DNA from: Chloroflexota bacterium
GTDB taxonomy: Bacteria; Chloroflexota; UBA6077; JACCZL01
Assembly (NCBI GenBank): GCA_020845495.1
Contig: JADLFM010000023.1
Coordinates: forward strand, 62,001-126,000
Direction: 5' to 3'
DNA length: 64,000 nucleotides
The position numbers and the translations under genes are program-made. Shown piece by piece: positions 1 through 64,000 of this stretch. Positions within the stretch are counted from its first letter, which is position 1, and each line of letters starts with the position of its first letter. Below the pieces are notes generated by a model. The model had not been told where the DNA came from, searched no databases, and saw nothing but the letters and a program-made list of their open reading frames with translations.

Positions 1-136
1 GCTCCATGCCGCCGTGCTCGCCGTGCCCATGTCAGCCGGCCGCTCGGTCATCGCGGGGGATGATACGGTACTTGCTTGGAGTGGAGGCGGTGGGCGCTCT
101 CGTACACTGCGCGCGCTCAGGCGTCGTACGCCCGGG

Positions 137-721
137 TCACTGCCGATCTTCGAGCAGGGCCAGGAACTCCAGCCGCGTCGCCTCACGCGTGCGGAACGCG
201 CCGCGATTGGCGGACGTGACTACCCGTCCGCTCGGGACGCGCAGGCCGCGCATCGTCATGCAGAGGTGTTCGGCGGCCACAATCACGCCGACTCCGCGCG
301 GCTGAAGCTTCTCCTCCAGCAGATCGGCGATCTGGCTGGTCAGCCGCTCTTGTACCTGGGGGCGGCGCGCCAGGATGTCCACCACCTGCGCGATCTTGTC
401 CAGCCCGACAACCCGCCCATGCGGAATGTAGCCGACGTGGACCAGCCCCACGAAGGGCAGCAGGTGATGCTCGCAGACCGATTGCAGCCGGATATCACGC
501 AGCACCACCATCTCCTGGTGAGCCTCGGCGAAGCCGCCCTCCAGCAGCCGCCCTGGATCCTGGTAGAGCCCGCCGAAGATCTCCGCGTACATCTCGGCCA
601 CCCGCTCCGGCGTCCTGGCCAGCCCCTCACGGCTCGGGTCTTCCCCTATCGCCCGCAGCAGGTCAGCCACCGCCCGCGCGACCGCCGGTCGGTCGATCAC
701 CGGCGTGTCTCCTCCCTGCAC
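137..721 (-). CDS. folE: GTP cyclohydrolase I
   Basis: A 194-residue protein matching the usual size of FolE, which converts GTP to 7,8-dihydroneopterin triphosphate as the first step of folate/pterin synthesis in the cytoplasm. The zinc-site motif SVCEHHLLPF and the later AAEHLCMTMRG carry the family's Cys/His ligands, and the C-terminal S-G-R-V-V-T-S-A-N-R-G-A-F segment is typical. An N-terminal ATG is used; a GTG seven residues later is an alternative. It is followed by coaBC and coaX on the same strand further along, so it lies among cofactor-biosynthesis genes but about 80 bp from its nearest neighbour. Confidence 0.95.
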   Translation of the reverse strand: MQGGDTPVIDRPAVARAVADLLRAIGEDPSREGLARTPERVAEMYAEIFGGLYQDPGRLLEGGFAEAHQEMVVLRDIRLQSVCEHHLLPFVGLVHVGYIPHGRVVGLDKIAQVVDILARRPQVQERLTSQIADLLEEKLQPRGVGVIVAAEHLCMTMRGLRVPSGRVVTSANRGAFRTREATRLEFLALLEDRQ

Positions 722-803
722 CGTTCACGTAGGTCAGCCCGCTCTGCGCCCACCCACAGCCGGCACCCTGTCGGTTCAGCCCCCCCGCCCCCTGTCACAC
801 GCC

Positions 804-893
804 TCATAGATCGTGCTCGCGCATGAGCGAGTCGAGCCGTTCGTCGGAGATCTCGTCCACTAGCTTCCGACGCTGCGCTCGGGTCATCGCCAT
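804..893 (-). CDS. small charged ORF, 29 aa, unknown
   Basis: A short ORF directly downstream of coaBC encoding a charged peptide that begins MAMTRAQRR and ends SLMREHDL. A strong ribosome-binding site (GAGGAGAG) lies about seven bases before the ATG, which is the main reason for listing it. It has a basic N-terminal half and an acidic amphipathic C-terminal half. I do not recognise a family; it is much too short and unlike to be the RNA polymerase omega subunit. It could equally be a chance ORF in the coaBC-folE gap. Confidence 0.35.
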   Translation of the reverse strand: MAMTRAQRRKLVDEISDERLDSLMREHDL

Positions 894-906
894 TGCAGAT
901 CTCTCC

Positions 907-2166
907 TCACTCGGCGTGCCACGTGCGGGGCACGCCGCTCTCGCGGATCCGCAACGCCTGATCCAGAATCCGGTGCGCCACGTCTGCTTTCGGCAGCGCT
1001 GGCAGATCCAGGTGGACCCCCCCCGGCCCGAGCATGACGACCGCGTTCGTGTCGCGGCCGAACCCACTGTCCGGCCGGGTAATGTCGTTGGCGACGATCA
1101 GGTCGAGGCGCTTACGGTCGAGCTTGGAGGCGGCATTGGCGACCAGCGCCTCGCTCTCGGCGGCGAAGCCGATCCGGATCAGCCGCCGGCCATCCCCGTG
1201 GTCGCCAGCGTCCGCGAGACCAGCCGTCGCCGCCAGGATGTCGGTCGTCGGCTCCAGGTGGAGGGTCAGTTCGGCACCCTGCTTCTTGATCTTCTGTGTC
1301 GCCACTGATGCCGGGCGGTAATCGGCCACGGCCGCCGCCATCACCAGCAGGTCGGCATCCGGGAGCGCGGCGCGCACGGCCTGGTGCATCTCCTCGGCGC
1401 TCACTACCCGCCGAACGTCCACGCCCAGCGGAGCCGGCAGGGCTGATGGCGCGCTGACCAACACCACGGATGCGCCACGATCGCGAGCAGCCTCCGCGAT
1501 GGCGTAGCCCATCTTGCCGGAGGAGTGGTTCGAGACGAAGCGCACCGGGTCGATCGCTTCCTGCGTGCCCCCCGCCGTCACCACGACGCGCCAGTCGGCG
1601 AGGTCGCCGTGCTGGGCCAGGGCGATCCGCAGGGTGTCCACGATGACAGGCGGCTCGGCGAGTCTCCCTTGCCCGATCAATCCCGACGCCATCCGGCCGT
1701 AGCCCGGCTCGATCACGATGGCGCCTCGATCCCGCACGCGTTGAAGGTTCTCCTGCACCATGGCGTTGGCATACATGTCCACGTCCATCGCCGGCGCGAT
1801 GACGAGCGGCGCACGTGTCGCGAGAACGGTCGTGGAGAGCATGTCGTCGGCCAGGCCATGGCTGAGCTTCGCCAGGGTGTTGGCCGTCGCCGGGGCGATG
1901 CAGACGACGTCGGCTTCCTTCCCGAGCGTCACGTGGCCGATCTCGGTCTCGGCGAGCATCCCGAACAGTTCGGTCGAGACAGGCCGATGGGTGAGCGCCT
2001 GGAAGCTCAGCGGCTGGATCAACTCGGTTGCGGCGCGGGTCATGATGACGTCGACCAGCGCGCCGGCCTGGACGAGTGCGCTCGCTACGGCGACGGCTTT
2101 GTACGCCGCGATGCTACCACACACGCCGAGCACGATTCGCTTGCCGGCCAGAACCTCGTAGGCCAC
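907..2166 (-). CDS. coaBC: bifunctional phosphopantothenoylcysteine synthetase/decarboxylase
   Basis: CoaBC joins 4'-phosphopantothenate to cysteine and decarboxylates the product to 4'-phosphopantetheine for coenzyme A. The N-terminal flavin decarboxylase domain starts with GKRIVLGVCGSIAAYKA and contains the Asn/Met substrate motif in PAMDVDMY. The C-terminal synthetase half has VTAGGTQEAIDPVRFVSN followed by SSGKMGYAIA and the KIKK motif. The start chosen is a GTG with AGGTGA upstream (419 aa, normal length). The reading frame stays open to a TTG at 2271 that overlaps the coaX stop, adding a non-conserved 35-residue extension. coaX lies immediately upstream, so two CoA-pathway genes are adjacent. 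Confidence 0.93.
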   Translation of the reverse strand: MAYEVLAGKRIVLGVCGSIAAYKAVAVASALVQAGALVDVIMTRAATELIQPLSFQALTHRPVSTELFGMLAETEIGHVTLGKEADVVCIAPATANTLAKLSHGLADDMLSTTVLATRAPLVIAPAMDVDMYANAMVQENLQRVRDRGAIVIEPGYGRMASGLIGQGRLAEPPVIVDTLRIALAQHGDLADWRVVVTAGGTQEAIDPVRFVSNHSSGKMGYAIAEAARDRGASVVLVSAPSALPAPLGVDVRRVVSAEEMHQAVRAALPDADLLVMAAAVADYRPASVATQKIKKQGAELTLHLEPTTDILAATAGLADAGDHGDGRRLIRIGFAAESEALVANAASKLDRKRLDLIVANDITRPDSGFGRDTNAVVMLGPGGVHLDLPALPKADVAHRILDQALRIRESGVPRTWHAE

Positions 2167-2267
2167 GGTCAGTTCACCTGCGCCCAGATCGTCACCATGC
2201 GCCACCCGGTCACTGCACGCCCCATCATCCTGCCGTTTCGCCGCTGCGCCAGACGCCTCGCCGGCGC

Positions 2268-3065
2268 TCAAGCGGGCGCGTTCTGCCCGTTGGCCACCGC
2301 TTCCGCGTTCAGGTCGTACAGGAAGCGGAGCCCGTGCAGCGTCAGGTCCGGGTCGATGACGTCCACCACGTTCGTCTCGGGCGCGACGGCTTCTGCCAGT
2401 CCGCCGGTCGCGATGACGAGCGGGTCACCCTCCATCTCGAGACGAATGCGGGCAACCAGGCCCTCGACGAGGCCAATGTAGCCCAACACGAGCCCGGAGC
2501 GCAGCGCGGTGACCGTGTTCCGCCCGATCGCCGTCCGAGGCGCCTTGAGCTCGACGCTGAACAGGCGCGCTGCTCGCGCAACCAGTCCGTCGAGGGCGCT
2601 CTCCATCCCCGGCGCGATCGCGCAGCCGAGCAGGCGACCGTCAGCCGAGACCGCGTCAAAGGTCGTCGCGGTGCCGAAGTCGATGACGATGGCGGGCAGC
2701 CGATGGCGCTTCATGGCCGCCAGCGAGTTGACGATCCGGTCGGGGCCGACCTCGGGCGGGTTGGCCGTCGCAACGGTCACGCCAGTCTTGACGTGGATGC
2801 CGGCGATAACTGGCGGCAAATCAAAGTACTCTTCGGCGAGCCGGCGGAAGGTTGCCGTCAGGGGCGGTACCGTCGACGAGAGCGCGAACCCGGTGATGTC
2901 ACGCATGGCCAGGCCACGATGGTCGAGCAGCGTGTGAAACGACGCGCCATACTCATCAGTCGTCTTGCGGCGATCCGTTGCCAACCGCCAGTTGCGGATG
3001 AGCCGGTCCCCCTCGAACACGCCGGCAACGATGTTCGTGTTCCCGACGTCAACTGCGAGCAGCAC
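2268..3065 (-). CDS. coaX: type III pantothenate kinase
   Basis: Phosphorylates pantothenate, the first committed step to coenzyme A. At 265 residues it has the normal CoaX length. Diagnostic ASKHA-fold motifs are visible: the phosphate-binding DVGNTNIVAG at the N terminus, DFGTATTFDAV in the middle, and PGMESALDGL after it. It is directly upstream of coaBC in the same direction, with frames touching, so the two are probably co-transcribed. Type III kinases are insensitive to CoA feedback in characterised members; nothing here contradicts that. Confidence 0.94.
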   Translation of the reverse strand: MLLAVDVGNTNIVAGVFEGDRLIRNWRLATDRRKTTDEYGASFHTLLDHRGLAMRDITGFALSSTVPPLTATFRRLAEEYFDLPPVIAGIHVKTGVTVATANPPEVGPDRIVNSLAAMKRHRLPAIVIDFGTATTFDAVSADGRLLGCAIAPGMESALDGLVARAARLFSVELKAPRTAIGRNTVTALRSGLVLGYIGLVEGLVARIRLEMEGDPLVIATGGLAEAVAPETNVVDVIDPDLTLHGLRFLYDLNAEAVANGQNAPA

Positions 3066-3473
3066 GCGGCCTCCGAGTCCGTGGGCAGCCAGCAGGCGAG
3101 CGGCCGGTTGCTGCCGGCCGCTCGGAGGGGACGAACCGCCTCGTTAGGAGCAGCCTGACAGCCATCAGGCTGAGGGGGATCGGTCTGATGGGCGTGGGCG
3201 GCGACGCGCATGATGGTAGGGCGAATGCTCGTGTCATCAGCGTCCTCGCGGCGGCGGGCCTGACAGGCCGCTCCCAGCAGATCTCCCCGGCCCTCGCCGC
3301 CGGCTACCTCGGGACGAGTATAGCAGCGTGCGCCGAGCAGCCCGGGACATGCAACGGTGCCAGACCGCGCCACGGGCACACCGCGGCCGCCTGCGCACGG
3401 GAGATGAGCCTCGCCTGCCCCAGGCCTGCGAGCGGAGCGCACATGCAGCGGGGGCGGCTCGTGCCGCCCCCGG
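3066..3473. other. intergenic gap between coaX and rpsU
   Basis: About 400 bases with no convincing gene. ORFs here lack family signatures and run antisense or through GC-rich non-coding sequence. The end nearest rpsU holds that gene's terminator hairpin (listed separately); the end nearest coaX should contain the coaX promoter, but no clear -35/-10 pair can be assigned by eye. Confidence 0.6.
3450..3471 (-). terminator. rpsU terminator hairpin
   Basis: A perfect 9-bp stem (GGGGGCGGC / GCCGCCCCC) around a 4-base loop, two bases past the rpsU stop codon. There is no clear U-tract, as is common in high-GC genomes. Confidence 0.7.
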
Positions 3474-3665
3474 TCAGCCCGCCTTGGCGCGCGCCCGCCG
3501 GCGCTTACGCTGAGCCGCGCGGATCTTGTCGCGCCGCTCCTCATGGGCCGGCTTGAATCGCTGCTTGCGTCGGTAGTCGCGGAGAATCCCGGCCGCTTCG
3601 ATACCTCGCTTGAAGCGACGGAACAACTCCTCGAACGTCTCGCCGTCTCGGGCGACAACGTACAT
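3474..3665 (-). CDS. rpsU: 30S ribosomal protein S21
   Basis: A 63-residue, strongly basic protein with the family's start MYVVARDGETFEELFRRF and the Arg/Lys-rich C-terminal helix (RRKQRFKPAHEERR then KRRRARAKAG). S21 binds the small ribosomal subunit near the anti-Shine-Dalgarno region and assists initiation. It is followed by a strong hairpin terminator and preceded by the zinc-ribbon gene on the same strand about 110 bp away. Confidence 0.95.
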   Translation of the reverse strand: MYVVARDGETFEELFRRFKRGIEAAGILRDYRRKQRFKPAHEERRDKIRAAQRKRRRARAKAG

Positions 3666-3775
3666 ACCTGCTCCTTCGTGTGGTCAGCGCACGCCTGCGC
3701 GCTCGCGGATGGCGCGAAGCGAGCCGACGCAAGTCGGCTCGCTCAGTAACTATAGCCGATGTCGGGCTGATCCAG

Positions 3776-4141
3776 TTAGCGGTAGCCGCGGCCCCCGCCG
3801 TAACCCGAGCCAGCACTCCGCTGCTTCGAGAAGCAGTCCGAGCAGTACACCGGCTTGTCGCCGCGCGGCTGGAACGGCACGAGCGCTTCGTTGCCACAGG
3901 AGGAGCACGTCACCGAGAACATCTCACGGTCCCGGCGGCCGCCGCCACCACCACCGCCATAACCCCCGCCGCTGCTGTAACCGCCACCCCCGGCTGCGCC
4001 ACGCCGCACCGTTCGGCAATCACGGCACCGGCTCGGCTCGTTCTGGAACCCCCGGCTCGCGAAGAATTCCTGCTCGCCAACCGAGAAGACGAAGGCCTGA
4101 CCGCAATCACGGCAGGTGAGCACTTTGTCCGCGTAACTCAC
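3776..4141 (-). CDS. zinc-ribbon protein with Gly-rich linker
   Basis: A 121-residue protein with two treble-clef-like zinc ribbons. The first is at residues 10-43 (CRDCGQAF ... CRDCR), the second at about 78-106 (CSSCGNEA ... CSDCF). Between them is a low-complexity Gly/Ser/Tyr stretch ending GGGGRRD, and the C terminus is Gly/Arg-rich (GGGRGYR), reminiscent of RNA-binding RGG tails. It resembles the 'probable zinc-ribbon' (zf-trcl) family common in Chloroflexota and Firmicutes. A role in nucleic-acid or ribosome binding is an inference from the RGG-like tail and the neighbouring rpsU. The start is a GTG. Confidence 0.75.
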   Translation of the reverse strand: MSYADKVLTCRDCGQAFVFSVGEQEFFASRGFQNEPSRCRDCRTVRRGAAGGGGYSSGGGYGGGGGGGRRDREMFSVTCSSCGNEALVPFQPRGDKPVYCSDCFSKQRSAGSGYGGGRGYR

Positions 4142-4649
4142 GCCAACACCTCTAGGGAGCTTGGTGGTTTCGTCAGCGCGAGTCGGGATCAGGGACTGGG
4201 GGCTTCAGCATCCCCAAGGCCGCCCCTTAGCGGCCTGCGAAACGTACCAGCGACGCCCAATATATCACAGTCTGGGCGGCTTGTCTCTAGGTCCGGCGGT
4301 CATTTCTTCGACGGATTTTCTCCGCTCGGACAAGATAGGCTGCCGCATCCGGCACGCCACCGTGAACGGCTCGGCGAACGGACTGCCGGGCACTCGCCGC
4401 GCCCGCCGCTGAGACGCGACAGTAGCACGTCAACGCGTGCGGGGACAACGCGAGGCCAACGGCCCTGGATGCTACACTTTCGCAACATGACCGCCTGTCT
4501 GGCCTCGCCACTCTGCCAACATGCCGTCCCCGCTGTCGCCCGTCGGTCGTTCCAACCAATGCGGAGAGGGTACCGCGATCGGCGGATCCTCTCACCACGA
4601 TGCGCGCCATTCGGGCCTCGCCCGGTTGTGTCAAGCTCTGAGGAGTGAC
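4142..4649. other. divergent intergenic region
   Basis: About 500 bases separating the minus-strand zinc-ribbon gene from the plus-strand receiver-GAF gene. It should contain both promoters. An ORF runs through it in frame with the downstream gene, but its translation looks non-coding and the downstream gene has a better start at 4650. No RNA gene or repeat is evident. Confidence 0.5.
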
Positions 4650-5795
4650 GTGATCATTCTGGTCGCCGAGGACGACGCCGACATCCGCTCGCTCCTCGGC
4701 CTCTCCATCGAGATGCTTGGCCATACCCTCATCTTGGCACAAGACGGCCAGCACGCCTGGGAGCTCTTTCAGGAGCATGGGGCCGACGTCATCATCAGCG
4801 ACTGGCTGATGCCGCGCATGCAGGGCACCGAGTTCTGCCGTCGCATCCGCGCCACAGATGGCTTGCCCTATGTCTATTTCATCCTCCTGACGGCCCTCGA
4901 GAGCGAGAACCACATGCTCGAGGGCATGCGGTCCGGCGCCGACGATTACCTGACCAAGCCATTCACGATTGGCGCGCTCCACGCTCGACTGGTCGCCGCC
5001 GAGCGGGTCACCGAGCTCCATCGGGCGCTGGCTCAGCGCGACGCCGAGCGGTCGAGCGACCTTGCCCGCCAGGCGTCAGTCTTGCGTGTTGCACGGCGGA
5101 TGGCTGCGGAGGTCGACCCAGACGCGCTACTCAATGACCTGATCGTCGAGGCTGTCGCGCTCGTCGGCGGAAGCGCTGGAGCTGTCTACCAGTGGGACGA
5201 TGCGCAAGCGACGCTGCTGCCGGTCGCCTCGTCACCGCCGGGCGCCGGCCGAGGAACTATGCTGCACCCTCGCGAGGGCGCGGCCGGCCGAGCAGCCGAG
5301 GCTCGGCAGCCAATCGTGCTGGAGGCCGCGTCGGCCGCTCCGAACGGGTTTGGGCGGAGCGACGGCACCCTCGTCGCGGTGCCGCTGCTCCACGAGGGCC
5401 GGCTGCTGGGCAGTATGTCGCTATTCATGGAGCGCGAGAAGGAGAGCGTCACCGAGGAGGAGGTCGCCGCCCTCGAGCTGCTTGCCGGGATCGCGGCCGC
5501 TGCGCACGTTGGGCTCGAGCGCGCCCAGTTGCTCGCCGTCACCCTCGCCGCGCGAGAACTGGCGCACCTGCTGAACAACGACCTCTCCCTGCCGGTCGGC
5601 GCTTTCGAACTGCTCAAAGATGACCCGGCCATGCCGGCTGCCCTGCGCGAGGTCATCCAGGACGCCGCGATCGGATTGGAGGCGGCCGTCGAGCACGTGC
5701 GCCGGCTCCAACAGATCGTCCGAATTCAGACCAAGGATACGCCGATCGGGCCGGCCCTGGACCTCGAAGGCTCTGTCCTGCCCCACGCCGACTAA
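4650..5795 (+). CDS. response regulator with GAF and DHp-like domain
   Basis: A 381-residue signalling protein. Residues 1-120 are a CheY-type receiver: acidic pair in VAEDDADIR, phospho-acceptor Asp in IISDWLMPRMQG, and Lys in LTKPF. A short coiled linker leads to a GAF domain at roughly 150-300. The C-terminal 80 residues (RELAHLLNNDLSLPVGAFELL) look like the phospho-accepting helix of a histidine kinase with the H-x-x-N-N pattern, but no ATP-binding domain follows. The GTG start is chosen because AGGAG precedes it by five bases; upstream in-frame sequence is not conserved-looking. It may act as an output or phosphotransfer partner for a kinase elsewhere. Confidence 0.8.
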   Translation: MIILVAEDDADIRSLLGLSIEMLGHTLILAQDGQHAWELFQEHGADVIISDWLMPRMQGTEFCRRIRATDGLPYVYFILLTALESENHMLEGMRSGADDYLTKPFTIGALHARLVAAERVTELHRALAQRDAERSSDLARQASVLRVARRMAAEVDPDALLNDLIVEAVALVGGSAGAVYQWDDAQATLLPVASSPPGAGRGTMLHPREGAAGRAAEARQPIVLEAASAAPNGFGRSDGTLVAVPLLHEGRLLGSMSLFMEREKESVTEEEVAALELLAGIAAAAHVGLERAQLLAVTLAARELAHLLNNDLSLPVGAFELLKDDPAMPAALREVIQDAAIGLEAAVEHVRRLQQIVRIQTKDTPIGPALDLEGSVLPHAD

Positions 5796-5810
5796 TCGCC
5801 CGGAGTCGGC

Positions 5811-6989
5811 ATGGGACGTCCCATCCACCATCGCCCGCCCACCCCCCGTCGACGCTGGCCCGGCCCACGAGCGGCCGTCCTCGCGTTCTGTCTTGGGCTG
5901 CTGCTGGGCGCGACGTTCGCCACACACGCGGCGCGGGTTGCTGCCCTCAGTCTGGCGGTGCTCCCCTCAGCCGTCGCGATGCTGCCGCTCGATCCACTGA
6001 CCTATCTGACGCCGCCGCCGGCTCGTGAGACGGTCTCGTTCCCCTACAGCGTCGGGCAGGTCGACGCCGATATCTACGCTCCGGGCACGCCGGGCCGGTA
6101 TGGCGCGGTCATCCTGATCCTCGGGGCTCGCCCCGTCGACCGCGACGATCCAACACTCGTCCGCTTCGCTGAGGGCTTGAGCCGAGCCGGCCTCGTCGTG
6201 ATGATCCCGGCCTCATCCCAACTGGCGGCCGGACGAATCCTGCCCGAGGAGGTAGATGCTGTCGTCGGTGAGGTCGACCTGCTAGAGGCCCGCCCCGACG
6301 TCGACCCCGCGCGCATCGGCATCTTCGGGTTCTCAGTGGGTGGATCGGTGGCAGTCCAGGCGGCGGCCGATCCTCGCCTCGACGGCCGCCTCGTGCTCGT
6401 CAACGCCTTCGGGAGCTACGATGATAGTCGGAACCTTATCCGCGCCGTCTCGACGCGCAGCCTGGCGTATGCTGGCGTCGACGAGGAGTGGATCCCCAAT
6501 CCACTCACCCTCTGGGTTCTCGCCCGCCAGTTGGTCGACACCCTCCCCGACGAGCACGATCGAGACATCCTGGATCGGATCTACCTTCAGGAAGACGCGG
6601 CTGCCCGCGACGACGTTGAGGCGATGACGCCGGTCGGTCGAGCGGCCCTCGGACTGCTCGACGGGCTCAGCCCCCCGGAGGCCGAGCGTGCGCTCGCGCT
6701 GATGTCGCCGGCGACCATCGAGCGGCTGCGCGGCATCTCCCCGAGCCTGGTGCTCGGTCGCGTGCACACTCGCCTGTTCCTCATGCACGATCGTGGCGAC
6801 CGTTTCATCCCCTACACTGAATCGCGGATCATGGCCGAGCAGGCGCCGGCCGGCGTCGTCGCGCGATACGCCGAGTTCGATTTGTTCGATCATGTCATGC
6901 CGGATCGTGCTCCCACCTCCCCCACCTTTTACATCGAGGTGGCGCGGCTGTTCGGGCAGTTGTACGGGGTGCTGCTGTACCTGCTCTGA
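5811..6989 (+). CDS. membrane-anchored alpha/beta hydrolase (DLH-like)
   Basis: A 392-residue protein with an N-terminal hydrophobic anchor (residues about 20-50, after an Arg/Pro-rich start) and an alpha/beta-hydrolase fold. The nucleophile elbow is FGFSVGGSVA (Ser near residue 174). A late Asp in LFLMHDRGDRFIPY and His in FDLFDHVMP complete a plausible triad. It resembles dienelactone-hydrolase/acyl-peptidase-type esterases; the substrate is unknown. It starts 15 bases after the receiver-GAF gene, so the two probably share a transcript. Confidence 0.75.
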   Translation: MGRPIHHRPPTPRRRWPGPRAAVLAFCLGLLLGATFATHAARVAALSLAVLPSAVAMLPLDPLTYLTPPPARETVSFPYSVGQVDADIYAPGTPGRYGAVILILGARPVDRDDPTLVRFAEGLSRAGLVVMIPASSQLAAGRILPEEVDAVVGEVDLLEARPDVDPARIGIFGFSVGGSVAVQAAADPRLDGRLVLVNAFGSYDDSRNLIRAVSTRSLAYAGVDEEWIPNPLTLWVLARQLVDTLPDEHDRDILDRIYLQEDAAARDDVEAMTPVGRAALGLLDGLSPPEAERALALMSPATIERLRGISPSLVLGRVHTRLFLMHDRGDRFIPYTESRIMAEQAPAGVVARYAEFDLFDHVMPDRAPTSPTFYIEVARLFGQLYGVLLYLL

Positions 6990-7226
6990 CCCCTGGATTG
7001 TCCACCAGCGGTGGCGAAGGACCGTTGTACGGGGGCCGTATCGGTCGGCCGCGTGCGGCCCGGCTGGCCCCGCCGGCGCGACTTCTGTATCCTGGGAGAC
7101 GCGATTAGCCGACCCGGCACGCGTCTGCAATAATGGGCTTCGGGCTGCTCGGCACGGGGACGGACCGAGCACGTTGGGACCGGCGCCGGGCGTGAGCAGG
7201 CGGGCCGGGCGCAGGAGGATGTCGGC

Positions 7227-8533
<1,307 letters not shown>

Positions 8534-8540
<7 letters not shown>

Positions 8541-8581
8541 CGCCTGCGCTGCCTGATACCTGCACCGCCTGACGCCTACAC
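8534..8581. repeat. 3 x 16-bp imperfect tandem repeat
   Basis: Three imperfect 16-bp units of the form CCTGA(C/T)(G/A)CCTGC... run from the last codon of glgC into the intergenic space, so the first unit includes the glgC stop codon. Confidence 0.6.
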
Positions 8582-8792
8582 GGTGCCGTCCTGGGCTGCT
8601 CGAACCTACAGCGTCGGCGAATCTGGGTCAGGTGTCGTGTCGGGTCAGGTGTCATACGGAGTGTTGGCACCTGACCCCTCCACGGGTGGCGGCGCGTGGG
8701 AGATAATGAAGTCTGCCAGGCTCATCGCGTACGTCACTTTGGGTGCCCAACGGAGCGGCGCTCCCCGCGGCCCCCGATGAGACGGCCCTGCT

Positions 8793-8817
8793 GATCCGCG
8801 GCGCTGTGCCGCGGATC
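8793..8817. terminator. hairpin between glgC and ccdA
   Basis: A perfect 10-bp stem (GATCCGCGGC / GCCGCGGATC) with a 5-base loop, followed by a T-containing stretch (ATTCGTT). It lies 250 bp after glgC and 36 bp before ccdA, so it could end read-through from glgC or sit in the ccdA leader. Confidence 0.5.
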
Positions 8818-8853
8818 ATTCGTTGACGAGCCAGTATCCACCCCTCGACGATC

Positions 8854-9603
8854 GTGGACGCCTCGACACTCGCGCTCAACCCCCTGACGCTGCTGCTGGC
8901 TGTTGGAGCCGGTCTGCTCTCGTTCGTCTCGCCCTGCGTGCTGCCGCTCCTGCCGGCCTACCTCGGCTACATCACCGGCCTTACCGCCGAGGAATTGCAG
9001 GATCGGCGCGATGCAGCGACCCGTGTCCACACGCTCGGTCGCTCGCTGGCGTTCGTGCTCGGGTTGTCGCTGGTGTTCGCGTTGCTCGGAGCGTCGGCGT
9101 CCGTTCTGGGGCAGGTGCTCGCGCGCCATCAGTCCCTCGTGCTGAAGGTTGCCGGGCTGGTCGTCGTACTCTTCGGGCTGCACACGCTCGGTCTGATCCG
9201 GATCCCGCTCCTCTATCGAGAGAAGCGCGCGACGTTCGGCGGCGCCGAGGGTAGCTATCTCGGTGCACTCCTCCTGGGCGCGGCCTTCGCGACCGGCTGG
9301 ACGCCGTGCATCGGGCCGTTCCTGGCCGGCCTGCTGGCGCTCGCGAGCCAGGAGCAGACGACGGGACAGGGCATGCTGCTGTTGTTCGTCTACGGTCTCG
9401 GGCTTGGGATCCCGTTCGTGCTCGCAGGGCTGGCGCTCGGCAACTCGCTACGTCTGCTGCGGAGCCTTCGGGCACGCATGCAGAGCCTGGAGATCGTGAG
9501 CGGCCTGGTGCTGGTCGGCATGGGCCTGCTGATCTTCAGCGACCGTCTCTCGCTGATTTCGTCCTGGCTGACCGGCACGTTCGGGAACGGCTTCGCGACC
9601 TGA
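8854..9603 (+). CDS. ccdA: cytochrome c biogenesis protein CcdA
   Basis: A 249-residue polytopic membrane protein with about six hydrophobic segments. CcdA carries reducing equivalents from cytoplasmic thioredoxin across the membrane to extracytoplasmic thiol proteins. The two conserved redox cysteines are visible in FVSPCVLPLLPAYLGY (helix 1) and TGWTPCIGPFLAGLL (helix 4), each beside the family's conserved prolines. The start is a GTG. No CcsA/ResB partner is adjacent. Confidence 0.92.
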   Translation: MDASTLALNPLTLLLAVGAGLLSFVSPCVLPLLPAYLGYITGLTAEELQDRRDAATRVHTLGRSLAFVLGLSLVFALLGASASVLGQVLARHQSLVLKVAGLVVVLFGLHTLGLIRIPLLYREKRATFGGAEGSYLGALLLGAAFATGWTPCIGPFLAGLLALASQEQTTGQGMLLLFVYGLGLGIPFVLAGLALGNSLRLLRSLRARMQSLEIVSGLVLVGMGLLIFSDRLSLISSWLTGTFGNGFAT

Positions 9604-9762
9604 GCGTCGCCATCGCCCTGCGCACGGCAGTTACGCCCTCTGCGTCTCGTACACCCCCTGCGTCCTGGTGTCATCGCCCAGGGGGCCGCCCCGGTAGCGA
9701 TGTGGTCGACTCTGGCGACGGCCTGCCCGACGCGCCGTCGGACGACGCGGCATGGGGATGCC

Positions 9763-9822
9763 ACCCAAGGGGCGCCACCCAAGGGGCGCTACCCAAGGGG
9801 CGCTACCCAAGGGGCGCTACCC
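9763..9822. repeat. 4.3 x 14-bp tandem repeat
   Basis: Four near-identical copies of ACCCAAGGGGCGC(C/T) plus a partial fifth, in the gap between ccdA and the small membrane ORF. Confidence 0.85.
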
Positions 9823-9903
9823 ACCGTCGTCGAGCCTGGCACGCAGCGTGCTTTTTGGGAGGGAGCAGAAGGATCCCTGCTCGCCGGAGAGGAGGAACCC
9901 GTC

Positions 9904-9981
9904 ATGGTGTACATCGTCCTGTGGCTTGTTGGCGTGCCACTCGGACTGATCGTGCTGCTGTGGTTGCTCGGTATCGTCTAA
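9904..9981 (+). CDS. small hydrophobic membrane peptide, 25 aa
   Basis: A 25-residue peptide that is almost entirely one hydrophobic helix (MVYIVLWLVGVPLGL then ending WLLGIV), preceded by a good ribosome-binding site (AGGAGG, eight bases before the ATG). Its short single-helix design resembles small membrane proteins widespread in bacteria. Function is unknown. A longer in-frame ORF begins at 9700 but runs through the tandem repeat and is unlikely to be translated. Confidence 0.5.
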   Translation: MVYIVLWLVGVPLGLIVLLWLLGIV

Positions 9982-10187
9982 CCCGGCCACCAGCGATGCC
10001 ATGGGCCACCTCGGCCCGCCAGTCGGCGACGATTCGCGTCCGTGCATTACGCCCGGCATCGTCGTGCAGGCGGCAACGTTGCCGCTTCGACTTCACGTAA
10101 AGAACGAGTGGTGGAGACGCTGCGAATCACGGCAAGGACGACACGAGCTGGCACGACGCAACCGCCCAGGTGCGTATCGCCGTGTTC

Positions 10188-10721
10188 TCAGGCGAGCAGC
10201 CGTACCTGTGGGAGCAGTGCTCGGTCGAACTCGCCGAGGCGCTCCCGCCCGAGCGTACGCACCTCATCCAGGCAGTGGCGGGATCGTTCGATCAAGGTTG
10301 CCACGTCAACCGTCTGGCACGCCGGGGCGAACCATTCGAGCATTTCGATGCCGGCTGCAAGCTTCGCCTGGGCGCCGTGGTAGTTGCCCCGACCGAGGTG
10401 GTAGAAGCCGACGCCGACGAGCAAAATCCCCTGGTAGAGGTAGCGGATGTCGCCCTCGGTGGCGCGCCAGAGCGTCTCCAGGGTCTCGTGCTGCTCGAAG
10501 AACTCGCCCGCGTTGAACTCGTGGATCCCCTTGAGCAGGTCGGCCGGGGGCCGGCCCTCGCACTCCTGGGCGCTATACGGTCCGGTGCGACGCTTGTGTG
10601 TGCCCACGAACCCGCCGCGCTCGTGGCGCTCTGGTACGGTCGAGGCACGCGCATCGGCGGTGTCGCCGCTCACCATATCATCGCTCGTCACGTCGCCGCC
10701 GGCCATATCTCTGCCGCTCAT
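10188..10721 (-). CDS. DUF309 family protein
   Basis: A 177-residue protein whose central part carries the DUF309 signature: F-N-A-G-E-F-F-E-Q-H-E-T-L-E-T-L-W followed by LYQGILLVGVGFYHLGRGN. The family forms an all-helical bundle with conserved His/Glu residues suggestive of a metal site, but has no established function. The first 45 residues are poorly conserved-looking and the true start may be a later codon. Confidence 0.8.
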   Translation of the reverse strand: MSGRDMAGGDVTSDDMVSGDTADARASTVPERHERGGFVGTHKRRTGPYSAQECEGRPPADLLKGIHEFNAGEFFEQHETLETLWRATEGDIRYLYQGILLVGVGFYHLGRGNYHGAQAKLAAGIEMLEWFAPACQTVDVATLIERSRHCLDEVRTLGRERLGEFDRALLPQVRLLA

Positions 10722-10833
10722 CGCACCTCAGGTGCTCGCCGGGCCGTTCTCCCGGACGTAGCCACCGCTTGACGTGGTACCGCACAGTGGGCGATCGAGC
10801 GACGCAGCCCCGTCGCCGGTCGGGCAACGTGCA

Positions 10834-11802
10834 TCAACCTGCGTCGGATGTCTTCGTCGCGGTCTTCGCCGCGACGAGCTGGATGAGATCCTTCGGCAGC
10901 CCGAATGCAAGATTCTCCTGGATGACAACCCGTTCCTCGACGGTCTGGATGCCGAGCTCGCGGAGCCGCGCGACCGTCTCCTGCACGACATACTCGGGTG
11001 CGGATGCGCCGCTGCTGAGCGCAACTGTCGACACACCATCCAGCCAGGCCGGATCGATCTCCTCAGGGCGCTGGACCAGATGCGCGCGGCGCCCCGCAGC
11101 CCGTGCAACCTCGACCAGCCGGTTCGAGTTCGAGCTCGTCTTGGAGCCGACCACGAGCACCAGATCGGCACTCTTCGACAATTCGACGACCGCTCGTTGC
11201 CGGTTCGTCGTCGCGTAGCAGATGTCGCCGGCTGGCGGAAGCTCCATCGCCGGGAAGCGTTCACGGAGCCGCTCGAGGATGGCCTGCGTGTCCTGCACCG
11301 ATAGCGTCGTCTGGGTCAACACAACGACCTTGTCGGGGTCCGGCACGCTGACGGTATCGGCCTCAGCCAGCGTCTCGATCAACGTTCCTTGACTCGGCTC
11401 GATCTCGCCGAGCGTACCGATCGGTTCGGGGTGATTGCGGTGCCCGACGTACAAGACGTGGTATCCCCGCCTGGCGTAACGAACCGCCTCCAGGTGCACT
11501 TTGGTGACCAGTGGACAGGTCGCATCGATGACGCGAAGCCCGCGCTCGCGCGCCGCCTGACGGTCGGACGGCGGGACGCCGTGAGCGGAGAAGATCAGCG
11601 GATACCCGGATGGCACCTCATCCAGGCTCTCGACGAACACGGCGCCGCGGGCACGCAAGTCGTCCACGACCTGATGGTTGTGAACGATCTCGTGCTTGAC
11701 GAACACCGGCGGCCCGAAAATCTCGAGGGCCTGCTCGACGATCTCGACAGCGCGTGATACGCCCGCGCAGAAGCCGCGCGGCCCGGCAAGCAGGAGGTCC
11801 AT
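10834..11802 (-). CDS. ispH: 4-hydroxy-3-methylbut-2-enyl diphosphate reductase
   Basis: IspH (LytB) makes isopentenyl and dimethylallyl diphosphate at the end of the non-mevalonate isoprenoid pathway, using an oxygen-sensitive iron-sulphur cluster. The three cluster cysteines are in PRGFCAGVSR, DATCPLVTKVH and CYATTNRQ, and the catalytic TQTTLS motif is present. The start is the ATG that places GPRGFCAGV near the N terminus, giving 322 residues; an upstream ATG adds only 12 non-conserved residues. No other isoprenoid gene is in the window. Confidence 0.95.
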   Translation of the reverse strand: MDLLLAGPRGFCAGVSRAVEIVEQALEIFGPPVFVKHEIVHNHQVVDDLRARGAVFVESLDEVPSGYPLIFSAHGVPPSDRQAARERGLRVIDATCPLVTKVHLEAVRYARRGYHVLYVGHRNHPEPIGTLGEIEPSQGTLIETLAEADTVSVPDPDKVVVLTQTTLSVQDTQAILERLRERFPAMELPPAGDICYATTNRQRAVVELSKSADLVLVVGSKTSSNSNRLVEVARAAGRRAHLVQRPEEIDPAWLDGVSTVALSSGASAPEYVVQETVARLRELGIQTVEERVVIQENLAFGLPKDLIQLVAAKTATKTSDAG

Positions 11803-12185
11803 GCTCCGGAGTATACCAGCCGGCCACGCCCCCCTCACCCTCTAGCCCCGTTTGACTCGGTTCCGTCCCCTGTTGGTCAGCCTGTTCCGGCCGCTTCCCG
11901 GCATCTCGCCCTCTGCCGGACGGAGCCAGCAACAGACGTTGGAACCGAGTCCCTCGTTCCGGATCTACGTCAGCCGTCCGTGCGAGTCAGTGTGCCGCGC
12001 GCAGACCCCTTCACGTTCCACGGGAGATGCGGAGGGGGCCTCCCGTGTGGACTTGAGACGGCATCGTGAGCGGTGCGCACCGCCCGGCCGTCTCCCGCGC
12101 CAGTACGATCCTGCCGCGCGGCCGGGCCGGCTTTCGCCACCGTCGGCCCCGCCGCGCGATCCATCACGGAACAGAGAGGGGCGGC
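11803..12185. other. divergent intergenic region, ispH / parB-like
   Basis: About 380 bases between divergently transcribed genes. It should hold both promoters. I looked for a parS-like palindrome (consensus centred on CACGTG) and did not find a convincing one. Confidence 0.5.
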
Positions 12186-13238
12186 ATGATGTCGCTGGTG
12201 CTGGTCGATCCGCGCGCAATCCAACCGGATCCGGACAATGTGCGGCGGGATGCAACGGACGATCTCGACAGCCTGACGGAGAGCATTCGCGAGCACGGTC
12301 TGCTCCAGCCGCTTGGGGTCGCCCGCGAGAACGGCGGCTTCAGGGTGGTGTACGGCAATCGTCGACGGGCGGCCGCCATCAAGGCTGGCCTGCCCGAGGT
12401 TCCTTGCGTCGTCGTGGAGGCGTCTGGCGAGGACCGCCTGATCCAGCAGATGCTGGAGAACCTCCAGCGGCGCGACCTGAACGATATGGACAAGGCCGAG
12501 GGCTTCGCTCGCCTCCGCCGCAACCTCGCTCGCCAGTACCCTGAGTGGAGCGATCGCCAGCTCGACGACGAGATCGGGCGGATCGTCGGCCTGACCGCTG
12601 CTACGATCCGGCGTTACCTGGGCCTGCGCGACCTCGCGCCCGGCGTCCGCGACTTGCTCGCGGAGGGTAGCCTGACTGTCACCCAGGCCCAGCATCTTGC
12701 TGCCGTGGCGGATCCCGTCAACCAGACCGAGCTCGCCGAACTGGCGGTCGAGAAAGGGCTCTCGGCAGCGGCGCTGAGCCGGGCCTGCCGTGCGTCTGCC
12801 AATCGCCCTGGCCTGAGCCCGGCTGAGGCGATCGAGCTTGGCGAGAAGGATCAGGTGCCCGAGCCAGGCCCGGCCGCACGCGGCAACGGAGATGTTCCGG
12901 CCCGAATGGCGCGCGCTCCAAGGCCGAAGGACGAGGACGCTGACGATGCTGACCTCTGGATCGGTTCGGCAGACGCGAAACCGGACGAAGACGATGGCCC
13001 GCGCGCCCCGGCCGGCCCACGAACGGCGGACGGTCACCGCGTCTTCAAGATCAAGACGGTCTCGGCGTTCTCCGACGAAGTCGACCGACTGGCGCGCTGC
13101 CTCCAGGAGGGCGACCTCGCTCGCGCTGCCGACGAGGAGCCGGACGCGCCGATCCAGTTGCGGCTGGTCTCCCGCCAGTTGACCTACGTCCAACAGGAGC
13201 TTGCCAGCTTCCTGAAGCGGCGAGGCTGGAGCGGATAG
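12186..13238 (+). CDS. ParB/RepB/Spo0J-family partition-like protein
   Basis: A 350-residue protein. An N-terminal ParB/sulfiredoxin-fold domain has VDPRAIQPDPDNVR, the box II variant YGNRRRAAAIK (canonical GERRxRA) and box III MLENLQRRDLNDMDKAEGF. A helix-turn-helix region follows (LTAATIRRYLGLRDL then GSLTVTQAQHLA). The C-terminal third is Asp/Arg/Pro-rich and ends in a probable dimerisation helix. No parA is adjacent and the chromosome-segregation parAB locus is usually elsewhere, so this may be an orphan ParB-like DNA-binding CTPase. The start is the ATG-ATG at the beginning of the conserved domain. Confidence 0.8.
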   Translation: MMSLVLVDPRAIQPDPDNVRRDATDDLDSLTESIREHGLLQPLGVARENGGFRVVYGNRRRAAAIKAGLPEVPCVVVEASGEDRLIQQMLENLQRRDLNDMDKAEGFARLRRNLARQYPEWSDRQLDDEIGRIVGLTAATIRRYLGLRDLAPGVRDLLAEGSLTVTQAQHLAAVADPVNQTELAELAVEKGLSAAALSRACRASANRPGLSPAEAIELGEKDQVPEPGPAARGNGDVPARMARAPRPKDEDADDADLWIGSADAKPDEDDGPRAPAGPRTADGHRVFKIKTVSAFSDEVDRLARCLQEGDLARAADEEPDAPIQLRLVSRQLTYVQQELASFLKRRGWSG

Positions 13239-13401
13239 CCCGCTCCCCCCTCCTGGCCGGTGAGCTCCCTCTGTCAGCACGGAGTGGGCTGGGTGAGGGT
13301 CTGCCTGAGATACGACCCTCACCCGTGCTGTGCCTGACCTCTCCCAGCGGGCGAGTTGAATTGACGCGGGACACGCCGCCCCGGTCCCGGGAGTGTCCGG
13401 G

Positions 13402-14106
13402 CTACTCCGCCCTTCGGCCAGCCCAGAGCAAGCCGCCGGCCAGATGCTGGATGAAGCGTGGGTCGTGCCAGTTGCTGTCGAAGTGACCGAGGGCGGTGTA
13501 GAACACGCGGCCCTCGCCGTACTGACGGTGCCACGCCAGCGGGTAGTCGCCCTCCCCACCGACCGATGAGGCGTCCAGGCTCAGCAAAACCTGGACGTTG
13601 GGACGAGGGTTGGTGCGGAAGATGTAGAACTCGTCCGTGGTCGAGAAGCGCGCGTCGAGATGCCGGGTCGACGGATGGGACCGGTCCTCGGCGACGACGG
13701 TACCTTCCTGCACCCAGGGGTGCTCCTTGAAGGCTGCCCCCAGCAGGTCGTGGTAGTTGGCCCAGTCGTAACTGGTGGCACTCGCGCCGTGCACCCCGAC
13801 GAAGCCGGCCCCGTGCCGTACGAAATCGAGCAGCGCGCTCTTCTGGCTGTCGGAGAAGGGTAGCTCGCCCGACGTGCTCACAAACAGGACGACGTCCCAC
13901 TCAGTGAGGCGGTTGGCGTCCACCCGTTCCAGATCATCGACGGTCGGGATAGTGGTGACGCTGAAGGCGCGGCCGTCCTCGGCGAGCTTCTGGACGGCTT
14001 CGCAGGCGGTCGGAATCGATTGGTGACGATAGCCGGCCGTCGCCGTAACCATCAGGACGCGCAGCGGTGCGTTCGTGTCCGCGTCCTGTTCCGTTCGCTG
14101 AGCCAT
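13402..14106 (-). CDS. ThuA-like domain protein
   Basis: A 234-residue protein of the ThuA (trehalose-utilisation) family, which has a glutamine-amidotransferase-like fold. Typical features are the start VLMVTATAGYRHQSI, the WDVVLFVSTSGELPF segment, GAGFVGVHGASATSYDW, and the end WHRQYGEGRVFYTALGHF. Members usually sit with sugar metabolism or appear as modules of secreted plant-polymer-degrading systems. The biochemical activity is not established. Confidence 0.88.
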   Translation of the reverse strand: MAQRTEQDADTNAPLRVLMVTATAGYRHQSIPTACEAVQKLAEDGRAFSVTTIPTVDDLERVDANRLTEWDVVLFVSTSGELPFSDSQKSALLDFVRHGAGFVGVHGASATSYDWANYHDLLGAAFKEHPWVQEGTVVAEDRSHPSTRHLDARFSTTDEFYIFRTNPRPNVQVLLSLDASSVGGEGDYPLAWHRQYGEGRVFYTALGHFDSNWHDPRFIQHLAGGLLWAGRRAE

Positions 14107-14286
14107 GTTCCTCTTACCTCCAGCGCGCAGACTGTGACGGGTTCCGACTCGGCCGCACTGAGGCCGAAGGAGCAGACAGACTCCGAAGGCTGTGCGAGCC
14201 GGCGACGTCGTGAACTGGCGAGAGCGGAGGATCTCCGCAGCGGCCGGCCTCGACCGGCGTATGTTGATCCCAGATTGTGGCGAGCG

Positions 14287-16239
14287 TCAGGTGCTGTCGT
14301 GGTAGCGCGGATCGCGGTAGATCTCGTTGCCTCCCCGATCCAGCACCAGGAGCAGGGTGCTACCGTCACCGCTGACGACGGCTTCGGCCGCTTCGAGGAC
14401 GCGGTGGCTCGTGATGCCGGCCAGTCCGAACGGCGCACCGTCGCGGGCACCCCCGGCCGCCACTGCCATCCGCCGGCCGGCCAGCGGCGGCAGCGTGAGG
14501 TTCGAACCGTTCGGCGCCTTCATCCACCAGTCGCCATCCCGGTCCTGCCAGAGGTAGGCGGTGCCGTTGGAGCGGACCGGCGGCACGGCGAGAAGATCGC
14601 GAGTGGCGCGCTCGGACGTCCGCTCCTGGGCGAGCGCTGCGAAGACAGTCGCGACTTGCTCGCCAGCCATCGTGCTCGTCGAGGTGCCCGCCTCGGCCGC
14701 CGCGAGGCGCAGGTAGCCGACCAGCGCCCCAAGGATGGCGCCGCCGCCGGCATACATGATCGTGCCAAACAGGAGCACGACGATCAGAGATGAGGCCGAC
14801 GGCGCCTTGCCAGCCGTGCAACTGAGCCCAAGCAGCGTGACAGCCACTGCGCCGACGAGCGCATGCCGCCGGATGAAGCGCATGCGCTCGGCCGGTTTCA
14901 GGCTCGCACCCAGGCGGTCCGGTAACGGCGGCCACACCGCTGGCGGCGCCCAGTCCATCGAGAGACTTGTCCAGCGCGTGGCCGGCCGGCTCCGCCCCGT
15001 AGCGAGCCCGGCGGCATCGAGCCCGGCGGCATCGGCCGTCGACGGAATCGCCACTGCCGACGAGGCACTCTCCGTCCCCGTTGAGCAGATTCCTGGCGAT
15101 GTCAAGCCCCCTGCAACCTCGGGCCTCACTGTAGCTTCGGCTGGACTCGGCGTCGCCATGACGTTGGCTGGCGCTGACTCTCGTGCACGAGTCGCCGGCC
15201 AGTTCGTCAGGGGAATCGAAGGTGCCTCCTCGAGGGCCGGACCGGGTGTGAACGCGGCCGGCTGGGAGAAAGCAGGGACCGCCGCGGGAATCTCAGACGG
15301 CGAGACGGCACTTGCAGCCGATGGCGGTACGGGCGACGCTGGCGTCTCTGGCGATATCGTGGGAGACGTGCCGATGGGGGACGGGGAGAGTGGGGACCGC
15401 GTGAAGGTGGATGGCTCCAGGGGAGCGCCCGTCCCTGGCGATGAGGCATCGAGCAAGGCTGCTGGAGGACTCGTTCCGGAGGATGTGGCAAGTGCCCCGT
15501 CGAGTGCCCCGGCGAGTGCGTCCGCGAAAGCGGCGGCCGTGGGGTAGCGTTCGGTAGCGGATGACGACGCCTGTCGAGCGAGTACAGCCCACGCTGCCGA
15601 GGACGCCGCTCCGCCGGCAGCAGGGTTGCCGCGCAGCACTGACTGGCCGGTAAGGAGCAGCGTGGCGAGGCGGCCGAGGGCGTAGCGGTCGGAGGCGGGC
15701 TCGCTCGGAGCCTCGGCGCGCTGCTCGGGCGTGGTCCAGTCTGGGTCGCGCGGCAGGTCGGCGGCATGGCCGCTCTGCTCGGCGGCGGCGAGCAGTCCCA
15801 GTCCAACGAGCGTGGCCGTCCCATCCTCCGCGACGATTGTCGACGCTGGTGTCAGATCGCCGTGGACGATGCGCCGGTCGTGTGCCACATCGAGCGCCTC
15901 GGCGAGCCGCTGGACGACCGCGAGCGCGCGCTCCGGAGGCCAGGGGGTCGGTGGGAGATCTCGCAATGGCGTGCCGGCCGGCCAGTGCAGCACCACGTAT
16001 AACCGACCGTCATGCTCGCCGACCTCGATCGTTCGCGCGATCGCTGGATGGCGCACCCCGCCCGCCCGCGCGGCTTCCAGCCGCAGCAGCCCTCGGAAGC
16101 GGTAGTCGGCGGCGAACTGGTCGTCGATGAGGAGCAGCGCCAGAGGTTCGGCGCGGGCAGCGCGCGATGCCGCGACGACCTCGCCGAGCGCCAGCCGGGT
16201 CAAGGGTTCGCCGAGGGTGTACGGCCCGAGCGTCGCCAC
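14287..16239 (-). CDS. degenerate Ser/Thr protein kinase (pseudokinase-like) with TM region
   Basis: A 650-residue protein. Residues 1-260 follow a Hanks-kinase fold, but key motifs are altered. No clear lysine is seen in the beta-3 strand (PLALLLIDD). The catalytic loop reads HGDLTPASTIV (residues 126-136; Asp kept, Arg, Lys and Asn lost). DFG is replaced by LVGLGL (144-149). TTPEQ and SDRYALG keep the APE and helix-F signatures. A long Ser/Pro/Ala-rich linker (about 260-410) follows. A membrane region with hydrophobic segments comes next, and a C-terminal segment (about 560-650) contains W-Q-D-R-D-G-D-W-W repeats of unknown fold. It probably acts as a binding or scaffold module. Confidence 0.75.
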   Translation of the reverse strand: MATLGPYTLGEPLTRLALGEVVAASRAARAEPLALLLIDDQFAADYRFRGLLRLEAARAGGVRHPAIARTIEVGEHDGRLYVVLHWPAGTPLRDLPPTPWPPERALAVVQRLAEALDVAHDRRIVHGDLTPASTIVAEDGTATLVGLGLLAAAEQSGHAADLPRDPDWTTPEQRAEAPSEPASDRYALGRLATLLLTGQSVLRGNPAAGGAASSAAWAVLARQASSSATERYPTAAAFADALAGALDGALATSSGTSPPAALLDASSPGTGAPLEPSTFTRSPLSPSPIGTSPTISPETPASPVPPSAASAVSPSEIPAAVPAFSQPAAFTPGPALEEAPSIPLTNWPATRARESAPANVMATPSPAEATVRPEVAGGLTSPGICSTGTESASSAVAIPSTADAAGLDAAGLATGRSRPATRWTSLSMDWAPPAVWPPLPDRLGASLKPAERMRFIRRHALVGAVAVTLLGLSCTAGKAPSASSLIVVLLFGTIMYAGGGAILGALVGYLRLAAAEAGTSTSTMAGEQVATVFAALAQERTSERATRDLLAVPPVRSNGTAYLWQDRDGDWWMKAPNGSNLTLPPLAGRRMAVAAGGARDGAPFGLAGITSHRVLEAAEAVVSGDGSTLLLVLDRGGNEIYRDPRYHDST

Positions 16240-16397
16240 GATTCTTCGTCTCCGAATGCGCGCCGAGCCTGGGGGCGTGTCGCTCGGGCGAGCACCGCCA
16301 GGATACCGCGTTCACGCGGCCAGTGTCTGCCCTCGCCGTAGGAGGGATCGATTGATCGAGCCGAGCATAAGACGGTGGGCGTTACAACGGGCTACAC

Positions 16398-17372
16398 TTG
16401 CCGGCCGTGACGACATCTTCGATATCGGTTGGCGATCCGATCCTCGTGCGGGCCTTGCGGGCTGTCGGGCGTACTCGCGCGCTCGGCCTCCATTTCTACG
16501 GCCACTTCATCGGCATGGGCCTTCCTGGCGATGACCATGCTACCAATGGGGCCGCTCGCCTCTCGCTCGAAGGAGAGCCGGACGGAGTGGGGGCAGCCCA
16601 CGTCTCGCCGGTGGCTGTCGCGACGCTGGCCGACCTGGCGCTCGGGGCGGCGGTTCGCTCGCTCGTCGCGCCCGGCGCACGGCTCGGCACGGCGACGTTG
16701 GCGATCCAACATCCGGACGTCCCGATTCGCGGGCCGGTGTTCGCCGAAGCCGGCGCCCACCCCGTGGCAGGCGATCAGAAGAACGTGCGCTGCTCGCTCG
16801 TCACCCCAACGGGGCGAATCGTGGGCTACGCGCAGGGCTGGTTCGCGGCGCTGCCCTCACCACACGGCCGCCCGCTCGGCCTGATGCCCTGGGAGCGTCG
16901 GGAAACGGTGCCGGTTGCAGTGCCGGCGCTCGCCGACCTCGACGAGCGGGAGGCGGCAGCCGTGGCGGCGGCACGGGCAGCCGGCGAGCGTGCTCAGCGG
17001 CGTGGTACGGCTGTCTCCGAGGAGATGCTGCACTTCGAGTGGCAGCCGTCTGACGGCGGGCGGTCGCACGGGACGCTCGCTATCGGCCCAGAAATCGGCA
17101 ATCGGGTGGGCCATATCCAGGGCGGTGCGCTCTACGGCGCAGCGGCGCTCGCGGCGACCCGGGCACTCGGGGTGCCGTCTCTGGCGCTCGTCGACGGCGC
17201 ATATCAGTTTCTGCGCCCGGCCGATGGCGCGACGCTGATCGGCGAGGGCACGGTGTTACGGCGGGGCCGGAGCGCAGCCTTCGTCGAGGCCCGGCTCTCG
17301 GTGGACGAGCGGCTCGTCGGTACGGGCCTCTTCTCGTTCCGCCTCGACCCGTCCCCCCAGGAGGCCCGCTGA
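16398..17372 (+). CDS. double-hotdog acyl-CoA thioesterase-like protein
   Basis: A 324-residue protein that looks like two PaaI-type hotdog domains in tandem. The first half has FIGMGLPGDD ... VSPVAVATLADLALGAAVRS, and the second has IGPEIGNRVGHIQGGALYGAAALAATRA, both resembling the helix-and-turn of thioesterase family 4HBT. Such proteins hydrolyse acyl-CoA esters; the substrate is unknown. The start is uncertain (TTG here, GTG nine bases later) and no strong ribosome-binding site is visible. Confidence 0.75.
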   Translation: MPAVTTSSISVGDPILVRALRAVGRTRALGLHFYGHFIGMGLPGDDHATNGAARLSLEGEPDGVGAAHVSPVAVATLADLALGAAVRSLVAPGARLGTATLAIQHPDVPIRGPVFAEAGAHPVAGDQKNVRCSLVTPTGRIVGYAQGWFAALPSPHGRPLGLMPWERRETVPVAVPALADLDEREAAAVAAARAAGERAQRRGTAVSEEMLHFEWQPSDGGRSHGTLAIGPEIGNRVGHIQGGALYGAAALAATRALGVPSLALVDGAYQFLRPADGATLIGEGTVLRRGRSAAFVEARLSVDERLVGTGLFSFRLDPSPQEAR

Positions 17373-17689
17373 CCCGCCGCGATCGTCCGTGCGGGTCGCT
17401 GAAGCCATCCACGCAGGCCGGCTCCCGGTCAGGAGTGTGCAGCAAAGCCACCTGTGAGCACAGGCTGTCCCTCGCCCGTGAGCGGGACGGGGCGTGGGAC
17501 CGAGGCGCATCACGCGTTGCTCGCCTGGCCGGCGCGGCCTACACTCCAGGCGAGATGGTATGAGACGGTATGGTCACGGCGTATGCTGCGTGGACGTGTG
17601 CCGGACTGGCTGCGCCGCGCAGCAGGTCTGACACGTCCGGCTGCGTTGCGGCGTACTGACGCCGACACCATTCCGAGCGAGGGGAGTAG
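17373..17689. other. intergenic region upstream of panE-like gene
   Basis: About 320 bases with no convincing gene. The part nearest the following gene has a GGGGAG ribosome-binding site; otherwise I see no structure I can name. Confidence 0.5.
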
Positions 17690-18628
17690 ATGATGCGCAT
17701 CCTGGTGATGGGCAGTGGTGGGGTTGGAGGATACTTCGGCGGTCTGCTCGCGAAGGACGGCCATGATGTCGTGTTCGTCGCGCGGGGCGCTCACCTCGAA
17801 GCCATGCAGTCACACGGTCTCGAGCTTCGCGACTGTGGCGAGATCACCAGGCTCTCGCCGGTCACGGCCGTCCGGCTGCCGTCCGAAGCGGGCGGCACAT
17901 TCGACCTCATCATGTTCGCCGTCAAGACCTACGACATGCGAGAGGCGGCGCAGGCAATCGTGCCGGCTGTCGGCCCGAACACCGCCGTGCTGCCGCTCCA
18001 AAACGGCGTCGATGCCGTCGACGAGATTGGCGCGACTGTTGGGATGGAGCACATGCTGGCCGGGACCACGAACATTGGAGCGCGAATCGTCGAGCCGGGT
18101 GTCGTCGAGCGGTTCAGCCCGTTCCGCGTTGTGAAGATCGGCGAGCCAGGAGGGGGGCTGTCCGAGCGGGCTGAGGTTATCGCCGCCACGTTACGGAAGG
18201 CCGGCGTCGACGATGCGACGGCCGTCCCGGATGCGCAGCGGGCGATCTGGGAGAAATTCATGTTTCTGGCATCGCTCGCCAGCGTGACGAGCGTCTGCAA
18301 TCTGCCGGCCGGCCCGGTTCGAGCCGCGCCCGAGGGGCATCAACTCTGGCAGGCGATGATGCACGAGGTGCTGGCTCTTGGAAGGGCGACCGGCGTCAAC
18401 CTGCCAGACGCGTCCGCGCAGTCGGTCGAGCAGTTCTTCATGAGCCTCCCCGAGCCCTATACGACCTCACTCCAGCGGGATTTCGAGGGACGGCGCCGAG
18501 TTGAAGTGGAGCATATCGCGGGGACGGTCGTACGGCGCGGACGGGCGCTCGGTGTCCCGACCCCGACGTTCGACGTGGTGTACGCGATCCTCCGCACGCG
18601 GGCGCTGAGCTTCGGCGGCGTCTCCTGA
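17690..18628 (+). CDS. panE: ketopantoate/2-oxoacid reductase
   Basis: A 312-residue NADP-dependent reductase of the ApbA/PanE family, which reduces 2-dehydropantoate to pantoate for CoA synthesis. The Rossmann motif ILVMGSGGVGGYFGG begins the protein. The central KTYDM/LPLQNGVDAVDEI segment and the catalytic Lys in AIWEKFMFLASLASVTS are family hallmarks. Several PanE paralogues act on other 2-oxoacids, so the pathway assignment is likely but not certain; coaX and coaBC are 15 kb away. Confidence 0.85.
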   Translation: MMRILVMGSGGVGGYFGGLLAKDGHDVVFVARGAHLEAMQSHGLELRDCGEITRLSPVTAVRLPSEAGGTFDLIMFAVKTYDMREAAQAIVPAVGPNTAVLPLQNGVDAVDEIGATVGMEHMLAGTTNIGARIVEPGVVERFSPFRVVKIGEPGGGLSERAEVIAATLRKAGVDDATAVPDAQRAIWEKFMFLASLASVTSVCNLPAGPVRAAPEGHQLWQAMMHEVLALGRATGVNLPDASAQSVEQFFMSLPEPYTTSLQRDFEGRRRVEVEHIAGTVVRRGRALGVPTPTFDVVYAILRTRALSFGGVS

Positions 18629-18780
18629 CCGAGCGGCGAGCGGCCTATCTGTGTCGTGCCCTGCTGCCAGGGGTAGCGTTCATCCTCGTCGTTGCGGTCG
18701 CCGGGGCCGGGCTCCTGGGCGGCCTGGATCGGGCGCTCGCCGCGCTCCTCTACGACGATACGCCCTGTTCGCTGCGCATT

Positions 18781-19371
18781 ATGAGCGAGCGGGCAAACGT
18801 CCTGTTTGCCGCGGAGTTGTGCCTGGTCTATGCACTCGTCCTGGGGGCATGGTACGCCTGGCGAGGCTACCCCTTCACGGGCGTCTGGATTGCAGGTGCG
18901 CTGCTCCTGACGGTCGGGGCGGAGGTGGCGCTCAAGTACGGCATTGACCAGCCTGGTCCGAGCGCGTTCCTGGCGACCATCCCGCGTCCGGCCTGCGGGT
19001 CGCCCGGCCCGGCCTATCCGCTCACCGTCGTGTCGACACCTGGTTCTCTGCCAAGTGGCTACGCCACCCGGATGGCGTATTTTGGGGTGCTGGTGGCGGT
19101 GTCGATCGGGGCACGTTGGCCACGCCTGCGCGCCCCGGCGCGGGTGGTGCTTGCGATCGTGGTGGCGGCCCTCGGCGCGAGCCGAGTCGTCGTTGGCTGG
19201 CACTGGCCGAGCGACGTCCTCGCCGGCGTTCTGCTAGGTTGGGCCGCGGCGCTCCTGGTTGCCGGGCAGGCGGACGGGCTCACCTGGACCCGTCCGCCTG
19301 AGGACGTTACGCTCAGCGAAGGGCGTGGCGCTGACGCGAGACGGTCAGCAACTCCACCAGCACGGCGATGA
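18781..19371 (+). CDS. PAP2-superfamily phosphatase
   Basis: An integral-membrane acid phosphatase of the PAP2 type, acting on lipid phosphates such as phosphatidic acid or undecaprenyl diphosphate. Visible catalytic motifs are SLPSGYATRMAY (variant of PSGH; the His is replaced by Tyr) and SRVVVGWHWPSDVLAG (SRxxxxxHxxxD). The frame remains open upstream to 18625, where codons encode an extra hydrophobic segment (GVAFILVVAVAGAGLLGG) that would give the usual helix count. A non-ATG start overlapping the panE stop is therefore possible. The C terminus overlaps the end of the convergent GlsB-like gene. Confidence 0.75.
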   Translation: MSERANVLFAAELCLVYALVLGAWYAWRGYPFTGVWIAGALLLTVGAEVALKYGIDQPGPSAFLATIPRPACGSPGPAYPLTVVSTPGSLPSGYATRMAYFGVLVAVSIGARWPRLRAPARVVLAIVVAALGASRVVVGWHWPSDVLAGVLLGWAAALLVAGQADGLTWTRPPEDVTLSEGRGADARRSATPPARR

Positions 19372-19648
19372 TCACGGCGCCAACGAACGCCGGAATGACC
19401 CGCACGCCGAAAATGGCTGGTCCGAACCCCCCCAGGATCAGCGATCCGGCGAACCCGCCGACGATGCCAGCCAGGACCGCGCCGACCCAGCCCCAGGGCA
19501 ACTTGCCCGGCACGATCGAATCGGCAGCCCAGCCGATCAGGCCGGCGACGACGAGGGTGAGGAGGAAGCCGGCGAGGGTGAAGGTGAGCCACATCACCGC
19601 GCCGAGCAGGATGGCCAGAATGACGAGTCCGAGCAGCAGAAGGAGCAT
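19313..19648 (-). CDS. GlsB/YeaQ/YmgE-type small membrane protein
   Basis: A 111-residue hydrophobic protein with about four membrane segments. The Gly-rich part AGLIGWAADSIVPGKLPWGWVGAVLAG ... FAGSLILGGFGP is the transglycosylase-associated/GlsB signature, split here by the usual GxxxG spacing. The family is often stress-induced; its biochemical role is not known. The start is the ATG before LLLLLG; the open frame upstream is not membrane-like. It overlaps the 3' end of the PAP2 gene by 59 bp in the opposite direction. Confidence 0.8.
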   Translation of the reverse strand: MLLLLLGLVILAILLGAVMWLTFTLAGFLLTLVVAGLIGWAADSIVPGKLPWGWVGAVLAGIVGGFAGSLILGGFGPAIFGVRVIPAFVGAVIIAVLVELLTVSRQRHALR

Positions 19649-19967
19649 CGCCGCCCTCCATGGGACTGGTAGTACGGGTCGCATTTCGAGGGGGCATGCG
19701 CCGGGTTGAGCCCTGCGCGGCTGGTGTGTGACCCCCCCATTGTATGAGACGCGCCAGCGACCGCGAATGTTGCAGCGTCCCCCGCCGGGGGTGCCTGACG
19801 TGCTCGTGGGACGCCCGAAAATCGTACTCCAGACCGTCAGATTGCCTCGCAATATCCAGCGCGCGCGTCAATCCTGACGAGTCACTACGCTAAAGCCCAG
19901 GGTGAATCCTACAGGTGCCCTGGCTACGACCATGCAGATGCCACCGTGACGTTGGTTTCGGAGCGCG
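19649..19967. other. intergenic region
   Basis: About 320 bases between the GlsB-like and nucleoside-hydrolase genes (both minus strand). No gene, RNA or repeat recognised. Confidence 0.5.
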
Positions 19968-20930
19968 CTACCTGGTGCGCGCTACCTGGCCCGTCACCTG
20001 GCCCCGCGCCACCGACGCGGCGAACGTATCCGCCAGCCGGGCGGCGTCGACCTCCAGGCAGATCTCGACGTTCGGTTCCATGCCCCAGCGCCCGCGCCAG
20101 TCCACCACCGTCTGTCCACGCGTGAGCGTACTCTCGGTGTCGATCTTGACCGGCAGACGCTCGCTCTTGAACAGGCTCGGGTCGATGACGAAGGCCGCCG
20201 CCGGAACGTCGTTGTAGTGCGCCCCCTCGGTCACCCCTTCATTGCGCTCGTACGCCGCCATGATGCACGGCGTCACCTCGGACAGCATCCTGGCCATCGG
20301 GTTGTCCGCCGCCCGGATCTGATCCAGATGGCGGTGAGTGATCAACGTCGGCCGGCAGACGTCCATCCCGATCTGGACGACCGGCGCTCCGGATCGATAC
20401 ACGATCGCCGCCGCGTCCGGGTCGTTGTACAGGTTTGCAGTCGCGACGGACGTGATGTTGCCCCGTGTCCGCACGGCGCCCCCCATCACCACCAGCGACT
20501 GCAACGCGTTCGCGAGCACTGGCTCGACGCTCAGGGCCAGCGCCACGTTGGTGACCGGACCGAGCGCCAGGAGCGTAATCTCGCCAGGAGACGCCATCAC
20601 GTGCTCGATGATGCGCTCCACGGCCCGCCCGGGACGGGCGCGTGTCTTTGGCTCGCCGGAGTACACGTTGCCCAGGCCGTCGTCGCCGTGGATGCTGCTG
20701 CCGATTTGCGGCTCGCGCAGCAGCGGCCGGGCGGCCCCGCGATAGACCGGGATGTCCTCGCGCCCGGCGGCTTCGAGGATGCGCAGCGCGTTGCGGGTCG
20801 CGTTCTCGAGGCCAGTGTTGCCGAACACCGTCGTCAACATCTCGACCTGTAGCGCTCCGCTGGTCAAGGCGAAGAAAATCGCGGCGGTGTCGTCGATGCC
20901 CGGGTCGGTGTCGATGATGACTCGCTTCAT
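19968..20930 (-). CDS. inosine/uridine-preferring nucleoside hydrolase
   Basis: A 320-residue protein with the family's calcium-binding start IIDTDPGIDDTAAIFFAL (Asp cluster), the EITLLALGPVTNVALAL motif and VVMGGAVRTRGNIT. These enzymes cleave the N-glycosidic bond of ribonucleosides. It is the last gene of a run of catabolic genes on this strand (transporter, oxidoreductase, CoA-transferase), separated from the DMT gene by a short tandem repeat. Confidence 0.92.
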   Translation of the reverse strand: MKRVIIDTDPGIDDTAAIFFALTSGALQVEMLTTVFGNTGLENATRNALRILEAAGREDIPVYRGAARPLLREPQIGSSIHGDDGLGNVYSGEPKTRARPGRAVERIIEHVMASPGEITLLALGPVTNVALALSVEPVLANALQSLVVMGGAVRTRGNITSVATANLYNDPDAAAIVYRSGAPVVQIGMDVCRPTLITHRHLDQIRAADNPMARMLSEVTPCIMAAYERNEGVTEGAHYNDVPAAAFVIDPSLFKSERLPVKIDTESTLTRGQTVVDWRGRWGMEPNVEICLEVDAARLADTFAASVARGQVTGQVARTR

Positions 20931-20955
20931 AGTGAGACTCCCACTCCTCTCGCGG

Positions 20956-21000
20956 CGATGCAGATCGTGGCGATGCAGATCGTGGCGATGCAGATCGTGG
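20956..21000. repeat. 3 x 15-bp perfect tandem repeat
   Basis: Three identical copies of CGATGCAGATCGTGG immediately upstream of the nucleoside hydrolase start. Confidence 0.9.
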
Positions 21001-21053
21001 CGCCCCGGTGCCGTGGCGATGTAGGGCCTGCCCCGAATGTCGCTCGACTCGGC

Positions 21054-21509
21054 CTACTCCGGCCGCAGCAGCACGATGCTGACGACCGCCAACAGGACGC
21101 CGAGCACCCGCATCGGGCTGGCCGCGACCTTGGGTGCGCCAAGCAGGCCGAAGTGATCGAGGACCAGCGCGAGGCCGAGCTCGCCCACGAGCAGCACGAC
21201 CGCCGTCGTCGTCACCCCAAGCCGATCCACCGAGATGGCAAGGCCGCTGACCACCACGACGCCGGTCACACCGCTCAACCATGCCCACCAGGGAACCGTG
21301 CGCACATCCGGCCAGCCCCGCGCACCAGGATCCGCGAAGCCGGCCCCGAAGAGCGCGGTACAGGCAATCGCGACGGCAAATGCGACCGCGTAAAAGGCCA
21401 CCGAGGCTCCGAACACGCCGAGGGTGCGCATCAGCGTCGTATTCATCGGCCCCTGGACGGCGATCACGATCCCCGCGATCAGCGCCAGCATAATGCCGAG
21501 TCGATCCAT
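21054..21509 (-). CDS. DMT-superfamily transporter (DUF606/YdcZ)
   Basis: A 151-residue protein with about five membrane helices, matching a half-size drug/metabolite transporter of the DUF606 family. It has the family-like start ALIAGIVIAVQGPMNTTLMRTLG, then a central WWAWLSGVTGVVVVSG and the end GVLLAVVSIVLL. The ATG chosen has GGAGGAG just upstream. Such half-size members often work as dimers or as adjacent pairs, but only one copy is present here. The substrate is unknown. Confidence 0.82.
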   Translation of the reverse strand: MDRLGIMLALIAGIVIAVQGPMNTTLMRTLGVFGASVAFYAVAFAVAIACTALFGAGFADPGARGWPDVRTVPWWAWLSGVTGVVVVSGLAISVDRLGVTTTAVVLLVGELGLALVLDHFGLLGAPKVAASPMRVLGVLLAVVSIVLLRPE

Positions 21510-21588
21510 ACATCTCCTCCGGGCCGGACGTGCCCGTTGCCGGTTGGAGCATGTGTCGTGCGCGGCTATCCGAATGTCACGAGCGCCT

Positions 21589-22761
21589 TCAGCGGATGAC
21601 GCCCGAAGACCGTAGATCGTCGATCTTCTCCGGCGAGTAGCCAAGCTCGCCAAGGATCTCGTCGTTGTGCTCTCCAAGGCGGGGCGGGTAGTGACGGACA
21701 GTGGCCGGCGTGTCCACCAGCTTGATCGGCGAGCCGACCGCTCGGACCTTTCCCTGCGGGTGGTCGAACTCAATGACCATCTGGTTGTGCAGCACCTGGG
21801 GGTCTTGGAGCGCCTCCTCGATGGTGTAGACCGGGCTACACAAGAAGTCGATCTCTTCCAGCGCTGCCAGCCACTCGGCCGACGTCTTCTGCCGGAAGGC
21901 AGCGCTAATGATCTCCTTCAACTCCGCGCCGTGCTCGATCGTCTGCTCGGTCGTGGAGAAGCGCGGATCTTCAGACAGATCCTCGATGCCAAGGACGGCG
22001 CACAGGTCGCGGAGCGGGTGCGGGCGGAACGCGCCGATCATGGCGATGTAACCATCCCTGGTCGGGTACGGGCCGCCGAGCGGCAGGTGGCCCCAGTTGA
22101 AGCTCCGGCCCGTGTTGAGCCAGTAGGTCGCCTCCTGAAGCTGACTGGCGATCATGCCGTCGAGCAGGGAGGTGTAGACCTCCTGTCCCCGCCCGGTCCT
22201 CTCTCGCGCGAGCAGCGCCATCAGGATGGCCTGCACCAGCAGCATGCCGGCCGTAAAGTCCGCGATCGGGTTGCCAGCCTTGAATGGCGGACCGCCGCGC
22301 GGCGCATTGGTCATCATCATGCCGCTCATCGCCTGGCCCAGGATGTCCTGGCCGCCCTTCTTCTGGTAGGGACCGGTTGGACCGAAGCCGCTCCCGCTCG
22401 CGTAGATCAGGCGTGGGTTCCGGCGGCTCAACTCGTCGTAACCCAGCCCGAGCCGGGCCATGACGTCCGGGCGGAAGTTGTGCACCAGGACGTCGGTCGA
22501 GTCGATGAGTTGGTAGATGATCTCCAGCGCAGCCGGCCGCTTCAGATCGAGAGCCAGCCCACGCTTGTTGCGGTTGAGGCTAAGAAAGATCGGGTTCTCG
22601 CCCTCGACCGGGAGAACCTTTCCGCGCGAGAGATCGCCGACGTCCTTGCGCTCGACTTTGATGACGTCGGCACCGAAGTCGCCGAGCACCTGCGTACAGA
22701 CCGGCCCCATCTCGACCTGTGTAAAGTCGAGAATCCGGATTCCCTCCAGCGCAAGCGTCAT
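21589..22761 (-). CDS. CaiB/BaiF class III CoA-transferase
   Basis: A 390-residue family III CoA-transferase, moving CoA between carboxylic acids. The start ILDFTQVEMGPVCTQVLGDFGADVIKVE is diagnostic, followed by LSLNRNKRGLALDLK, and the catalytic Asp lies in KGGQDILGQAMSG. It neighbours an enoyl-CoA hydratase and an FAD oxidoreductase on the same strand, suggesting activation of a carboxylic acid as its CoA thioester followed by hydration or isomerisation. Confidence 0.92.
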   Translation of the reverse strand: MTLALEGIRILDFTQVEMGPVCTQVLGDFGADVIKVERKDVGDLSRGKVLPVEGENPIFLSLNRNKRGLALDLKRPAALEIIYQLIDSTDVLVHNFRPDVMARLGLGYDELSRRNPRLIYASGSGFGPTGPYQKKGGQDILGQAMSGMMMTNAPRGGPPFKAGNPIADFTAGMLLVQAILMALLARERTGRGQEVYTSLLDGMIASQLQEATYWLNTGRSFNWGHLPLGGPYPTRDGYIAMIGAFRPHPLRDLCAVLGIEDLSEDPRFSTTEQTIEHGAELKEIISAAFRQKTSAEWLAALEEIDFLCSPVYTIEEALQDPQVLHNQMVIEFDHPQGKVRAVGSPIKLVDTPATVRHYPPRLGEHNDEILGELGYSPEKIDDLRSSGVIR

Positions 22762-22807
22762 GGTCGCACTCCCTCTTTCCAGGCCAGTTCGGCCTGCGTT
22801 TGGCGAT

Positions 22808-22909
22808 ACGGTCGGGTCAGGACGACGGTCGGGTCAGGGCGACGGTCGGGTCAGGGTTACGGTCGGGTCAGGGTTACGGTCGGGTCAGGGTTACGGTCGG
22901 GTCAGGGTT
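22808..22909. repeat. 6 x 17-bp tandem repeat
   Basis: Six head-to-tail copies of ACGGTCGGGTCAGGGTT, the first two with small changes (GACG and GGCG at the end), filling most of the gap between the CoA-transferase and the enoyl-CoA hydratase. Confidence 0.9.
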
Positions 22910-22924
22910 ACGGCCAGATCAGCG

Positions 22925-23722
22925 CTAACGTCCCTTCCAGACTGGCTTCCGCTTCTCTGCGAACGCGCGCGGACCTTCGAAGCGGTCCTCCGATGCGCCC
23001 TGCCGGAGCATGTGCTCATAGCGTCGGTTGATCGCATCCGGGAGTGGCAGGTCCAGGCCGGCCATCGCCGCTTCCTTGCTCGCCCACACCGAGAGCGGCG
23101 CACACTCAAGGATCGAGTCGACCCAGGCGTTCGCGGCATCGAGGAGCCCATCGGCCGGGACGACCTCGTTGACGAGGCCCCAGCCGTGGGCCTCCTCGGC
23201 CGAGATCTGCCGGCCGGTCAGGAGCATCCCCATCGCCACTTTTTGCGGTAGTTGGCGCACGATGCGGTGGATGCCGCCGTCCGAGGCCGTAAAGCCGACG
23301 CGTGGTTCCGGCAGCCCGAAGCGGGCGTGCTCGGCCGCGACGATGATGTCGCAGCTCATCGCCAGTTCGAAGCCGCCGCCGAGAGCGTAGCCGTTGACGG
23401 CGGCGACGATCGGCTTGGCCAGATCGAAGCGCTCGGTCAACCCGCCGAAGCCGCCCGGCTTGAGGGTCAGCCAGTACGGGAGCGGGCTGCTCTCGCCGCT
23501 GGCCGCGCGTTTCAGGTCCGCTCCGGCGCAGAACGCCTTGTCGCCAGCGCCGGTCAGGATCGCGGCCCAGGCGTCATCGTCGGCGGCGTACTGTCGCCAG
23601 GCGCGGTCCATCTCCAGGTGCGCCTCGTGATGAAGCGCGTTCCGGACCTCCGGGCGGTTGATGGTGATCCGGACGACGTGGCCGTCCTTCTGATAGGTGA
23701 CGTACTGAAATGCGGCACTCAT
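22925..23722 (-). CDS. enoyl-CoA hydratase/isomerase family protein
   Basis: A 265-residue crotonase-fold protein. The oxyanion-hole segments GAGDKAFCAGADLKR and AAVNGYALGGGFELAMSCD are present, and a catalytic-type Glu lies in LPEPRVGF. It probably hydrates or isomerises an acyl-CoA produced with the neighbouring CoA-transferase. Its start overlaps the stop of the upstream FAD oxidoreductase by four bases (ATGA), indicating translational coupling. Confidence 0.9.
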   Translation of the reverse strand: MSAAFQYVTYQKDGHVVRITINRPEVRNALHHEAHLEMDRAWRQYAADDDAWAAILTGAGDKAFCAGADLKRAASGESSPLPYWLTLKPGGFGGLTERFDLAKPIVAAVNGYALGGGFELAMSCDIIVAAEHARFGLPEPRVGFTASDGGIHRIVRQLPQKVAMGMLLTGRQISAEEAHGWGLVNEVVPADGLLDAANAWVDSILECAPLSVWASKEAAMAGLDLPLPDAINRRYEHMLRQGASEDRFEGPRAFAEKRKPVWKGR

Positions 23723-25095
23723 GATGCTCCGGCTCCCGTCCCCGAGACAGCGCTGCCTATCGGAGCGTGGTCTGCCCCGAGGTAGGCGCCTTGCCGGCGT
23801 AGGGTCTCCTGGATCTCCCCCACTTCCAGGGAACGCGGAGACGTACCCTGGCGGACCGCGAGTGCAGCGGCGACGCCGGCCGCCTCGCCCATGACCATCA
23901 TCGGCGGGATCTCACGGCTCATCCGCTGCGCCTCCGACGTGGCCGAGAAGTGACGGCCGGCGACAAGCAGATTCTCAACGTCGAGCGGGAGCATCACACG
24001 GTACGGATAGTAGTAGTCGCGGCCCATGCCGATCCGGTCCGCGAACCACTGCCGCCCAAGGACGTCCTGCTTCGTCAGGACGTACTCGCCCTGGAGCAGC
24101 CGGGTCTGGCGGGTGCCAAGCTGTGGCGCGGTGTCGACGAGCCGGGCGCGCTCGAAGCCGGGCAGGTTCTCCCGCACGAAGTCCATCGCCTTGTAGATCC
24201 GCTTCCGAGCCTCGTACTCGACGTAGGTCTGGTCTTCCACGTTCAAGCCGTTCAGGTCCGGAATGTGGGGGCAGTTGCACCAGACGATACCGTCGATCGG
24301 CGTGCGGAGCCACCAGTAGTCCCAGGAGCCGCCGTAGATCGCTTTGGCCTGCCGGTGGACGGCGGCAGCCTCCTCCGGATGCGCCTGCTCCCAGGTGACC
24401 GCGCGCTCGACGTCCACGTTCGCAAAGCGGTGGACCACGGTCATGATGTAGCTGCCCAGTTCGAAGGGCGCTCCGGCCGATGCGAAGACGTCGCCATCGC
24501 CCGACGAGTCGACGAGCACCTTGGCGAGGATCGCCTGCCGGCCGGACTTGGTCTGGAAGATCGCGCCTCGGACCGTGCCGTCCTCGACGATGGCGTCCAC
24601 GAACGTGGAATGCAGCCGTAGGGTAACACCAGCTTCGTCGATCAACTGGAGCGAGGTGTACTTCAGCGCCTCCGGGTCAAACGCGACCGCGTAGGTGATG
24701 GTCTTCGGACGGGTGCGGGCGTAGTTGTCCTGGAACCCCCAGCGGCCCCAGCGCGCCCAACTCTCTTCCGACACTGTGTACTGGTCCTCGACCGGCGGGT
24801 ACACCGCCCCCCCAAGCGACTCCAGCCGCTGCACGACCTCATCGGTGATGCCGGCGACTGTCTTCTGCTGCCGCTCGGTGTCCGCCATATCGTCGAGCAC
24901 CAGCACCTGGCCGCCGCTTGCCAACCCGCCCAGGTGTGGGTAGCGCTCGGTGAGGATCACGCGGGCGCCGTTGCGTGCGGCGGAGATGGCCGCGCAGATG
25001 CCGGCCGGCCCGCCGCCAATGACCAGGACATCGGTTTCGGCGACCACCGGCGTCTCGCGTCCCGGCTCGACGATCGTGGTGGGATGGTGTGCCAT
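23719..25095 (-). CDS. FAD-dependent oxidoreductase (FAD_oxidored type)
   Basis: A 458-residue flavoprotein. An N-terminal dinucleotide-binding motif VLVIGGGPAGICAAISAARNG is followed by TERYPHLGG. The C-terminal RHFSATSEAQRMSREIPP plus MVMGEAAGVAAALA is typical of the FAD_oxidored family found with sugar ABC transporters and polysaccharide-use genes. The substrate is unknown. The start ATG is chosen at MAHHPTT, with a purine-rich GAGGGGGTGA just upstream; an open frame adds 11 residues. It is coupled to the enoyl-CoA hydratase gene. Confidence 0.88.
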   Translation of the reverse strand: MAHHPTTIVEPGRETPVVAETDVLVIGGGPAGICAAISAARNGARVILTERYPHLGGLASGGQVLVLDDMADTERQQKTVAGITDEVVQRLESLGGAVYPPVEDQYTVSEESWARWGRWGFQDNYARTRPKTITYAVAFDPEALKYTSLQLIDEAGVTLRLHSTFVDAIVEDGTVRGAIFQTKSGRQAILAKVLVDSSGDGDVFASAGAPFELGSYIMTVVHRFANVDVERAVTWEQAHPEEAAAVHRQAKAIYGGSWDYWWLRTPIDGIVWCNCPHIPDLNGLNVEDQTYVEYEARKRIYKAMDFVRENLPGFERARLVDTAPQLGTRQTRLLQGEYVLTKQDVLGRQWFADRIGMGRDYYYPYRVMLPLDVENLLVAGRHFSATSEAQRMSREIPPMMVMGEAAGVAAALAVRQGTSPRSLEVGEIQETLRRQGAYLGADHAPIGSAVSGTGAGAS

Positions 25096-25135
25096 GCGAT
25101 CACCCCCTCGTGCATTGACCGCCATCACGGCGGGG

Positions 25136-25179
25136 CTACGTCCCGTCTACGTCCCGTCTACGTCCTGTCTACGTCCCGT
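25136..25179. repeat. 4 x 11-bp tandem repeat
   Basis: Four copies of CTACGTCCCGT (one with a T for C) between the FAD oxidoreductase and the MalG-like permease, ending one base before the permease stop codon. Confidence 0.9.
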
Positions 25180-26088
25180 CTACTTCAGGCCGCTGGTCAG
25201 CATGCCCTGCACGTAGTAGCGCTGGAGAAAGGCGAAGATCAGGACCACCGGCAGGCTCGCGAGCACCGCGGCGGCCAGGATCAGGTTCCACTGGACCTGA
25301 ACGTCGGTGTCGAAGCTGGCAATCGCGACCTGGATGACCCGAACGGCCGGGGCCGGCGCCACGATCAGCGGCCAGACGAACGCATCCCAACTGAACTGGA
25401 ACCTGATGATGCCGAAGGCGATCAGGGCCGGGAGCGAGTTAGGGAGCACGATCCGCCGGAACGCCCCGAACATCGAGCAGCCGTCGATGCGCGCCGCCTC
25501 CTCGAGCTCGCGCGGAAGGTTCAGGAAGAACTGTCTGAGCAAGAACATCCCGAGCGGGCTGGCCACGAACGGGATGATGAGCGCCTGGTAGGTGTTGACC
25601 CAGCCGAGCCAGCGCATTTCGAGGTAGAGCGGGATCGCGAGCACCTCGAACGGGATGATCATCGTCGACAGGAACAGAACGAAGAGCGCGTCCCGCCCGG
25701 GAAACACCAGCCGAGCGAAGGCGTACGCCGCGAAACTGTTCACGACGAGCGAGAAGATCGTCACGGTGACCGAGACGAACAGGCTGTTGAAGATGTAGTG
25801 GGTGAACGGTAGCGGCTGGAGGTTCAGCAGCGCCCGAAAATTGTCGAGCGTCGGTTGCTGTGGCACGAAGGTCCAGAGTGTCAACGGGTAGATGTTGGCG
25901 AAGATCTCCGATTGCGTCCGGATCGACCCGGACACCATCCAGACGTAGGGCAGCGCAAAGAACGCCGCCAGCGCGATCATCACCACATAGCGCGCGGTCC
26001 ACCACGCCGTGCCGGCCAGCCCGGTGTGTGCCGCCAGCGACGCCCGGCCGATCGACCCGCCTCGCCCGGCCTCGGTCACGGTGGCCAT
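25180..26088 (-). CDS. ABC transporter permease, MalG-like
   Basis: A 302-residue inner-membrane permease of the carbohydrate-uptake family 1. It has about six helices and the coupling EAA loop E-L-E-E-A-A-R-I-D-G-C-S near residue 200, which contacts the ATPase. The C-terminal end YYVQGMLTSGLK is typical of MalG homologues (Y-V-x-G-x-x-x-G-A-V-K/G). It starts one base after the MalF-like gene stops, so the pair is translated together. No ATP-binding subunit is present in the window; many such systems share an MsmX-type ATPase encoded elsewhere. Confidence 0.93.
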   Translation of the reverse strand: MATVTEAGRGGSIGRASLAAHTGLAGTAWWTARYVVMIALAAFFALPYVWMVSGSIRTQSEIFANIYPLTLWTFVPQQPTLDNFRALLNLQPLPFTHYIFNSLFVSVTVTIFSLVVNSFAAYAFARLVFPGRDALFVLFLSTMIIPFEVLAIPLYLEMRWLGWVNTYQALIIPFVASPLGMFLLRQFFLNLPRELEEAARIDGCSMFGAFRRIVLPNSLPALIAFGIIRFQFSWDAFVWPLIVAPAPAVRVIQVAIASFDTDVQVQWNLILAAAVLASLPVVLIFAFLQRYYVQGMLTSGLK

Positions 26089-27021
26089 TTAGTACTCCAC
26101 TTCCGTTCGGAGGGCGCGGAATTGCGCCCACATCAGGAGCATGACGAGGCCCAGCAATACGAACGACATTGCCGCTGCGTAGCTCATCTCGTTGTAGCGG
26201 AAGGCCGTCCGGAAGACGAGGAAGACGACCGCGTTGGTCGAGTCTTGCGGCCCGCCGCTCGTCATCACGTAGATCGGCGTGAAGACCTTGAACGCCTCGA
26301 TGGTCGTCATCACGACCACGAACAGCATCACCCGTTTGAGCAACGGTAGCGTGATCGAGAAGAACCGCCGCACCGGGCCGGCCCCATCGATGTCGGCGGC
26401 CTCGTACATGTCCTGCGGGATCGCCTGGAGACCGCCCAGGAAGACCAGCATGTTGAAGCCGACGAACTTCCAGAGGCCGAGCAGCGCGAGGCTTGGCAAC
26501 GCTTGATCGACGCCCCTGAGGAACGGCTGAGGCGGCAGCCCCACGGTCAGCAGGAGCGTGTTGAAGATGCCGGTCTCGGCGTACAGGAACTTCCAGACAG
26601 CCGCCATCACCACGAACGACGCGACGACCGGCAGGAAGTACGCCGTCCGGAAGAAGCCGATCCCACGCACCCGGTCCTGGACCAGCAGCGCCAGGCCGAG
26701 ACCGCCGACCACCTGCGCCACCACCATCATGAGCGCATAGAGGAAGGCGACCCACAGCGAGAGCGCGAACACCTGGTCCGACAGCAGGCGCACGTAGTTC
26801 TTCAGGCCAGCCCACTGGGTGGCGCCTGTCAGCAACTGATAGTCGTTGAAGCTGATCCAGAAGGCGTACAGGATCGGCAGAAACACGAAGACGACCAGCC
26901 CCGCGGTGGCCGGCAGCAACAGCCAGAACGCCAGCAGATAGGTCTCCCGCTTCGCCGGCGAGCGAACCAGCCGGGTACCGGCGAGCGCGGCCGTGCGCGT
27001 ACTTCCGAGCTGCACCGACAT
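26089..27021 (-). CDS. ABC transporter permease, MalF-like
   Basis: A 310-residue permease with an N-terminal helix after a basic start, about six transmembrane segments, and the EAA loop DMYEAADIDGAGPVRRF. It pairs with the MalG-like protein to form the membrane channel of a sugar-type importer. It follows the substrate-binding protein gene by about 30 bases. Confidence 0.93.
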   Translation of the reverse strand: MSVQLGSTRTAALAGTRLVRSPAKRETYLLAFWLLLPATAGLVVFVFLPILYAFWISFNDYQLLTGATQWAGLKNYVRLLSDQVFALSLWVAFLYALMMVVAQVVGGLGLALLVQDRVRGIGFFRTAYFLPVVASFVVMAAVWKFLYAETGIFNTLLLTVGLPPQPFLRGVDQALPSLALLGLWKFVGFNMLVFLGGLQAIPQDMYEAADIDGAGPVRRFFSITLPLLKRVMLFVVVMTTIEAFKVFTPIYVMTSGGPQDSTNAVVFLVFRTAFRYNEMSYAAAMSFVLLGLVMLLMWAQFRALRTEVEY

Positions 27022-27052
27022 GTGGTGGAGCCCTCCCCTACCGTGCGTGGAA

Positions 27053-28432
27053 TCAGGCGTTCGCCATCTTTGGATCCAGGGTCGCCGCCGCTTTGTCCAG
27101 CGTCGCCTTCGGATCTGCCCCTGTCGCGATGTCCTTGACGGCTGCCCCGAACGTGTCCGAGAAGAAGGAGTACTCGGGCGTTGGCGGCCGATGGACCGAT
27201 ATCTGGGCCAGTTCGTCGAGGAAGAGCTTCCAGGGGTGTTCCTTGTACATCGGGTTCGCTTCGATGACCGACTTGCGGTCTGGCAGGTAGCCGCTCTCGA
27301 GCGCCCACTGCGCGTGCTTGGTGCGGGTAACGAAGTCGATCAGGTTCCAACTGACGTCCTGCATCTTCGACAGGGCGCTGATGCCGACGTTCCAACCGCC
27401 GGTCATGACCGCGCCCTGCTTGTTCTTCATGTTGGGCGCGACGTCGTACTTGAAGTCGGCGAACTGGTTCTTCAGGGGGATGACGTAGGTGCTGACCGCG
27501 TCGATGATCGCGACCTTCCCGGTTGGGAACGCGTCCGGCGGCAAGGTGGGCGTGGCGACTTTGTCCTTGGTGAACAGGCCGCCGAACCATTTCATCGCCT
27601 CGACGGAGGCATCGCCGTTGAGGTAGCCGGTCGCCTTCTTCAGGTCCGGGCTCAACGCCTGCCCGCCGTTCTGGTGGAGGATCGGCAGCACCGTCCAGTC
27701 ACCCAGCTCGCGTTGCAGGCCGTACCCCCAGCGGGTCGTGGCATCGCCCGAGCGCTCGGTGAGCTTGAGGGAGTACTCGCGGACCTGGTCCCAGGTCCAG
27801 GCATCGCTCAGGTCGTGCGGAACCTTGATCCCGGCCTGATCGAACACCTGCTTGTTGACGAACAGCCCGTTCGCCAGTTCGTGCATCGGTACGGCCCAGC
27901 GCTTCCCGTTCCAGTCGCACTCCTTGAACGCGATCGGAAGCACGTCATCGGTGTACTCACTGGTCATGTACTGGTCGAGCGGCACAATCGCCCCACGCTT
28001 GGCGAACTCGACGGTCCAGACGGACAACCACATCATGTCCGGCGCGTCGCCTCCGGCAAATGCAGTGGTCAGCTTCTGGAAGTACTGGGTGAACGGGAAG
28101 TTCTCAAGGGTGATCGTCAGGTTCGGCTTGTCGGTGGTGTACTCCTGGAAGATCTTCTTCATCGCGGTCTCGAGCTCGGGGCCGCCCGAGATCCAGAAGC
28201 GGAGGTTGCCGGAAGGCGGGCCGCCCTGGGCCGGCGCCTTGGCAGCCGCGGCCTCCTTGGCGGGCGCGCCACTCTTGGCTTGTGGCGCGGCCGGCGTCGT
28301 CGCCGTCGACTGGCAGGCGGCCGACAACGCCGCCGTAGCCGTCAGCGCGAGCGCGCCCCCGTAGCGGAGAAACTGCCGGCGACTCAGCCGGTTGGGCCGC
28401 GATCCTCCATGCGACACGCCCGATCGTTCCAT
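27053..28432 (-). CDS. extracellular substrate-binding lipoprotein, sugar ABC type
   Basis: A 459-residue solute-binding protein. The N terminus has a twin-arginine-like SRRQFLRYGG and a lipobox LSAAC near residue 42, so it is probably exported and lipid-anchored. The mature part (SGGPELETAMKKIFQEYTTD ... ENFPFTQYFQKLTTAFAGGD) resembles cluster-type sugar-binding proteins (SBP_bac_1). A Pro/Ala-rich linker follows the lipid Cys. The chosen ATG has GGAGG eight bases before it. First gene of the transporter operon. The ligand cannot be read from sequence. Confidence 0.9.
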   Translation of the reverse strand: MERSGVSHGGSRPNRLSRRQFLRYGGALALTATAALSAACQSTATTPAAPQAKSGAPAKEAAAAKAPAQGGPPSGNLRFWISGGPELETAMKKIFQEYTTDKPNLTITLENFPFTQYFQKLTTAFAGGDAPDMMWLSVWTVEFAKRGAIVPLDQYMTSEYTDDVLPIAFKECDWNGKRWAVPMHELANGLFVNKQVFDQAGIKVPHDLSDAWTWDQVREYSLKLTERSGDATTRWGYGLQRELGDWTVLPILHQNGGQALSPDLKKATGYLNGDASVEAMKWFGGLFTKDKVATPTLPPDAFPTGKVAIIDAVSTYVIPLKNQFADFKYDVAPNMKNKQGAVMTGGWNVGISALSKMQDVSWNLIDFVTRTKHAQWALESGYLPDRKSVIEANPMYKEHPWKLFLDELAQISVHRPPTPEYSFFSDTFGAAVKDIATGADPKATLDKAAATLDPKMANA

Positions 28433-28786
28433 CGACCTTGCCTCCCTGGCCTGGTGCTCACCTGCGAGCACCCTATCCACGCGAAACGGCACCGTGCCCG
28501 AGCACGCGCGGCGTCTAGGTCGCGGCGCCCGGCTTCAGCAGCGAAGTTGGAGCACCCGAATGGATCGACGATGGAGTCACCCAGTATAGTGCGGCGTCCA
28601 GGCCGACTGTCTATCGATCCGATGCGGGCGTCTGGCGCGCCGTCGGCCCCGTGCCTCCTGACTTCAGCCCCTCCTGACTTCAGCCCCCCCTGACTTCGGC
28701 CCCCCCTGATTGACGAGCGCCGTCAATCGGCCTACTCTCATGGCTGACGCGACCGTTTGCACGACGTCGTCACGGAGCGTGCTCCC
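28433..28786. other. divergent intergenic region, transporter / P450
   Basis: About 350 bases between divergent genes. It contains a tandem repeat (next entry) and presumably both promoters. No other structure recognised. Confidence 0.5.
28654..28701. repeat. 3 x 16-bp tandem repeat
   Basis: Three copies of CC(T/C)CCTGACTTC(A/G)GCC followed by a degenerate fourth, upstream of the P450 gene. Confidence 0.85.
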
Positions 28787-29929
28787 ATGAGCCTCGACTT
28801 CGACCCGTTCGACCCAGGGTTTGTCGCCGATCCGTATCCGACCTACGCCCGGCTGCGGCGCGAGGCGCCGGTCTTCTGGCACGAACCGACGAACCGCTGG
28901 TATCTCATGCGCCACGCGCCCATCACGGCGGTGCTGCGGGACCAGCGCTTCGGCCGGAGTTACGGCAACACCGACGTGAAGAACCCGGCCTTCCGCCGCA
29001 TGCAGGAAGGCAAGCTGCTCAATACCGATCCGCCCGAGCACACCCGGCTCCGCACGACGGTCAACCACCTTTTCACGCCGCGTAAAGTCGAGGCGTTCCG
29101 CCCCCGGCTCCGAAAGATGGCGAACGAGCTCCTGGACGGACCGATCCACGACCTGATCGACGACTACGCGGCCATCGTGCCGGTCGCGATGATCGGCGAA
29201 TTGCTCGGAGTGCCGAAAGAGACCTGGCCGCGTCTCCGGCCCTGGGCCAATGCGACACTCGCGATGTTCGACTTCGCCGTGACGCCGGAGACCGAGCGAC
29301 GTGGCGAGGTGATGGCGACCGAGTTCCGGGCCTGCCTGGAAGACCTCGTCGCCTATCGGAAGCGGCACCCCGGCGACGACATCATCACTGGCTTGATGCA
29401 GCAGGGGCTCTCGGATAATGAGGTCATCGTCATGGCCGGCCACCTGCTCGTGGCCGGCCAGGAAGCGACGGTCAACAGCCTCGGCAACGGCGTCTACGCG
29501 CTGATGCAGAGCCGCGACCAGTGGGACCGTCTCCGGTCGGCGCCGGCGCTGGTGCCGACGGCCATCGAAGAGTTGTTGCGCTACGACACGCCGCTTCAGC
29601 ATTTCCAGCGTACCGCCTGGGCGGATGTGGACCTGGAAGGCCACCAGATCAAGCAGGGGGACCGGGTCCACATGTTCTACGGCTCGGCTAACCACGATGA
29701 GGCCCTCTTCGTGGAGCCGGAGCGCCTGGATGTGACCCGCAACCCGAATCCGCATCTGGTGTTCGGTATGGGCATCCACTTCTGTATCGGGGCGCCGCTG
29801 GCCCGCCTCGAGTTCGTCGAGACGCTCACCGCTCTGATTGAGCGCCGCCCCGACCTCGAGCTCGACGGGCCGCCGGTGCGCCGCTCGGGGACGGTGCCGC
29901 GCGCCTTCGACCACCTGCCGGTGCGCTGA
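28787..29929 (+). CDS. cytochrome P450
   Basis: A 380-residue soluble bacterial P450 monooxygenase. The start LDFDPFDPGFVADPYPTYARL is typical. The I-helix oxygen-binding motif is LLVAGQEATVNS (canonical AGxxTT; the acidic residue before Thr is kept and one Thr is Ala). The K-helix ExxR is EELLR, and the haem-ligand loop is FGMGIHFCIGAPLARLE with the Cys ligand. The substrate and redox partners are unknown; no ferredoxin gene is adjacent. It lies 300 bp upstream of the selenoprotein gene cluster and reads in the same direction. Confidence 0.95.
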   Translation: MSLDFDPFDPGFVADPYPTYARLRREAPVFWHEPTNRWYLMRHAPITAVLRDQRFGRSYGNTDVKNPAFRRMQEGKLLNTDPPEHTRLRTTVNHLFTPRKVEAFRPRLRKMANELLDGPIHDLIDDYAAIVPVAMIGELLGVPKETWPRLRPWANATLAMFDFAVTPETERRGEVMATEFRACLEDLVAYRKRHPGDDIITGLMQQGLSDNEVIVMAGHLLVAGQEATVNSLGNGVYALMQSRDQWDRLRSAPALVPTAIEELLRYDTPLQHFQRTAWADVDLEGHQIKQGDRVHMFYGSANHDEALFVEPERLDVTRNPNPHLVFGMGIHFCIGAPLARLEFVETLTALIERRPDLELDGPPVRRSGTVPRAFDHLPVR

Positions 29930-30225
29930 CCGATGCGGCGCTTCTTGAGCGGCCGGCGCGTGGCCACGCTCGGCGACGCTGGCCGGATGTACGATCCCAG
30001 CCTCGTCGCCTTCGGCGGCCATGACGTGGTGAACGTCGGCCCGCCAGAAAGCTACGGGCTGGGCGAGCAGGCCGGGGCTGAGAGCACAAGGTGTGGAAGG
30101 ATAGGACAAAGGCGAGAGGGTAGGAGTAGGGTATCGGAACCGGAGCCGCTCCGCCTGACGCGTCTTCACACAGCCCAGATGCGGCCGACCAGCCCGAATC
30201 GAACCACTATGAGCGAGGTGACCCG
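29930..30225. other. gap between P450 and first grdB
   Basis: About 300 bases. A 98-residue ORF crosses it (start 29933) and overlaps the start of grdB1, but its second half is Arg/Ser-rich and unlike a folded protein. It may be a decayed gene fragment. The 3' part should carry the promoter and leader for the grdB1 operon; GAGGTG lies before the grdB1 ATG. Confidence 0.45.
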
Positions 30226-31566
30226 ATGAGCGAACCGATCCGCGTCGTTCACTACCTCAATCAGTTCTTCGGCGGTTTTGGGGCCGAGGAGAAGGCCAAC
30301 ACCCCGGTCGAGATCCGCGATGGTCCCCTCGGGCCGGGGCGAGCGCTCCAGCAGGCGCTCGGGGAGCAGGCTACCATCGCCGCCACCCTGGTCGGCGGCG
30401 ACAACTACATGAGCGAGCACCAGGATGCGGCGCTCGCTACGCTCCGGGCGGCACTCGCGGACCTTTGCCCTGACGTGCTGGTCGCCGGGCCAGCGTTCGA
30501 CGCCGGGCGCTATGGCGTCGCCTGCGGCGAGGTCTGCAAACTCGCCGGCGAGCTGGGCATCCCGGCTGTCACGGCGATGTACCCAGAGAACCCGGGCGTG
30601 CCGCTTTTTCACCGTGACGTCCCGATCGTCCCGACCAGCGCGAACGCGGCGGGCATGGCAGCGGCAGTCGCGGCGCTCGCTCGACTGGTGCTGAAACTCG
30701 GGCAGGGCGAGCCGCTCGGACCGGCCGACGCGGACGGCTACCTCGGGCGGGGGATTCGCGTCGCCGGCCGGCGGACCGAGCCGGGCCACCGGCGGGCGGT
30801 CGCCATGCTTCATGCGAAGCTGGCCGGGCGCCCCTTCGCGACCGAGCTTCCGATCCACGCCACCGAGGCGGTCACGCCGGCGTCACCCATCGCCGATCTC
30901 TCGAAGATGACGCTCGCGCTGATCACGACCGGCGGGCTGGTCCCCAAAGGGAACCCCGACCGACTCAGCGCGGCGAACTCGCGCCAGTGGTACCGCTACT
31001 CCATCGAGGGGCTGGACCTGCTCTCGGCGACGGACTGGGACTGCGTCCACCGCGGGTTCTACACCGCCATTGTCAAGGAGAACCCCAACTACATTGTGCC
31101 GTTGCACGTCGTGCGGCACCTCGAACGTGCAGGCGCCATCGGCGGCGTCTACCCGTGGTTCTTCTCAACCAGCGGCGTCGGCACCCCGGACAGCTACTCC
31201 AAGCCGATGGGCCAGGAGATGGCTGCCGAACTGAAGCAGGCTGGCGTCGACGCGGCCTTACTCGTGGCCACTTGAGGGACCTGCAATCGTTGCGGTGCAA
31301 CGATAACGAAGGAAATCGAGCGAGCGGGCATTCCGGTCGGTATGATCTCGGCGCTTCAGAACGTCGCGCTGAACGGCGGCGCGCCTCGCGTGATTCATGG
31401 CGCGCGCATCGAACACGTCTGCGGCAACCCTGGGCTGACTCCGGAGATGGATCGGGAGTACGGCCGCCGCATCGTCGAAACTGCGCTCGCCGCTATCCAG
31501 GCCGCCGTGACCGGGCCGACCCTGTTCGAGCCAGCCGCCACCGCTTCCGCCGGAGCCACATCATGA
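30226..31566 (+). CDS. grdB: GrdB-like selenoprotein B, copy 1 (in-frame UGA = Sec)
   Basis: Component B selenoprotein subunit of the glycine/sarcosine/betaine reductase family. In known enzymes its selenocysteine takes the substrate's carboxymethyl-type group after C-N cleavage. The 446-residue protein starts with the family signature VVHYLNQFFGGFGAEEKA, then VGGDNYM, GPAFDAGRYGVACGEVC and ITTGGLVPKGNPD. A TGA codon at 31273-31275 (residue 350) stands in the context LLVAT-U-GTCNRCGATITKEIE, matching the family's U-G-T-C-x-R-C-G-A-T motif. The frame then continues 97 residues, ending just inside grdE1 (ATGA overlap). Reading TGA as stop would delete the redox centre. Five copies share this layout. 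Confidence 0.92.
31286..31304 (+). promoter_or_regulatory. SECIS hairpin of grdB1
   Basis: Ten bases after the TGA, AUCGUUGC-GGU-GCAACGAU forms a perfect 8-bp stem with a GGU loop. Spacing (about 20 nt from UGA to loop) and the G-U in the loop fit bacterial SECIS elements recognised by SelB. Confidence 0.88.
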
Positions 31567-32876
31567 GCTACCCGCCTGCTGGACAGCCCCGACTCACCCT
31601 GGGCACCTTCCCCGTGCACGACGTGGTGTTCGGTCGCGCGACCCGTTGGCACGATGGCGTGCTCGAGGTCGATCCGGACGAGCTCACGGCCGAGGTCCGT
31701 CGCGATCCCCGCATTCTCCGCGCCGAGCTACGACTGCTTCGGCCGGGCGAGCGGACGCGCCTGGTCAACCTGCGCGACCTGATCGAGCCGCGCATCAAGG
31801 TCGAAGGGCCGGGCGTCTGCTATCCAGGCATCTGTAGCCGCCCGAACCTGACGGTCGGAGAAGGGCGCACCCATCGGCTAGCTGGGCTGGCAATTGCCGA
31901 GTCCGCCGACGCTGTGATCTACGACGGCAACGATGGCTGGCTGGATCGTTGGCTCGACATGTACGGACCGGCCGCCGAAGCCGCGCCGACCGGCAGCCTG
32001 CTGAACCTGGCCCTGATCCTCGAGGTCGAGCCGAACATCGTCGCCCAGGAGCGCAGCGAGGCGGCCCACCGAGCCGCCCTCGACCTGTCGGACCGGCTAG
32101 CGCGTACGACGGTTGGCCTGACCCCGCCCGAGGAGCGCACTTACACTCTCGATCCGCCCGCGACGAAGCTGCCGCGAGTCGTCTACATCACCAGCCTGCG
32201 CTCGCCTCAGCACTACTCCGGCTCGCTCTACGCGACCTGGGTCGCCATTTACGGCCTGACCCGCCTGACGCCGCCCTGGCTGCTGCACCCCAACGAACTG
32301 CTCGACGGCGCGATCGGGGGGCCGGCCTCCTCCCATTCGGCCACCACCACCTGGATCATGACGAACAACCCGATCGTCGAAGATCTGTACCAGGGGCACG
32401 GCAGCGAGCACGACTTCGCCGGCGTCATCGCGATCCGCACCCGCTGGACGTCTCAGGACGAGAAGGACTTGACGGCCTACCAGGCTGCCAAGCTCGCCCG
32501 AACGATCGGCGCGGACAGCGCCATCGTCACCTACGACGCCGGCGGGAACGACTTCATGGAGGTCATGCAGACGGTCCAGGCGTGCGAGCGGTTGGGGATC
32601 AAGACCGTCCTGGTGACACCGGAGGCGCCGCCAGAGGCCGGTGGGTTGCCGTTGCTGATGGAGCTACCAGAAGCGGACGCCATCGTATCGACCGGGAGCG
32701 GCCGCCCTTCGGCCGAGCCGCTCGTGGTCCCGCCCCCCGAGCAGGTGCTGGGCGGCGATGACCTGTTCGCAACTCAGGACCGGCCCTGGGAGCGCATCCC
32801 CGCCACCTCCGCGATGACGTTCACCCGATGGCACGACCACTACGGGACGGGCACGATCTCCTGCTTTGAGTACTGA
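31563..32876 (+). CDS. grdE: GrdE-like component B subunit, copy 1
   Basis: Partner of GrdB1. Classical GrdE is a proprotein that self-cleaves at a Cys to form a carbonyl group binding the substrate amine. The 437-residue protein shows the family core: TLGTFPVHDVVFG, RIKVEGPGVCYPG, TVGEGRTHRLAGLAI, NELLDGAIGG, NNPIVEDLY, and DAGGNDFMEV. The segment after DGAI (residues about 247-264) contains no Cys; the conserved pair there is T263-W264. The ATG overlaps the grdB1 stop (ATGA). Longer open frame upstream lies inside grdB1 and is ignored. Confidence 0.88.
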   Translation: MSYPPAGQPRLTLGTFPVHDVVFGRATRWHDGVLEVDPDELTAEVRRDPRILRAELRLLRPGERTRLVNLRDLIEPRIKVEGPGVCYPGICSRPNLTVGEGRTHRLAGLAIAESADAVIYDGNDGWLDRWLDMYGPAAEAAPTGSLLNLALILEVEPNIVAQERSEAAHRAALDLSDRLARTTVGLTPPEERTYTLDPPATKLPRVVYITSLRSPQHYSGSLYATWVAIYGLTRLTPPWLLHPNELLDGAIGGPASSHSATTTWIMTNNPIVEDLYQGHGSEHDFAGVIAIRTRWTSQDEKDLTAYQAAKLARTIGADSAIVTYDAGGNDFMEVMQTVQACERLGIKTVLVTPEAPPEAGGLPLLMELPEADAIVSTGSGRPSAEPLVVPPPEQVLGGDDLFATQDRPWERIPATSAMTFTRWHDHYGTGTISCFEY

Positions 32877-32940
32877 CGGGCGGGGCTGAAGCTGGCGCGC
32901 GGCCAGCGTTCTACCAGCGCTTCAGAGGAGGGCCAGGCCG

Positions 32941-34284
32941 ATGAGCGATCCCATCAGCGTCGTCCACGTCGTGAACCAGTTCTTCGGCGGCATTGGCGGG
33001 GAGGAGAAGGCCAACGAGCCGGTGGTGGTCCGCGATGGCCCGGTCGGACCCGGCCGGGCTCTCCAACAGGCGCTCGGTACGCGCGGTGCCATCGTCGCCA
33101 CCCTGATTGGTGGTGACAACTACATGGCCGAGCAGCGTGATGCAGCGCTCGCGGCCGTGCGGGTGGCGCTCGAGCGGCTGAAACCGGATGCGGTCGTAGC
33201 CGGGCCAGCTTTCGACGCCGGGCGCTACGGTCTAGCCTGCGGTGAGGTCTGCAAACTCGCCGGCGAGCTCGGCATCCCGGCCGTCACAGCGATGCACCCG
33301 GAGAACCCGGGTGTGCTGTCGTTCGGGCACGAGGTAGTCATCGTGCCGACTGGTACCAGCCCGACCGAGATGGGGACGATCGTCCGGGCGCTTGCTCGCC
33401 TGGCGCTCGAGCTCGGCCGCGGTGGCGAGCTTGGGCCACCTGAGGTAGATGGCTACCTACCGCGTGGCATCCGCAAGCCGGGCCTGCGCGACAAGCCGGC
33501 GGCCGAACGGGCAATCGAGATGCTGATCGCTAAGACGACCGGCCGCCCGTTCCAGACTGAGCTACCCGTCGAATTGCCGGAGCGGGTCGCGCCGGCTCCG
33601 CCGCTGCCTGACCTGCATGGCGCCCGCCTCGTGCTGATCACCACCGGCGGCCTGGTCCCGCGCGGCAACCCGGACCGCCTCGTGCGCGGCAATGCCGAGG
33701 TCTGGCACCGCTACTCGATTGACGGCCTCGATTCGCTCGGCGCCGACGACTGGGAGTGCGTTCACCGTGGCTTTTACACCACCATCGTCGGCCAGAACCC
33801 GAACTACATCCTGCCGCTCGACCGGATGCGCGAATTGCAGCGTGAGGGAGCGTTCGCCGAACTGTATCCCTGGTTCTTCTCGACCAGCGGCGTCGGCACA
33901 GCCGTCGGCCACTCGAAGCGGATGGGCACTGAGATGGCTGCCGAGCTGAAGCAGGCTGGCGTCGACGCCGCCCTGCTGGTGGCCACCTGAGGGACGTGCA
34001 ATCGTTGCGGTGCAACGATCGCGAAGGAGATCGAACGAGCGGGCATCCCCGTTGGGATGATCTCGGCACTCTACAGTCTGGCCCTGACAACCGGCGCGCC
34101 ACGCGTCGTCCGTGGCGCGCGCATCGAGCACGTGTGTGGCAACCCTGCCCTCGGCCCCGACAAGGACCACGCGTACGGCCGGCGAATCGTCCGTACCGCG
34201 CTGGCCGCCGTGCAGACACCCGTCACCGGCCCGACGCTGTTCGACCCGGTGACAGCCGATGCGCCCGAAGCGGCGCGGGCGTGA
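32941..34284 (+). CDS. grdB: GrdB-like selenoprotein B, copy 2 (in-frame UGA = Sec)
   Basis: Second component B selenoprotein, 447 residues with Sec at residue 350 (TGA at 33988-33990). It starts VVHVVNQFFGGIGGEEKANE, with IGGDNYMAEQRDAA, FDAGRYGLACGEVC and ITTGGLVPRGNPDR. After Sec it reads GTCNRCGATIAKEIERAG. It is clearly a paralogue of copy 1: similar along its whole length but different in most third positions and many residues, so duplication is not recent. GAGGAGG lies upstream of the ATG. It follows grdE1 by 64 bp. Confidence 0.92.
34001..34019 (+). promoter_or_regulatory. SECIS hairpin of grdB2
   Basis: Same 19-base hairpin as in copy 1 (8-bp stem, GGU loop), starting 10 bases after the TGA. 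Confidence 0.88.
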
Positions 34285-34296
34285 GGGAGGACGACC

Positions 34297-35571
34297 ATGC
34301 GCCTGGAGCTCGGGACGTTCCCGGTCGACGACGTCTCCTTTGGTGCGGAGACGCGCTGGCGTCACGGCATACTGACCATCGATCCCGATGATCTGCTCGG
34401 TCGAATCCGCTCGGACGAGCGGATCACGCGCGTCGAGCTCGAGATCGTGCGGCCCGGAGAGTCCGTCCGCCTGACGACTGTCCGCGACGTGCTCGACCCT
34501 CGCATCAAGGTCGCCGGCCCTGGCATGGCCTACCCGGGCGTCTGCGGCCGGCCGGTGACGCCTGTCGGCCAGGGGAAGACCCACCGCCTCGCGGGTATGG
34601 GCGTGGTCGAAATCTCAGATACTGAGTACTACCACGGCAACGACGGCTGGGTGGACACCTGCATCGACATGGCCGGGCCTGGCGCCGAAGCGACCCCATT
34701 TGGGCAGATGCCCAACCTGGTCGTTCAGCTCTGGGCTGACCCGCGGCTCGGTATCGAGGATCAGAACGACGCCGTTCACACGGCAGCCCTCGTTGCCTCG
34801 GATCGGTTGGCGGCGACCACGCTCGACCTGGAGCCTCCACAGAGCGAGACCTTCGAGATCGAGCCGGTCGATCGCTCACTTCCTCGTGTCGTCTACATTC
34901 AGTGTCTCCGCTCCCCGGAGCACTACGCCGCCTCGCTCACCGCTCACTGGACCGGCATCTACGGTCTGACCCGCCTGACGCCGCCCTGGCTGCTCCACCC
35001 GAGTGAACTGCTGGACAGCGCGATTAGCGGCCGTCAGTCCTGGATCCTGGCCAATAACCCGGTTGTGCTGGGCCTGACCCGTCGTCATGGGGTCGACGTC
35101 GACTTCGCCGGGGTCATCGCGATCCGCACCCGCTGGAGCTCTCAGGCCGAGAAGGATCTGACCTCATTTCAGGCGGCCAAGATGGCGAAGCAGATAGGGG
35201 CGCAAGGCGCGATCGTCACCTATGACGCCGGCGGCAACGATTTCATGGAGGTGATTCGGACCGTCCAGGCGTGCGAACAGATTGGGATCAAGACGGTATT
35301 CGTCACGTTCGAGGAGGATCCGAGCACCGAGGGCCCGGCGCTGCTCGAACCGCTCCCGGAGGCTGACGCCATCGTCAGCACCGGTATCGGCTCGATCGCT
35401 CGCGATGGTGGACGGACCCCGTTGCCGCCGGTCGAGCGAGTCATTGGCGCTCAGGAGTTGGTCCTCCACACCGGCACCCGCCAGGGCCGGATTCCTGCGA
35501 ACGCGACCCTGGCAAGTCCTCGCTGGGGCGACCCCTACGGCCTTCGCCGCTGGTCCTGCTTCGCGTATTGA
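34297..35571 (+). CDS. grdE: GrdE-like component B subunit, copy 2
   Basis: A 424-residue partner of GrdB2. Family core: LELGTFPVDDVSFG, RIKVAGPGMAYPG, VGQGKTHRLAGMGVVE, SELLDSAISG, NNPVVLGL and DAGGNDFMEV. No Cys occurs between DSAI and NNP; S248-W249 is the conserved pair there. A strong site (GGGAGG) precedes the ATG, 12 bases after the grdB2 stop. Last gene of the plus-strand operon; two hairpins follow. Confidence 0.88.
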   Translation: MRLELGTFPVDDVSFGAETRWRHGILTIDPDDLLGRIRSDERITRVELEIVRPGESVRLTTVRDVLDPRIKVAGPGMAYPGVCGRPVTPVGQGKTHRLAGMGVVEISDTEYYHGNDGWVDTCIDMAGPGAEATPFGQMPNLVVQLWADPRLGIEDQNDAVHTAALVASDRLAATTLDLEPPQSETFEIEPVDRSLPRVVYIQCLRSPEHYAASLTAHWTGIYGLTRLTPPWLLHPSELLDSAISGRQSWILANNPVVLGLTRRHGVDVDFAGVIAIRTRWSSQAEKDLTSFQAAKMAKQIGAQGAIVTYDAGGNDFMEVIRTVQACEQIGIKTVFVTFEEDPSTEGPALLEPLPEADAIVSTGIGSIARDGGRTPLPPVERVIGAQELVLHTGTRQGRIPANATLASPRWGDPYGLRRWSCFAY

Positions 35572-35582
35572 CGGCCGTCACC

Positions 35583-35619
35583 CGGCGTGGGCGCTTCGCG
35601 CTTAGAGGCACCCACGCCG
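35583..35619 (+). terminator. hairpin at the convergent junction (1)
   Basis: Perfect 9-bp inverted repeat CGGCGTGGG / CCCACGCCG just after grdE2. Likely ends the plus-strand grd operon. Confidence 0.65.
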
Positions 35620-35633
35620 AGCGCTGAGCAGTC

Positions 35634-35678
35634 GTCTGCCCGATCCCCGCGCACGACTCGTGTAGGCATCGGGCAGAC
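35634..35678 (-). terminator. hairpin at the convergent junction (2)
   Basis: Perfect 11-bp inverted repeat GTCTGCCCGAT / ATCGGGCAGAC, 28 bases beyond the grdE3 stop. Likely ends the minus-strand operon, or acts in both directions with the adjacent hairpin. Confidence 0.65.
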
Positions 35679-35706
35679 GCCGCGTCCATGTCCCTGATTC
35701 GGCCGA

Positions 35707-37014
35707 TCAGTACGCGAAGTTGCTGAGGCGGTTGAAGCCGTAGTGGTCGTCGTAGCGCCAGGGCGGGTCGAGCGGTCCGCTGGTCGGCTGGCCGGTGTCG
35801 CTCTCCACGATGGCGCCAGCCTGCCGCCAGACGTGCCGGATTGGATTTCCGATCACTCGCTCGACCGGTGGGAACTGGCCGAGCTCCAGCAGCGAACTGG
35901 TGAAGTAGCCGGTGCTGACGATGGCGTCGGCCTCAGGAAGCGGCTGGAGGAGGGTTGCGGCTCCGCCCTCCGGATTGTCTTCGCTGGTGATCAAGACGGT
36001 CCGGATGCCCTCCCGCTCGCACTCACGGACCGTGCCGATCACCTCCAGGAACTCGTTGCCGCCAGCGTCCCAGGAGACGATCGCACCTTGCGCCCCCATC
36101 AGCTTCGCCATCTTCGCCGCCTGGGCTGCCATCAAGTCTTTCTCGCGCTGGGTGGTCCACTCGGTCTTGAAGGCCAGGACGCCGCGAAAGTCCAGGTCGA
36201 CGTTGTGACGGCGGTACAGATCGAGCACGATCGGGTTGTTGACGACGGTCCAGGATGTCGCGAACGCCGTGCGGTATGGGCCGCCGATCGCGCCGTCCAG
36301 CACCTCGTTCGGGTGCAGCATCCAGGGCGGCGTCAACTGGGTCAGACCGTAGATGCCGACGCAGAACGTCTTGGGCGAGCCGGACATCGCCTGGGGCGAG
36401 TGGATGCACTGGATGTACACCACCCCCGGCAGATCGGAGGTCACGGGCGGCAACTCGTACACGTCGAGCCGGGGCGGCTCCAGGTCTGCGACAGCCTGCC
36501 CCAGGTGGTCGACGACCGTCAACGTGGCGGCGTGGACCGCGCCGTTCTGCTCGTCGACGTCGAGAGCAGGATCGGGCTCCACGATCAGGCAGACGTTCTG
36601 GAGCTTCGCCTGCGGGAGCAGGTCCGCCCACGGGCCGCGCATGTCGACGAACAGCTCGACGTAATCACCCCCAGCCGTATGCCAGGGCACGTTCGAGACT
36701 TCGACGACGCCGACGCCCTCCAGGCGGTGGGTGCGGCCTCGGCCGACCGTGCGGACGTCGCGCCCGACTGTGCCGGGATAGCACACACCCGGCCCTTCGA
36801 CCTTGATGCGTGGCTCGACGACATCCCGCACCGGCCAGATCCTGACCGATTCGCCAGGGTGGGCGAGTTCCAGGTCGGCCGATGCGATCCGGTGGTCGGC
36901 GCGGACCTCGCGCAGCACGGCGTCGCGGTCGATCTCCAGGCGCCCGTCCTGCCAGCGAGTGGCCTGACCGAACGTCACCTCCTTGACGGGGAAGGTGCCC
37001 ATCTCGAGGCGCAT
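35707..37014 (-). CDS. grdE: GrdE-like component B subunit, copy 3
   Basis: A 435-residue partner of GrdB3. Core motifs: RLEMGTFPVKEVTFG, RIKVEGPGVCYPGTVG, VGRGRTHRLEGVGVVEV, NEVLDGAIGG, NNPIVLDLYRRH and DAGGNEFLEVIG. The segment between DGAI and NNP lacks Cys and has S254-W255. The ATG is chosen 26 bases after the grdB3 stop; the longer open frame runs back into grdB3. It converges with grdE2. Confidence 0.88.
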   Translation of the reverse strand: MRLEMGTFPVKEVTFGQATRWQDGRLEIDRDAVLREVRADHRIASADLELAHPGESVRIWPVRDVVEPRIKVEGPGVCYPGTVGRDVRTVGRGRTHRLEGVGVVEVSNVPWHTAGGDYVELFVDMRGPWADLLPQAKLQNVCLIVEPDPALDVDEQNGAVHAATLTVVDHLGQAVADLEPPRLDVYELPPVTSDLPGVVYIQCIHSPQAMSGSPKTFCVGIYGLTQLTPPWMLHPNEVLDGAIGGPYRTAFATSWTVVNNPIVLDLYRRHNVDLDFRGVLAFKTEWTTQREKDLMAAQAAKMAKLMGAQGAIVSWDAGGNEFLEVIGTVRECEREGIRTVLITSEDNPEGGAATLLQPLPEADAIVSTGYFTSSLLELGQFPPVERVIGNPIRHVWRQAGAIVESDTGQPTSGPLDPPWRYDDHYGFNRLSNFAY

Positions 37015-37040
37015 CTCGTACCTCCTTACGTCACCCGCGC

Positions 37041-38390
37041 TCAGGCCACCGGCGCGGCGGGGATGCTGGGCATCTGCCACGGGTCGAACAGGGTTGGTGC
37101 GTCGACTGGCGTCATCAGCGTCTGGAGCGCCGCCCGCACGATCTGAAGCCCGTAGGCCCGGTCCTTCTCCGGCCCCAACGATGGGTCGCCGACGACGTGC
37201 TCGATGCGTGATCCCTTCACGACCCGGTTGGCTCCGGTGGTCAACGCCAGGTCGTAGATCGCGCTCAGCACCGCCGTGGGGATGCCGACTCGCTCGATCT
37301 CCTTCGCGATCGTTGCACCGCAACGATTACAGGTGCCTCAGGTGGCCACCAGCAGCGCACCGCCAACGTCCGCGTCGTGGAGCTCCTGCGCGATGTCGGC
37401 CCCGAGCCGCCGCGCCCAGGCCACCGGCGTGCTGACCCCGGGCAGGGCATAGATGCGGGGGTACACGTTCCCGATCGTCCCTTCGGTCTGTAGCATGCGC
37501 GCGTACCGCAGGGGCAGGATGTAGTTCGGATCAGTGCTGGCAATCGAGTTGTAGTAGCCGGCGTGATACGCCTCAAACTGATCGTTCGTCAGCTCGGCCA
37601 GATCCCCGACCTCAAATCGCAAGTAGCGGCGGGCGTTGCTCGACGTCATGTGATCTGGATTGCCCTTACGGATCAGCCCACCCGTCGTTATCAGGGCGAT
37701 GGCAGCCGACGACGGGTTCCGCAGGGGCGGCGCGGGCATGACCCGATCCACCGGCTGGTAGGGGATCTCGCTGACGAATGGACGGCCGTTCAGCTTGGCC
37801 ACCAGCATGTCGACGGCGCGCACCGCGCCGATCTGGTCGCGCTGGCCCTGCTTGCGGACACCCCGCGGCAGATAGCCCTCTTCGGCGGCCGGCCCGAGCG
37901 CCTGACCGGCTACCAGCTTCCTGGCGAGGCGGACCATCGTCCGCAAGCCGTCTTCCATCGCGGCGGGAGTCGGGCCCGTGCTGACGACGTACACCTGCTG
38001 GCTGTAGATCGCAGCGGCCGGATTCTCGGCGTGCATGCCGGTCACAGACGGTACGCCGGCCGCCTCGGCGATCTGGGCCACTTCGCCGCAGGCAAGCCCG
38101 TAGCGCCCAGCCAGGAACGCCGGGCCGGCGATCACCACATCCGGCCGCACCGTCTCGATTGCTGTGCGGACGGCGGCGACGGCCTCATCGTGGTGGTCCT
38201 GAAAGTAGTTGTCCCCGCAGATAAGAGTGGCCTGGACCTGGCCGCCGTCGAGGAGACGGTCGAGCAGCCGCCCCGGCCCAAGGGGGCCATCACGAAGCTC
38301 GGGCGGCTGGCCGGCCTGCTCCTCACCTCCGATACCGCCGAAGAACTGGTTGATGTAGTGCAGTACCCTGAGCCCCTGCTGGTCCGGCAT
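37041..38390 (-). CDS. grdB: GrdB-like selenoprotein B, copy 3 (in-frame UGA = Sec)
   Basis: Component B selenoprotein, 449 residues with Sec at residue 351 (TGA at 37340-37338). It starts VLHYINQFFGGIGGEEQAGQ, with ICGDNYFQDHHDEA, GPAFLAGRYGLACGEVA and ITTGGLIRKGNPDH. After Sec it reads GTCNRCGATIAKEIERVG. It is more divergent than copies 1 and 2 (for example HMTSSNARRYLRFEVGD in the middle). The ATG before PDQQGLRV is chosen; an upstream ATG adds 19 unlike residues. A terminator separates it from grdE4 upstream, so it may have its own promoter. Confidence 0.92.
37309..37327 (-). promoter_or_regulatory. SECIS hairpin of grdB3
   Basis: Identical 19-base hairpin on the minus strand (8-bp stem, GGU loop), 10 bases after the TGA. 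Confidence 0.88.
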
Positions 38391-38515
38391 TAGTCGACTC
38401 CTCCCCGCGATCGGGTCACTCTCGAGACCCGCGACAGTGAGAATCACGTCGGGCGGACGTGCCCCGGCATCAGCGATCGATGGTTGTGGCGATGAGGCTC
38501 CTGTGTCGAGCGTAG

Positions 38516-38546
38516 CCCGGCCCCACCGTCATCCGGTGGGGCCGGG
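38516..38546 (-). terminator. terminator after grdE4
   Basis: Perfect 12-bp stem CCCGGCCCCACC / GGTGGGGCCGGG with a 7-base loop, six bases past the grdE4 stop. Confidence 0.75.
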
Positions 38547-38551
38547 AGATG

Positions 38552-39862
38552 TCAGTAGCTCGCGCTGCTCTGACGGCCGAAGCCGTAGTAATCCTGAAGG
38601 TGGAAGGCGCCGTAGCGGCCGGCGATCGGCTGGAGCTCGCCGCCCCACGACGGGTCCGGGCTCAGCGCGCCGAGCACTCGCTCGACCGGGTGGAACGGCC
38701 CCGGAACAGCCCCAGTCCCGGTGCTGACCGCCGACACGATGGCCGGGTCGTTGATCAGCAGCGGGGTGGCATTGCCGTTCTCGTCGTCCTCCTCCTCGGT
38801 CACCAGCACGGTCTTGATGCCCTCAGCCTCGCAGGCCTTGACGGCCGCCACCGTATCGACGAAGCGGCGTCCGCGAAGGTTGGTCGTCACGATGGCGCCC
38901 GTCGCCCCCAACAGCCGGGCGAGCTGGGCGTCGCGCTCGGCGATCAGCTCCATCTCAGCCTGCCCGCCCCAGTTCGAGCGATGGACGATGACTCCCAGGA
39001 AGTTCAGGTCGCGCCCGTGCCGGCGAGCCAGTTCGAGGACGATCGGGTCGTTGAGCATCGGCCAGGTCAGCAACTGCACCGAGCCCTGGCTGACCGCACC
39101 ATCCAGCATCTCGGTCGGATGGAGCGCCCACGGTGCCGAGAGCCGCGTCACCCCATAGACCGCGGTGCCCAACCGAGAGTCCGGCCCGAAGCGGAACTCC
39201 GGGGACATCAAGAGCGGGATGTAGACCATCCCGGGCAATGCGGGATCGCGGGTCGAGAGGTCGAAGGCCTCGAGCTCTGGCGGCTCCAGAGCGGCCACCG
39301 TGGCGGCCAGGTAGTCGGCGATGCGCAGCGCCGCGCCGTGCGTGGCTAAGTGCCGGTCCTGGGCATCGAGTCCAGCCAGTGGGCGGAGCGTGACGACCAG
39401 GTCAATCAGGTTGGCGTAGGGCCGGGCCGCGCTCGGGCCGGCCATGTCGATGAAGTCCTGACGACGCTCGGTCCGATCCCAGGCATGCGGCGCACCGCCG
39501 CGAATCAGGTCTCCCACGCCCGGCCGCTCGTCCAGGACGTCGACCGATTCTACGACGCCGAAGCCGCCGAGGCGATGCGTGCGACCCCGCCCAACGGTCA
39601 CGATCGATCGGCCGCAGGTGCCCGGGTAGCAGACTCCCGGTCCTTCGACCTTGATACGCGGGTCAAGCACGTCGACCACGTTGATGATCCGGACCGAGTC
39701 GCCCGGACGGGCCAGTTCGACTTCGACGTTCGTGAGGTTAGGCTCCGAGCGGGCAAGGTCGAGGACCGCCTCTCGGTCGATCTCCAATACGCCGTCAGCC
39801 CAGCGAGTGCGCGGTCCGAACCTGGCCTCGCGGACCGGGAAGGTGCCCAGTTCAAGCCGCAC
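38552..39862 (-). CDS. grdE: GrdE-like component B subunit, copy 4
   Basis: A 436-residue partner of GrdB4. Core motifs: LELGTFPVREARFG, RIKVEGPGVCYPGTCG, VGRGRTHRLGGFGVVE, TEMLDGAVSQG, LNDPIVLELARRHG and TTNLRGRRFVDTV. The last motif departs from the DAGGN(D/E)F form of copies 1-3, linking this copy with copy 5 (TTVDVRGNRFIEA). No Cys lies between DGAV and NDP; T266-W267 is there. The start overlaps the grdB4 end by 11 bases. Confidence 0.88.
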   Translation of the reverse strand: MRLELGTFPVREARFGPRTRWADGVLEIDREAVLDLARSEPNLTNVEVELARPGDSVRIINVVDVLDPRIKVEGPGVCYPGTCGRSIVTVGRGRTHRLGGFGVVESVDVLDERPGVGDLIRGGAPHAWDRTERRQDFIDMAGPSAARPYANLIDLVVTLRPLAGLDAQDRHLATHGAALRIADYLAATVAALEPPELEAFDLSTRDPALPGMVYIPLLMSPEFRFGPDSRLGTAVYGVTRLSAPWALHPTEMLDGAVSQGSVQLLTWPMLNDPIVLELARRHGRDLNFLGVIVHRSNWGGQAEMELIAERDAQLARLLGATGAIVTTNLRGRRFVDTVAAVKACEAEGIKTVLVTEEEDDENGNATPLLINDPAIVSAVSTGTGAVPGPFHPVERVLGALSPDPSWGGELQPIAGRYGAFHLQDYYGFGRQSSASY

Positions 39863-41201
39863 CGACGGCCTCCTTCTGCTCGCTCTGGTCTGGATCGAAG
39901 CGCGTCGGCTCCGTGACGGCCGTCTCGAGCGCTCGCAATGCCGTGCTGACGATCCGTCGCCGCACCACCAGATCCGCCGCGTCCGACAGGCCAGGGTCGC
40001 CGCAGACGTGCTCGACCCGCACGCCGGTTACAACCCGGTTGGCGCCCGCACCCAGCGCGACCATCGGCAGCGCGCTCACCTGCACGACCGGCAACCCCTG
40101 CCGCTCGAGTTCCTTGCTGATCGTTGCGCCGCAACGATTGCAGGAGCCTCAGGTAGCGACCAGCAGCACCGCGCCCACGTCCGCGTCGTGCAGTTCCTTC
40201 GCGATCTCGGCGCCCATCCGCTTGGCCTCGGCCACGGCCGTCTGATTCCCGACTGTCGCGTAGTAGATCGGGTGGAGCGAGCCGATCCGGCCGGCCGCTT
40301 CCAGTTCGCGCAAGGCGTCCAACGGGACCACGTAGTTCGGATTGCGGGTGTTGACCGCCTCAGTGCTGTACCCGCCGTGGACCGATTCCCACTCGCCGAC
40401 GATGAGCGCGGACCGGTCGGTCAGTGGGTAGCGGAAGAAGCGCTCCGCCCGGGCGGATACGAGCCGGTCCGGATTGCCCTTCGGCACGAGCCCGCCGCTC
40501 GTGACGACCCCGAGCTTCACCCGCGACAGGTCTGGAACGGGCGGCGTCGGCGTAACCGCGTCGTACCGCGCGACCGGGATCTCGGTCTGAAACGGCCGCC
40601 CGGCGATCCGATCCAGGGCCATGTCGACCGCCCGAGCGGCACCGCTCTTCTCGCGCAGGACCGGCCGCCGGAAGCCGCGCCAGAGGTAGCCTTCCTCGTC
40701 GGCGCTGCCCAGTTCCCGGCCAGATCCCAGCTTCAGCGCCAGCCGCGCCAGCGCTGCCATCGCCTTGCCCATCTCCGCGACGTTCGTGCTGGTGGGCAGG
40801 CAGATCACGTCATGCCGGTTCGTGGTGAACCCGGGGTTGTCCGGGTACATCGCCGTCACGGCCTTGATCCCGAGTGCCTGGGCCTCGATGCAGGCACGCG
40901 CGCAGGCCAGCCCGTAGCGGCCTGAGTCGAAGGCCGGCCCGGCGACGACGACGTCCGGCGTCAGCCGCCCCAGCGCTTCGCGCATCGCGACGGCTGCGCG
41001 CTCGCCCTCTTCAGCGACGAAGTTGTCGCCGCCCACGATCGTGGCCACGATCGTGCCGTTCGTTCCAAGCGTCTGCTGGAGCGCTCGGCCGGCCCCGACC
41101 GGACCGTCATGGACCTCCACGGGACGATTGGCGGCATCCTCGCCGCCAATCCCCGCGAAGAATTGGTTCAGATAGTGGACTACTCGCACGGGCCCCGCCA
41201 T
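39852..41201 (-). CDS. grdB: GrdB-like selenoprotein B, copy 4 (in-frame UGA = Sec)
   Basis: Component B selenoprotein, 449 residues with Sec at residue 351 (TGA at 40151-40149). It starts VVHYLNQFFAGIGGEDAANR, with VGGDNFVAEEGERAAV, GPAFDSGRYGLACARAC and VTSGGLVPKGNPDR. The post-Sec sequence is GSCNRCGATISKELERQG, with Ser in place of Thr at the usual GTC. The ATG after GGAGG is chosen. It shares with copy 5 the VHGG(Y/F)ST(E/V)..NTRNPNY segment where copies 1-2 have VHRGFYT, so copies 4 and 5 form a subgroup. Confidence 0.92.
40120..40138 (-). promoter_or_regulatory. SECIS hairpin of grdB4 (GGC loop)
   Basis: Same 8-bp stem at the same spacing, but the loop is GGC instead of GGU, the only base difference in the 19 among the five copies. 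Confidence 0.82.
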
Positions 41202-41309
41202 CGGCGTTCCCTCCTCGGCGTGCAGCATAGTGCCTGCCCGGTCAGCGAGGCATTCGCCCCGGTCGTCACCTCCGACGTGTCTCCCGGGCAGTAGCGCTGG
41301 CCGGTGCTG

Positions 41310-41336
41310 GTGGGCGGCGCCGCACGTGCCGCCCAC
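41310..41336 (-). terminator. hairpin after the redoxin gene
   Basis: Perfect 9-bp stem GTGGGCGGC / GCCGCCCAC, 49 bases past the redoxin stop and before grdB4. It suggests that grdC-grdA-redoxin form a transcript separate from grdB4-grdE4. Confidence 0.65.
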
Positions 41337-41384
41337 GGATCGGGCTCCTCAGGACGAGCCAGACTGGCTCGTGTGGCGGGAGCT

Positions 41385-41873
41385 TCACCCAGGTTTGAAG
41401 TCTGGCATCCCATCGTCCGACGGCGCGATGACCGCCGGCTGCTCGCCGAGCGCCGCCGCGACCTGATCGGCAAGATCGTTCAGATCCGGCTTCGCGTGGC
41501 CATAGTGAGCGGAGCGAATCGTCCCGTCACGACCGACGAAGAAAATAGTCGGAGTTGCCAGTGGGTCGTAGGCTTGCGAAACAGGGAAGCCATCCCCATC
41601 GATCAGCATTGGGAAGGTGATGCCGGTTCGGCCAGCGAACCACTCGGCGGCGCGCGCCGGGTTCTGGCAGATGCCCCAGATCTGCCAGCCACCGGCCGGA
41701 TAGGCCTTGTGGAGCCGCTCCAGGTACGGGAACGTCACCGCGCAGGTGGCACAGTCAGCCTTCATGAAGGCGAGCACGACCGGCCCCCTGGTCAGCGCAT
41801 CGGCGAGACGGTGTTCCGTCCCGGCCGAGTCGGGGAGGCTGAAGTCAGGTGCGCGGTCGCCGGCGTCGAGCAT
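41385..41873 (-). CDS. redoxin/peroxiredoxin-like protein with CATC motif
   Basis: A 162-residue thioredoxin-fold protein of the AhpC-TSA/redoxin type: start APDFSLPDSAGTEHRLADAL, then FMKADCATCAVTFPYLERLH with the redox pair C41-x-x-C44, and the cis-Pro region LATPTIFFVGRDG. Its ATG overlaps the grdA stop by one base (TGATG), so the two are translated together. Classical glycine reductase takes electrons from thioredoxin through GrdA; this coupling makes the redoxin the best candidate for electron donor to GrdA here. That role is inferred, and a bacterioferritin-comigratory-type peroxidase function is the alternative. Confidence 0.85.
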   Translation of the reverse strand: MLDAGDRAPDFSLPDSAGTEHRLADALTRGPVVLAFMKADCATCAVTFPYLERLHKAYPAGGWQIWGICQNPARAAEWFAGRTGITFPMLIDGDGFPVSQAYDPLATPTIFFVGRDGTIRSAHYGHAKPDLNDLADQVAAALGEQPAVIAPSDDGMPDFKPG

Positions 41874-42346
41874 CAGCCTGCTCCGTTCTGCTCGCGGATC
41901 CGGCGCGTCGCCTCGTTGACGGCTTCCTCGTCGAGCGAAAACGTCGCGAAGCTCAGTTCGCGCTCGAAGACGTCGTCAGGGATCTGGGCTTTGATGTCTG
42001 GCTCGAGGACGTGATAGACGGGCAGCTTGAGCGCCACGCCAGCCAGTGCCCCAGCCCACGAGGGGTCGCCATCGGTGACGGTCAGGGCGTACAGCTCGCT
42101 ACTGTCCGCGGTCGGCATGCCCAGCAGCACGACCAGGTCGTCGGTGCCCGCTGCATCGACGGCCCGCTTGATCTCTTCTTGACCTTCCAGGTCAACAGCT
42201 CCCGCTGACGTTCAAACGAAGCAGTGGGTCTGCTCCAGCACGACCGTCGCGCCGGCCGCCTTCGCGCAGGCGCTGATCGACGGTCCCTGAATCCCGTCAC
42301 GCTCGCCAAGCGCGAGCACACGCTTGCCGGCAAGCTGCATCGTCAT
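41873..42346 (-). CDS. grdA: GrdA selenoprotein A (in-frame UGA = Sec)
   Basis: Component A of glycine reductase, the small selenoprotein that accepts the Se-carboxymethyl group from component B and passes it to component C. The 157-residue length equals that of known GrdA. The start LAGKRVLALGERDGIQGP is the family's K-x-x-x-x-G-x-R-D-G-I-x-G-P. Sec is at residue 45 (TGA at 42214-42212) in HCFV-U-TSAGAVDLEGQ, giving the classical C-x-x-U redox motif with C42. Downstream DPSWAGALAGVALKLPVYHV.. is also typical. The ATG at 42346 has GGAGG eight bases upstream. Ignoring the TGA recoding leaves only an 85-residue C-terminal fragment. Confidence 0.93.
42179..42195 (-). promoter_or_regulatory. candidate SECIS hairpin of grdA
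   Basis: Sixteen bases after the grdA TGA, UUGACC-UGGAA-GGUCAA forms a perfect 6-bp stem with a 5-base loop having G at loop position 2. Position and loop fit a bacterial SECIS, but the sequence differs from the grdB hairpin. Confidence 0.65.
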
Positions 42347-42453
42347 CGCGATCACCTCCAAGATCTGATTGCGGATGTGGGTGGAGTGTGGATAGCGGAG
42401 TGTGGACTGCGGTACGTCGGTTGCCTGACCCTCACAGCACCTCTGGGTACGAC

Positions 42454-43938
42454 TCAGGCGTTACGCTCGAGCATGAACGAGAGGCCGTCAGACATCTGGG
42501 TCATCCGGCCGAGGAAGAGGCTCCCCTTAGCCAGGAACAGGGTGTTCCGCAGTGTACCATCGCGCATGCCGTCGACGGCGTGACCGAGGAATGGGATGGC
42601 CGAGGCGACGTGCCCCTGCGTCGGCGAGAAGCCCGGCATGCCGTGCGCTTCGACGAAGGCGGGGAGGTCGGCGGCTTTCATCTCGCCGCGCAGCACGGCC
42701 AGCCCGGCGATCATCTTGTAGTTGGTGAGCGGGACGTTGCCGCTGCCGGCCGGCTCGGTGACCTCCGGGTCGTGGAGCTCGGTAGCGTAGCGGTCCACCT
42801 CGTCGAACCGGAGCCCAAGCTGAGCGAGCGGTTCGGCCACGAGCTTTTCGAGAATCTCACGCTGCGACGATTGGGCGCCGACGGTGTGGCGGCCGAGGGC
42901 ATCTAGCCGGATGACCGGGCTGACGCCGTCGTCCGGGCCAAGGTGGATGGCGAAGCCGGCCAGCACGTCTTCGAGGATCGGCATGTCCTTGCCGAGATGC
43001 GCGAGCGACTTCATCCCGAGCTTGGCGAGCGAGCAGCCGCCGATCACCAGGAGATCGGAGAAGACGCCGGCCGCGCCAAGGCCAGCCCCGATGGCCAGCG
43101 CATGGTTTGGGCCACAGCAGAACGCCTTGACGTCCGAGCCGGTCGCGTTGCGCAAGTCGCAGCGCTCGGCCACGGCTTTCGCCAGATTGCCGCCCCCACG
43201 CTGGTAACGGTCGCCGACCGCCTCCTCACCCGAGCCGATGACGTACTCGATTGAGGTCGGATCGATGCCGGCTTGGGCGAGTAGGGTGCGGGTCGCCATC
43301 GTGGCTGAGGCGAGACAGACCAGGTTTTCGAGCAGCACCGAGGCTCCGAGCGCCTCGTCGACCTCATGGGCACGATTGGCACAGCCGACCAGCCGGCCGT
43401 CCGGCAGGGCGAGCGAGATGGCCTTGCCCTCCGCGCACTGCGTCTCGATCGCCTCGCGCGTCCGTCCACCCGTGAGGTGCTCCAGGTCTGCCGCCGAGAT
43501 GAGGGGGTGGCCGCTGAGTCGCTCGCGTGCTTCTTGAGCGAACTCCTCCTCCAGCCAGATCAGGTCGAACCGGTCGAGGATCTTCAGCAGCCCGTACAGT
43601 TCCTCCTCCGGCATCAGCTCGCCGTACGGCATCCAGCGGGCTGGCGCAGCCGGGCTCGCGTGCCCCCACCACGGCCGCTCGATCTGGCGCAAGTCATCCG
43701 GGTGGAGCAGTCCGAGGAAGGTCTGAGTCGGGGGGTAGGCGAGCGCCGCATCGTACGAGCGTAGGCGGCCGCGCATCCGCTCCCAGAGCTCCGGCTGTCG
43801 GGCGATCTCGCGCGTCGGCTTGGAGCCGTGTCGAACCAGGCCTGGCGCGTGCGCGAGAAAGTAGCGGACCCCTTTGATGACGACTCGCCCGACCGGTTTC
43901 CCGAGCCGCGCGCCGAGCTTCTCCTCCGGACGTACCAT
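42454..43938 (-). CDS. grdC: GrdC, glycine reductase component C beta subunit
   Basis: Component C converts the acetyl/thioester intermediate on GrdA to an acyl phosphate in the classical pathway. The 494-residue protein starts RVVIKGVRYFLAHAPGLVRHGSKP, the GrdC signature. A thiolase/KAS III-like core has EYVIGSGEEAVGDRYQRGGG and NATGSDVKAFCCGPNHALAIG, with Cys residues in the expected nucleophile region. It ends with GNVPLTNYKMIAGLAVLRGEM and GFSPTQGHVASAIPFLGHA. It lies 108 bp upstream of grdA on the same strand. The companion subunit GrdD is not seen in the window. Confidence 0.92.
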   Translation of the reverse strand: MVRPEEKLGARLGKPVGRVVIKGVRYFLAHAPGLVRHGSKPTREIARQPELWERMRGRLRSYDAALAYPPTQTFLGLLHPDDLRQIERPWWGHASPAAPARWMPYGELMPEEELYGLLKILDRFDLIWLEEEFAQEARERLSGHPLISAADLEHLTGGRTREAIETQCAEGKAISLALPDGRLVGCANRAHEVDEALGASVLLENLVCLASATMATRTLLAQAGIDPTSIEYVIGSGEEAVGDRYQRGGGNLAKAVAERCDLRNATGSDVKAFCCGPNHALAIGAGLGAAGVFSDLLVIGGCSLAKLGMKSLAHLGKDMPILEDVLAGFAIHLGPDDGVSPVIRLDALGRHTVGAQSSQREILEKLVAEPLAQLGLRFDEVDRYATELHDPEVTEPAGSGNVPLTNYKMIAGLAVLRGEMKAADLPAFVEAHGMPGFSPTQGHVASAIPFLGHAVDGMRDGTLRNTLFLAKGSLFLGRMTQMSDGLSFMLERNA

Positions 43939-43979
43939 CGGGCGCCCCTTTCTCGATTGCGTGTAGTAACAAGCTAGTC

Positions 43980-44006
43980 GTGCGGGCAGTGAGAGAGCGC
44001 CCGCAC
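43980..44006 (-). terminator. hairpin after grdE5
   Basis: 8-bp stem GTGCGGGC / GCCCGCAC about 25 bases beyond the grdE5 stop, before grdC. Confidence 0.6.
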
Positions 44007-44030
44007 CGCGTACCCTGCTATCTCACCGTG

Positions 44031-45299
44031 CTAATAGTCCAGGCAGCCGACCTGTCCCCATCCGTAATAGTCGACCCAGTAGCGGGCGATATGGCCGCCG
44101 CCCTCACCTGGTCGCTCAGCATACCATTCTGCTGCCGCCGGTTCGAGCGCACCCAGGACGCGCTCGACGGCCGGGAACGGGCCAGGCACGTCCGAGTCAC
44201 CGCAGCTCACGGCGCTCACTACCTCAGGCGTCGAGAAGATCAGCGGCGGCGCTTGCCCGTCCTCGTTCGGCTCCTCGACCGTGCAGAGGGTCGTCTTGAT
44301 GCCCCGCTGCTCGCAGGCTTGCACCCCGAGGATCGCCTCGATGAAGCGGTTGCCACGGACGTCCACCGTCGTCACGGCGGCCTGTGCACCGAGCATCGAC
44401 GCCAGGTCGGCTACTCGCAGGGCGGCAAGCTGCTTCTCGCGTTGGGCCGTCCAGTTGGTCCGCGCGATGATGCAGCCGAGGAAGTTGAGGTCGATGCCGT
44501 GGCGGCGCGCGAGCTCCAGCACGATGGGATTGTTCGCCTGGATCCAGCTCGTCTTGCGAGTGATGGCGCCGTCAAGGATCTCGGTTGGGTGGAGCAGCCA
44601 GGGCGCCGACAGGCGAGTGATCCCGTAGACGGCCGTTCCAATGCCCGAGCGCGGCCCCACCCGATGCTCGGCCGAGCGCAGATTGGCAACGAAGACCACG
44701 CCTGGTAACGAACGGTCGCGGACCTCCAGGTCGAATACCTCGACGGACGACGGCTCCTGGCCGATGGTCGTCTCGGCGAGGCGGTCGGACACCCGCAGTA
44801 CGGCCGCGCGCTTCGCCTCGTCCCAGTCCTCGTCGCTCAGGTCAGCGGCCAGGCCGAAGGTCAGGACGATGTTGTGGAGCCGGCCGTACGGCTGGACCGC
44901 TCCCGGCCCGGACATCTCGACGAAGTAGTGCGAGCCGCGCGACTCGCCGCGCGAGGGACCGAGGTCGTCGGACGGGTCCACGCACTCGACCAGCCCCAGC
45001 CCCCCAAGCCGGTGCGTCCGCCCAGCGCCGACGGTCGCCACATCCCGGCCGCACACGCCAGGGTAGGTGCGGCCAGGACCGTCCGCCTTGATGCGCGGCT
45101 CCAGCACGTCGTGGACGTTGATGATCCGGGCCGAGTCACCTGGACAGGTCACGTCGACGGTGACGGCGCGGATACGGTGGTCCTGCCGCACCAGCCCCCT
45201 GAGCTCGTCGGGGTCGATAGTCAGAACGTCGTTCGACCAGACCGTGCGTCGACCAAGTTCGACCCGCCGGACGTCGAAGGTTGCGAGCTCAAGACGCAC
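44031..45299 (-). CDS. grdE: GrdE-like component B subunit, copy 5
   Basis: A 422-residue partner of GrdB5. Core motifs: LELATFDVRRVELG, RIKADGPGRTYPGVCG, VGAGRTHRLGGLGLVE, TEILDGAIT, NNPIVLELARRHG and TTVDVRGNRFIEAI. No Cys between DGAI and NNP; S251-W252 is there. The GTG start is chosen because GGAGG lies six bases upstream and it begins at the conserved RLELATF; it overlaps the grdB5 end by 11 bases. Confidence 0.87.
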   Translation of the reverse strand: MRLELATFDVRRVELGRRTVWSNDVLTIDPDELRGLVRQDHRIRAVTVDVTCPGDSARIINVHDVLEPRIKADGPGRTYPGVCGRDVATVGAGRTHRLGGLGLVECVDPSDDLGPSRGESRGSHYFVEMSGPGAVQPYGRLHNIVLTFGLAADLSDEDWDEAKRAAVLRVSDRLAETTIGQEPSSVEVFDLEVRDRSLPGVVFVANLRSAEHRVGPRSGIGTAVYGITRLSAPWLLHPTEILDGAITRKTSWIQANNPIVLELARRHGIDLNFLGCIIARTNWTAQREKQLAALRVADLASMLGAQAAVTTVDVRGNRFIEAILGVQACEQRGIKTTLCTVEEPNEDGQAPPLIFSTPEVVSAVSCGDSDVPGPFPAVERVLGALEPAAAEWYAERPGEGGGHIARYWVDYYGWGQVGCLDY

Positions 45300-46632
45300 C
45301 GGCCACCTCCTGCCCCACGTGCGGCTCGAACAATGTTGGCCCATCGATTGGCGTCTGGAGCGCACGGAGTGCCGTCATCACGATCGCCTCGCCAAGCTCA
45401 CGGTCCTCCTCGGGCGACAGCGACGGGTCGCCGCAGACGTGCTCGATCCGGACGCCTCGGACGACCCGTAGCGCCCCAACGTTGAGGGCGAGGGCCGGCA
45501 GCGCGCTCATCATGGCGACCGGAATACCGGCCCGCTCGATCTCCTTGCTGATCGTTGCACCGCAACGATTGCAGGTCCCTCAAGTGGCGACCAGCAGCAC
45601 CGCGTCCACGCCGGCCGCTCGGAAGTCCTGGCCGATCTCGTTGGCCATCCGTTTCGCGGTGGCGACGGCGGTGCCATTGCCGACGGTCGAGTAAAAATAT
45701 GGGTAGACGCTGCCAATGACGCCGCGCTGCTCCAGGTCGTGGACCGTGCCGATGGGTAGCGCGTAGTTTGGGTTCCGGGTGTTCAGGATCACGGTGCTGA
45801 AGCCGCCGTGCACGGACTCCCAGTCGGCCACGGTCAGCGCGTCCACGTTCTCGATCGAGTAGCGGAAGCAGGCGCGAGCGCCGCCCGATACCTGATGGTC
45901 GGGATTGCCGCGCGGCACCAGCCCGCCGCTCGTGACGAGGCCGATCTTCGCGGTGCGCAGGTCGGGCAGGGGCGGGAGCGGCGTGACGTCCTCGTACGAT
46001 ACCACCGGGATCTCGGTCTGCCAGGGTCGGCCCGCCAGCCGGTCGACGAGTTGATCCACCGCGCGACGGGCGGCCGGCTGCTCGTGGACGACGGCTCGTC
46101 GATAGCCACGAGGCAGGTAGCCGGCCTGGGCGGCCGGCCCGGGATCCTCACCGTGCGCCAGTGTGAGCGCCAGTCTGGCCATCGCCTGGAGCGTCCGCGC
46201 CATCTCGCCGGCGGTGCGGCCGGTCGGGATGATGTAGAGCGCCCGCCGGCCGATAGCGACGCCCGGGTTCTCCGGATACATGCCGCTCACGACCGGGATA
46301 CCACGCTTCACAAGTGCCAGGCCGAGCGCCGCGCAGGCCAACCCGTACCGCCCGGCGTCGAACGCGGGGCCGGCGACCACGACGTCCGGCCGAAGCTCAT
46401 CGATGGCTCGAAGTACGTCGCCGATGGCATCCGCTTGCCGCTCGTTGACGTAGTTATCGCCGGCGACAACCGTGCCGACGATCTCCCCCGCATCTCCGAG
46501 GACGTTCTGGAGGAGCCGGCCGGGGCCAATTGGCCCGGGAATGACCCGCACGCCGACGTTCGCCTGTTCTTCGCCGCCGATACCAGCGAAGAACTGATTG
46601 AGATAGTGCACCGCTCGAATGGGGCTGGCCAT
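45289..46632 (-). CDS. grdB: GrdB-like selenoprotein B, copy 5 (in-frame UGA = Sec)
   Basis: Component B selenoprotein, 447 residues with Sec at residue 351 (TGA at 45582-45580). It starts AVHYLNQFFAGIGGEEQANV, with VAGDNYVNERQADAIG, GPAFDAGRYGLACAALG and VTSGGLVPRGNPDH. After Sec it reads GTCNRCGATISKEIERAG. It is the first gene of the minus-strand set grdB5-grdE5-grdC-grdA-redoxin, so it may be the component B originally associated with A and C. It is closest to copy 4 by shared segments. Confidence 0.92.
45551..45569 (-). promoter_or_regulatory. SECIS hairpin of grdB5
   Basis: Identical 19-base hairpin on the minus strand (8-bp stem, GGU loop), 10 bases after the TGA. Confidence 0.88.
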
Positions 46633-47127
46633 CGCCTTCCTCCTGGGCGCACAACCGGCGGTCAGGAGGCGAGCGGGCGAGCAGATCGGTATCTGTCCGG
46701 CCCCTGCCGGCGGTCATGACAGCCATGTCGAAGGCCAGTATAGCCCGGCCGGCGCCCGACGCCATGTCGCCGTTCCGACGCAGCATCCGTACACCCGGTG
46801 GAGCCGAAGAGGCTGAGGCATCCTGCATGGGCGGCTCAGCAAGCGGAGCGATGCTCCCGGAGACGTATCCGGGGTGACCCGGGGCGACGGTGGCGAGACA
46901 GGAGGTCGGGTCCGGGGTATCCTGACAGATGGTGCGCCTGTGCCCGGCAAGCCAGACCGACTGCAACGCCATCCTGGGGCTACAGCATGACGGCCCGAAC
47001 GACGAGATCCGCACGAGCAGACGAGTCTGGCAGGCTGACACGCTCGACTGCGTCGACGGAGGGCTCGCGGGCCACTAGAATAAGGTTGTCCTAGCTGGAC
47101 TATGACAACTGTAAGGGAGGATCGTCG
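46633..47127. other. divergent intergenic region, grdB5 / molybdenum hydroxylase
   Basis: About 500 bases between divergent operons. It should hold the promoter of the minus-strand grd operon and that of the hydroxylase operon. I looked for a glycine riboswitch and saw none. ORFs here are antisense shadows or unstructured. Confidence 0.5.
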
Positions 47128-48045
47128 GTGCGACGATTCGAGATGGCTTTGCCGGAGAGCGTGGCCGACTGCGTCGCCCTGCTCGCCGAGCGCCACGGCG
47201 ACGCAAAGCTCGTCGCCGGTGGAACCGATCTGGTGCCGCAGATGAAGACCGGCGTGACACGCCCGGCCTGTGTCGTCGATCTCAGCGGTATCGCTGAACT
47301 GCGGCGCCTCGAACTGCTCGACGATGGAGCGCTGCGGGTCGGCTCTGCCGTCAGCGCCCGTGCGATCGAACAAGCACTGCCGGTCCAGACCGGCTTCCGG
47401 GCGCTCGCGGATGGCGCGGCGCTGGTCGGCTCGATCCAGGTCCGGAACCTGGCCACGCTCGGCGGGAACGTCTGTAATGCGGCCCCGTCCGCCGACATGG
47501 CTCCGCCACTGCTCGCGCTCGACGCTGAGGCGGTGATCGCCGGCCCGAATGGCCGCCGCCGAATCCCACTCTCCCAGTTCTTCCTTGGCGTCCGCCAGAC
47601 GGCGCTCGCTCCGGAAGAACTCCTCGTCGAGGTCGTCATTCCGGCCCCGCCGGCCGGCAGCGGCGGCAACTATCGTCGCCACACCCCGCGCCGCGAGCTC
47701 GATATCGCGGTCGTGGGCGTCGCCTCGCAGGTGACCGTCGGAGACGGCCGCTGCACGAAAGCCCGGATCGCCCTCGGCGCCGTCGCCCCCACGCCATTTC
47801 GCGCGACGGCCGCCGAAGCCGCGCTCGAAGGGCAGGTAGTCACGCCGGAGCGTATTGAGGAGGCCGTGCGCCTTGCGGTCGAGGCGGCCCGCCCGATTTC
47901 AGACCAGCGCGGGTCGGCCGAGTACCGCCGCCATCTGGTGGGAGTGTTGACCCGCCGCACTCTGACGACGGCACTGGAGCGAGCCACCGGCCGCGCCACG
48001 AATGGCACCACGAACGGACATGCCCGCGGGAACGGAGCGCACTGA
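47128..48045 (+). CDS. molybdenum hydroxylase FAD-binding subunit
   Basis: A 305-residue medium subunit of a xanthine dehydrogenase/CO dehydrogenase-type enzyme. FAD-binding motifs are LVAGGTDLVPQMKTG (AGGTDL) and QVRNLATLGGNVCNAAPSAD (the TxGGN loop). It passes electrons from the iron-sulphur subunit to the acceptor. A GTG start follows a GGGAGG. It is the first of three genes with 2-3 base gaps, so the three are co-translated. Confidence 0.93.
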   Translation: MRRFEMALPESVADCVALLAERHGDAKLVAGGTDLVPQMKTGVTRPACVVDLSGIAELRRLELLDDGALRVGSAVSARAIEQALPVQTGFRALADGAALVGSIQVRNLATLGGNVCNAAPSADMAPPLLALDAEAVIAGPNGRRRIPLSQFFLGVRQTALAPEELLVEVVIPAPPAGSGGNYRRHTPRRELDIAVVGVASQVTVGDGRCTKARIALGAVAPTPFRATAAEAALEGQVVTPERIEEAVRLAVEAARPISDQRGSAEYRRHLVGVLTRRTLTTALERATGRATNGTTNGHARGNGAH

Positions 48046-48047
48046 CG

Positions 48048-48551
48048 ATGGCCCCAGTCAAGACGAGCAAGATGATTCTGAGCTGCACCGTCAACGGCGA
48101 TCCTGTCGAGGTGCTGGTGCAGCCCTATCAGACCCTGTTGGAGACCTTACGAGACGGCCTCGGGCTGACCGGCGCCAAGGAAGGCTGCGGTACCGGCGAC
48201 TGCGGCGCCTGTACCGTCCACGTCGACGGTAAGCCGGTCTGTAGCTGCCTGATGCTGGCGATGCAGGTGCGTGGCCGCGAGGTCCGGACCGTCGAAGGGC
48301 TGGCCGAGCATGGCTCGCTCGCCCCTGTACAGGAGGCGTTCGTCAAGCACGGCGTCCCGCAGTGCGGCTTCTGCATTCCGGGCATGATCATGTCGGCGAG
48401 CGCGTTGCTGGCCGAGAACCCGGCCCCGAGCGATGAGGAGATCCGCTTCGGTATCGCCGGCAACCTGTGCCGCTGCACCGGGTACACCAAAATGGTCGCC
48501 GCGATCTCCGAGGTCGCCGGGACAGCCCAGGACGGGGGAAAGGAGCGCTAA
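48048..48551 (+). CDS. molybdenum hydroxylase 2Fe-2S subunit
   Basis: A 167-residue small subunit with two [2Fe-2S] clusters. The N-terminal plant-ferredoxin cluster is KEGCGTGDCGACTV..PVCSC, and the C-terminal cluster is QCGFCIPGMIM ... NLCRCTGYTKMV. It shuttles electrons between the molybdenum site and FAD. Confidence 0.95.
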   Translation: MAPVKTSKMILSCTVNGDPVEVLVQPYQTLLETLRDGLGLTGAKEGCGTGDCGACTVHVDGKPVCSCLMLAMQVRGREVRTVEGLAEHGSLAPVQEAFVKHGVPQCGFCIPGMIMSASALLAENPAPSDEEIRFGIAGNLCRCTGYTKMVAAISEVAGTAQDGGKER

Positions 48552-48554
48552 GCG

Positions 48555-50876
48555 ATGGCAACCGTCATGAAGACCTCGCGCGACGTGCGAGGAGTTGGCC
48601 TGCGAATCCCTCGGCCGGACGCGCCGGAGAAGGTGACCGGGCGGACCGAGTACGTCGATGACGTCAAGCTGAGGGGGCTTCTCCAGGCGCGCCTGCTCCG
48701 GAGCCCCCACGCGCACGCCAGGATCGTCCGGATCGACACCAGTCGTGCCGAGGCGTTGCCGGGCGTGCGGGCCGTGCTGACGGCCGCTGACATCCCGGAA
48801 TTGAAGCATGGCGCCAAGACGCGCGGCCACGCCATCATGGCCATCGACCGAGTCGTCTTCGCGGGGCAGCCGGTGGCGGCGGTCGCGGCTGACGAGTTGG
48901 CCATCGCGGATGAGGCGCTCGACCTGATCGAGGTCGAGTACGACGTGCTGCCGGCCGCCATCGATCCGATCGACTCGATGCGGGTCGATGCGCCCCGCGT
49001 CGCCGATGAGGGTACCGAAGCCGACACCAGCGAGGCGCTGGCCCACTCGGGTATCGCGCCGACCGAGAACGAGCAGGTCCAGGGAGGGCCGAACGTCGCG
49101 CAGCAGTCTCACCTGACGCGCGGCGATGTCGCAGCGGACCTCGCCAAGGCTGACCTGATCCTCGAGCGCACCTACCACGTGCCGATGGTCCACCAGGGCT
49201 ACATCGAGCCGCACGCCTGCATCGCCGACGTCGACCCGAACGGGTCGGTCACGATCTGGTCGAGCACCCAGGGCGCGTTCAACACCCGGTCCGAGGTCGC
49301 GGACGTCCTCCACATCCCCGAGGCTCAGATTCGGGTTATCCCGATGGAGTGCGGCGGTGGGTTCGGAGCCAAGATCCGCGCCCTCTGCGAGCCGATCGCC
49401 GTGCTGTTGTCGCGGGCGAGCGGACGGCCGGTCAAATACATCATGACCCGCCGCGAGGAGCTTCAGGCTGGCATGCCGGCCCCGAGCGTGACGATCAAGC
49501 TCAAGACCGGCGTCAAGAAGGACGGCACCCCGCTGGCGCTCGAGGCCGAGACGGTCATCGAGGCCGGCGCCTACTCGGGTGCGGTCCTGACGATGAGCGC
49601 CGTCTTCCTGGCCAGCGTCTATCAGTGGCCGAGCTTCGACGTGCGCGGCTACGAGGTGCTGACCCACAAGCCGAGCATCGCCGCCTACCGTGCTCCGATG
49701 GCCCCGCAAACCGCGTTCGCCATCGACTCCCACATGGACTTGATCGCCCGCACGCTGGGGCTCGATCCGGCCGAGTACAAGCTCCAGCATCTCGAGAAGA
49801 GCGGTGACTTGATGGCTCACGGCCAGCCCTGGGCCGTGAACGGCGCCCGCGAGTGCCTCGAGAAGCTCATCGAGCATCCACTCTGGAAGGGCCGCGCGGA
49901 GTGGAAGGCGAGCGGCGGGAAGGACGGCCACGGGCTGCGTGGGACCGGCCTCTCAGTCGGCGGCTGGGTGCCAGGCATTCAGCCCACCAGCGCCACCATG
50001 AAGCTGAACCCGGATGGCACGCTGACGGTCGTGACCGGCCAGGTCGATATCGCCGGCACCAACCTGGGCCTCGCACTCATCGCCGCCCAGACCTACGGCG
50101 TCGACATCGAGAAGGTGAAGATCGTCACCGCCGATACTGACTCGGCGCCGATCACCGGCATCAGCGCCGGCAGCAAAGTGACCTACACCGTTGGTGCGGT
50201 GGTGATGGAGGCGGCCCGCGACGCTCGCCAGCAGACGCTGGAGATCGCCGCGTCCGAGCTCGAGGCGGCCGTCGACGACCTCGACATCGTCGACGACAAG
50301 GTCATCGTCCAGGGCGTGCCGGACAAGACGATTACGCTGGCCACCATCGGCAAGAAAGGCAACACCTTCCAGTCGAAGGTGCCGCCAGTGCTCGGGAAGG
50401 GCGCACTCGGCTTCTCGGTGCAGGCGCCGGCCTTCGCGGCCGAGCTTGCCCGCCTGGAGATCGATCCGGACACGGGCCAGATTACCCTGCATGATTTCGT
50501 CGTGGTGCAAGACGTCGGCAAGGCGATCAACCCGGTCGGCGTCGAGGGCCAGATGCAGGGCGGCGCCGTCCAGAGCCTCGGATTCGCCCTGACCGAGGGG
50601 CTGATGTTCAACGCGAACGGGCAGGTGATGAACCCGAGCCTGCTCGACTACCGCAAGCTGACGGCGGCGGACGTGCCGAACATCGAGACGATCTTCGTCG
50701 AGGTGCCGGCCCCGGCCGGGCCGTTCGGAGCGCGGGGCGTCGGCGAGCCGCCGATCGTGCCGGCCCTGGCGGCGGTGGCGAACGCCGTTCAGGATGCGAC
50801 GGACGTCCGGATCACCACCCTGCCGCTCACGCCGGAGCGCGTCGCGCTGTCCCTGTTGGAGCACGACGGCAAGTAG
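48555..50876 (+). CDS. molybdenum hydroxylase catalytic subunit (xanthine dehydrogenase family)
   Basis: A 773-residue molybdopterin-binding large subunit that hydroxylates a C-H bond with water-derived oxygen. Family motifs are GLRIPRPDAPEKVTGRTEYV, GGGFGAKIR, and the catalytic Glu in GARGVGEPPIVPA near the C terminus. The active-site loop reads AAYRAPMAPQ, unlike the AYxCSFR of true (form I) CO dehydrogenase, so the substrate is more likely an aromatic heterocycle, aldehyde or acyl compound. No maturation (XdhC/CoxD-type) gene is adjacent. Confidence 0.92.
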   Translation: MATVMKTSRDVRGVGLRIPRPDAPEKVTGRTEYVDDVKLRGLLQARLLRSPHAHARIVRIDTSRAEALPGVRAVLTAADIPELKHGAKTRGHAIMAIDRVVFAGQPVAAVAADELAIADEALDLIEVEYDVLPAAIDPIDSMRVDAPRVADEGTEADTSEALAHSGIAPTENEQVQGGPNVAQQSHLTRGDVAADLAKADLILERTYHVPMVHQGYIEPHACIADVDPNGSVTIWSSTQGAFNTRSEVADVLHIPEAQIRVIPMECGGGFGAKIRALCEPIAVLLSRASGRPVKYIMTRREELQAGMPAPSVTIKLKTGVKKDGTPLALEAETVIEAGAYSGAVLTMSAVFLASVYQWPSFDVRGYEVLTHKPSIAAYRAPMAPQTAFAIDSHMDLIARTLGLDPAEYKLQHLEKSGDLMAHGQPWAVNGARECLEKLIEHPLWKGRAEWKASGGKDGHGLRGTGLSVGGWVPGIQPTSATMKLNPDGTLTVVTGQVDIAGTNLGLALIAAQTYGVDIEKVKIVTADTDSAPITGISAGSKVTYTVGAVVMEAARDARQQTLEIAASELEAAVDDLDIVDDKVIVQGVPDKTITLATIGKKGNTFQSKVPPVLGKGALGFSVQAPAFAAELARLEIDPDTGQITLHDFVVVQDVGKAINPVGVEGQMQGGAVQSLGFALTEGLMFNANGQVMNPSLLDYRKLTAADVPNIETIFVEVPAPAGPFGARGVGEPPIVPALAAVANAVQDATDVRITTLPLTPERVALSLLEHDGK

Positions 50877-50900
50877 GATCACCAGGCCATCACGAATCCG

Positions 50901-50940
50901 CGAACGGGGCGCACCGGTACATGCCGGTGCGCCCTGTTCG
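50901..50940 (+). terminator. terminator of the molybdenum hydroxylase operon
   Basis: A long hairpin: 11-bp perfect stem GGGCGCACCGG / CCGGTGCGCCC with a 6-base loop, extended by CGAAC / GTTCG after a mismatch. It lies 24 bases after the last stop. Confidence 0.85.
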
Positions 50941-51008
50941 TACCCCGCCCCATTCACGAGACCGTCAGCCACTCCTCGAACAAGCGGCGTAGCTATGCAG
51001 GATGAGCC

Positions 51009-51599
51009 TTAGTCGTCGTCGTGGTCGATGCGCCGGCCCTTCTGGTCGAAACGGTCGCCCTGGTTCAGGGCCTCATCGTCGTCGGGGACGTTGTGGACGC
51101 GGGCGTTGATCGAATCGTCGCGGGTGGTATAGCTCTCCTGCACCCCCCAGTCGGTGTTATTCACCTTACTCCCCTTGACCAGCTCCCAGTAGCGGATGGC
51201 CAGGAAACTCCCGTCCGACTGCTCCCGTAGCTCGATCTGGATGGCCTCCCCGTCCACGAGGTCGACGAAATGGCCGTAGTCAGAGGTCGTGAGCCAGGCG
51301 AGGTCGAGCCAGATGATCTGCGGCTGACCGCTGATGTCGCTGGTCAGGAAGGCGGCATACTGCCGAGTGTTCTCAGTGCGCCCGACGTCGGATCGCTCGG
51401 TCACCGGACCGAAGTGCCTGTCGACCGCACCCATCGCCTCGTGCACGTTCGGGGCAGTGACGATGCGTAGGACCGTGCCGTTCGCATCGAAGGGCTGATG
51501 CTCCTGTTCGGCCAGGACCGGCGGAGCGGCTCCCAGCGACCATCCCCCGGACACGGCAAGGCCAAGTGACGCCGCTACCGCGAGTAACGCTCGACGCAT
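51009..51599 (-). CDS. secreted protein of unknown function
   Basis: A 196-residue protein with a Sec signal peptide (MRRALLAVAASLGLAVSGG, predicted cleavage after APPVLA). The mature part has an IIWLDLAWLTTSDYGHFVDL segment and an Asp/Arg-rich, hydrophilic C terminus ending in D-H-D-D-D. I do not recognise a family. The ribosome-binding site is AAAGGAGC. Confidence 0.7.
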   Translation of the reverse strand: MRRALLAVAASLGLAVSGGWSLGAAPPVLAEQEHQPFDANGTVLRIVTAPNVHEAMGAVDRHFGPVTERSDVGRTENTRQYAAFLTSDISGQPQIIWLDLAWLTTSDYGHFVDLVDGEAIQIELREQSDGSFLAIRYWELVKGSKVNNTDWGVQESYTTRDDSINARVHNVPDDDEALNQGDRFDQKGRRIDHDDD

Positions 51600-51936
51600 A
51601 CGTTGCTCCTTTCGACACCTATGCCTGGCACGGGTGTCTCACCAGGGCGAGTTGGCACACCCCAGCCATCGCGCAACGATGGCTGGCTCGAACCCGTGGC
51701 GAGACGTGGGGGTAACGACACGACGCCCACACGCCTCGATACTCGCCCTGACACCGGGCGTCACCAGGAGTAACACGCACCTGCTGATGACCCGGGCCTA
51801 CAGAAAGGGTAGCTAGCGCGTATTGGCCGCACGGTTGCGGTGCATCAACGCCGTCTCAACGGTGCCTGTAGCGCGCGGGCGCGAGTCGATGCGCAACCAG
51901 GTCGGGCACACGGCATCGTCGAGACGAGCGCGCTGG
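51600..51936. other. intergenic region
   Basis: About 340 bases between two minus-strand genes with no gene, RNA or repeat that I can support. Confidence 0.5.
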
Positions 51937-52446
51937 CTACTCGGTCGGCCAGGCCGGGACGCAACTGCCGCACTCCGGTTCGAGGATGTTGAGGTACTCC
52001 AGCCAGGAGAGCGCCTCGTCGAGCGTTGCGCCAGCATCCCGTACTGTCGCCCGCCAGTACACGGTCGCGTTGCGGCCGGCGACCAGCATGGTAGGCGCGT
52101 CGGCGTCAAGTCGAGCGTGCAGCGTGCCATCCACGTCGGCCAGGATCGGCCCGCTCAGCCTGGCCTCGGAGCGCAGCCGATCTGCCTCCTCGACCGGCCC
52201 GAGCACGACCACGAGCAACACCGCTCCCTCGGCCTGGAGCGCCGATGTCCGCCCAACCGCTGCCGCGAGCGCGTCGCGATCCGGTTGGCGGCCGGTCAGC
52301 CAGAGCACGAGGTGTCGGCGACTTCGGTAGTCCCAGGAGTGCACGTGGCCGCCACCGGCTGCCGGAAGATCGAACGCCGGCATCTGGCCGATCCCGGCCA
52401 GCCCCCGCGACGTTCCGCGTACTGCTTGCCTTGTATCGTTCAACAT
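51937..52446 (-). CDS. redoxin-like protein with C-terminal CGSC
   Basis: A 169-residue protein of thioredoxin-like fold: GQMPAFDLPAAGGGHVHSW is a redoxin start, but the usual peroxidatic Cys position (LVLWLTGRQPDRDAL) has no Cys. The only cysteine pair is at the extreme C terminus, E-C-G-S-C-V-P-A-W-P-T-E (C159, C162). ALQAEGAVLLVVVLG and APTMLVAGRNATVYW resemble the later strands of the fold. The ATG chosen has GGAGG eight bases before it. Function is unknown; a tail-located redox pair is unusual. Confidence 0.7.
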   Translation of the reverse strand: MLNDTRQAVRGTSRGLAGIGQMPAFDLPAAGGGHVHSWDYRSRRHLVLWLTGRQPDRDALAAAVGRTSALQAEGAVLLVVVLGPVEEADRLRSEARLSGPILADVDGTLHARLDADAPTMLVAGRNATVYWRATVRDAGATLDEALSWLEYLNILEPECGSCVPAWPTE

Positions 52447-52925
52447 CTCCGCTACCTCCCATTGTCCGCAAAGATTCACGCCGTCTGCTGTCACCAGACC
52501 GGCTGAGGGTAGCCCGCTCATCTCCGCACGCCTGCATGATGCGCCCCGTCTCAACTGCCCTGACGCGCTGCTGTCGTTCGCTCGCATCAGCCATGCCGCC
52601 CCGCCCAGCCGTCAGCCTCGGTAGGCTGACACCATTCACTCGAGGTAGCACGGCGTGCGGTCGGTCGTCCCGTGCTTCGCGACCGTTCGCCGGCTAGTCC
52701 GTTCTGACGAGTACGACACGCTCATCCCGCAGGAGCGCGATCGTCCCTCCGCTGGCCGCCTTCGGGCATGGCTGCGGCGCTTCGCCGAGAGCGGCGTCCG
52801 CATGCCTCCGGCCTGTCGCCGCGTGGCCTTGGCCTGTCCTCCGCCGGCGTGAGATCGCGAGAAGACACGACAACTTTGGCCGTCGACTCACCAGGACTGC
52901 CCTCAGACAGGAGATCACGGACGTC
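52447..52925. other. intergenic region
   Basis: About 480 bases between divergent genes. Short ORFs here are arginine- and serine-rich frames without family signatures; no gene is supported. Confidence 0.5.
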
Positions 52926-54914
52926 ATGACTGCATCATTCGGACGGCGGCTCCGACACCTCACCCTGGCGGTCGCGCTTGGCACCGCGCTGGGCGCAGCG
53001 ACGCCTGGCCCCCCTGAGCATATCCAGGCCCAGGCGAGCGCCCAGGCCCAGGCGAGCGCCCAGGCCGACGCGCGCTTCTTCGCACAGACCGGCTACCGCG
53101 TCGGGAACGACCGGTTCTGGGACTACTTCCAGCAGCGCGGCGGTGTCCGCACGTTCGGCTACCCGGTTTCACGTGAGTTCACCCTCCAGGGGTTCCGAGT
53201 GCAGGTCTTTCAGCGTGCCGTCATGCAGCAGTGGCCCGACGGCTCGGTCAAACTCGTGAACCTCCTCGACGAGGGGCTGTTGCCGTACACCCAGATCAAC
53301 GGCTCGACGTTCCCGGCGCCCGACCCGGACGTTATCCAGGCCACGCCCGTCGTGTCCGCCCCGAACTATGCCGACACCATCGTGACGTTCGTACAGCAGA
53401 TGGCACCCGACGAGTGGGAAGGGCTCCCGGTCGGCTTCGCGCGGACGTTCAACTCGGCCGTCAGGGGCACAGATGCCGTCGCCGAGGGCGGCCCCGACTC
53501 GGTCGTGCCGCTGCTCAACCTCGAGGTCTGGGGTGCGCCTACGTCCCGCCCCATGCGCGACCCGGCCAACCATAACTTCGTGTATCAACGCTTCCAGCGC
53601 GGCATCCTGCACTACGACGCCATCTGTCAGTGCACTGAGGGCATCCTGCTCGCCGATGCATTCAAGAGCGTCATCACCGGCCAGCACCTCCCGCCGGACC
53701 TGGAGGAGCAGGCCCGCACCAGCCCGTTCTATCGTCAGTACGATCCGGACAGCCCCGGCGCCGTGCGCGACCCGAGCCGCCTGCCCAATACCGACCTGAC
53801 GCTCGCCTTCGAGCCCGAAGCCCCACAAGTCGCGGCCGCCGGGAATGGCGCGCCCGTCGTCGCGTCGCACTACGCGGCCCGCAGCCCCGAGTACGGCATG
53901 AACGTCTTCCTCGCCGGCAACCCGGCCACCACCGACAGTGACCTTGCGTTGCTGAACCGGGTCGGCTTCGGGTGGCAGAAGAGCCTGTTCCAGTGGCGGC
54001 AGATCGAGGGTGCCGGGAAGGGCATGTTTGACTGGAGCGAGTCAGACCGGGTCGTCGCGGCCTCTCAGCGCGCTGGCATCAAGATCATCGCGCGGCTCGA
54101 CTTCCAGCCTTCCTGGACTCGTGCAGACGGTGCGTCCAACGGCCCGCCCGACAACTACCAGGACTTCGCCGACTTCGTCGCCGCGTTCGTCGGGCGTTAC
54201 ACGACCGGCTCGCCGTTCGGGACCGTCGACGCCATCGAGATCTGGAACGAGCCGAATCTCGACCGTGAGTGGGGGGGCGCGCCGATCGATCGCCAGCAGG
54301 CCGCCGACTACGTGCGACTCCTGGCCGCGGGCTACGAGGCCGCCAAGCGTGCCAACCCGGCCGTCACCGTCATCAGCGCCGGCCTCTCGCCGACCTGCAC
54401 CGACACCGCACAGGCCCGCCCCGACGACGTCTACCTCCAGTGGCTCTACGACGCCGGCGCTGCCAGGTACTTCGACGTCCTCGGCGCGCACGGAGCCGGC
54501 TACGACAAGCCGCCGAGCGCTTCACCTGACGACTCGGCCGCGCAGCACAACGGTTGCCGGGTCTTCGCCTTCCGGCGCATCGAAGACCTGCGCGCCGTGA
54601 TGGAACGCAATGGTGATGCCGCCAGGCAGATGTGGCTGCTCGAGTTCGGCTGGACGACCGATCAAGTGCACCCGGCCTACGCATGGCACGCCGTGACCCC
54701 CGAGACTCACGGCCAGTACCTCGTGGATGCGTACCGGTTTGCGCACGAACGCTGGGCACCCTGGATCGGAGTGATGGTGCTCTGGAACCTGCCGGACCCC
54801 AACTGGGGTCCGGACCGCGAAGAGTACTGGTGGGGGGTGGCAGACCCTGACCGGACGCCACGGCCGGCCCTGAATCGACTGGCCGAGGCGCGGCGTAGCG
54901 GCCTGCTGCCCTGA
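52926..54914 (+). CDS. secreted protein with clan-A glycoside-hydrolase domain
   Basis: A 662-residue exported protein (signal peptide ending near A-Q-A after a Gln/Ala-rich stretch with a short QASAQA repeat). Residues about 55-300 are the module shared with the protein encoded at 56347-57804 (RFWDYFQQRGGVRTFGYPVS). Residues about 325-655 look like a (beta/alpha)8 glycosidase. The acid/base Glu is in IEIWNEPNLDREWGG and the probable nucleophile Glu is in MWLLEFGWTTDQ. The end WNLPDPNWGPDREEYWWG is GH39/GH5-like. Substrate unknown. Confidence 0.8.
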   Translation: MTASFGRRLRHLTLAVALGTALGAATPGPPEHIQAQASAQAQASAQADARFFAQTGYRVGNDRFWDYFQQRGGVRTFGYPVSREFTLQGFRVQVFQRAVMQQWPDGSVKLVNLLDEGLLPYTQINGSTFPAPDPDVIQATPVVSAPNYADTIVTFVQQMAPDEWEGLPVGFARTFNSAVRGTDAVAEGGPDSVVPLLNLEVWGAPTSRPMRDPANHNFVYQRFQRGILHYDAICQCTEGILLADAFKSVITGQHLPPDLEEQARTSPFYRQYDPDSPGAVRDPSRLPNTDLTLAFEPEAPQVAAAGNGAPVVASHYAARSPEYGMNVFLAGNPATTDSDLALLNRVGFGWQKSLFQWRQIEGAGKGMFDWSESDRVVAASQRAGIKIIARLDFQPSWTRADGASNGPPDNYQDFADFVAAFVGRYTTGSPFGTVDAIEIWNEPNLDREWGGAPIDRQQAADYVRLLAAGYEAAKRANPAVTVISAGLSPTCTDTAQARPDDVYLQWLYDAGAARYFDVLGAHGAGYDKPPSASPDDSAAQHNGCRVFAFRRIEDLRAVMERNGDAARQMWLLEFGWTTDQVHPAYAWHAVTPETHGQYLVDAYRFAHERWAPWIGVMVLWNLPDPNWGPDREEYWWGVADPDRTPRPALNRLAEARRSGLLP

Positions 54915-55035
54915 GCGGATTGAACCGCGACGATGGTGCGCCGCGGCTGTCCTCTCCGGGGTCAGTTGGCCGTCGATGCTCGATGGGCCGGCTCGGGTAG
55001 ACTCGCCGGAGCCGGCCCATGTCCCTCGTCCGGCG

Positions 55036-55938
55036 TCACACAGCCGCCTGGGATCGAGGCGTCGGGCGTGGGTGGCGACGCGCGAAGTCGTCGGCGATCT
55101 CCTCGAAGGTGCAGAAGCGAACGCCAGGGTGGCGTAGGATGTGGCCGATGATCCGCTCGTGCATCGCCAGCACCTGGGGGCGGCCGCTGACATCCGGGTG
55201 AATCGTCATGGCGAAGACTGCGTACTCGTATTCGCGGTATACCCAGTCGAACTGTTCCAGCCATAAGTGCTCGATGTCGCGCGGGTTGACGAAGCCATGG
55301 CTGTTTGGCGAGCCTTTGATGAACATCATCGGCGGTAGGTCGTCCAGATACCAACTGGCCGGAATCTCGACAAGGCTCGTCGCCTGCCCTCGCACCAGCG
55401 GCTTCATCCACTCACGGGCCGGCTTCGAGAAGTCGATCTTGGTCCAGCGGTCGCCGACGCGCAAGTAGTACGGCTCGAAGTCTCGATCCATCATGCTGTG
55501 GTCGTAGCTGATGCCGTGCTCGAGCAGCAGTTGGACGGTGTTCGGCCCAACCTCCCACCAGGGGGCGACGTAGCCGCGCGGCCGGCGGCCGGAGAGCCGC
55601 TCCATCAGTTCAAGCGTGTACGTGAAGACGTCACGTTCCTGCTCGGGGCTCATGGCGATCGGGTTCTCGTGGGAGTAGCCGTGCAGTCCCGTCTCGTGGC
55701 CGGCCTCGACGACCAGTCGCATCTGCTCTGGGAACGTCTCGATCGAGTGGCCGGGAATGAACCAGGTCGTCTTCAGATCGTAGCGTCGGAACAGTTCCAG
55801 CAGGCGCGGCGTCCCGACCTCGCCGGCAAAGATACCTCGGCTAATGTCGTTCGGGGAGTCCTCCCCGCCATACGACCCTAACCAGCCGCCCACGGCATCC
55901 ACGTCGACGCCATACGCACAGAGCATCTCCTTCGCCAT
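55036..55938 (-). CDS. polysaccharide deacetylase (NodB)-family protein
   Basis: A 300-residue protein of the NodB fold. The metal-binding first motif is [12 protein letters not shown] (Asp pair), and the second is [10 protein letters not shown] (His-x-x-Ser-His). Then [24 protein letters not shown] and [15 protein letters not shown] follow the pattern of cytoplasmic family members. These resemble puuE-type allantoinase/polysaccharide deacetylase proteins that often act on small amides, so the substrate may not be a polymer. No signal peptide. The ATG chosen follows GAGGTGG. Confidence 0.87.
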
Positions 55939-56346
55939 CTCGCCACCTCGGATCCTGCGCCGCGCGCCTTGCCGCCGACCGTCACGGCCTGCCGCCACAC
56001 GGACGTTTCGGGATGAAGGTGTCGGACGGGCAAGAAATGCGCCAGTGCCCCAATCGGCCCGGCCTCGACGACCACACCTACGATGGAATTCGCCACTTGG
56101 CCAGGCACGTAGCCCGGCACGTAGCACGTGCGGACAGCGGCGGCCGTGCCCGCTCGTTCATGCTCCCGGTTAGGGCGACGACCTCTATGCGTCTCGGATC
56201 GGGACGGCGAACTGTTGGACTCGCCCCACGGAAGTGCGAGTGCTTCGGCCGACACCACATAACGGTGTGCGACGGCTCGGGGCGCTCGACGAATCGACGG
56301 CTGTGCGCCGGACGCCCTCGCCCGGCGCACAGTTGGGTCTCCAGGC
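55939..56346. other. intergenic region
   Basis: About 400 bases between two minus-strand genes. A short AGGCACGTAGCCCGGCACGTAGCACG stretch around 56103 repeats GGCACGTAGC-like units twice; nothing else is recognised. Confidence 0.4.
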
Positions 56347-57804
56347 TTACGGCGTCTTGGTGGCCGTTGGGGTTGCAGTCGGGGTGTTCGTCGAGCCGGG
56401 AGTGTTGGTCGGCAGCGGCGTATCCGTTGGAATCGGCGTGTTGGTCGGGTTCGGCGGCTGCCCCGCGCGTACCCGTAGGCTGGTCGAGACCCAGTCCGAC
56501 CGCACGCCCTTCACGTTCCGCGCTCGGCCGCGCAGGTGGTAGTCGCCTGAGATGGTCGGGGTCACCGTCCAGACGTTGGCGCACTGCTTCTGGTCGTCGC
56601 AGTCGAACCGTTGGCGCGCCAGCGCCGGGTCGGCGGCCGTATTATCGTTGCCATTGCCATTCGTGTTGTTGTCGTTTCCATTGCCATTGTTATTGTTATT
56701 GTCATTGTTCGCGTCGACGCCCTCCCACTCGATCCAATCCAATCCAACGTCGTCGCTTGCAATGACCGTAATGCTGATCTTCTGGCCCGGATCGATCCGG
56801 TCGTCGTCGACCTGAATCACGACGTTCGGGGCGGTGCTGGTCGGGGTAGCCGTAGGACCGGTGGGAGTTGGCGTGGCGGTCGCGCCGGGCGTCAACGGCG
56901 GCAGCGGCGTCGGCACCAGGCCAACCGTGCCCGGCGCAGGCGGTGGCGCCTGGAAGCCCGGCAGGTCGGGCGAGAACGCGTTCGTCAGGTCGGTGTTCGG
57001 CAGTGCGTCCGGCCGGGCCACCCAGTTTGGCGCGTTCGGGTTCCACTGGTAGAAGAAGCGGCTCCCGGCCATGTCCTGCGCGAGATCGGGTGGCAGGTTC
57101 TGCCCGGTGATGACTGACTTCAGGTAGTCGCCAACGAGGATGCCCTCAGTGCAGTTGCAGACCATCCGATAATGCATGATCCCGCGCTGATAGCGTTGAT
57201 AGACGAAGCCAGGGTTCGTCGGGTCGGCGGCCGGGTTGGAGGTTGGGACCCCCCAGATCTCGAGGTTCAGGAGCGTCACGAGACCTGGGTTCGGCTCCGC
57301 GACGCCGGGGAAGGCGATATTGACCGGCACGGTCGTGTTGAACAGCGTGAAGAAGCCGACTGGTATCCCGTTCCAGGTATCGGGTGACACAGCCTGGACG
57401 AACTCGATGACCCGGGTAGCGTAGTCCGGCGAGCCAACGTTTGGCGCGGCCTGGGCGAGGGCCGGATCCGGCGCCGGGAAGACTGAGCCATTCGCGCGGG
57501 TGAGCGGCAAGACGTTCGGGTCGAGGATATTCAAGCGGCTGACGCCGCCAGCCTGGCGCTGAAGCACGACCCGCTGGAAGAACTGGACCGGGAAGCCGTC
57601 CAGCACGAAGGTGCGGGAGATCGGGTAACCGAGGATGCGGACGCCGCCGCGCAGGTTGAAGTACTCGAGGAAGTCTTGATCGGTAATGCAGAAGCCCGTC
57701 TCCTGAAAGCACGTCGGCTGAGCCTCCGTGGTCTGCCCGGGCGGTGCCACTGCCGCCGTCAACGCGATCACCAGGAATCCGACCAGGATGAGCGATCGCT
57801 TCAC
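56347..57804 (-). CDS. secreted modular protein with Asn-rich and Thr-Pro-rich regions
   Basis: A 485-residue exported protein (signal KRSLILVGFLVIALTAAVAP). Residues about 30-300 are the module shared with the glycosidase at 52926 (FLEYFNLRGGVRILGYPISRTF, then RANGSVFPAPDPA). It is followed by a Thr/Pro linker (TATPTPTGPTATPTST), a beta-sandwich-like region (VIQVDDDRIDPGQKISITVIA), interrupted by a low-complexity Asn/Gly run, and a C-terminal T-N-T-P-type tail. No sorting signal is seen. The start GTG has GGAGG seven bases upstream. It may bind cell-surface or polymeric material; function unknown. Confidence 0.72.
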   Translation of the reverse strand: MKRSLILVGFLVIALTAAVAPPGQTTEAQPTCFQETGFCITDQDFLEYFNLRGGVRILGYPISRTFVLDGFPVQFFQRVVLQRQAGGVSRLNILDPNVLPLTRANGSVFPAPDPALAQAAPNVGSPDYATRVIEFVQAVSPDTWNGIPVGFFTLFNTTVPVNIAFPGVAEPNPGLVTLLNLEIWGVPTSNPAADPTNPGFVYQRYQRGIMHYRMVCNCTEGILVGDYLKSVITGQNLPPDLAQDMAGSRFFYQWNPNAPNWVARPDALPNTDLTNAFSPDLPGFQAPPPAPGTVGLVPTPLPPLTPGATATPTPTGPTATPTSTAPNVVIQVDDDRIDPGQKISITVIASDDVGLDWIEWEGVDANNDNNNNNGNGNDNNTNGNGNDNTAADPALARQRFDCDDQKQCANVWTVTPTISGDYHLRGRARNVKGVRSDWVSTSLRVRAGQPPNPTNTPIPTDTPLPTNTPGSTNTPTATPTATKTP

Positions 57805-58043
57805 GCTACGTCCTCCTTCCGCCCTGACGGGCACTTCGCCCCATGGTTGGCAGTCACCTGGCCCAGTGTTGGGATGACAGGTATGGGCCGGACAGCCATC
57901 GACGGCCGAGCCGCAGCACGCTTCGTGCCGTGTTTTCGGGAGAGCAGGCGCCCTCAACGATGGCAGGACGCGGGGTAGCATCGATTTCACGAGGGTGAAG
58001 CGCGGTTTCGCGCACGGCGAGCAGCCAGACCGAGCGGTAGAGG

Positions 58044-59822
58044 CTACCCGATAGGAACCGGCGGGTCAGGAACGGCGGGCAGACGCAGCGTGAAGGTCGT
58101 GCCCACGCCGACCCTGCTCTCGACGTCGATCCGGCCGCCATGCGCCTCGGCGATCTGGCGGCAGATCGCCAGCCCCAGACCGGCCCCGCCGCCCGCCCGC
58201 CTGGCGTCGCCATCGACACGGTAGAAGCGGTCGAAGATGCGCGGCAGATGCTCGGGTCCGATTCCGCTGCCAGTGTCTCGTACGCGTAGTTCGGCCAGAT
58301 CGGCCCGACGTACGAGGTCGAGGGTGACGGTCCCACCCGCCAGGGTGTGCCGAAGGGCGTTGTCCACGAGGTTCAATAGCAGTTGCTTGAGTCGATCTCG
58401 GTCACCGTCAACCGCGATCTGCTCCAGATCTCCCACCATCAGCCGGACGCCATCAGCGAGAGGGCGCTGCTGCATGAAAACCTCGACGAGCACAGTGTCG
58501 AGCATCAGGCGGGAGCGGTGGAAGGGCTGGCCAGCGTCGGCGCGCGCAAGCGCGAGAAGATCGTTCACCAGCCGGCCCATTCGCCCAGCTTCGCGGACGA
58601 TCGATCCGATGGCCGCCTTCTCGGCCGCGCCATCCACACTCGCGCCATCCACACTCGCGCTATCCACACTCGCGCCATCCACACTCGCGCTATCCACACT
58701 CGCGCTATCCGCACTCGCGCTATCCGCACTCGCGCCATCCGCACTCGCGCTATCCGCACTCGCGCTATCCGCACTCGCGCTATCCGCACTCGCGGCGTAA
58801 TCTGAGACAGCCGCCCGATGCACACCGTCTGCGCCGATCCCGTGGGCAGCCCGTTCCGAGCCGCACGTATCAGGCGCTAAAGGCGTCCCACCCGCGGCAG
58901 CGCCGACCGCCTCGCGCTGGCCCAGGACTCCTATGCACCGCTCCTGCGGCCCGTTGCGCCGATCGTCTGCCCCCGAGCGCAGGGAACCCGCTCCCTCGTG
59001 CTGGCGCTCGCGTAGCAGCATCTCGGCGTTCGCCCTGATGGTAGTCACAGGCGTCCGTAGCTCGTGGGAGACGTCGGCCAGGAAACGCTGTTGCGCTGCG
59101 AACGCCTCGTCGAGCCGCCCCAGCATCTCGTTAAACGTCGTTGTGAGCCGCCCAAGCTCGTCGCGCTGACGCGGCTCGGGCAAGCGGCGGGATAGGTCGG
59201 CCGACGCCCCGATCTCGTGGGCCGCTCGCGTGATCCGGTCGACCGGGCGCAGCGCGGCCGAGACGAGCAGCCAGGCCAGCCCGGCGGCGACCGCCGTCAC
59301 CCCGAGCACGGCTGCCACCAGTACCCACCGCAGCCGTTCGAGCGTCGCCTGGGCTGGTTGGAGCGAGGCACCCACGAAGATGCCGCCCACGACGTCGCCG
59401 TCGAGCAGGAGTGGCGCGCCATACAGCCCGAGCCGCTCGCCACCCGGCAGGGCGATCTGGTCGCGTACCTCCTGGCCCTGGAGCACTATCCGCAAGGCGT
59501 CGGTCGATACCGGCAGGGGGGCGGTCAGGTTCGACGAGGTCGCGAGGATCTCGCCGCGCTGGCTGACGATCTCGACGTACTGAGTCAGATCGGCCGGAGC
59601 CGCTGTCGCCGGCACCAACAGCGAGGGCACGCTGCGCCAGGGCCAGCTACGTGCCTCGGCGAGAAGCGCCTGAGCCGTCTGCACCGTCCGCAATTCGGCG
59701 GCGCGGTCGAACTGCTCGGACAACTGGCGGCTCACCACCGCGTACGCGAAGCCGGCTGACGCCGCGAGCACGACGGCCAGCACGGCGACGAACCAGAGAG
59801 TCAGACGCAGGCGAATCGACAT
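58044..59822 (-). CDS. sensor histidine kinase with repeat insertion in DHp
   Basis: A 592-residue membrane kinase. Helix 1 (LWFVAVLAVVLAASAGFAYAVV), an extracytoplasmic sensor (about 32-165), helix 2 and a HAMP-like segment come first. The phospho-acceptor His is H253 in FLADVSHELRTPVTT. After helix 1 of the dimerisation domain comes an unusual insert (about 275-403), ending with the S-A-D-S-A-type tandem repeat. DHp helix 2 (GRMGRLVNDLLALARADAG) and the catalytic domain follow (LLLNLVDNALRHT, DTGSGIGPEHLPRIF, GAGLGLAICRQI). It pairs with the upstream response regulator. Confidence 0.88.
   Translation of the reverse strand: MSIRLRLTLWFVAVLAVVLAASAGFAYAVVSRQLSEQFDRAAELRTVQTAQALLAEARSWPWRSVPSLLVPATAAPADLTQYVEIVSQRGEILATSSNLTAPLPVSTDALRIVLQGQEVRDQIALPGGERLGLYGAPLLLDGDVVGGIFVGASLQPAQATLERLRWVLVAAVLGVTAVAAGLAWLLVSAALRPVDRITRAAHEIGASADLSRRLPEPRQRDELGRLTTTFNEMLGRLDEAFAAQQRFLADVSHELRTPVTTIRANAEMLLRERQHEGAGSLRSGADDRRNGPQERCIGVLGQREAVGAAAGGTPLAPDTCGSERAAHGIGADGVHRAAVSDYAASADSASADSASADSASADGASADSASADSASVDSASVDGASVDSASVDGASVDGAAEKAAIGSIVREAGRMGRLVNDLLALARADAGQPFHRSRLMLDTVLVEVFMQQRPLADGVRLMVGDLEQIAVDGDRDRLKQLLLNLVDNALRHTLAGGTVTLDLVRRADLAELRVRDTGSGIGPEHLPRIFDRFYRVDGDARRAGGGAGLGLAICRQIAEAHGGRIDVESRVGVGTTFTLRLPAVPDPPVPIG
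58626..58790 (-). repeat. 11 x 15-bp tandem repeat inside the kinase gene
   Basis: Eleven head-to-tail 15-bp units of the form CGCGC(C/T)ATCC(A/G)CACT on the plus strand, encoding S-A/V-D-S/G-A pentapeptides in the kinase on the minus strand. Being a multiple of three, it keeps the frame whatever the copy number. Confidence 0.95.
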
Positions 59823-60047
59823 CGGGTCTCCGGAAGGTGTCGCGCGGGGATGAGCGGCAGGCAGCGTACCAGGAGCGTATCAGGCAGAGAGGCGGGGATG
59901 CCGATAGGGGGTGGCAAAGCGGCCGGCCAGGAGCGCCTGCGTCGATGTGCATACCAGGAGAGTCGGGACGCAGACGAGTTCGAGGTGAGGATGAGATCGG
60001 GGCATGGATGGGGCGTGCGTGAAGGTGGAACTAGCGTGCGAACGAGC

Positions 60048-60731
60048 TCAGGGCTCCTCCCGCATGACGTACCCGACCCCACGGATCGTCTGGATCAGGC
60101 GTGACTCGCCATTGGCCTCCAACTTGTCGCGCAGGTAGCGGACATACACCTCGATCACCTTGGACTCGCCCGCGAAGTCGTAGCCCCAGACTCGCTCGTA
60201 AATGCGCTCGCGGGTCTGGACCTCGCGCGGGCGCCGCATGAGCAGGTGAAGGAGCTCGAACTCGGTCGGGGTCAGCACCATCTTTCGCCCGCCGCGCCAT
60301 GCCTCGTGGGAGGTCGTGTCGAGACGCAGATCGGCGAAGCGCAGTTCGCGGCTCTCCGAAGCTGGATCGCGACGGCGCAGGCACACTCGGATCCGTGCCA
60401 ACAATTCCTCGAAGGCGAAAGGTTTGACGAGGTAATCGTCGGCACCGGCCTCCAGCCCGACGACGCGATCCGGTACGGCGTCGCGGGCGGTCAGCATGAC
60501 GACTGGCAAGGTCGGGTCGGCCCGGCGGAGGCGGCGGCAGATCTCGAGGCCGTCAACCCCGGGCAACGTCAGGTCGAGAACGACCAGATCGGGCTGACGG
60601 TCGCGGAGAGCGTGGAGCGCCTGTTCGCCATCGGCAGCGGCCAGCACTCCGAAGCCCTCACGACTCAGATTCCGCTGCAACGAGGCCCGGATCTCCGCAT
60701 CGTCGTCCACCACGAGAATCTGGGCACTCAT
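60048..60731 (-). CDS. OmpR/PhoB-family response regulator
   Basis: A 227-residue regulator with a receiver (ILVVDDDAEIR, phospho-acceptor Asp in DLVVLDLTLPGVDGLE, Lys in YLVKPFAFEEL) and a winged-helix DNA-binding domain (KMVLTPTEFELLHLLMRRP and SKVIEVYVRYLRDKLEA). It lies 225 bp upstream of the kinase on the same strand, an OmpR-EnvZ-type pair. The ATG before SAQILVV is chosen. Confidence 0.93.
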   Translation of the reverse strand: MSAQILVVDDDAEIRASLQRNLSREGFGVLAAADGEQALHALRDRQPDLVVLDLTLPGVDGLEICRRLRRADPTLPVVMLTARDAVPDRVVGLEAGADDYLVKPFAFEELLARIRVCLRRRDPASESRELRFADLRLDTTSHEAWRGGRKMVLTPTEFELLHLLMRRPREVQTRERIYERVWGYDFAGESKVIEVYVRYLRDKLEANGESRLIQTIRGVGYVMREEP

Positions 60732-60958
60732 CGAACCGGCCGTGCACCCTGCGTCATCCGTGGCGTGCCCGGTGTACGGGCGCGTCACGGATAGTCTATG
60801 AGTGGCCTGTGTCCGTGCGGCAACACATCGCCGGCCAGGGAGAGTCTCTCATGCTGCTGCGCGGCACCGAGGGGATGTAGATGGCCTCGTCATGTAGAGA
60901 ACAAGGGCAGACACTCCAGCCCCAGGGGCCGCCCCTCTAAATAGTAGGATCCGCGCGA

Positions 60959-61783
60959 TTAGCGCCGCAGGAGGTCCAGCGAGAAGCTCTGGCCATTGCC
61001 GAACACCGCGTGTTCCCCATCACGCTCGACCGTCACCACGCCAACGCCGTGCACCTGTGCCGATTGGCCTGTGAGATCGACGACGCAGACCGTGTGCTCG
61101 TCGATGCCCAGCACGACGGTCGCGGATGGTAGCTGCTCGCGCAGGGAGTCGAAGCGCGCCGTGCCCATGTAGCAGTGGCTCGTGTCGAGCTCCGCGCCGC
61201 CCTCCTTGTTGTTCCAGTGCGGCACGATCGTCAGATCCAGCCCGCTCGCGCCAAACAGGTCCAGCCCCGCCGTCCAGCCAGGATCTTCGCCGACCTTGTA
61301 GATCTCGTAGACCGGCAGGGTATGGTGGCTGGATGCGAGTGCCATCGCGCTCGCAAGGGCCAGCGTCGCGCCGGCCTCCAGGCGCGCGAGAACCGCCCGC
61401 CAGAGCCGGGTATCTAGAAGGTGGCGGACGGCATACGTCGGGCTGCCGGCACCGGCGAAGACGTATGACGGCTCCCCCATGAGCTCGGCGACGTTGCGAT
61501 CGTCAGTGCCAACCGGCTCGCCTTCGCGCCGGCGGGCCGGCACGATCGTCACGTCAGGCTTGAAGTTCTGGAGGCTGTGCTCGAAGAAGGCTTTGACCTT
61601 CGCCGCCAGGATGCCCGAGTTGGGCTGGAACCCGGCGGGCGTTTCGAGCACTGCGACTGGCACGGGCTTCGCATACGCGGCGAGCAGCAATTCGTGAACC
61701 CGCCGTCCAACCTTCGCGGTTTCGCCGGACCCGAACAGTGCGATCCGGCCGCGAGTAAGGGGCGCGCGATCTGGATTGCTCAC
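60959..61783 (-). CDS. peptidase S51/cyanophycinase-like protein
   Basis: A 274-residue protein with a glutamine-amidotransferase-like fold of the S51 type: IALFGSGETAKVGRRV at the start and YVFAGAGSPTYAVRHLL in the middle. The nucleophile region reads TLALASAMALASSH rather than the canonical G-T-S-A-G, so catalysis may differ. C-terminal LGIDEHTVCVVDL is also typical of the family. The start is a GTG. Substrate unknown; annotation as a peptidase is by fold only. Confidence 0.65.
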   Translation of the reverse strand: MSNPDRAPLTRGRIALFGSGETAKVGRRVHELLLAAYAKPVPVAVLETPAGFQPNSGILAAKVKAFFEHSLQNFKPDVTIVPARRREGEPVGTDDRNVAELMGEPSYVFAGAGSPTYAVRHLLDTRLWRAVLARLEAGATLALASAMALASSHHTLPVYEIYKVGEDPGWTAGLDLFGASGLDLTIVPHWNNKEGGAELDTSHCYMGTARFDSLREQLPSATVVLGIDEHTVCVVDLTGQSAQVHGVGVVTVERDGEHAVFGNGQSFSLDLLRR

Positions 61784-61869
61784 ATCCCAGCCATTCTACG
61801 ATAGTGATACGGCTCCGGCGGCCACCGTTGGACAGACTGGCCGGGGCCACATCACGGCGAGGAGAGAGG

Positions 61870-62766
61870 GTGGACGTCCGCGACCATTGTATCGCGGTGC
61901 ACGGGATCCGTCTGCGGGTGCGCGAGTGGCTGCCGGCTGAGCCATCCGACGTGCTGCCGATCGTCCTGGTGCATGGGCTGGCCTCGAACAGCCGCATCTG
62001 GGATGCCGTGGCGCCGCGCCTGGCCAGGCGCTTCCACGTCGTCGCGCTGGATCAGCGCGGTCACGGCCTGAGCGACAAGCCGTCCGACGGCTACGACTTT
62101 TCAGACGTCGCCGGCGATCTGCGCGGCGCGATCGATGCACTCGATCTCGACCGCCCGACGCTGGTCGGCCACTCCTGGGGTGGCAACGTCGTCGTCAGCT
62201 ACGCCGCAACCTACCCGGATGACGTACGGTCGCTCGTGCTCGTCGACGGCGGCTTCCTCGACCTGAGCTCGCGGCCCGGCTTCACCTGGGAGCGGGTGCG
62301 CGTGGACCTGGCTCCGCCGGACCTGACCCATCTAACTTTCCCCGAGCTTCGCGAGCGGGCTCGTTCCGGTCACGCCAGCGCGTACTGGAGCCCGGCTGTT
62401 GAAGCGACGCTGCGGACCTCCTTCGAGGATGGACCGGACGGTCACATTCGCCCTCGGCTTTCGCGCGAGAACCATCTCCAGATTCTGCGGGCCATGTGGG
62501 AGCAGCACCCGGCCGCTCTGTTCCCCCGGATCCCCTGCCCGGTCCTGATCCTCCCCGCCCGCCGGTCGCCCGACGACGTGTCACCCGAACACGCCGCCCG
62601 GGAGCGCGAGCGGGCCGCCGAGCGTGAGCGGCTGGTCGAGCGGGCGGCGGCGCTCTTCCCCGACGCCCGGGTGCACTGGTTCGAGAACACCGTCCACGAC
62701 GTCCCGCTCCAGCGCCCGGCCGAACTTGCCGAGTTGATTGCTGGTACGACGCTCGTTGCTCCATGA
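61870..62766 (+). CDS. alpha/beta hydrolase
   Basis: A 298-residue cytoplasmic hydrolase: oxyanion motif IVLVHGLASNSRIWDAV, nucleophile elbow LVGHSWGGNVVVSYA (Ser in G-H-S-W-G), and a C-terminal His in NTVHDVPLQRP. An Asp/Glu triad member is plausible in RRSPDDV. It belongs to the general esterase/epoxide-hydrolase-like group; substrate unknown. The GTG start is chosen with AGGAG six bases upstream; the ATG at 61804 would add 22 Arg-rich residues. It overlaps the next gene by four bases. Confidence 0.85.
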   Translation: MDVRDHCIAVHGIRLRVREWLPAEPSDVLPIVLVHGLASNSRIWDAVAPRLARRFHVVALDQRGHGLSDKPSDGYDFSDVAGDLRGAIDALDLDRPTLVGHSWGGNVVVSYAATYPDDVRSLVLVDGGFLDLSSRPGFTWERVRVDLAPPDLTHLTFPELRERARSGHASAYWSPAVEATLRTSFEDGPDGHIRPRLSRENHLQILRAMWEQHPAALFPRIPCPVLILPARRSPDDVSPEHAARERERAAERERLVERAAALFPDARVHWFENTVHDVPLQRPAELAELIAGTTLVAP

Positions 62767-63923
62767 GCGTCTCGCCCGCCGACTGGCGGGATGGCTCGAT
62801 CCTGGTCACGGCGCTTGGAGACGAGCCACTCGCGCCGCTCGTGGTCGCTCGGCAGTTGAACGTGCGACGCGTGGTCTGCGTCGGCCACTCGGCCGTGGAG
62901 TGGCGCGTGGAGCCGCTCCTCGACGTCCTCCGTCGTGACGGCCGGCCAGCGCGCTGGATTCCGCTCGTGGCGACCGACGTTCCGGCCGGTCTGGATAGCC
63001 TGAGCGCGCGCCTGCCGATCGACTCGGACGACAGCATCGTGTTCGACCTGACCAACGCGCGGGGCGTCCTCGGCTTTGCCCTGTACGAGTTTGCCCATCG
63101 CCGCGAGCAGGCGGCCCCGGACCGCTCGTTGCTCTTGCGCGTCGACTGGAGCGACCGCGTGATCCGGTCGATCAGCCCGGACCGTGAGGCCGCCGAGCCG
63201 CTCCGCACCCAGATCAGCCTGACCGACTTCCTGGAAGCGCACGGGAAACGGCTGGTTGGCGTCGAGCGCGCGCAAGGCAGTCGATCCCACTATGGTGATG
63301 CGGCACGGCGGATCGCCAGTGCGCTTCCGCTGGCTCAGCCGCTGCTGAATGCAACCCACCACAGCAGTTGGGAACGGCCGCTCCGTCTCCGAGGCAAGCA
63401 GCGCAACGAACGGCTGCTGGACGCACTGACCGAAGATGGCGTGTTGCTGCGCGACGGCAGCGCAGTCTTCGCGCGCGAGGCTCAGGCCTTCCAGTTCCTC
63501 CACGGGCGATGGCTGGAGGAGTACCTGTTTGAGATCGCCGACGAGTCCGGCGCGTTCGACGACTGCGCCTCCGGCGTTCGCTTCACCTGGATCTCGGAGC
63601 GCGACCGTAACGGCGATCCGGCCGTAGCAAACGAGATCGACTTCGCCGGAACGGCCAGCGGCCGGGCGACGATCGCCTCCTGCAAGACCGGCGGCAGCCA
63701 GGACGTCAACGGTGCCCTCTACGAGCTGCTGACCCTGGCCGAGCGCGCGGCCGGGCGTTCGGTAGTGCCGGTGTTCGCAACCACCGAACACCTGGATCGC
63801 CCGGCCCGCCAGCGAGCGGCCGTGCTCGGCATCCGCATCCTCGACGCCGACCGGCTCCCCAACCGCGAGCGTGTCCTGACCACGCTCACGAGCGGCCGGC
63901 CAGTCGAGAGCAGGGAGTCGTGA
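62763..63923 (+). CDS. Card1/Can2-like protein: CARF-like plus PD-(D/E)XK-like domains
   Basis: A 386-residue protein. The first about 150 residues resemble a CARF sensor domain (ILVTALGDEPLAPLVVARQL, VVCVGHSA). The C-terminal half resembles the DUF1887 nuclease of Card1/Can2: GRWLEEYLFE (248-257), NEIDF (E291, D293), and ASCKTG (K308). Known members are activated by cyclic tetra-adenylate from type III CRISPR systems. The acidic residue two before the Lys, usually Glu in E-C-K, is Ser here (S306), so activity is uncertain. No CRISPR array or cas gene is in the window. The ATG overlaps the hydrolase stop (ATGA). Confidence 0.6.
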   Translation: MSVSPADWRDGSILVTALGDEPLAPLVVARQLNVRRVVCVGHSAVEWRVEPLLDVLRRDGRPARWIPLVATDVPAGLDSLSARLPIDSDDSIVFDLTNARGVLGFALYEFAHRREQAAPDRSLLLRVDWSDRVIRSISPDREAAEPLRTQISLTDFLEAHGKRLVGVERAQGSRSHYGDAARRIASALPLAQPLLNATHHSSWERPLRLRGKQRNERLLDALTEDGVLLRDGSAVFAREAQAFQFLHGRWLEEYLFEIADESGAFDDCASGVRFTWISERDRNGDPAVANEIDFAGTASGRATIASCKTGGSQDVNGALYELLTLAERAAGRSVVPVFATTEHLDRPARQRAAVLGIRILDADRLPNRERVLTTLTSGRPVESRES

Positions 63924-64000
63924 GTTGAGAGGTATCGCCTGTGACTTGCCAGTCAGCAGGCGAATGCGTGCGGAGGTGCACTCTCCTCGACGGGTGTCCC
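63924..64000. other. right-edge sequence
   Basis: Only 77 bases after the last gene; no feature recognised. Confidence 0.4.

Follow-up and report, generated by a model that had tools for sequence, protein, structure and literature searches.

Among the described systems closest to the locus studied here, the clostridial glycine reductase (GrdEABCD) is thioredoxin-driven and carries UGA-encoded selenocysteine (Sec) in GrdA (CxxU) and GrdB (UxxC(N/T)RC). In the betaine (GrdH/GrdI) and sarcosine (GrdF/GrdG) reductases, a Sec-containing B module feeds GrdA. The available excerpts of PMC10838667 add the fluoroacetate reductase FarB/FarE of the anaerobe Cloacibacillus, an extra Sec B module without pyruvoyl cysteines that is predicted to feed common A and C components, and count eight grdB genes in one genome; they describe FarE and GrdI as missing two processing cysteines, GrdI as unprocessed and FarB as lacking a CxxC, and name grdD in the Cloacibacillus gene-map legend. 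The use of several B modules with a common A and C is already published in the same source. A 2026 paper examines five glycine reductase subunits in Desulfobacterota, grdC and grdD being unnamed in the part of its text available (PMC12827605). In the accessible part of a 2026 review of selenoproteomes, glycine reductase is linked with anaerobic energy metabolism, and selenoproteins are said to be rarely retained by aerobic bacteria (PMC13188914). No description of a GrdD-less, probably pyruvoyl-less variant was found in the literature searched, and a keyword search of the paper on cultured SAR202 (PMC10444878) gave no match.

We analysed a window of 64,000 nucleotides containing a 16-kb island of five two-gene B/E modules, one common A gene and one common C gene (Table 1). 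The island resembles the clostridial system in both Sec motifs, UGA-encoded Sec, GrdE homology and GrdC family, but it is without GrdD, its E subunits lack NCxxAC, its GrdBs fall below the glycine cut-off, and it has five B modules and a TlpA-like redoxin coupled to grdA. It shares the Sec B module with the betaine and sarcosine reductases, and its E subunits are predicted to be unprocessed as GrdI is said to be, but it fails both models and its GrdBs form a separate group in the GrdB tree. It is like FarB/FarE in having extra Sec B modules without pyruvoyl cysteines, but differs in keeping the CxxC and in falling short of the FarE model.

Gene content and closest relatives

Table 1. Features of the island and its neighbours (positions in the window)
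Feature	Positions	Strand	Remarks
ABC transporter: two permeases and family-1 solute-binding protein	25180..28492	-	Pfam SBP_bac_1
Cytochrome P450-like gene	28757..29929	+	PF00067 78 bits, C-terminal part only
B1, grdB-like predicted selenoprotein	30226..31566	+	UGA 31273-31275; Pfam GRDB 416 bits, TIGR01918 456.9 bits
SECIS_4 of B1	31276-31313	+	33.8 bits, below gathering score 38
E1, grdE-like	31563..32876	+	PF09338; ATG overlaps B1 stop (ATGA)
B2, grdB-like predicted selenoprotein	32941..34284	+	UGA 33988-33990; TIGR01918 429.9 bits
SECIS_4 of B2	33991-34028	+	45.0 bits, over gathering score 38
E2, grdE-like	34297..35571	+	PF09338
E3, grdE-like	35707..37014	-	PF09338
B3, grdB-like predicted selenoprotein	37041..38390	-	UGA 37338-37340; TIGR01918 427.9 bits
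SECIS_4 of B3	37300-37337	-	44.7 bits, over gathering score 38
E4, grdE-like	38552..39862	-	PF09338; GTG start overlaps B4 end
B4, grdB-like predicted selenoprotein	39852..41201	-	UGA 40149-40151; TIGR01918 447.5 bits; start picked by upstream GAGGAGG
SECIS_4 of B4	40111-40148	-	25.1 bits, E 0.077 (weakest), below gathering score 38
TlpA/ResA-like thiol-disulfide oxidoreductase (CATC)	41385..41873	-	1-base overlap with grdA stop; AhpC-TSA/Redoxin
grdA, predicted selenoprotein A	41873..42346	-	UGA 42212-42214 in CFVU; PF04723; NF040748
grdC, component C beta, thiolase/KASIII-like	42454..43938	-	NF040746
E5, grdE-like	44031..45299	-	PF09338; GTG start overlaps B5 end
B5, grdB-like predicted selenoprotein	45289..46632	-	UGA 45580-45582; TIGR01918 450.8 bits
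SECIS_4 of B5	45542-45579	-	30.8 bits, below gathering score 38
Molybdenum hydroxylase	47128-50876	+	

An earlier note on this DNA had listed five grdE genes, one grdC and one redoxin beside grdB and grdA, and the Pfam and NCBIfam profiles recovered all of them; the gene content likewise agrees with its picture of one A and one C serving five B/E modules. The P450 and the molybdenum hydroxylase that it named as neighbours are both present. The P450-like gene lies upstream of B1-E1-B2-E2 in the same orientation, an association that is unproven, and the ABC transporter is a possible importer for the island, its association being equally unproven. Pairwise identity among the five GrdBs is 47-68%, and since they are no more alike than this, different ligands are suggested for the modules.

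The source is most likely a Chloroflexota bacterium, as the earlier note had proposed: the closest named relatives point there, and so does the nearest relative among the genomes compared (G293, from a Chloroflexota sample), in which the core order B5-E5-C-A-redoxin-B4-E4 is the same. A, B and E were also present in 61 of the 80 loci found via GrdC, and GrdB matches reached nine in one genome (25 genomes counted). Shared-neighbour clustering near the relatives' modules brought up family-5 ABC binding proteins and permeases, a thioredoxin-reductase-like protein, thioredoxin, SelB and regulators. A window gene was in none of the 40 clusters listed, and no cluster fixes the substrate. Viral contigs scanned with the GrdC alignment gave 78 pattern matches and no relative.

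Subunit classes and the absence of GrdD

GrdA scored 172.9 bits on NF040748 (cut-off 130) and GrdC 607.8 bits on NF040746 (cut-off 450), and all five GrdBs passed the superfamily model TIGR01918 (cut-off 65.45 bits). The substrate-specific models gave a different picture. The five GrdBs failed the glycine model TIGR01917 (379.3-420.3 bits, cut-off 602.2), the sarcosine GrdF model (416-448 bits, cut-off 800) and the betaine GrdH model NF040795 (388-398 bits, cut-off 775), and scores on the sarcosine GrdG model (173-223 bits) stayed under its cut-off of 780. GrdD-bearing Bacillota controls passed, L125 with 786.5 on the glycine model and L124 with 818.6 on the betaine model. The glycine-GrdB motif as given in the available part of PMC9751293 occurred in 0 of 30 NRC-type copies and in 7 of 76 others, including L125-L127, and in a GrdB tree of 105 rows the island GrdBs stand apart from the betaine-type GrdB of L124. 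GrdBs under 380 aa were left out of the tree and of the motif and Sec-position counts; loci L081-L103 and L105-L123 and the duplicates L134, L135, L148, L150 and L152 were omitted from the motif, covariation and Sec-position counts. A sequence search of B1 against the PDB returned no match.

NCxxAC, which we take to mark the pyruvoyl processing site, is present in L125-L127 and in none of the five island GrdEs; when literal matches to NCxx(A/P)C were counted in GrdEs of at least 330 aa, none of the 28 partners of NRC-type GrdBs had one, compared with 14 of the 76 remaining copies. The island relay thus probably works without a pyruvoyl cofactor. A fold search of the PDB with a predicted GrdE model (pLDDT 78) gave nothing at E <= 0.001; a sequence search with E4 gave three weak matches, the best of them to a Scribble PDZ protein with E 0.0066, which were judged to be chance.

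GrdD (NF040747) was not among the matches listed when 20 window ORFs were scanned against NCBIfam, two of the ten tables of one batch holding the best 25 families. The earlier note's "nearly complete relay" overlooks this absence of the acetyl-phosphate subunit (component C alpha). No GrdD over the cut-off was found in 37 GrdC-bearing genomes (30 of the 80 GrdC-found loci plus seven more) chosen by GrdC similarity or phylum, one of which, G397, has a partial GrdC below the cut-off. By comparison, GrdD was present in 57 of 61 GrdC-bearing Bacillota (G021 belongs both to these 61 and to the 37); of 199 Bacillota, 59 had a GrdD that passed the model, and the search recovered 5/5 positive genomes again. 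Weak GrdD matches in the relatives resemble sub-threshold matches in 7 of 14 control genomes. For the window organism, we infer the absence of GrdD outside the island, and the presence of the sel genes, from relatives, many of them possibly incomplete MAGs. Loss of GrdD and loss of the motif are not strictly linked, since Desulforhabdus, Syntrophus and Acetothermia genomes keep NCVSAC without GrdD.

Together these data make it unlikely that the island is an ordinary Stickland-type glycine (sarcosine or betaine) reductase that makes acetyl phosphate and has acquired extra B modules. GrdA, GrdC and the superfamily GrdB profile would fit such a system, and excerpts of PMC10838667 document multi-B systems with a common A and C, but the failed glycine, betaine and sarcosine cut-offs (the first two passed by the controls), the missing NCxxAC, the lack of a GrdD over the cut-off in all 37 chosen relatives and the absence of the published glycine motif speak against it. 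"Glycine reductase", as the earlier note had it, therefore holds for the superfamily but is not supported for the glycine, sarcosine or betaine class, and because one subunit and the processing motif are missing, action on small acids other than glycine is likely.

Proposed relay and competing functions

We tentatively favour, as a reading somewhat short of probable, a GrdD-less and probably pyruvoyl-less reductive relay with five substrate modules that would deliver an acyl group to CoA. Each B/E module would bind its own substrate of the X-CH2-COO- type or a substituted form; the GrdB Sec would attack the carbon and expel X, after which the GrdA Sec would take over the carboxymethyl group. 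Breakage of the Se-C bond would leave GrdA with a selenenylsulfide and the thiolase-like GrdC with the acyl group bound as a thioester; GrdA would then be reduced again by the redoxin. Since the E subunits are without the cysteine motif to which we ascribe pyruvoyl formation, the substrates would be compounds whose cleavage does not depend on a Schiff base, as with betaine reductase and fluoroacetate reductase: quaternary amines, ethers, thioethers or halides. In the absence of GrdD, the subunit that makes acetyl phosphate, the predicted acceptor of the acyl group is CoA, by way of which it would reach the central metabolism of a respiring cell.

Profile matches and predicted fold both make GrdC a thiolase-fold protein, although its model aligned to condensing enzymes with a low TM-score (0.32-0.38 of the query among the matches listed). 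Its Cys274 aligns to the active-site Cys of beta-ketoacyl-ACP synthase III (KASIII), and CoA-thioester chemistry is proposed by analogy with the KASIII/thiolase fold. GrdC alone is no proof of CoA transfer, as the same GrdC model is also matched, over the full length, by the GrdC of genomes that do carry GrdD. The redoxin that the earlier note had coupled to the relay is indeed present, but is better described as TlpA/ResA-like: its best NCBIfam match was ResA (56.4 of 170 bits, under the cut-off), and its relatives in public records are named TlpA family, the lengths of their contigs being equal to those of contigs with GrdC relatives. It is the probable reductant of the relay.

An expanded betaine reductase, with all five modules serving glycine betaine and closely similar quaternary-ammonium osmolytes, seems improbable. 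Many GrdC relatives are publicly named betaine reductase and, in the available part of PMC10838667, GrdI also lacks the pyruvoyl cysteines; against this stand the failed NF040795 model, the distance from L124 in the tree and the divergence among the five GrdBs. The nearby binding protein is of the Pfam SBP_bac_1 type, which we take not to be the usual betaine-transporter type. Detoxification or scavenging of halo- or other electrophilic acetates, in the manner of fluoroacetate reductase, is still less probable: FarE and FarB are functional precedents without pyruvoyl cysteines (PMC10838667, in excerpt), but the five Es scored 101.9-128 bits on the FarE model (cut-off 675) and all five GrdBs keep the CxxC after Sec that is said there to be missing in FarB. 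We consider it very unlikely that the Sec proteins are thiol-dependent peroxidases or redox sensors and not catabolic reductases. GrdB reportedly has peroxidase activity, going by the title of Groebe 2007, and the TlpA-like redoxin is coupled to the system, but the co-occurrence of A, B and E in 61 of the 80 GrdC-found loci implies that the full relay is in use.

As for the host of the proposed CoA-linked relay, matches to the haem-copper oxidase family were found in G293 (four) and in 30 of the 37 GrdC-bearing genomes, with no COX1 match in the other 7. These matches speak indirectly for the earlier note's "probably aerobic"; the family also includes nitric-oxide reductases. A wider proposal, possible but more tentative still, is that a widespread branch of the glycine reductase superfamily, as yet undescribed, operates in oxygen-respiring Chloroflexota and in many other lineages from soil and sea. 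Its swappable Sec modules would cleave X-CH2-COO- compounds at a C-N, C-O, C-S or C-halogen bond with no pyruvoyl cofactor and, in place of a GrdD step, hand the acyl group directly to CoA, in support of aerobic carbon metabolism and not of fermentation. If the relay works as proposed, soil and marine bacteria have a selenium-dependent way of handling small carboxymethyl compounds. In contrast to the selenoproteome review, as far as its accessible part goes, Sec reductase modules without the GrdD step occur here in genomes with haem-copper oxidase matches, and how a Grd relay ends without GrdD becomes a testable question.

Predicted selenocysteine reading of the UGA codons

The earlier note's in-frame TGA at the Sec position of five grdB genes and grdA was confirmed. 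Each GrdB frame is interrupted by a single TGA and by no other internal stop: codon 350 in B1 and B2, 351 in B3 and B5, and 360 in B4, which becomes 351 when the better-supported start is used. The GrdA frame also has a single one, codon 43 if counted from 42340. The Sec-site motifs are ATUGTCNRCG in four GrdBs, ATUGSCNRCG in one and CFVU in GrdA. Beyond the UGA each of the six frames runs for 96-112 more codons up to its own TGA stop, and the recoded proteins matched the GrdA and GrdB families, as had been suggested (GRDB, TIGR01918, GRDA with 165 bits, NF040748). Compared with the G293 orthologues in four genes, synonymous codon differences 3' of the UGA exceed non-synonymous ones: 34/11 in B1, 25/9 in B4, 31/13 in B5 and 26/14 in GrdA. 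UGA occupies the Sec position in 106 of 106 GrdB copies of at least 380 aa and in 83 of 84 GrdAs over 120 aa. G293 also has adjacent selB and selA, a tRNA-Sec (65 bits) and a selD with its own UGA. The profile matches, synonymous excess, SECIS_4 hits and conserved Sec-site UGA bear out coding past the TGA, and the six genes are predicted selenoproteins.

True stops in decayed genes are extremely improbable: standard ORF finding does halt at these UGAs, and UGA is also the terminal stop of all six genes, but the Sec-site UGA in all 106 GrdBs, the SECIS covariation, the synonymous excess and the E1 and redoxin starts sitting on the distal stop argue otherwise. Standard gene calling does cut the selenoprotein ORFs at the UGA, as the earlier note held (GrdB 349-395 aa), yet calling the system "largely invisible" to annotation was overstated, since GrdC homologues already appear in public records under the names 'betaine reductase' or 'component C subunit beta'. 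Judging from the part of PMC9751293 available, its glycine-motif census would likely miss island-type copies.

A SECIS_4 (RF01990) match begins at the base directly 3' of the UGA in all five grdB genes, which thus combine an in-frame UGA with a SECIS, as expected of a bacterial selenoprotein, with two of the five matches over the Rfam gathering score of 38; the grdA UGA region gave no Rfam match. In 28 distinct NRC-type copies, 222 of 224 stem cells are paired, and the synonymous third base of Asn covaries with the first base of Ile/Val. When the set is widened to 62 distinct copies, pairing is seen in 452 of 496 cells, the shortfall coming from TRC-type copies, which lack the outermost pair.

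Gene content and predicted recoding of the island

The inventory put forward in the earlier note (five grdB, five grdE, one grdA, one grdC and a coupled redoxin) was recovered in full by profile matches and gene order. The island encodes five GrdB homologues (B1-B5), their five GrdE partners (E1-E5; PF09338), one GrdA (PF04723), one GrdC (607.8 bits against NF040746, cut-off 450) and one small redoxin. The P450 and the molybdenum hydroxylase that had been placed nearby are also in the window.

Features of the window and of one related locus
Feature	Coordinates	Strand	Description
Island	30226-46632		thirteen genes in two convergent blocks
Plus-strand block		+	B1-E1-B2-E2
Minus-strand block		-	B5-E5-C-A-redoxin-B4-E4-B3-E3, read from right
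P450		+	ahead of B1, same strand
ParB-like partition protein	12066-13238	+	
Nuclease-domain gene	62763-63923	+	PF09002 Card1-like match, 31.7 bits (cut-off 26.4); possible CRISPR-linked defence gene
GrdA-like protein of locus L035	2533-2967	-	CSLCC, Cys for Sec; adjoins Sec GrdA

Each of the six frames claimed to be recoded is interrupted by one stop only, the TGA of the Sec site, and runs on for 96-112 codons to a final TGA, in agreement with the earlier reading. Genes overlap at four joints, where the starts of E1, E4, E5 and the redoxin lie at or ahead of the preceding gene's distal stop; translating ribosomes should therefore get as far as these stops. Downstream of the UGA, synonymous changes outnumber non-synonymous ones in 4/4 genes compared (B1, B4, B5 and grdA) with G293, the nearest relative with a syntenic core. 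Across the loci, UGA occupies the Sec site in 106/106 GrdB and 83/84 GrdA, the exception being the second, Cys-type GrdA of L035; the available part of a Sargasso Sea paper notes no known Cys homologue of GrdA.

A match to Rfam SECIS_4 starts at the base directly 3' of the UGA in all five grdB (45.0, 44.7, 33.8, 30.8 and 25.1 bits), two being above the gathering score and the lowest having an E of 0.077. No Rfam family matched at the grdA UGA, where a hairpin was seen in a single-sequence fold only. Four of the five grdB share exactly the hairpin codons AAT CGT TGC GGT GCA ACG, and B4 differs by one codon; given the codon usage in 20 genes of the window, the joint probability of this set is 2.8e-5. 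In 28 distinct NRC-type copies (AsnArgCys after Sec, ATUG(T/S)CNRCG, as in the window) the stem is paired in 222/224 cells. The synonymous third base of the Asn codon tracks the first base of an Ile/Val codon (31 copies: AAT+AT 23, AAC+GT 6, AAT+GT 1, a wobble, and AAC+TT 1, unpaired). In a wider set of 62 distinct copies 452/496 stem cells are paired, the outermost pair failing in TRC-type copies (Thr in place of Asn).

GrdB type, GrdE cysteines and GrdD

The proposed glycine-reductase identity held for the GrdA, GrdC and broad GrdB models, the last passed by 5/5 window GrdB, but not for the glycine, sarcosine and betaine GrdB models, passed by 0/5. Two GrdD-bearing Bacillota served as controls: the L125 GrdB clears the glycine model and the L124 GrdB the betaine model. 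The published glycine-GrdB motif, as given in the available part of PMC9751293, matches 0/30 NRC-type copies and 7/76 others. NCxx(A/P)C is found in 0/28 E partners of NRC-type GrdB versus 14/76 other E copies, with NCVSAC present in the GrdE of L125-L127; we infer that NCxxAC is the pyruvoyl-forming cysteine site. FarE and GrdI are described, in the part of PMC10838667 at hand, as lacking both conserved cysteines required for the pyruvoyl group.

In a 105-row GrdB tree, a quick build without bootstrap, the window's five copies fall inside a 28-row group (SH-aLRT 99) that also takes in Chloroflexota, Entotheonella, Rokubacteria and Myxococcota and is separate from the GrdB copies of five genomes with GrdD; the NRC-type copy of L003 lies outside it. 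Sec is kept but one or both CxxC cysteines are lost in 42/105 GrdB (UnoCxxC rows, e.g. STUGTSTRSG), and a loss in CxxC after Sec is likewise reported for FarB in the part of the source available.

Component C of clostridial glycine reductase differs in having a second subunit, GrdD (NF040747). The GrdD thiol makes acetyl phosphate. GrdD was over cut-off in none of 30 genomes taken from 30 of the 80 GrdC-found loci and in none of 7 further Chloroflexota with GrdC (that of G397 being partial and below cut-off); sub-threshold matches occurred in 15/30 relatives and 7/14 controls, E. coli and B. subtilis included. In a 199-genome Bacillota draw, GrdC was found in 61, GrdD in 60 and both in 57, the genomes with GrdC but without a GrdD match being G021 (Ammoniphilus, also among the 37), G041, G139 and G223. 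We do not think that incompleteness of the 37 genomes, chosen by GrdC similarity or by phylum, explains 0/37 versus 57/61.

NCVSAC GrdE and STUGTCTRC GrdB are retained in Desulforhabdus (L042, G023), Syntrophus (L051, G026) and Acetothermia (L049, G025), and no GrdD was over cut-off in these three genomes; GrdD-less relays are thus not confined to the window's clade. In seven Bacillales loci (L037, L038, L044, L045, L053, L056 and L063) the E loop, SGSFMPxSSK, is betaine-like; all seven also carry GrdC and a thioredoxin-reductase-like gene, and 3/7 carry SelB. The L037 GrdB, at 731.6 bits, falls a little short of the betaine cut-off of 775, and the Bacillales genomes G021, G022 and G024 have no GrdD over cut-off.

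Systems in which several B complexes serve one reductase are already in the literature (PMC10838667), where Cloacibacillus has eight grdB; PMC9751293 mentions glycine reductases of Dehalococcoidia from serpentinite springs, and the marine selenoproteome surveys PMC1088965 and PMC2398784 both have a single GrdA, alongside one and five GrdB, respectively, all according to the parts of these papers available. A GrdD-less, pyruvoyl-less branch was not found described in the available parts of the open-licence papers searched.

A proposed relay and its modules

In the published scheme, as set out in the available parts of PMC10298544 and PMC13188914, the substrate on B/E is attacked by Sec to give a carboxymethyl selenoether, followed by an acyl thioester on C, with thioredoxin as reductant. 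We would keep this relay and alter its two ends: E without the cysteine motif would take substrates that require no Schiff base, and GrdC is predicted to hand the acyl group to CoA. GrdC matches KASIII/thiolase proteins by profile and predicted fold, and its invariant Cys274 aligns with the Cys that we take to be catalytic in KASIII. The redoxin carries a CATC motif, and ResA is its nearest NCBIfam model, with a score below its cut-off. Homologues of the redoxin are found on contigs equal in size to those of close GrdC relatives (18,424; 3,188,621; 11,584), and the linkage is therefore likely old.

Pairwise identity is 47-68% among the five GrdB and 42-57% among the five GrdE. In the GrdB tree, the closest partners of B1, B4 and B5 are in G293 and not within the window, which argues that the modules diverged before the two genomes. 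Judged by sequence, the five modules probably bind different ligands. Close to the island are the molybdenum hydroxylase, an ABC transporter of family 1, an enoyl-CoA hydratase and a CoA-transferase. In relatives, the genes found beside the modules encode thioredoxin, a thioredoxin-reductase-like protein, and ABC permeases with binding proteins of family 5. None of these neighbours fixes a substrate.

Relatives and selenocysteine machinery

The Chloroflexota-like host suggested earlier agrees with the window GrdC being 85% and 82% identical to Chloroflexota MAG proteins and with the source of G293. This 7.7 Mb genome is one of 400 drawn from the phylum to which G010 (L014, Chloroflexi) belongs; GrdC was present in 8 of the 400, 7 over cut-off. 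Its GrdC and redoxin are 88.8% and 75% identical to those of the window, and the order B5-E5-C-A-redoxin-B4-E4 is common to both. In G293 selA adjoins selB, tRNA-Sec scores 65 bits, selD has its own in-frame TGA, and there are four haem-copper oxidase family matches.

Searches for sel markers and COX1 covered 39 genomes, two GrdC-free members of G293's family (G325 and G445) being left out of the counts. Among the 37 GrdC-bearing genomes, selB was over cut-off in 36, tRNA-Sec in 35, selA in 32 and selD in 34, and COX1 was found at E <= 1e-60 in 30. G445 had none of the four sel markers over cut-off; G325 had all four, so the Sec machinery alone is no marker of this system. In 14 control genomes the cut-off was passed by selB in 2, tRNA-Sec in 5, selA in 1 and selD in 2, and weak tRNA-Sec matches therefore mean little.

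The GrdC relatives scored (7937 of 7999 candidates) indicate a large superfamily, in part already named in databases. In the two genomes that hold loci L136-L146, GrdB matches number nine (G397) and seven (G009), on several contigs each.
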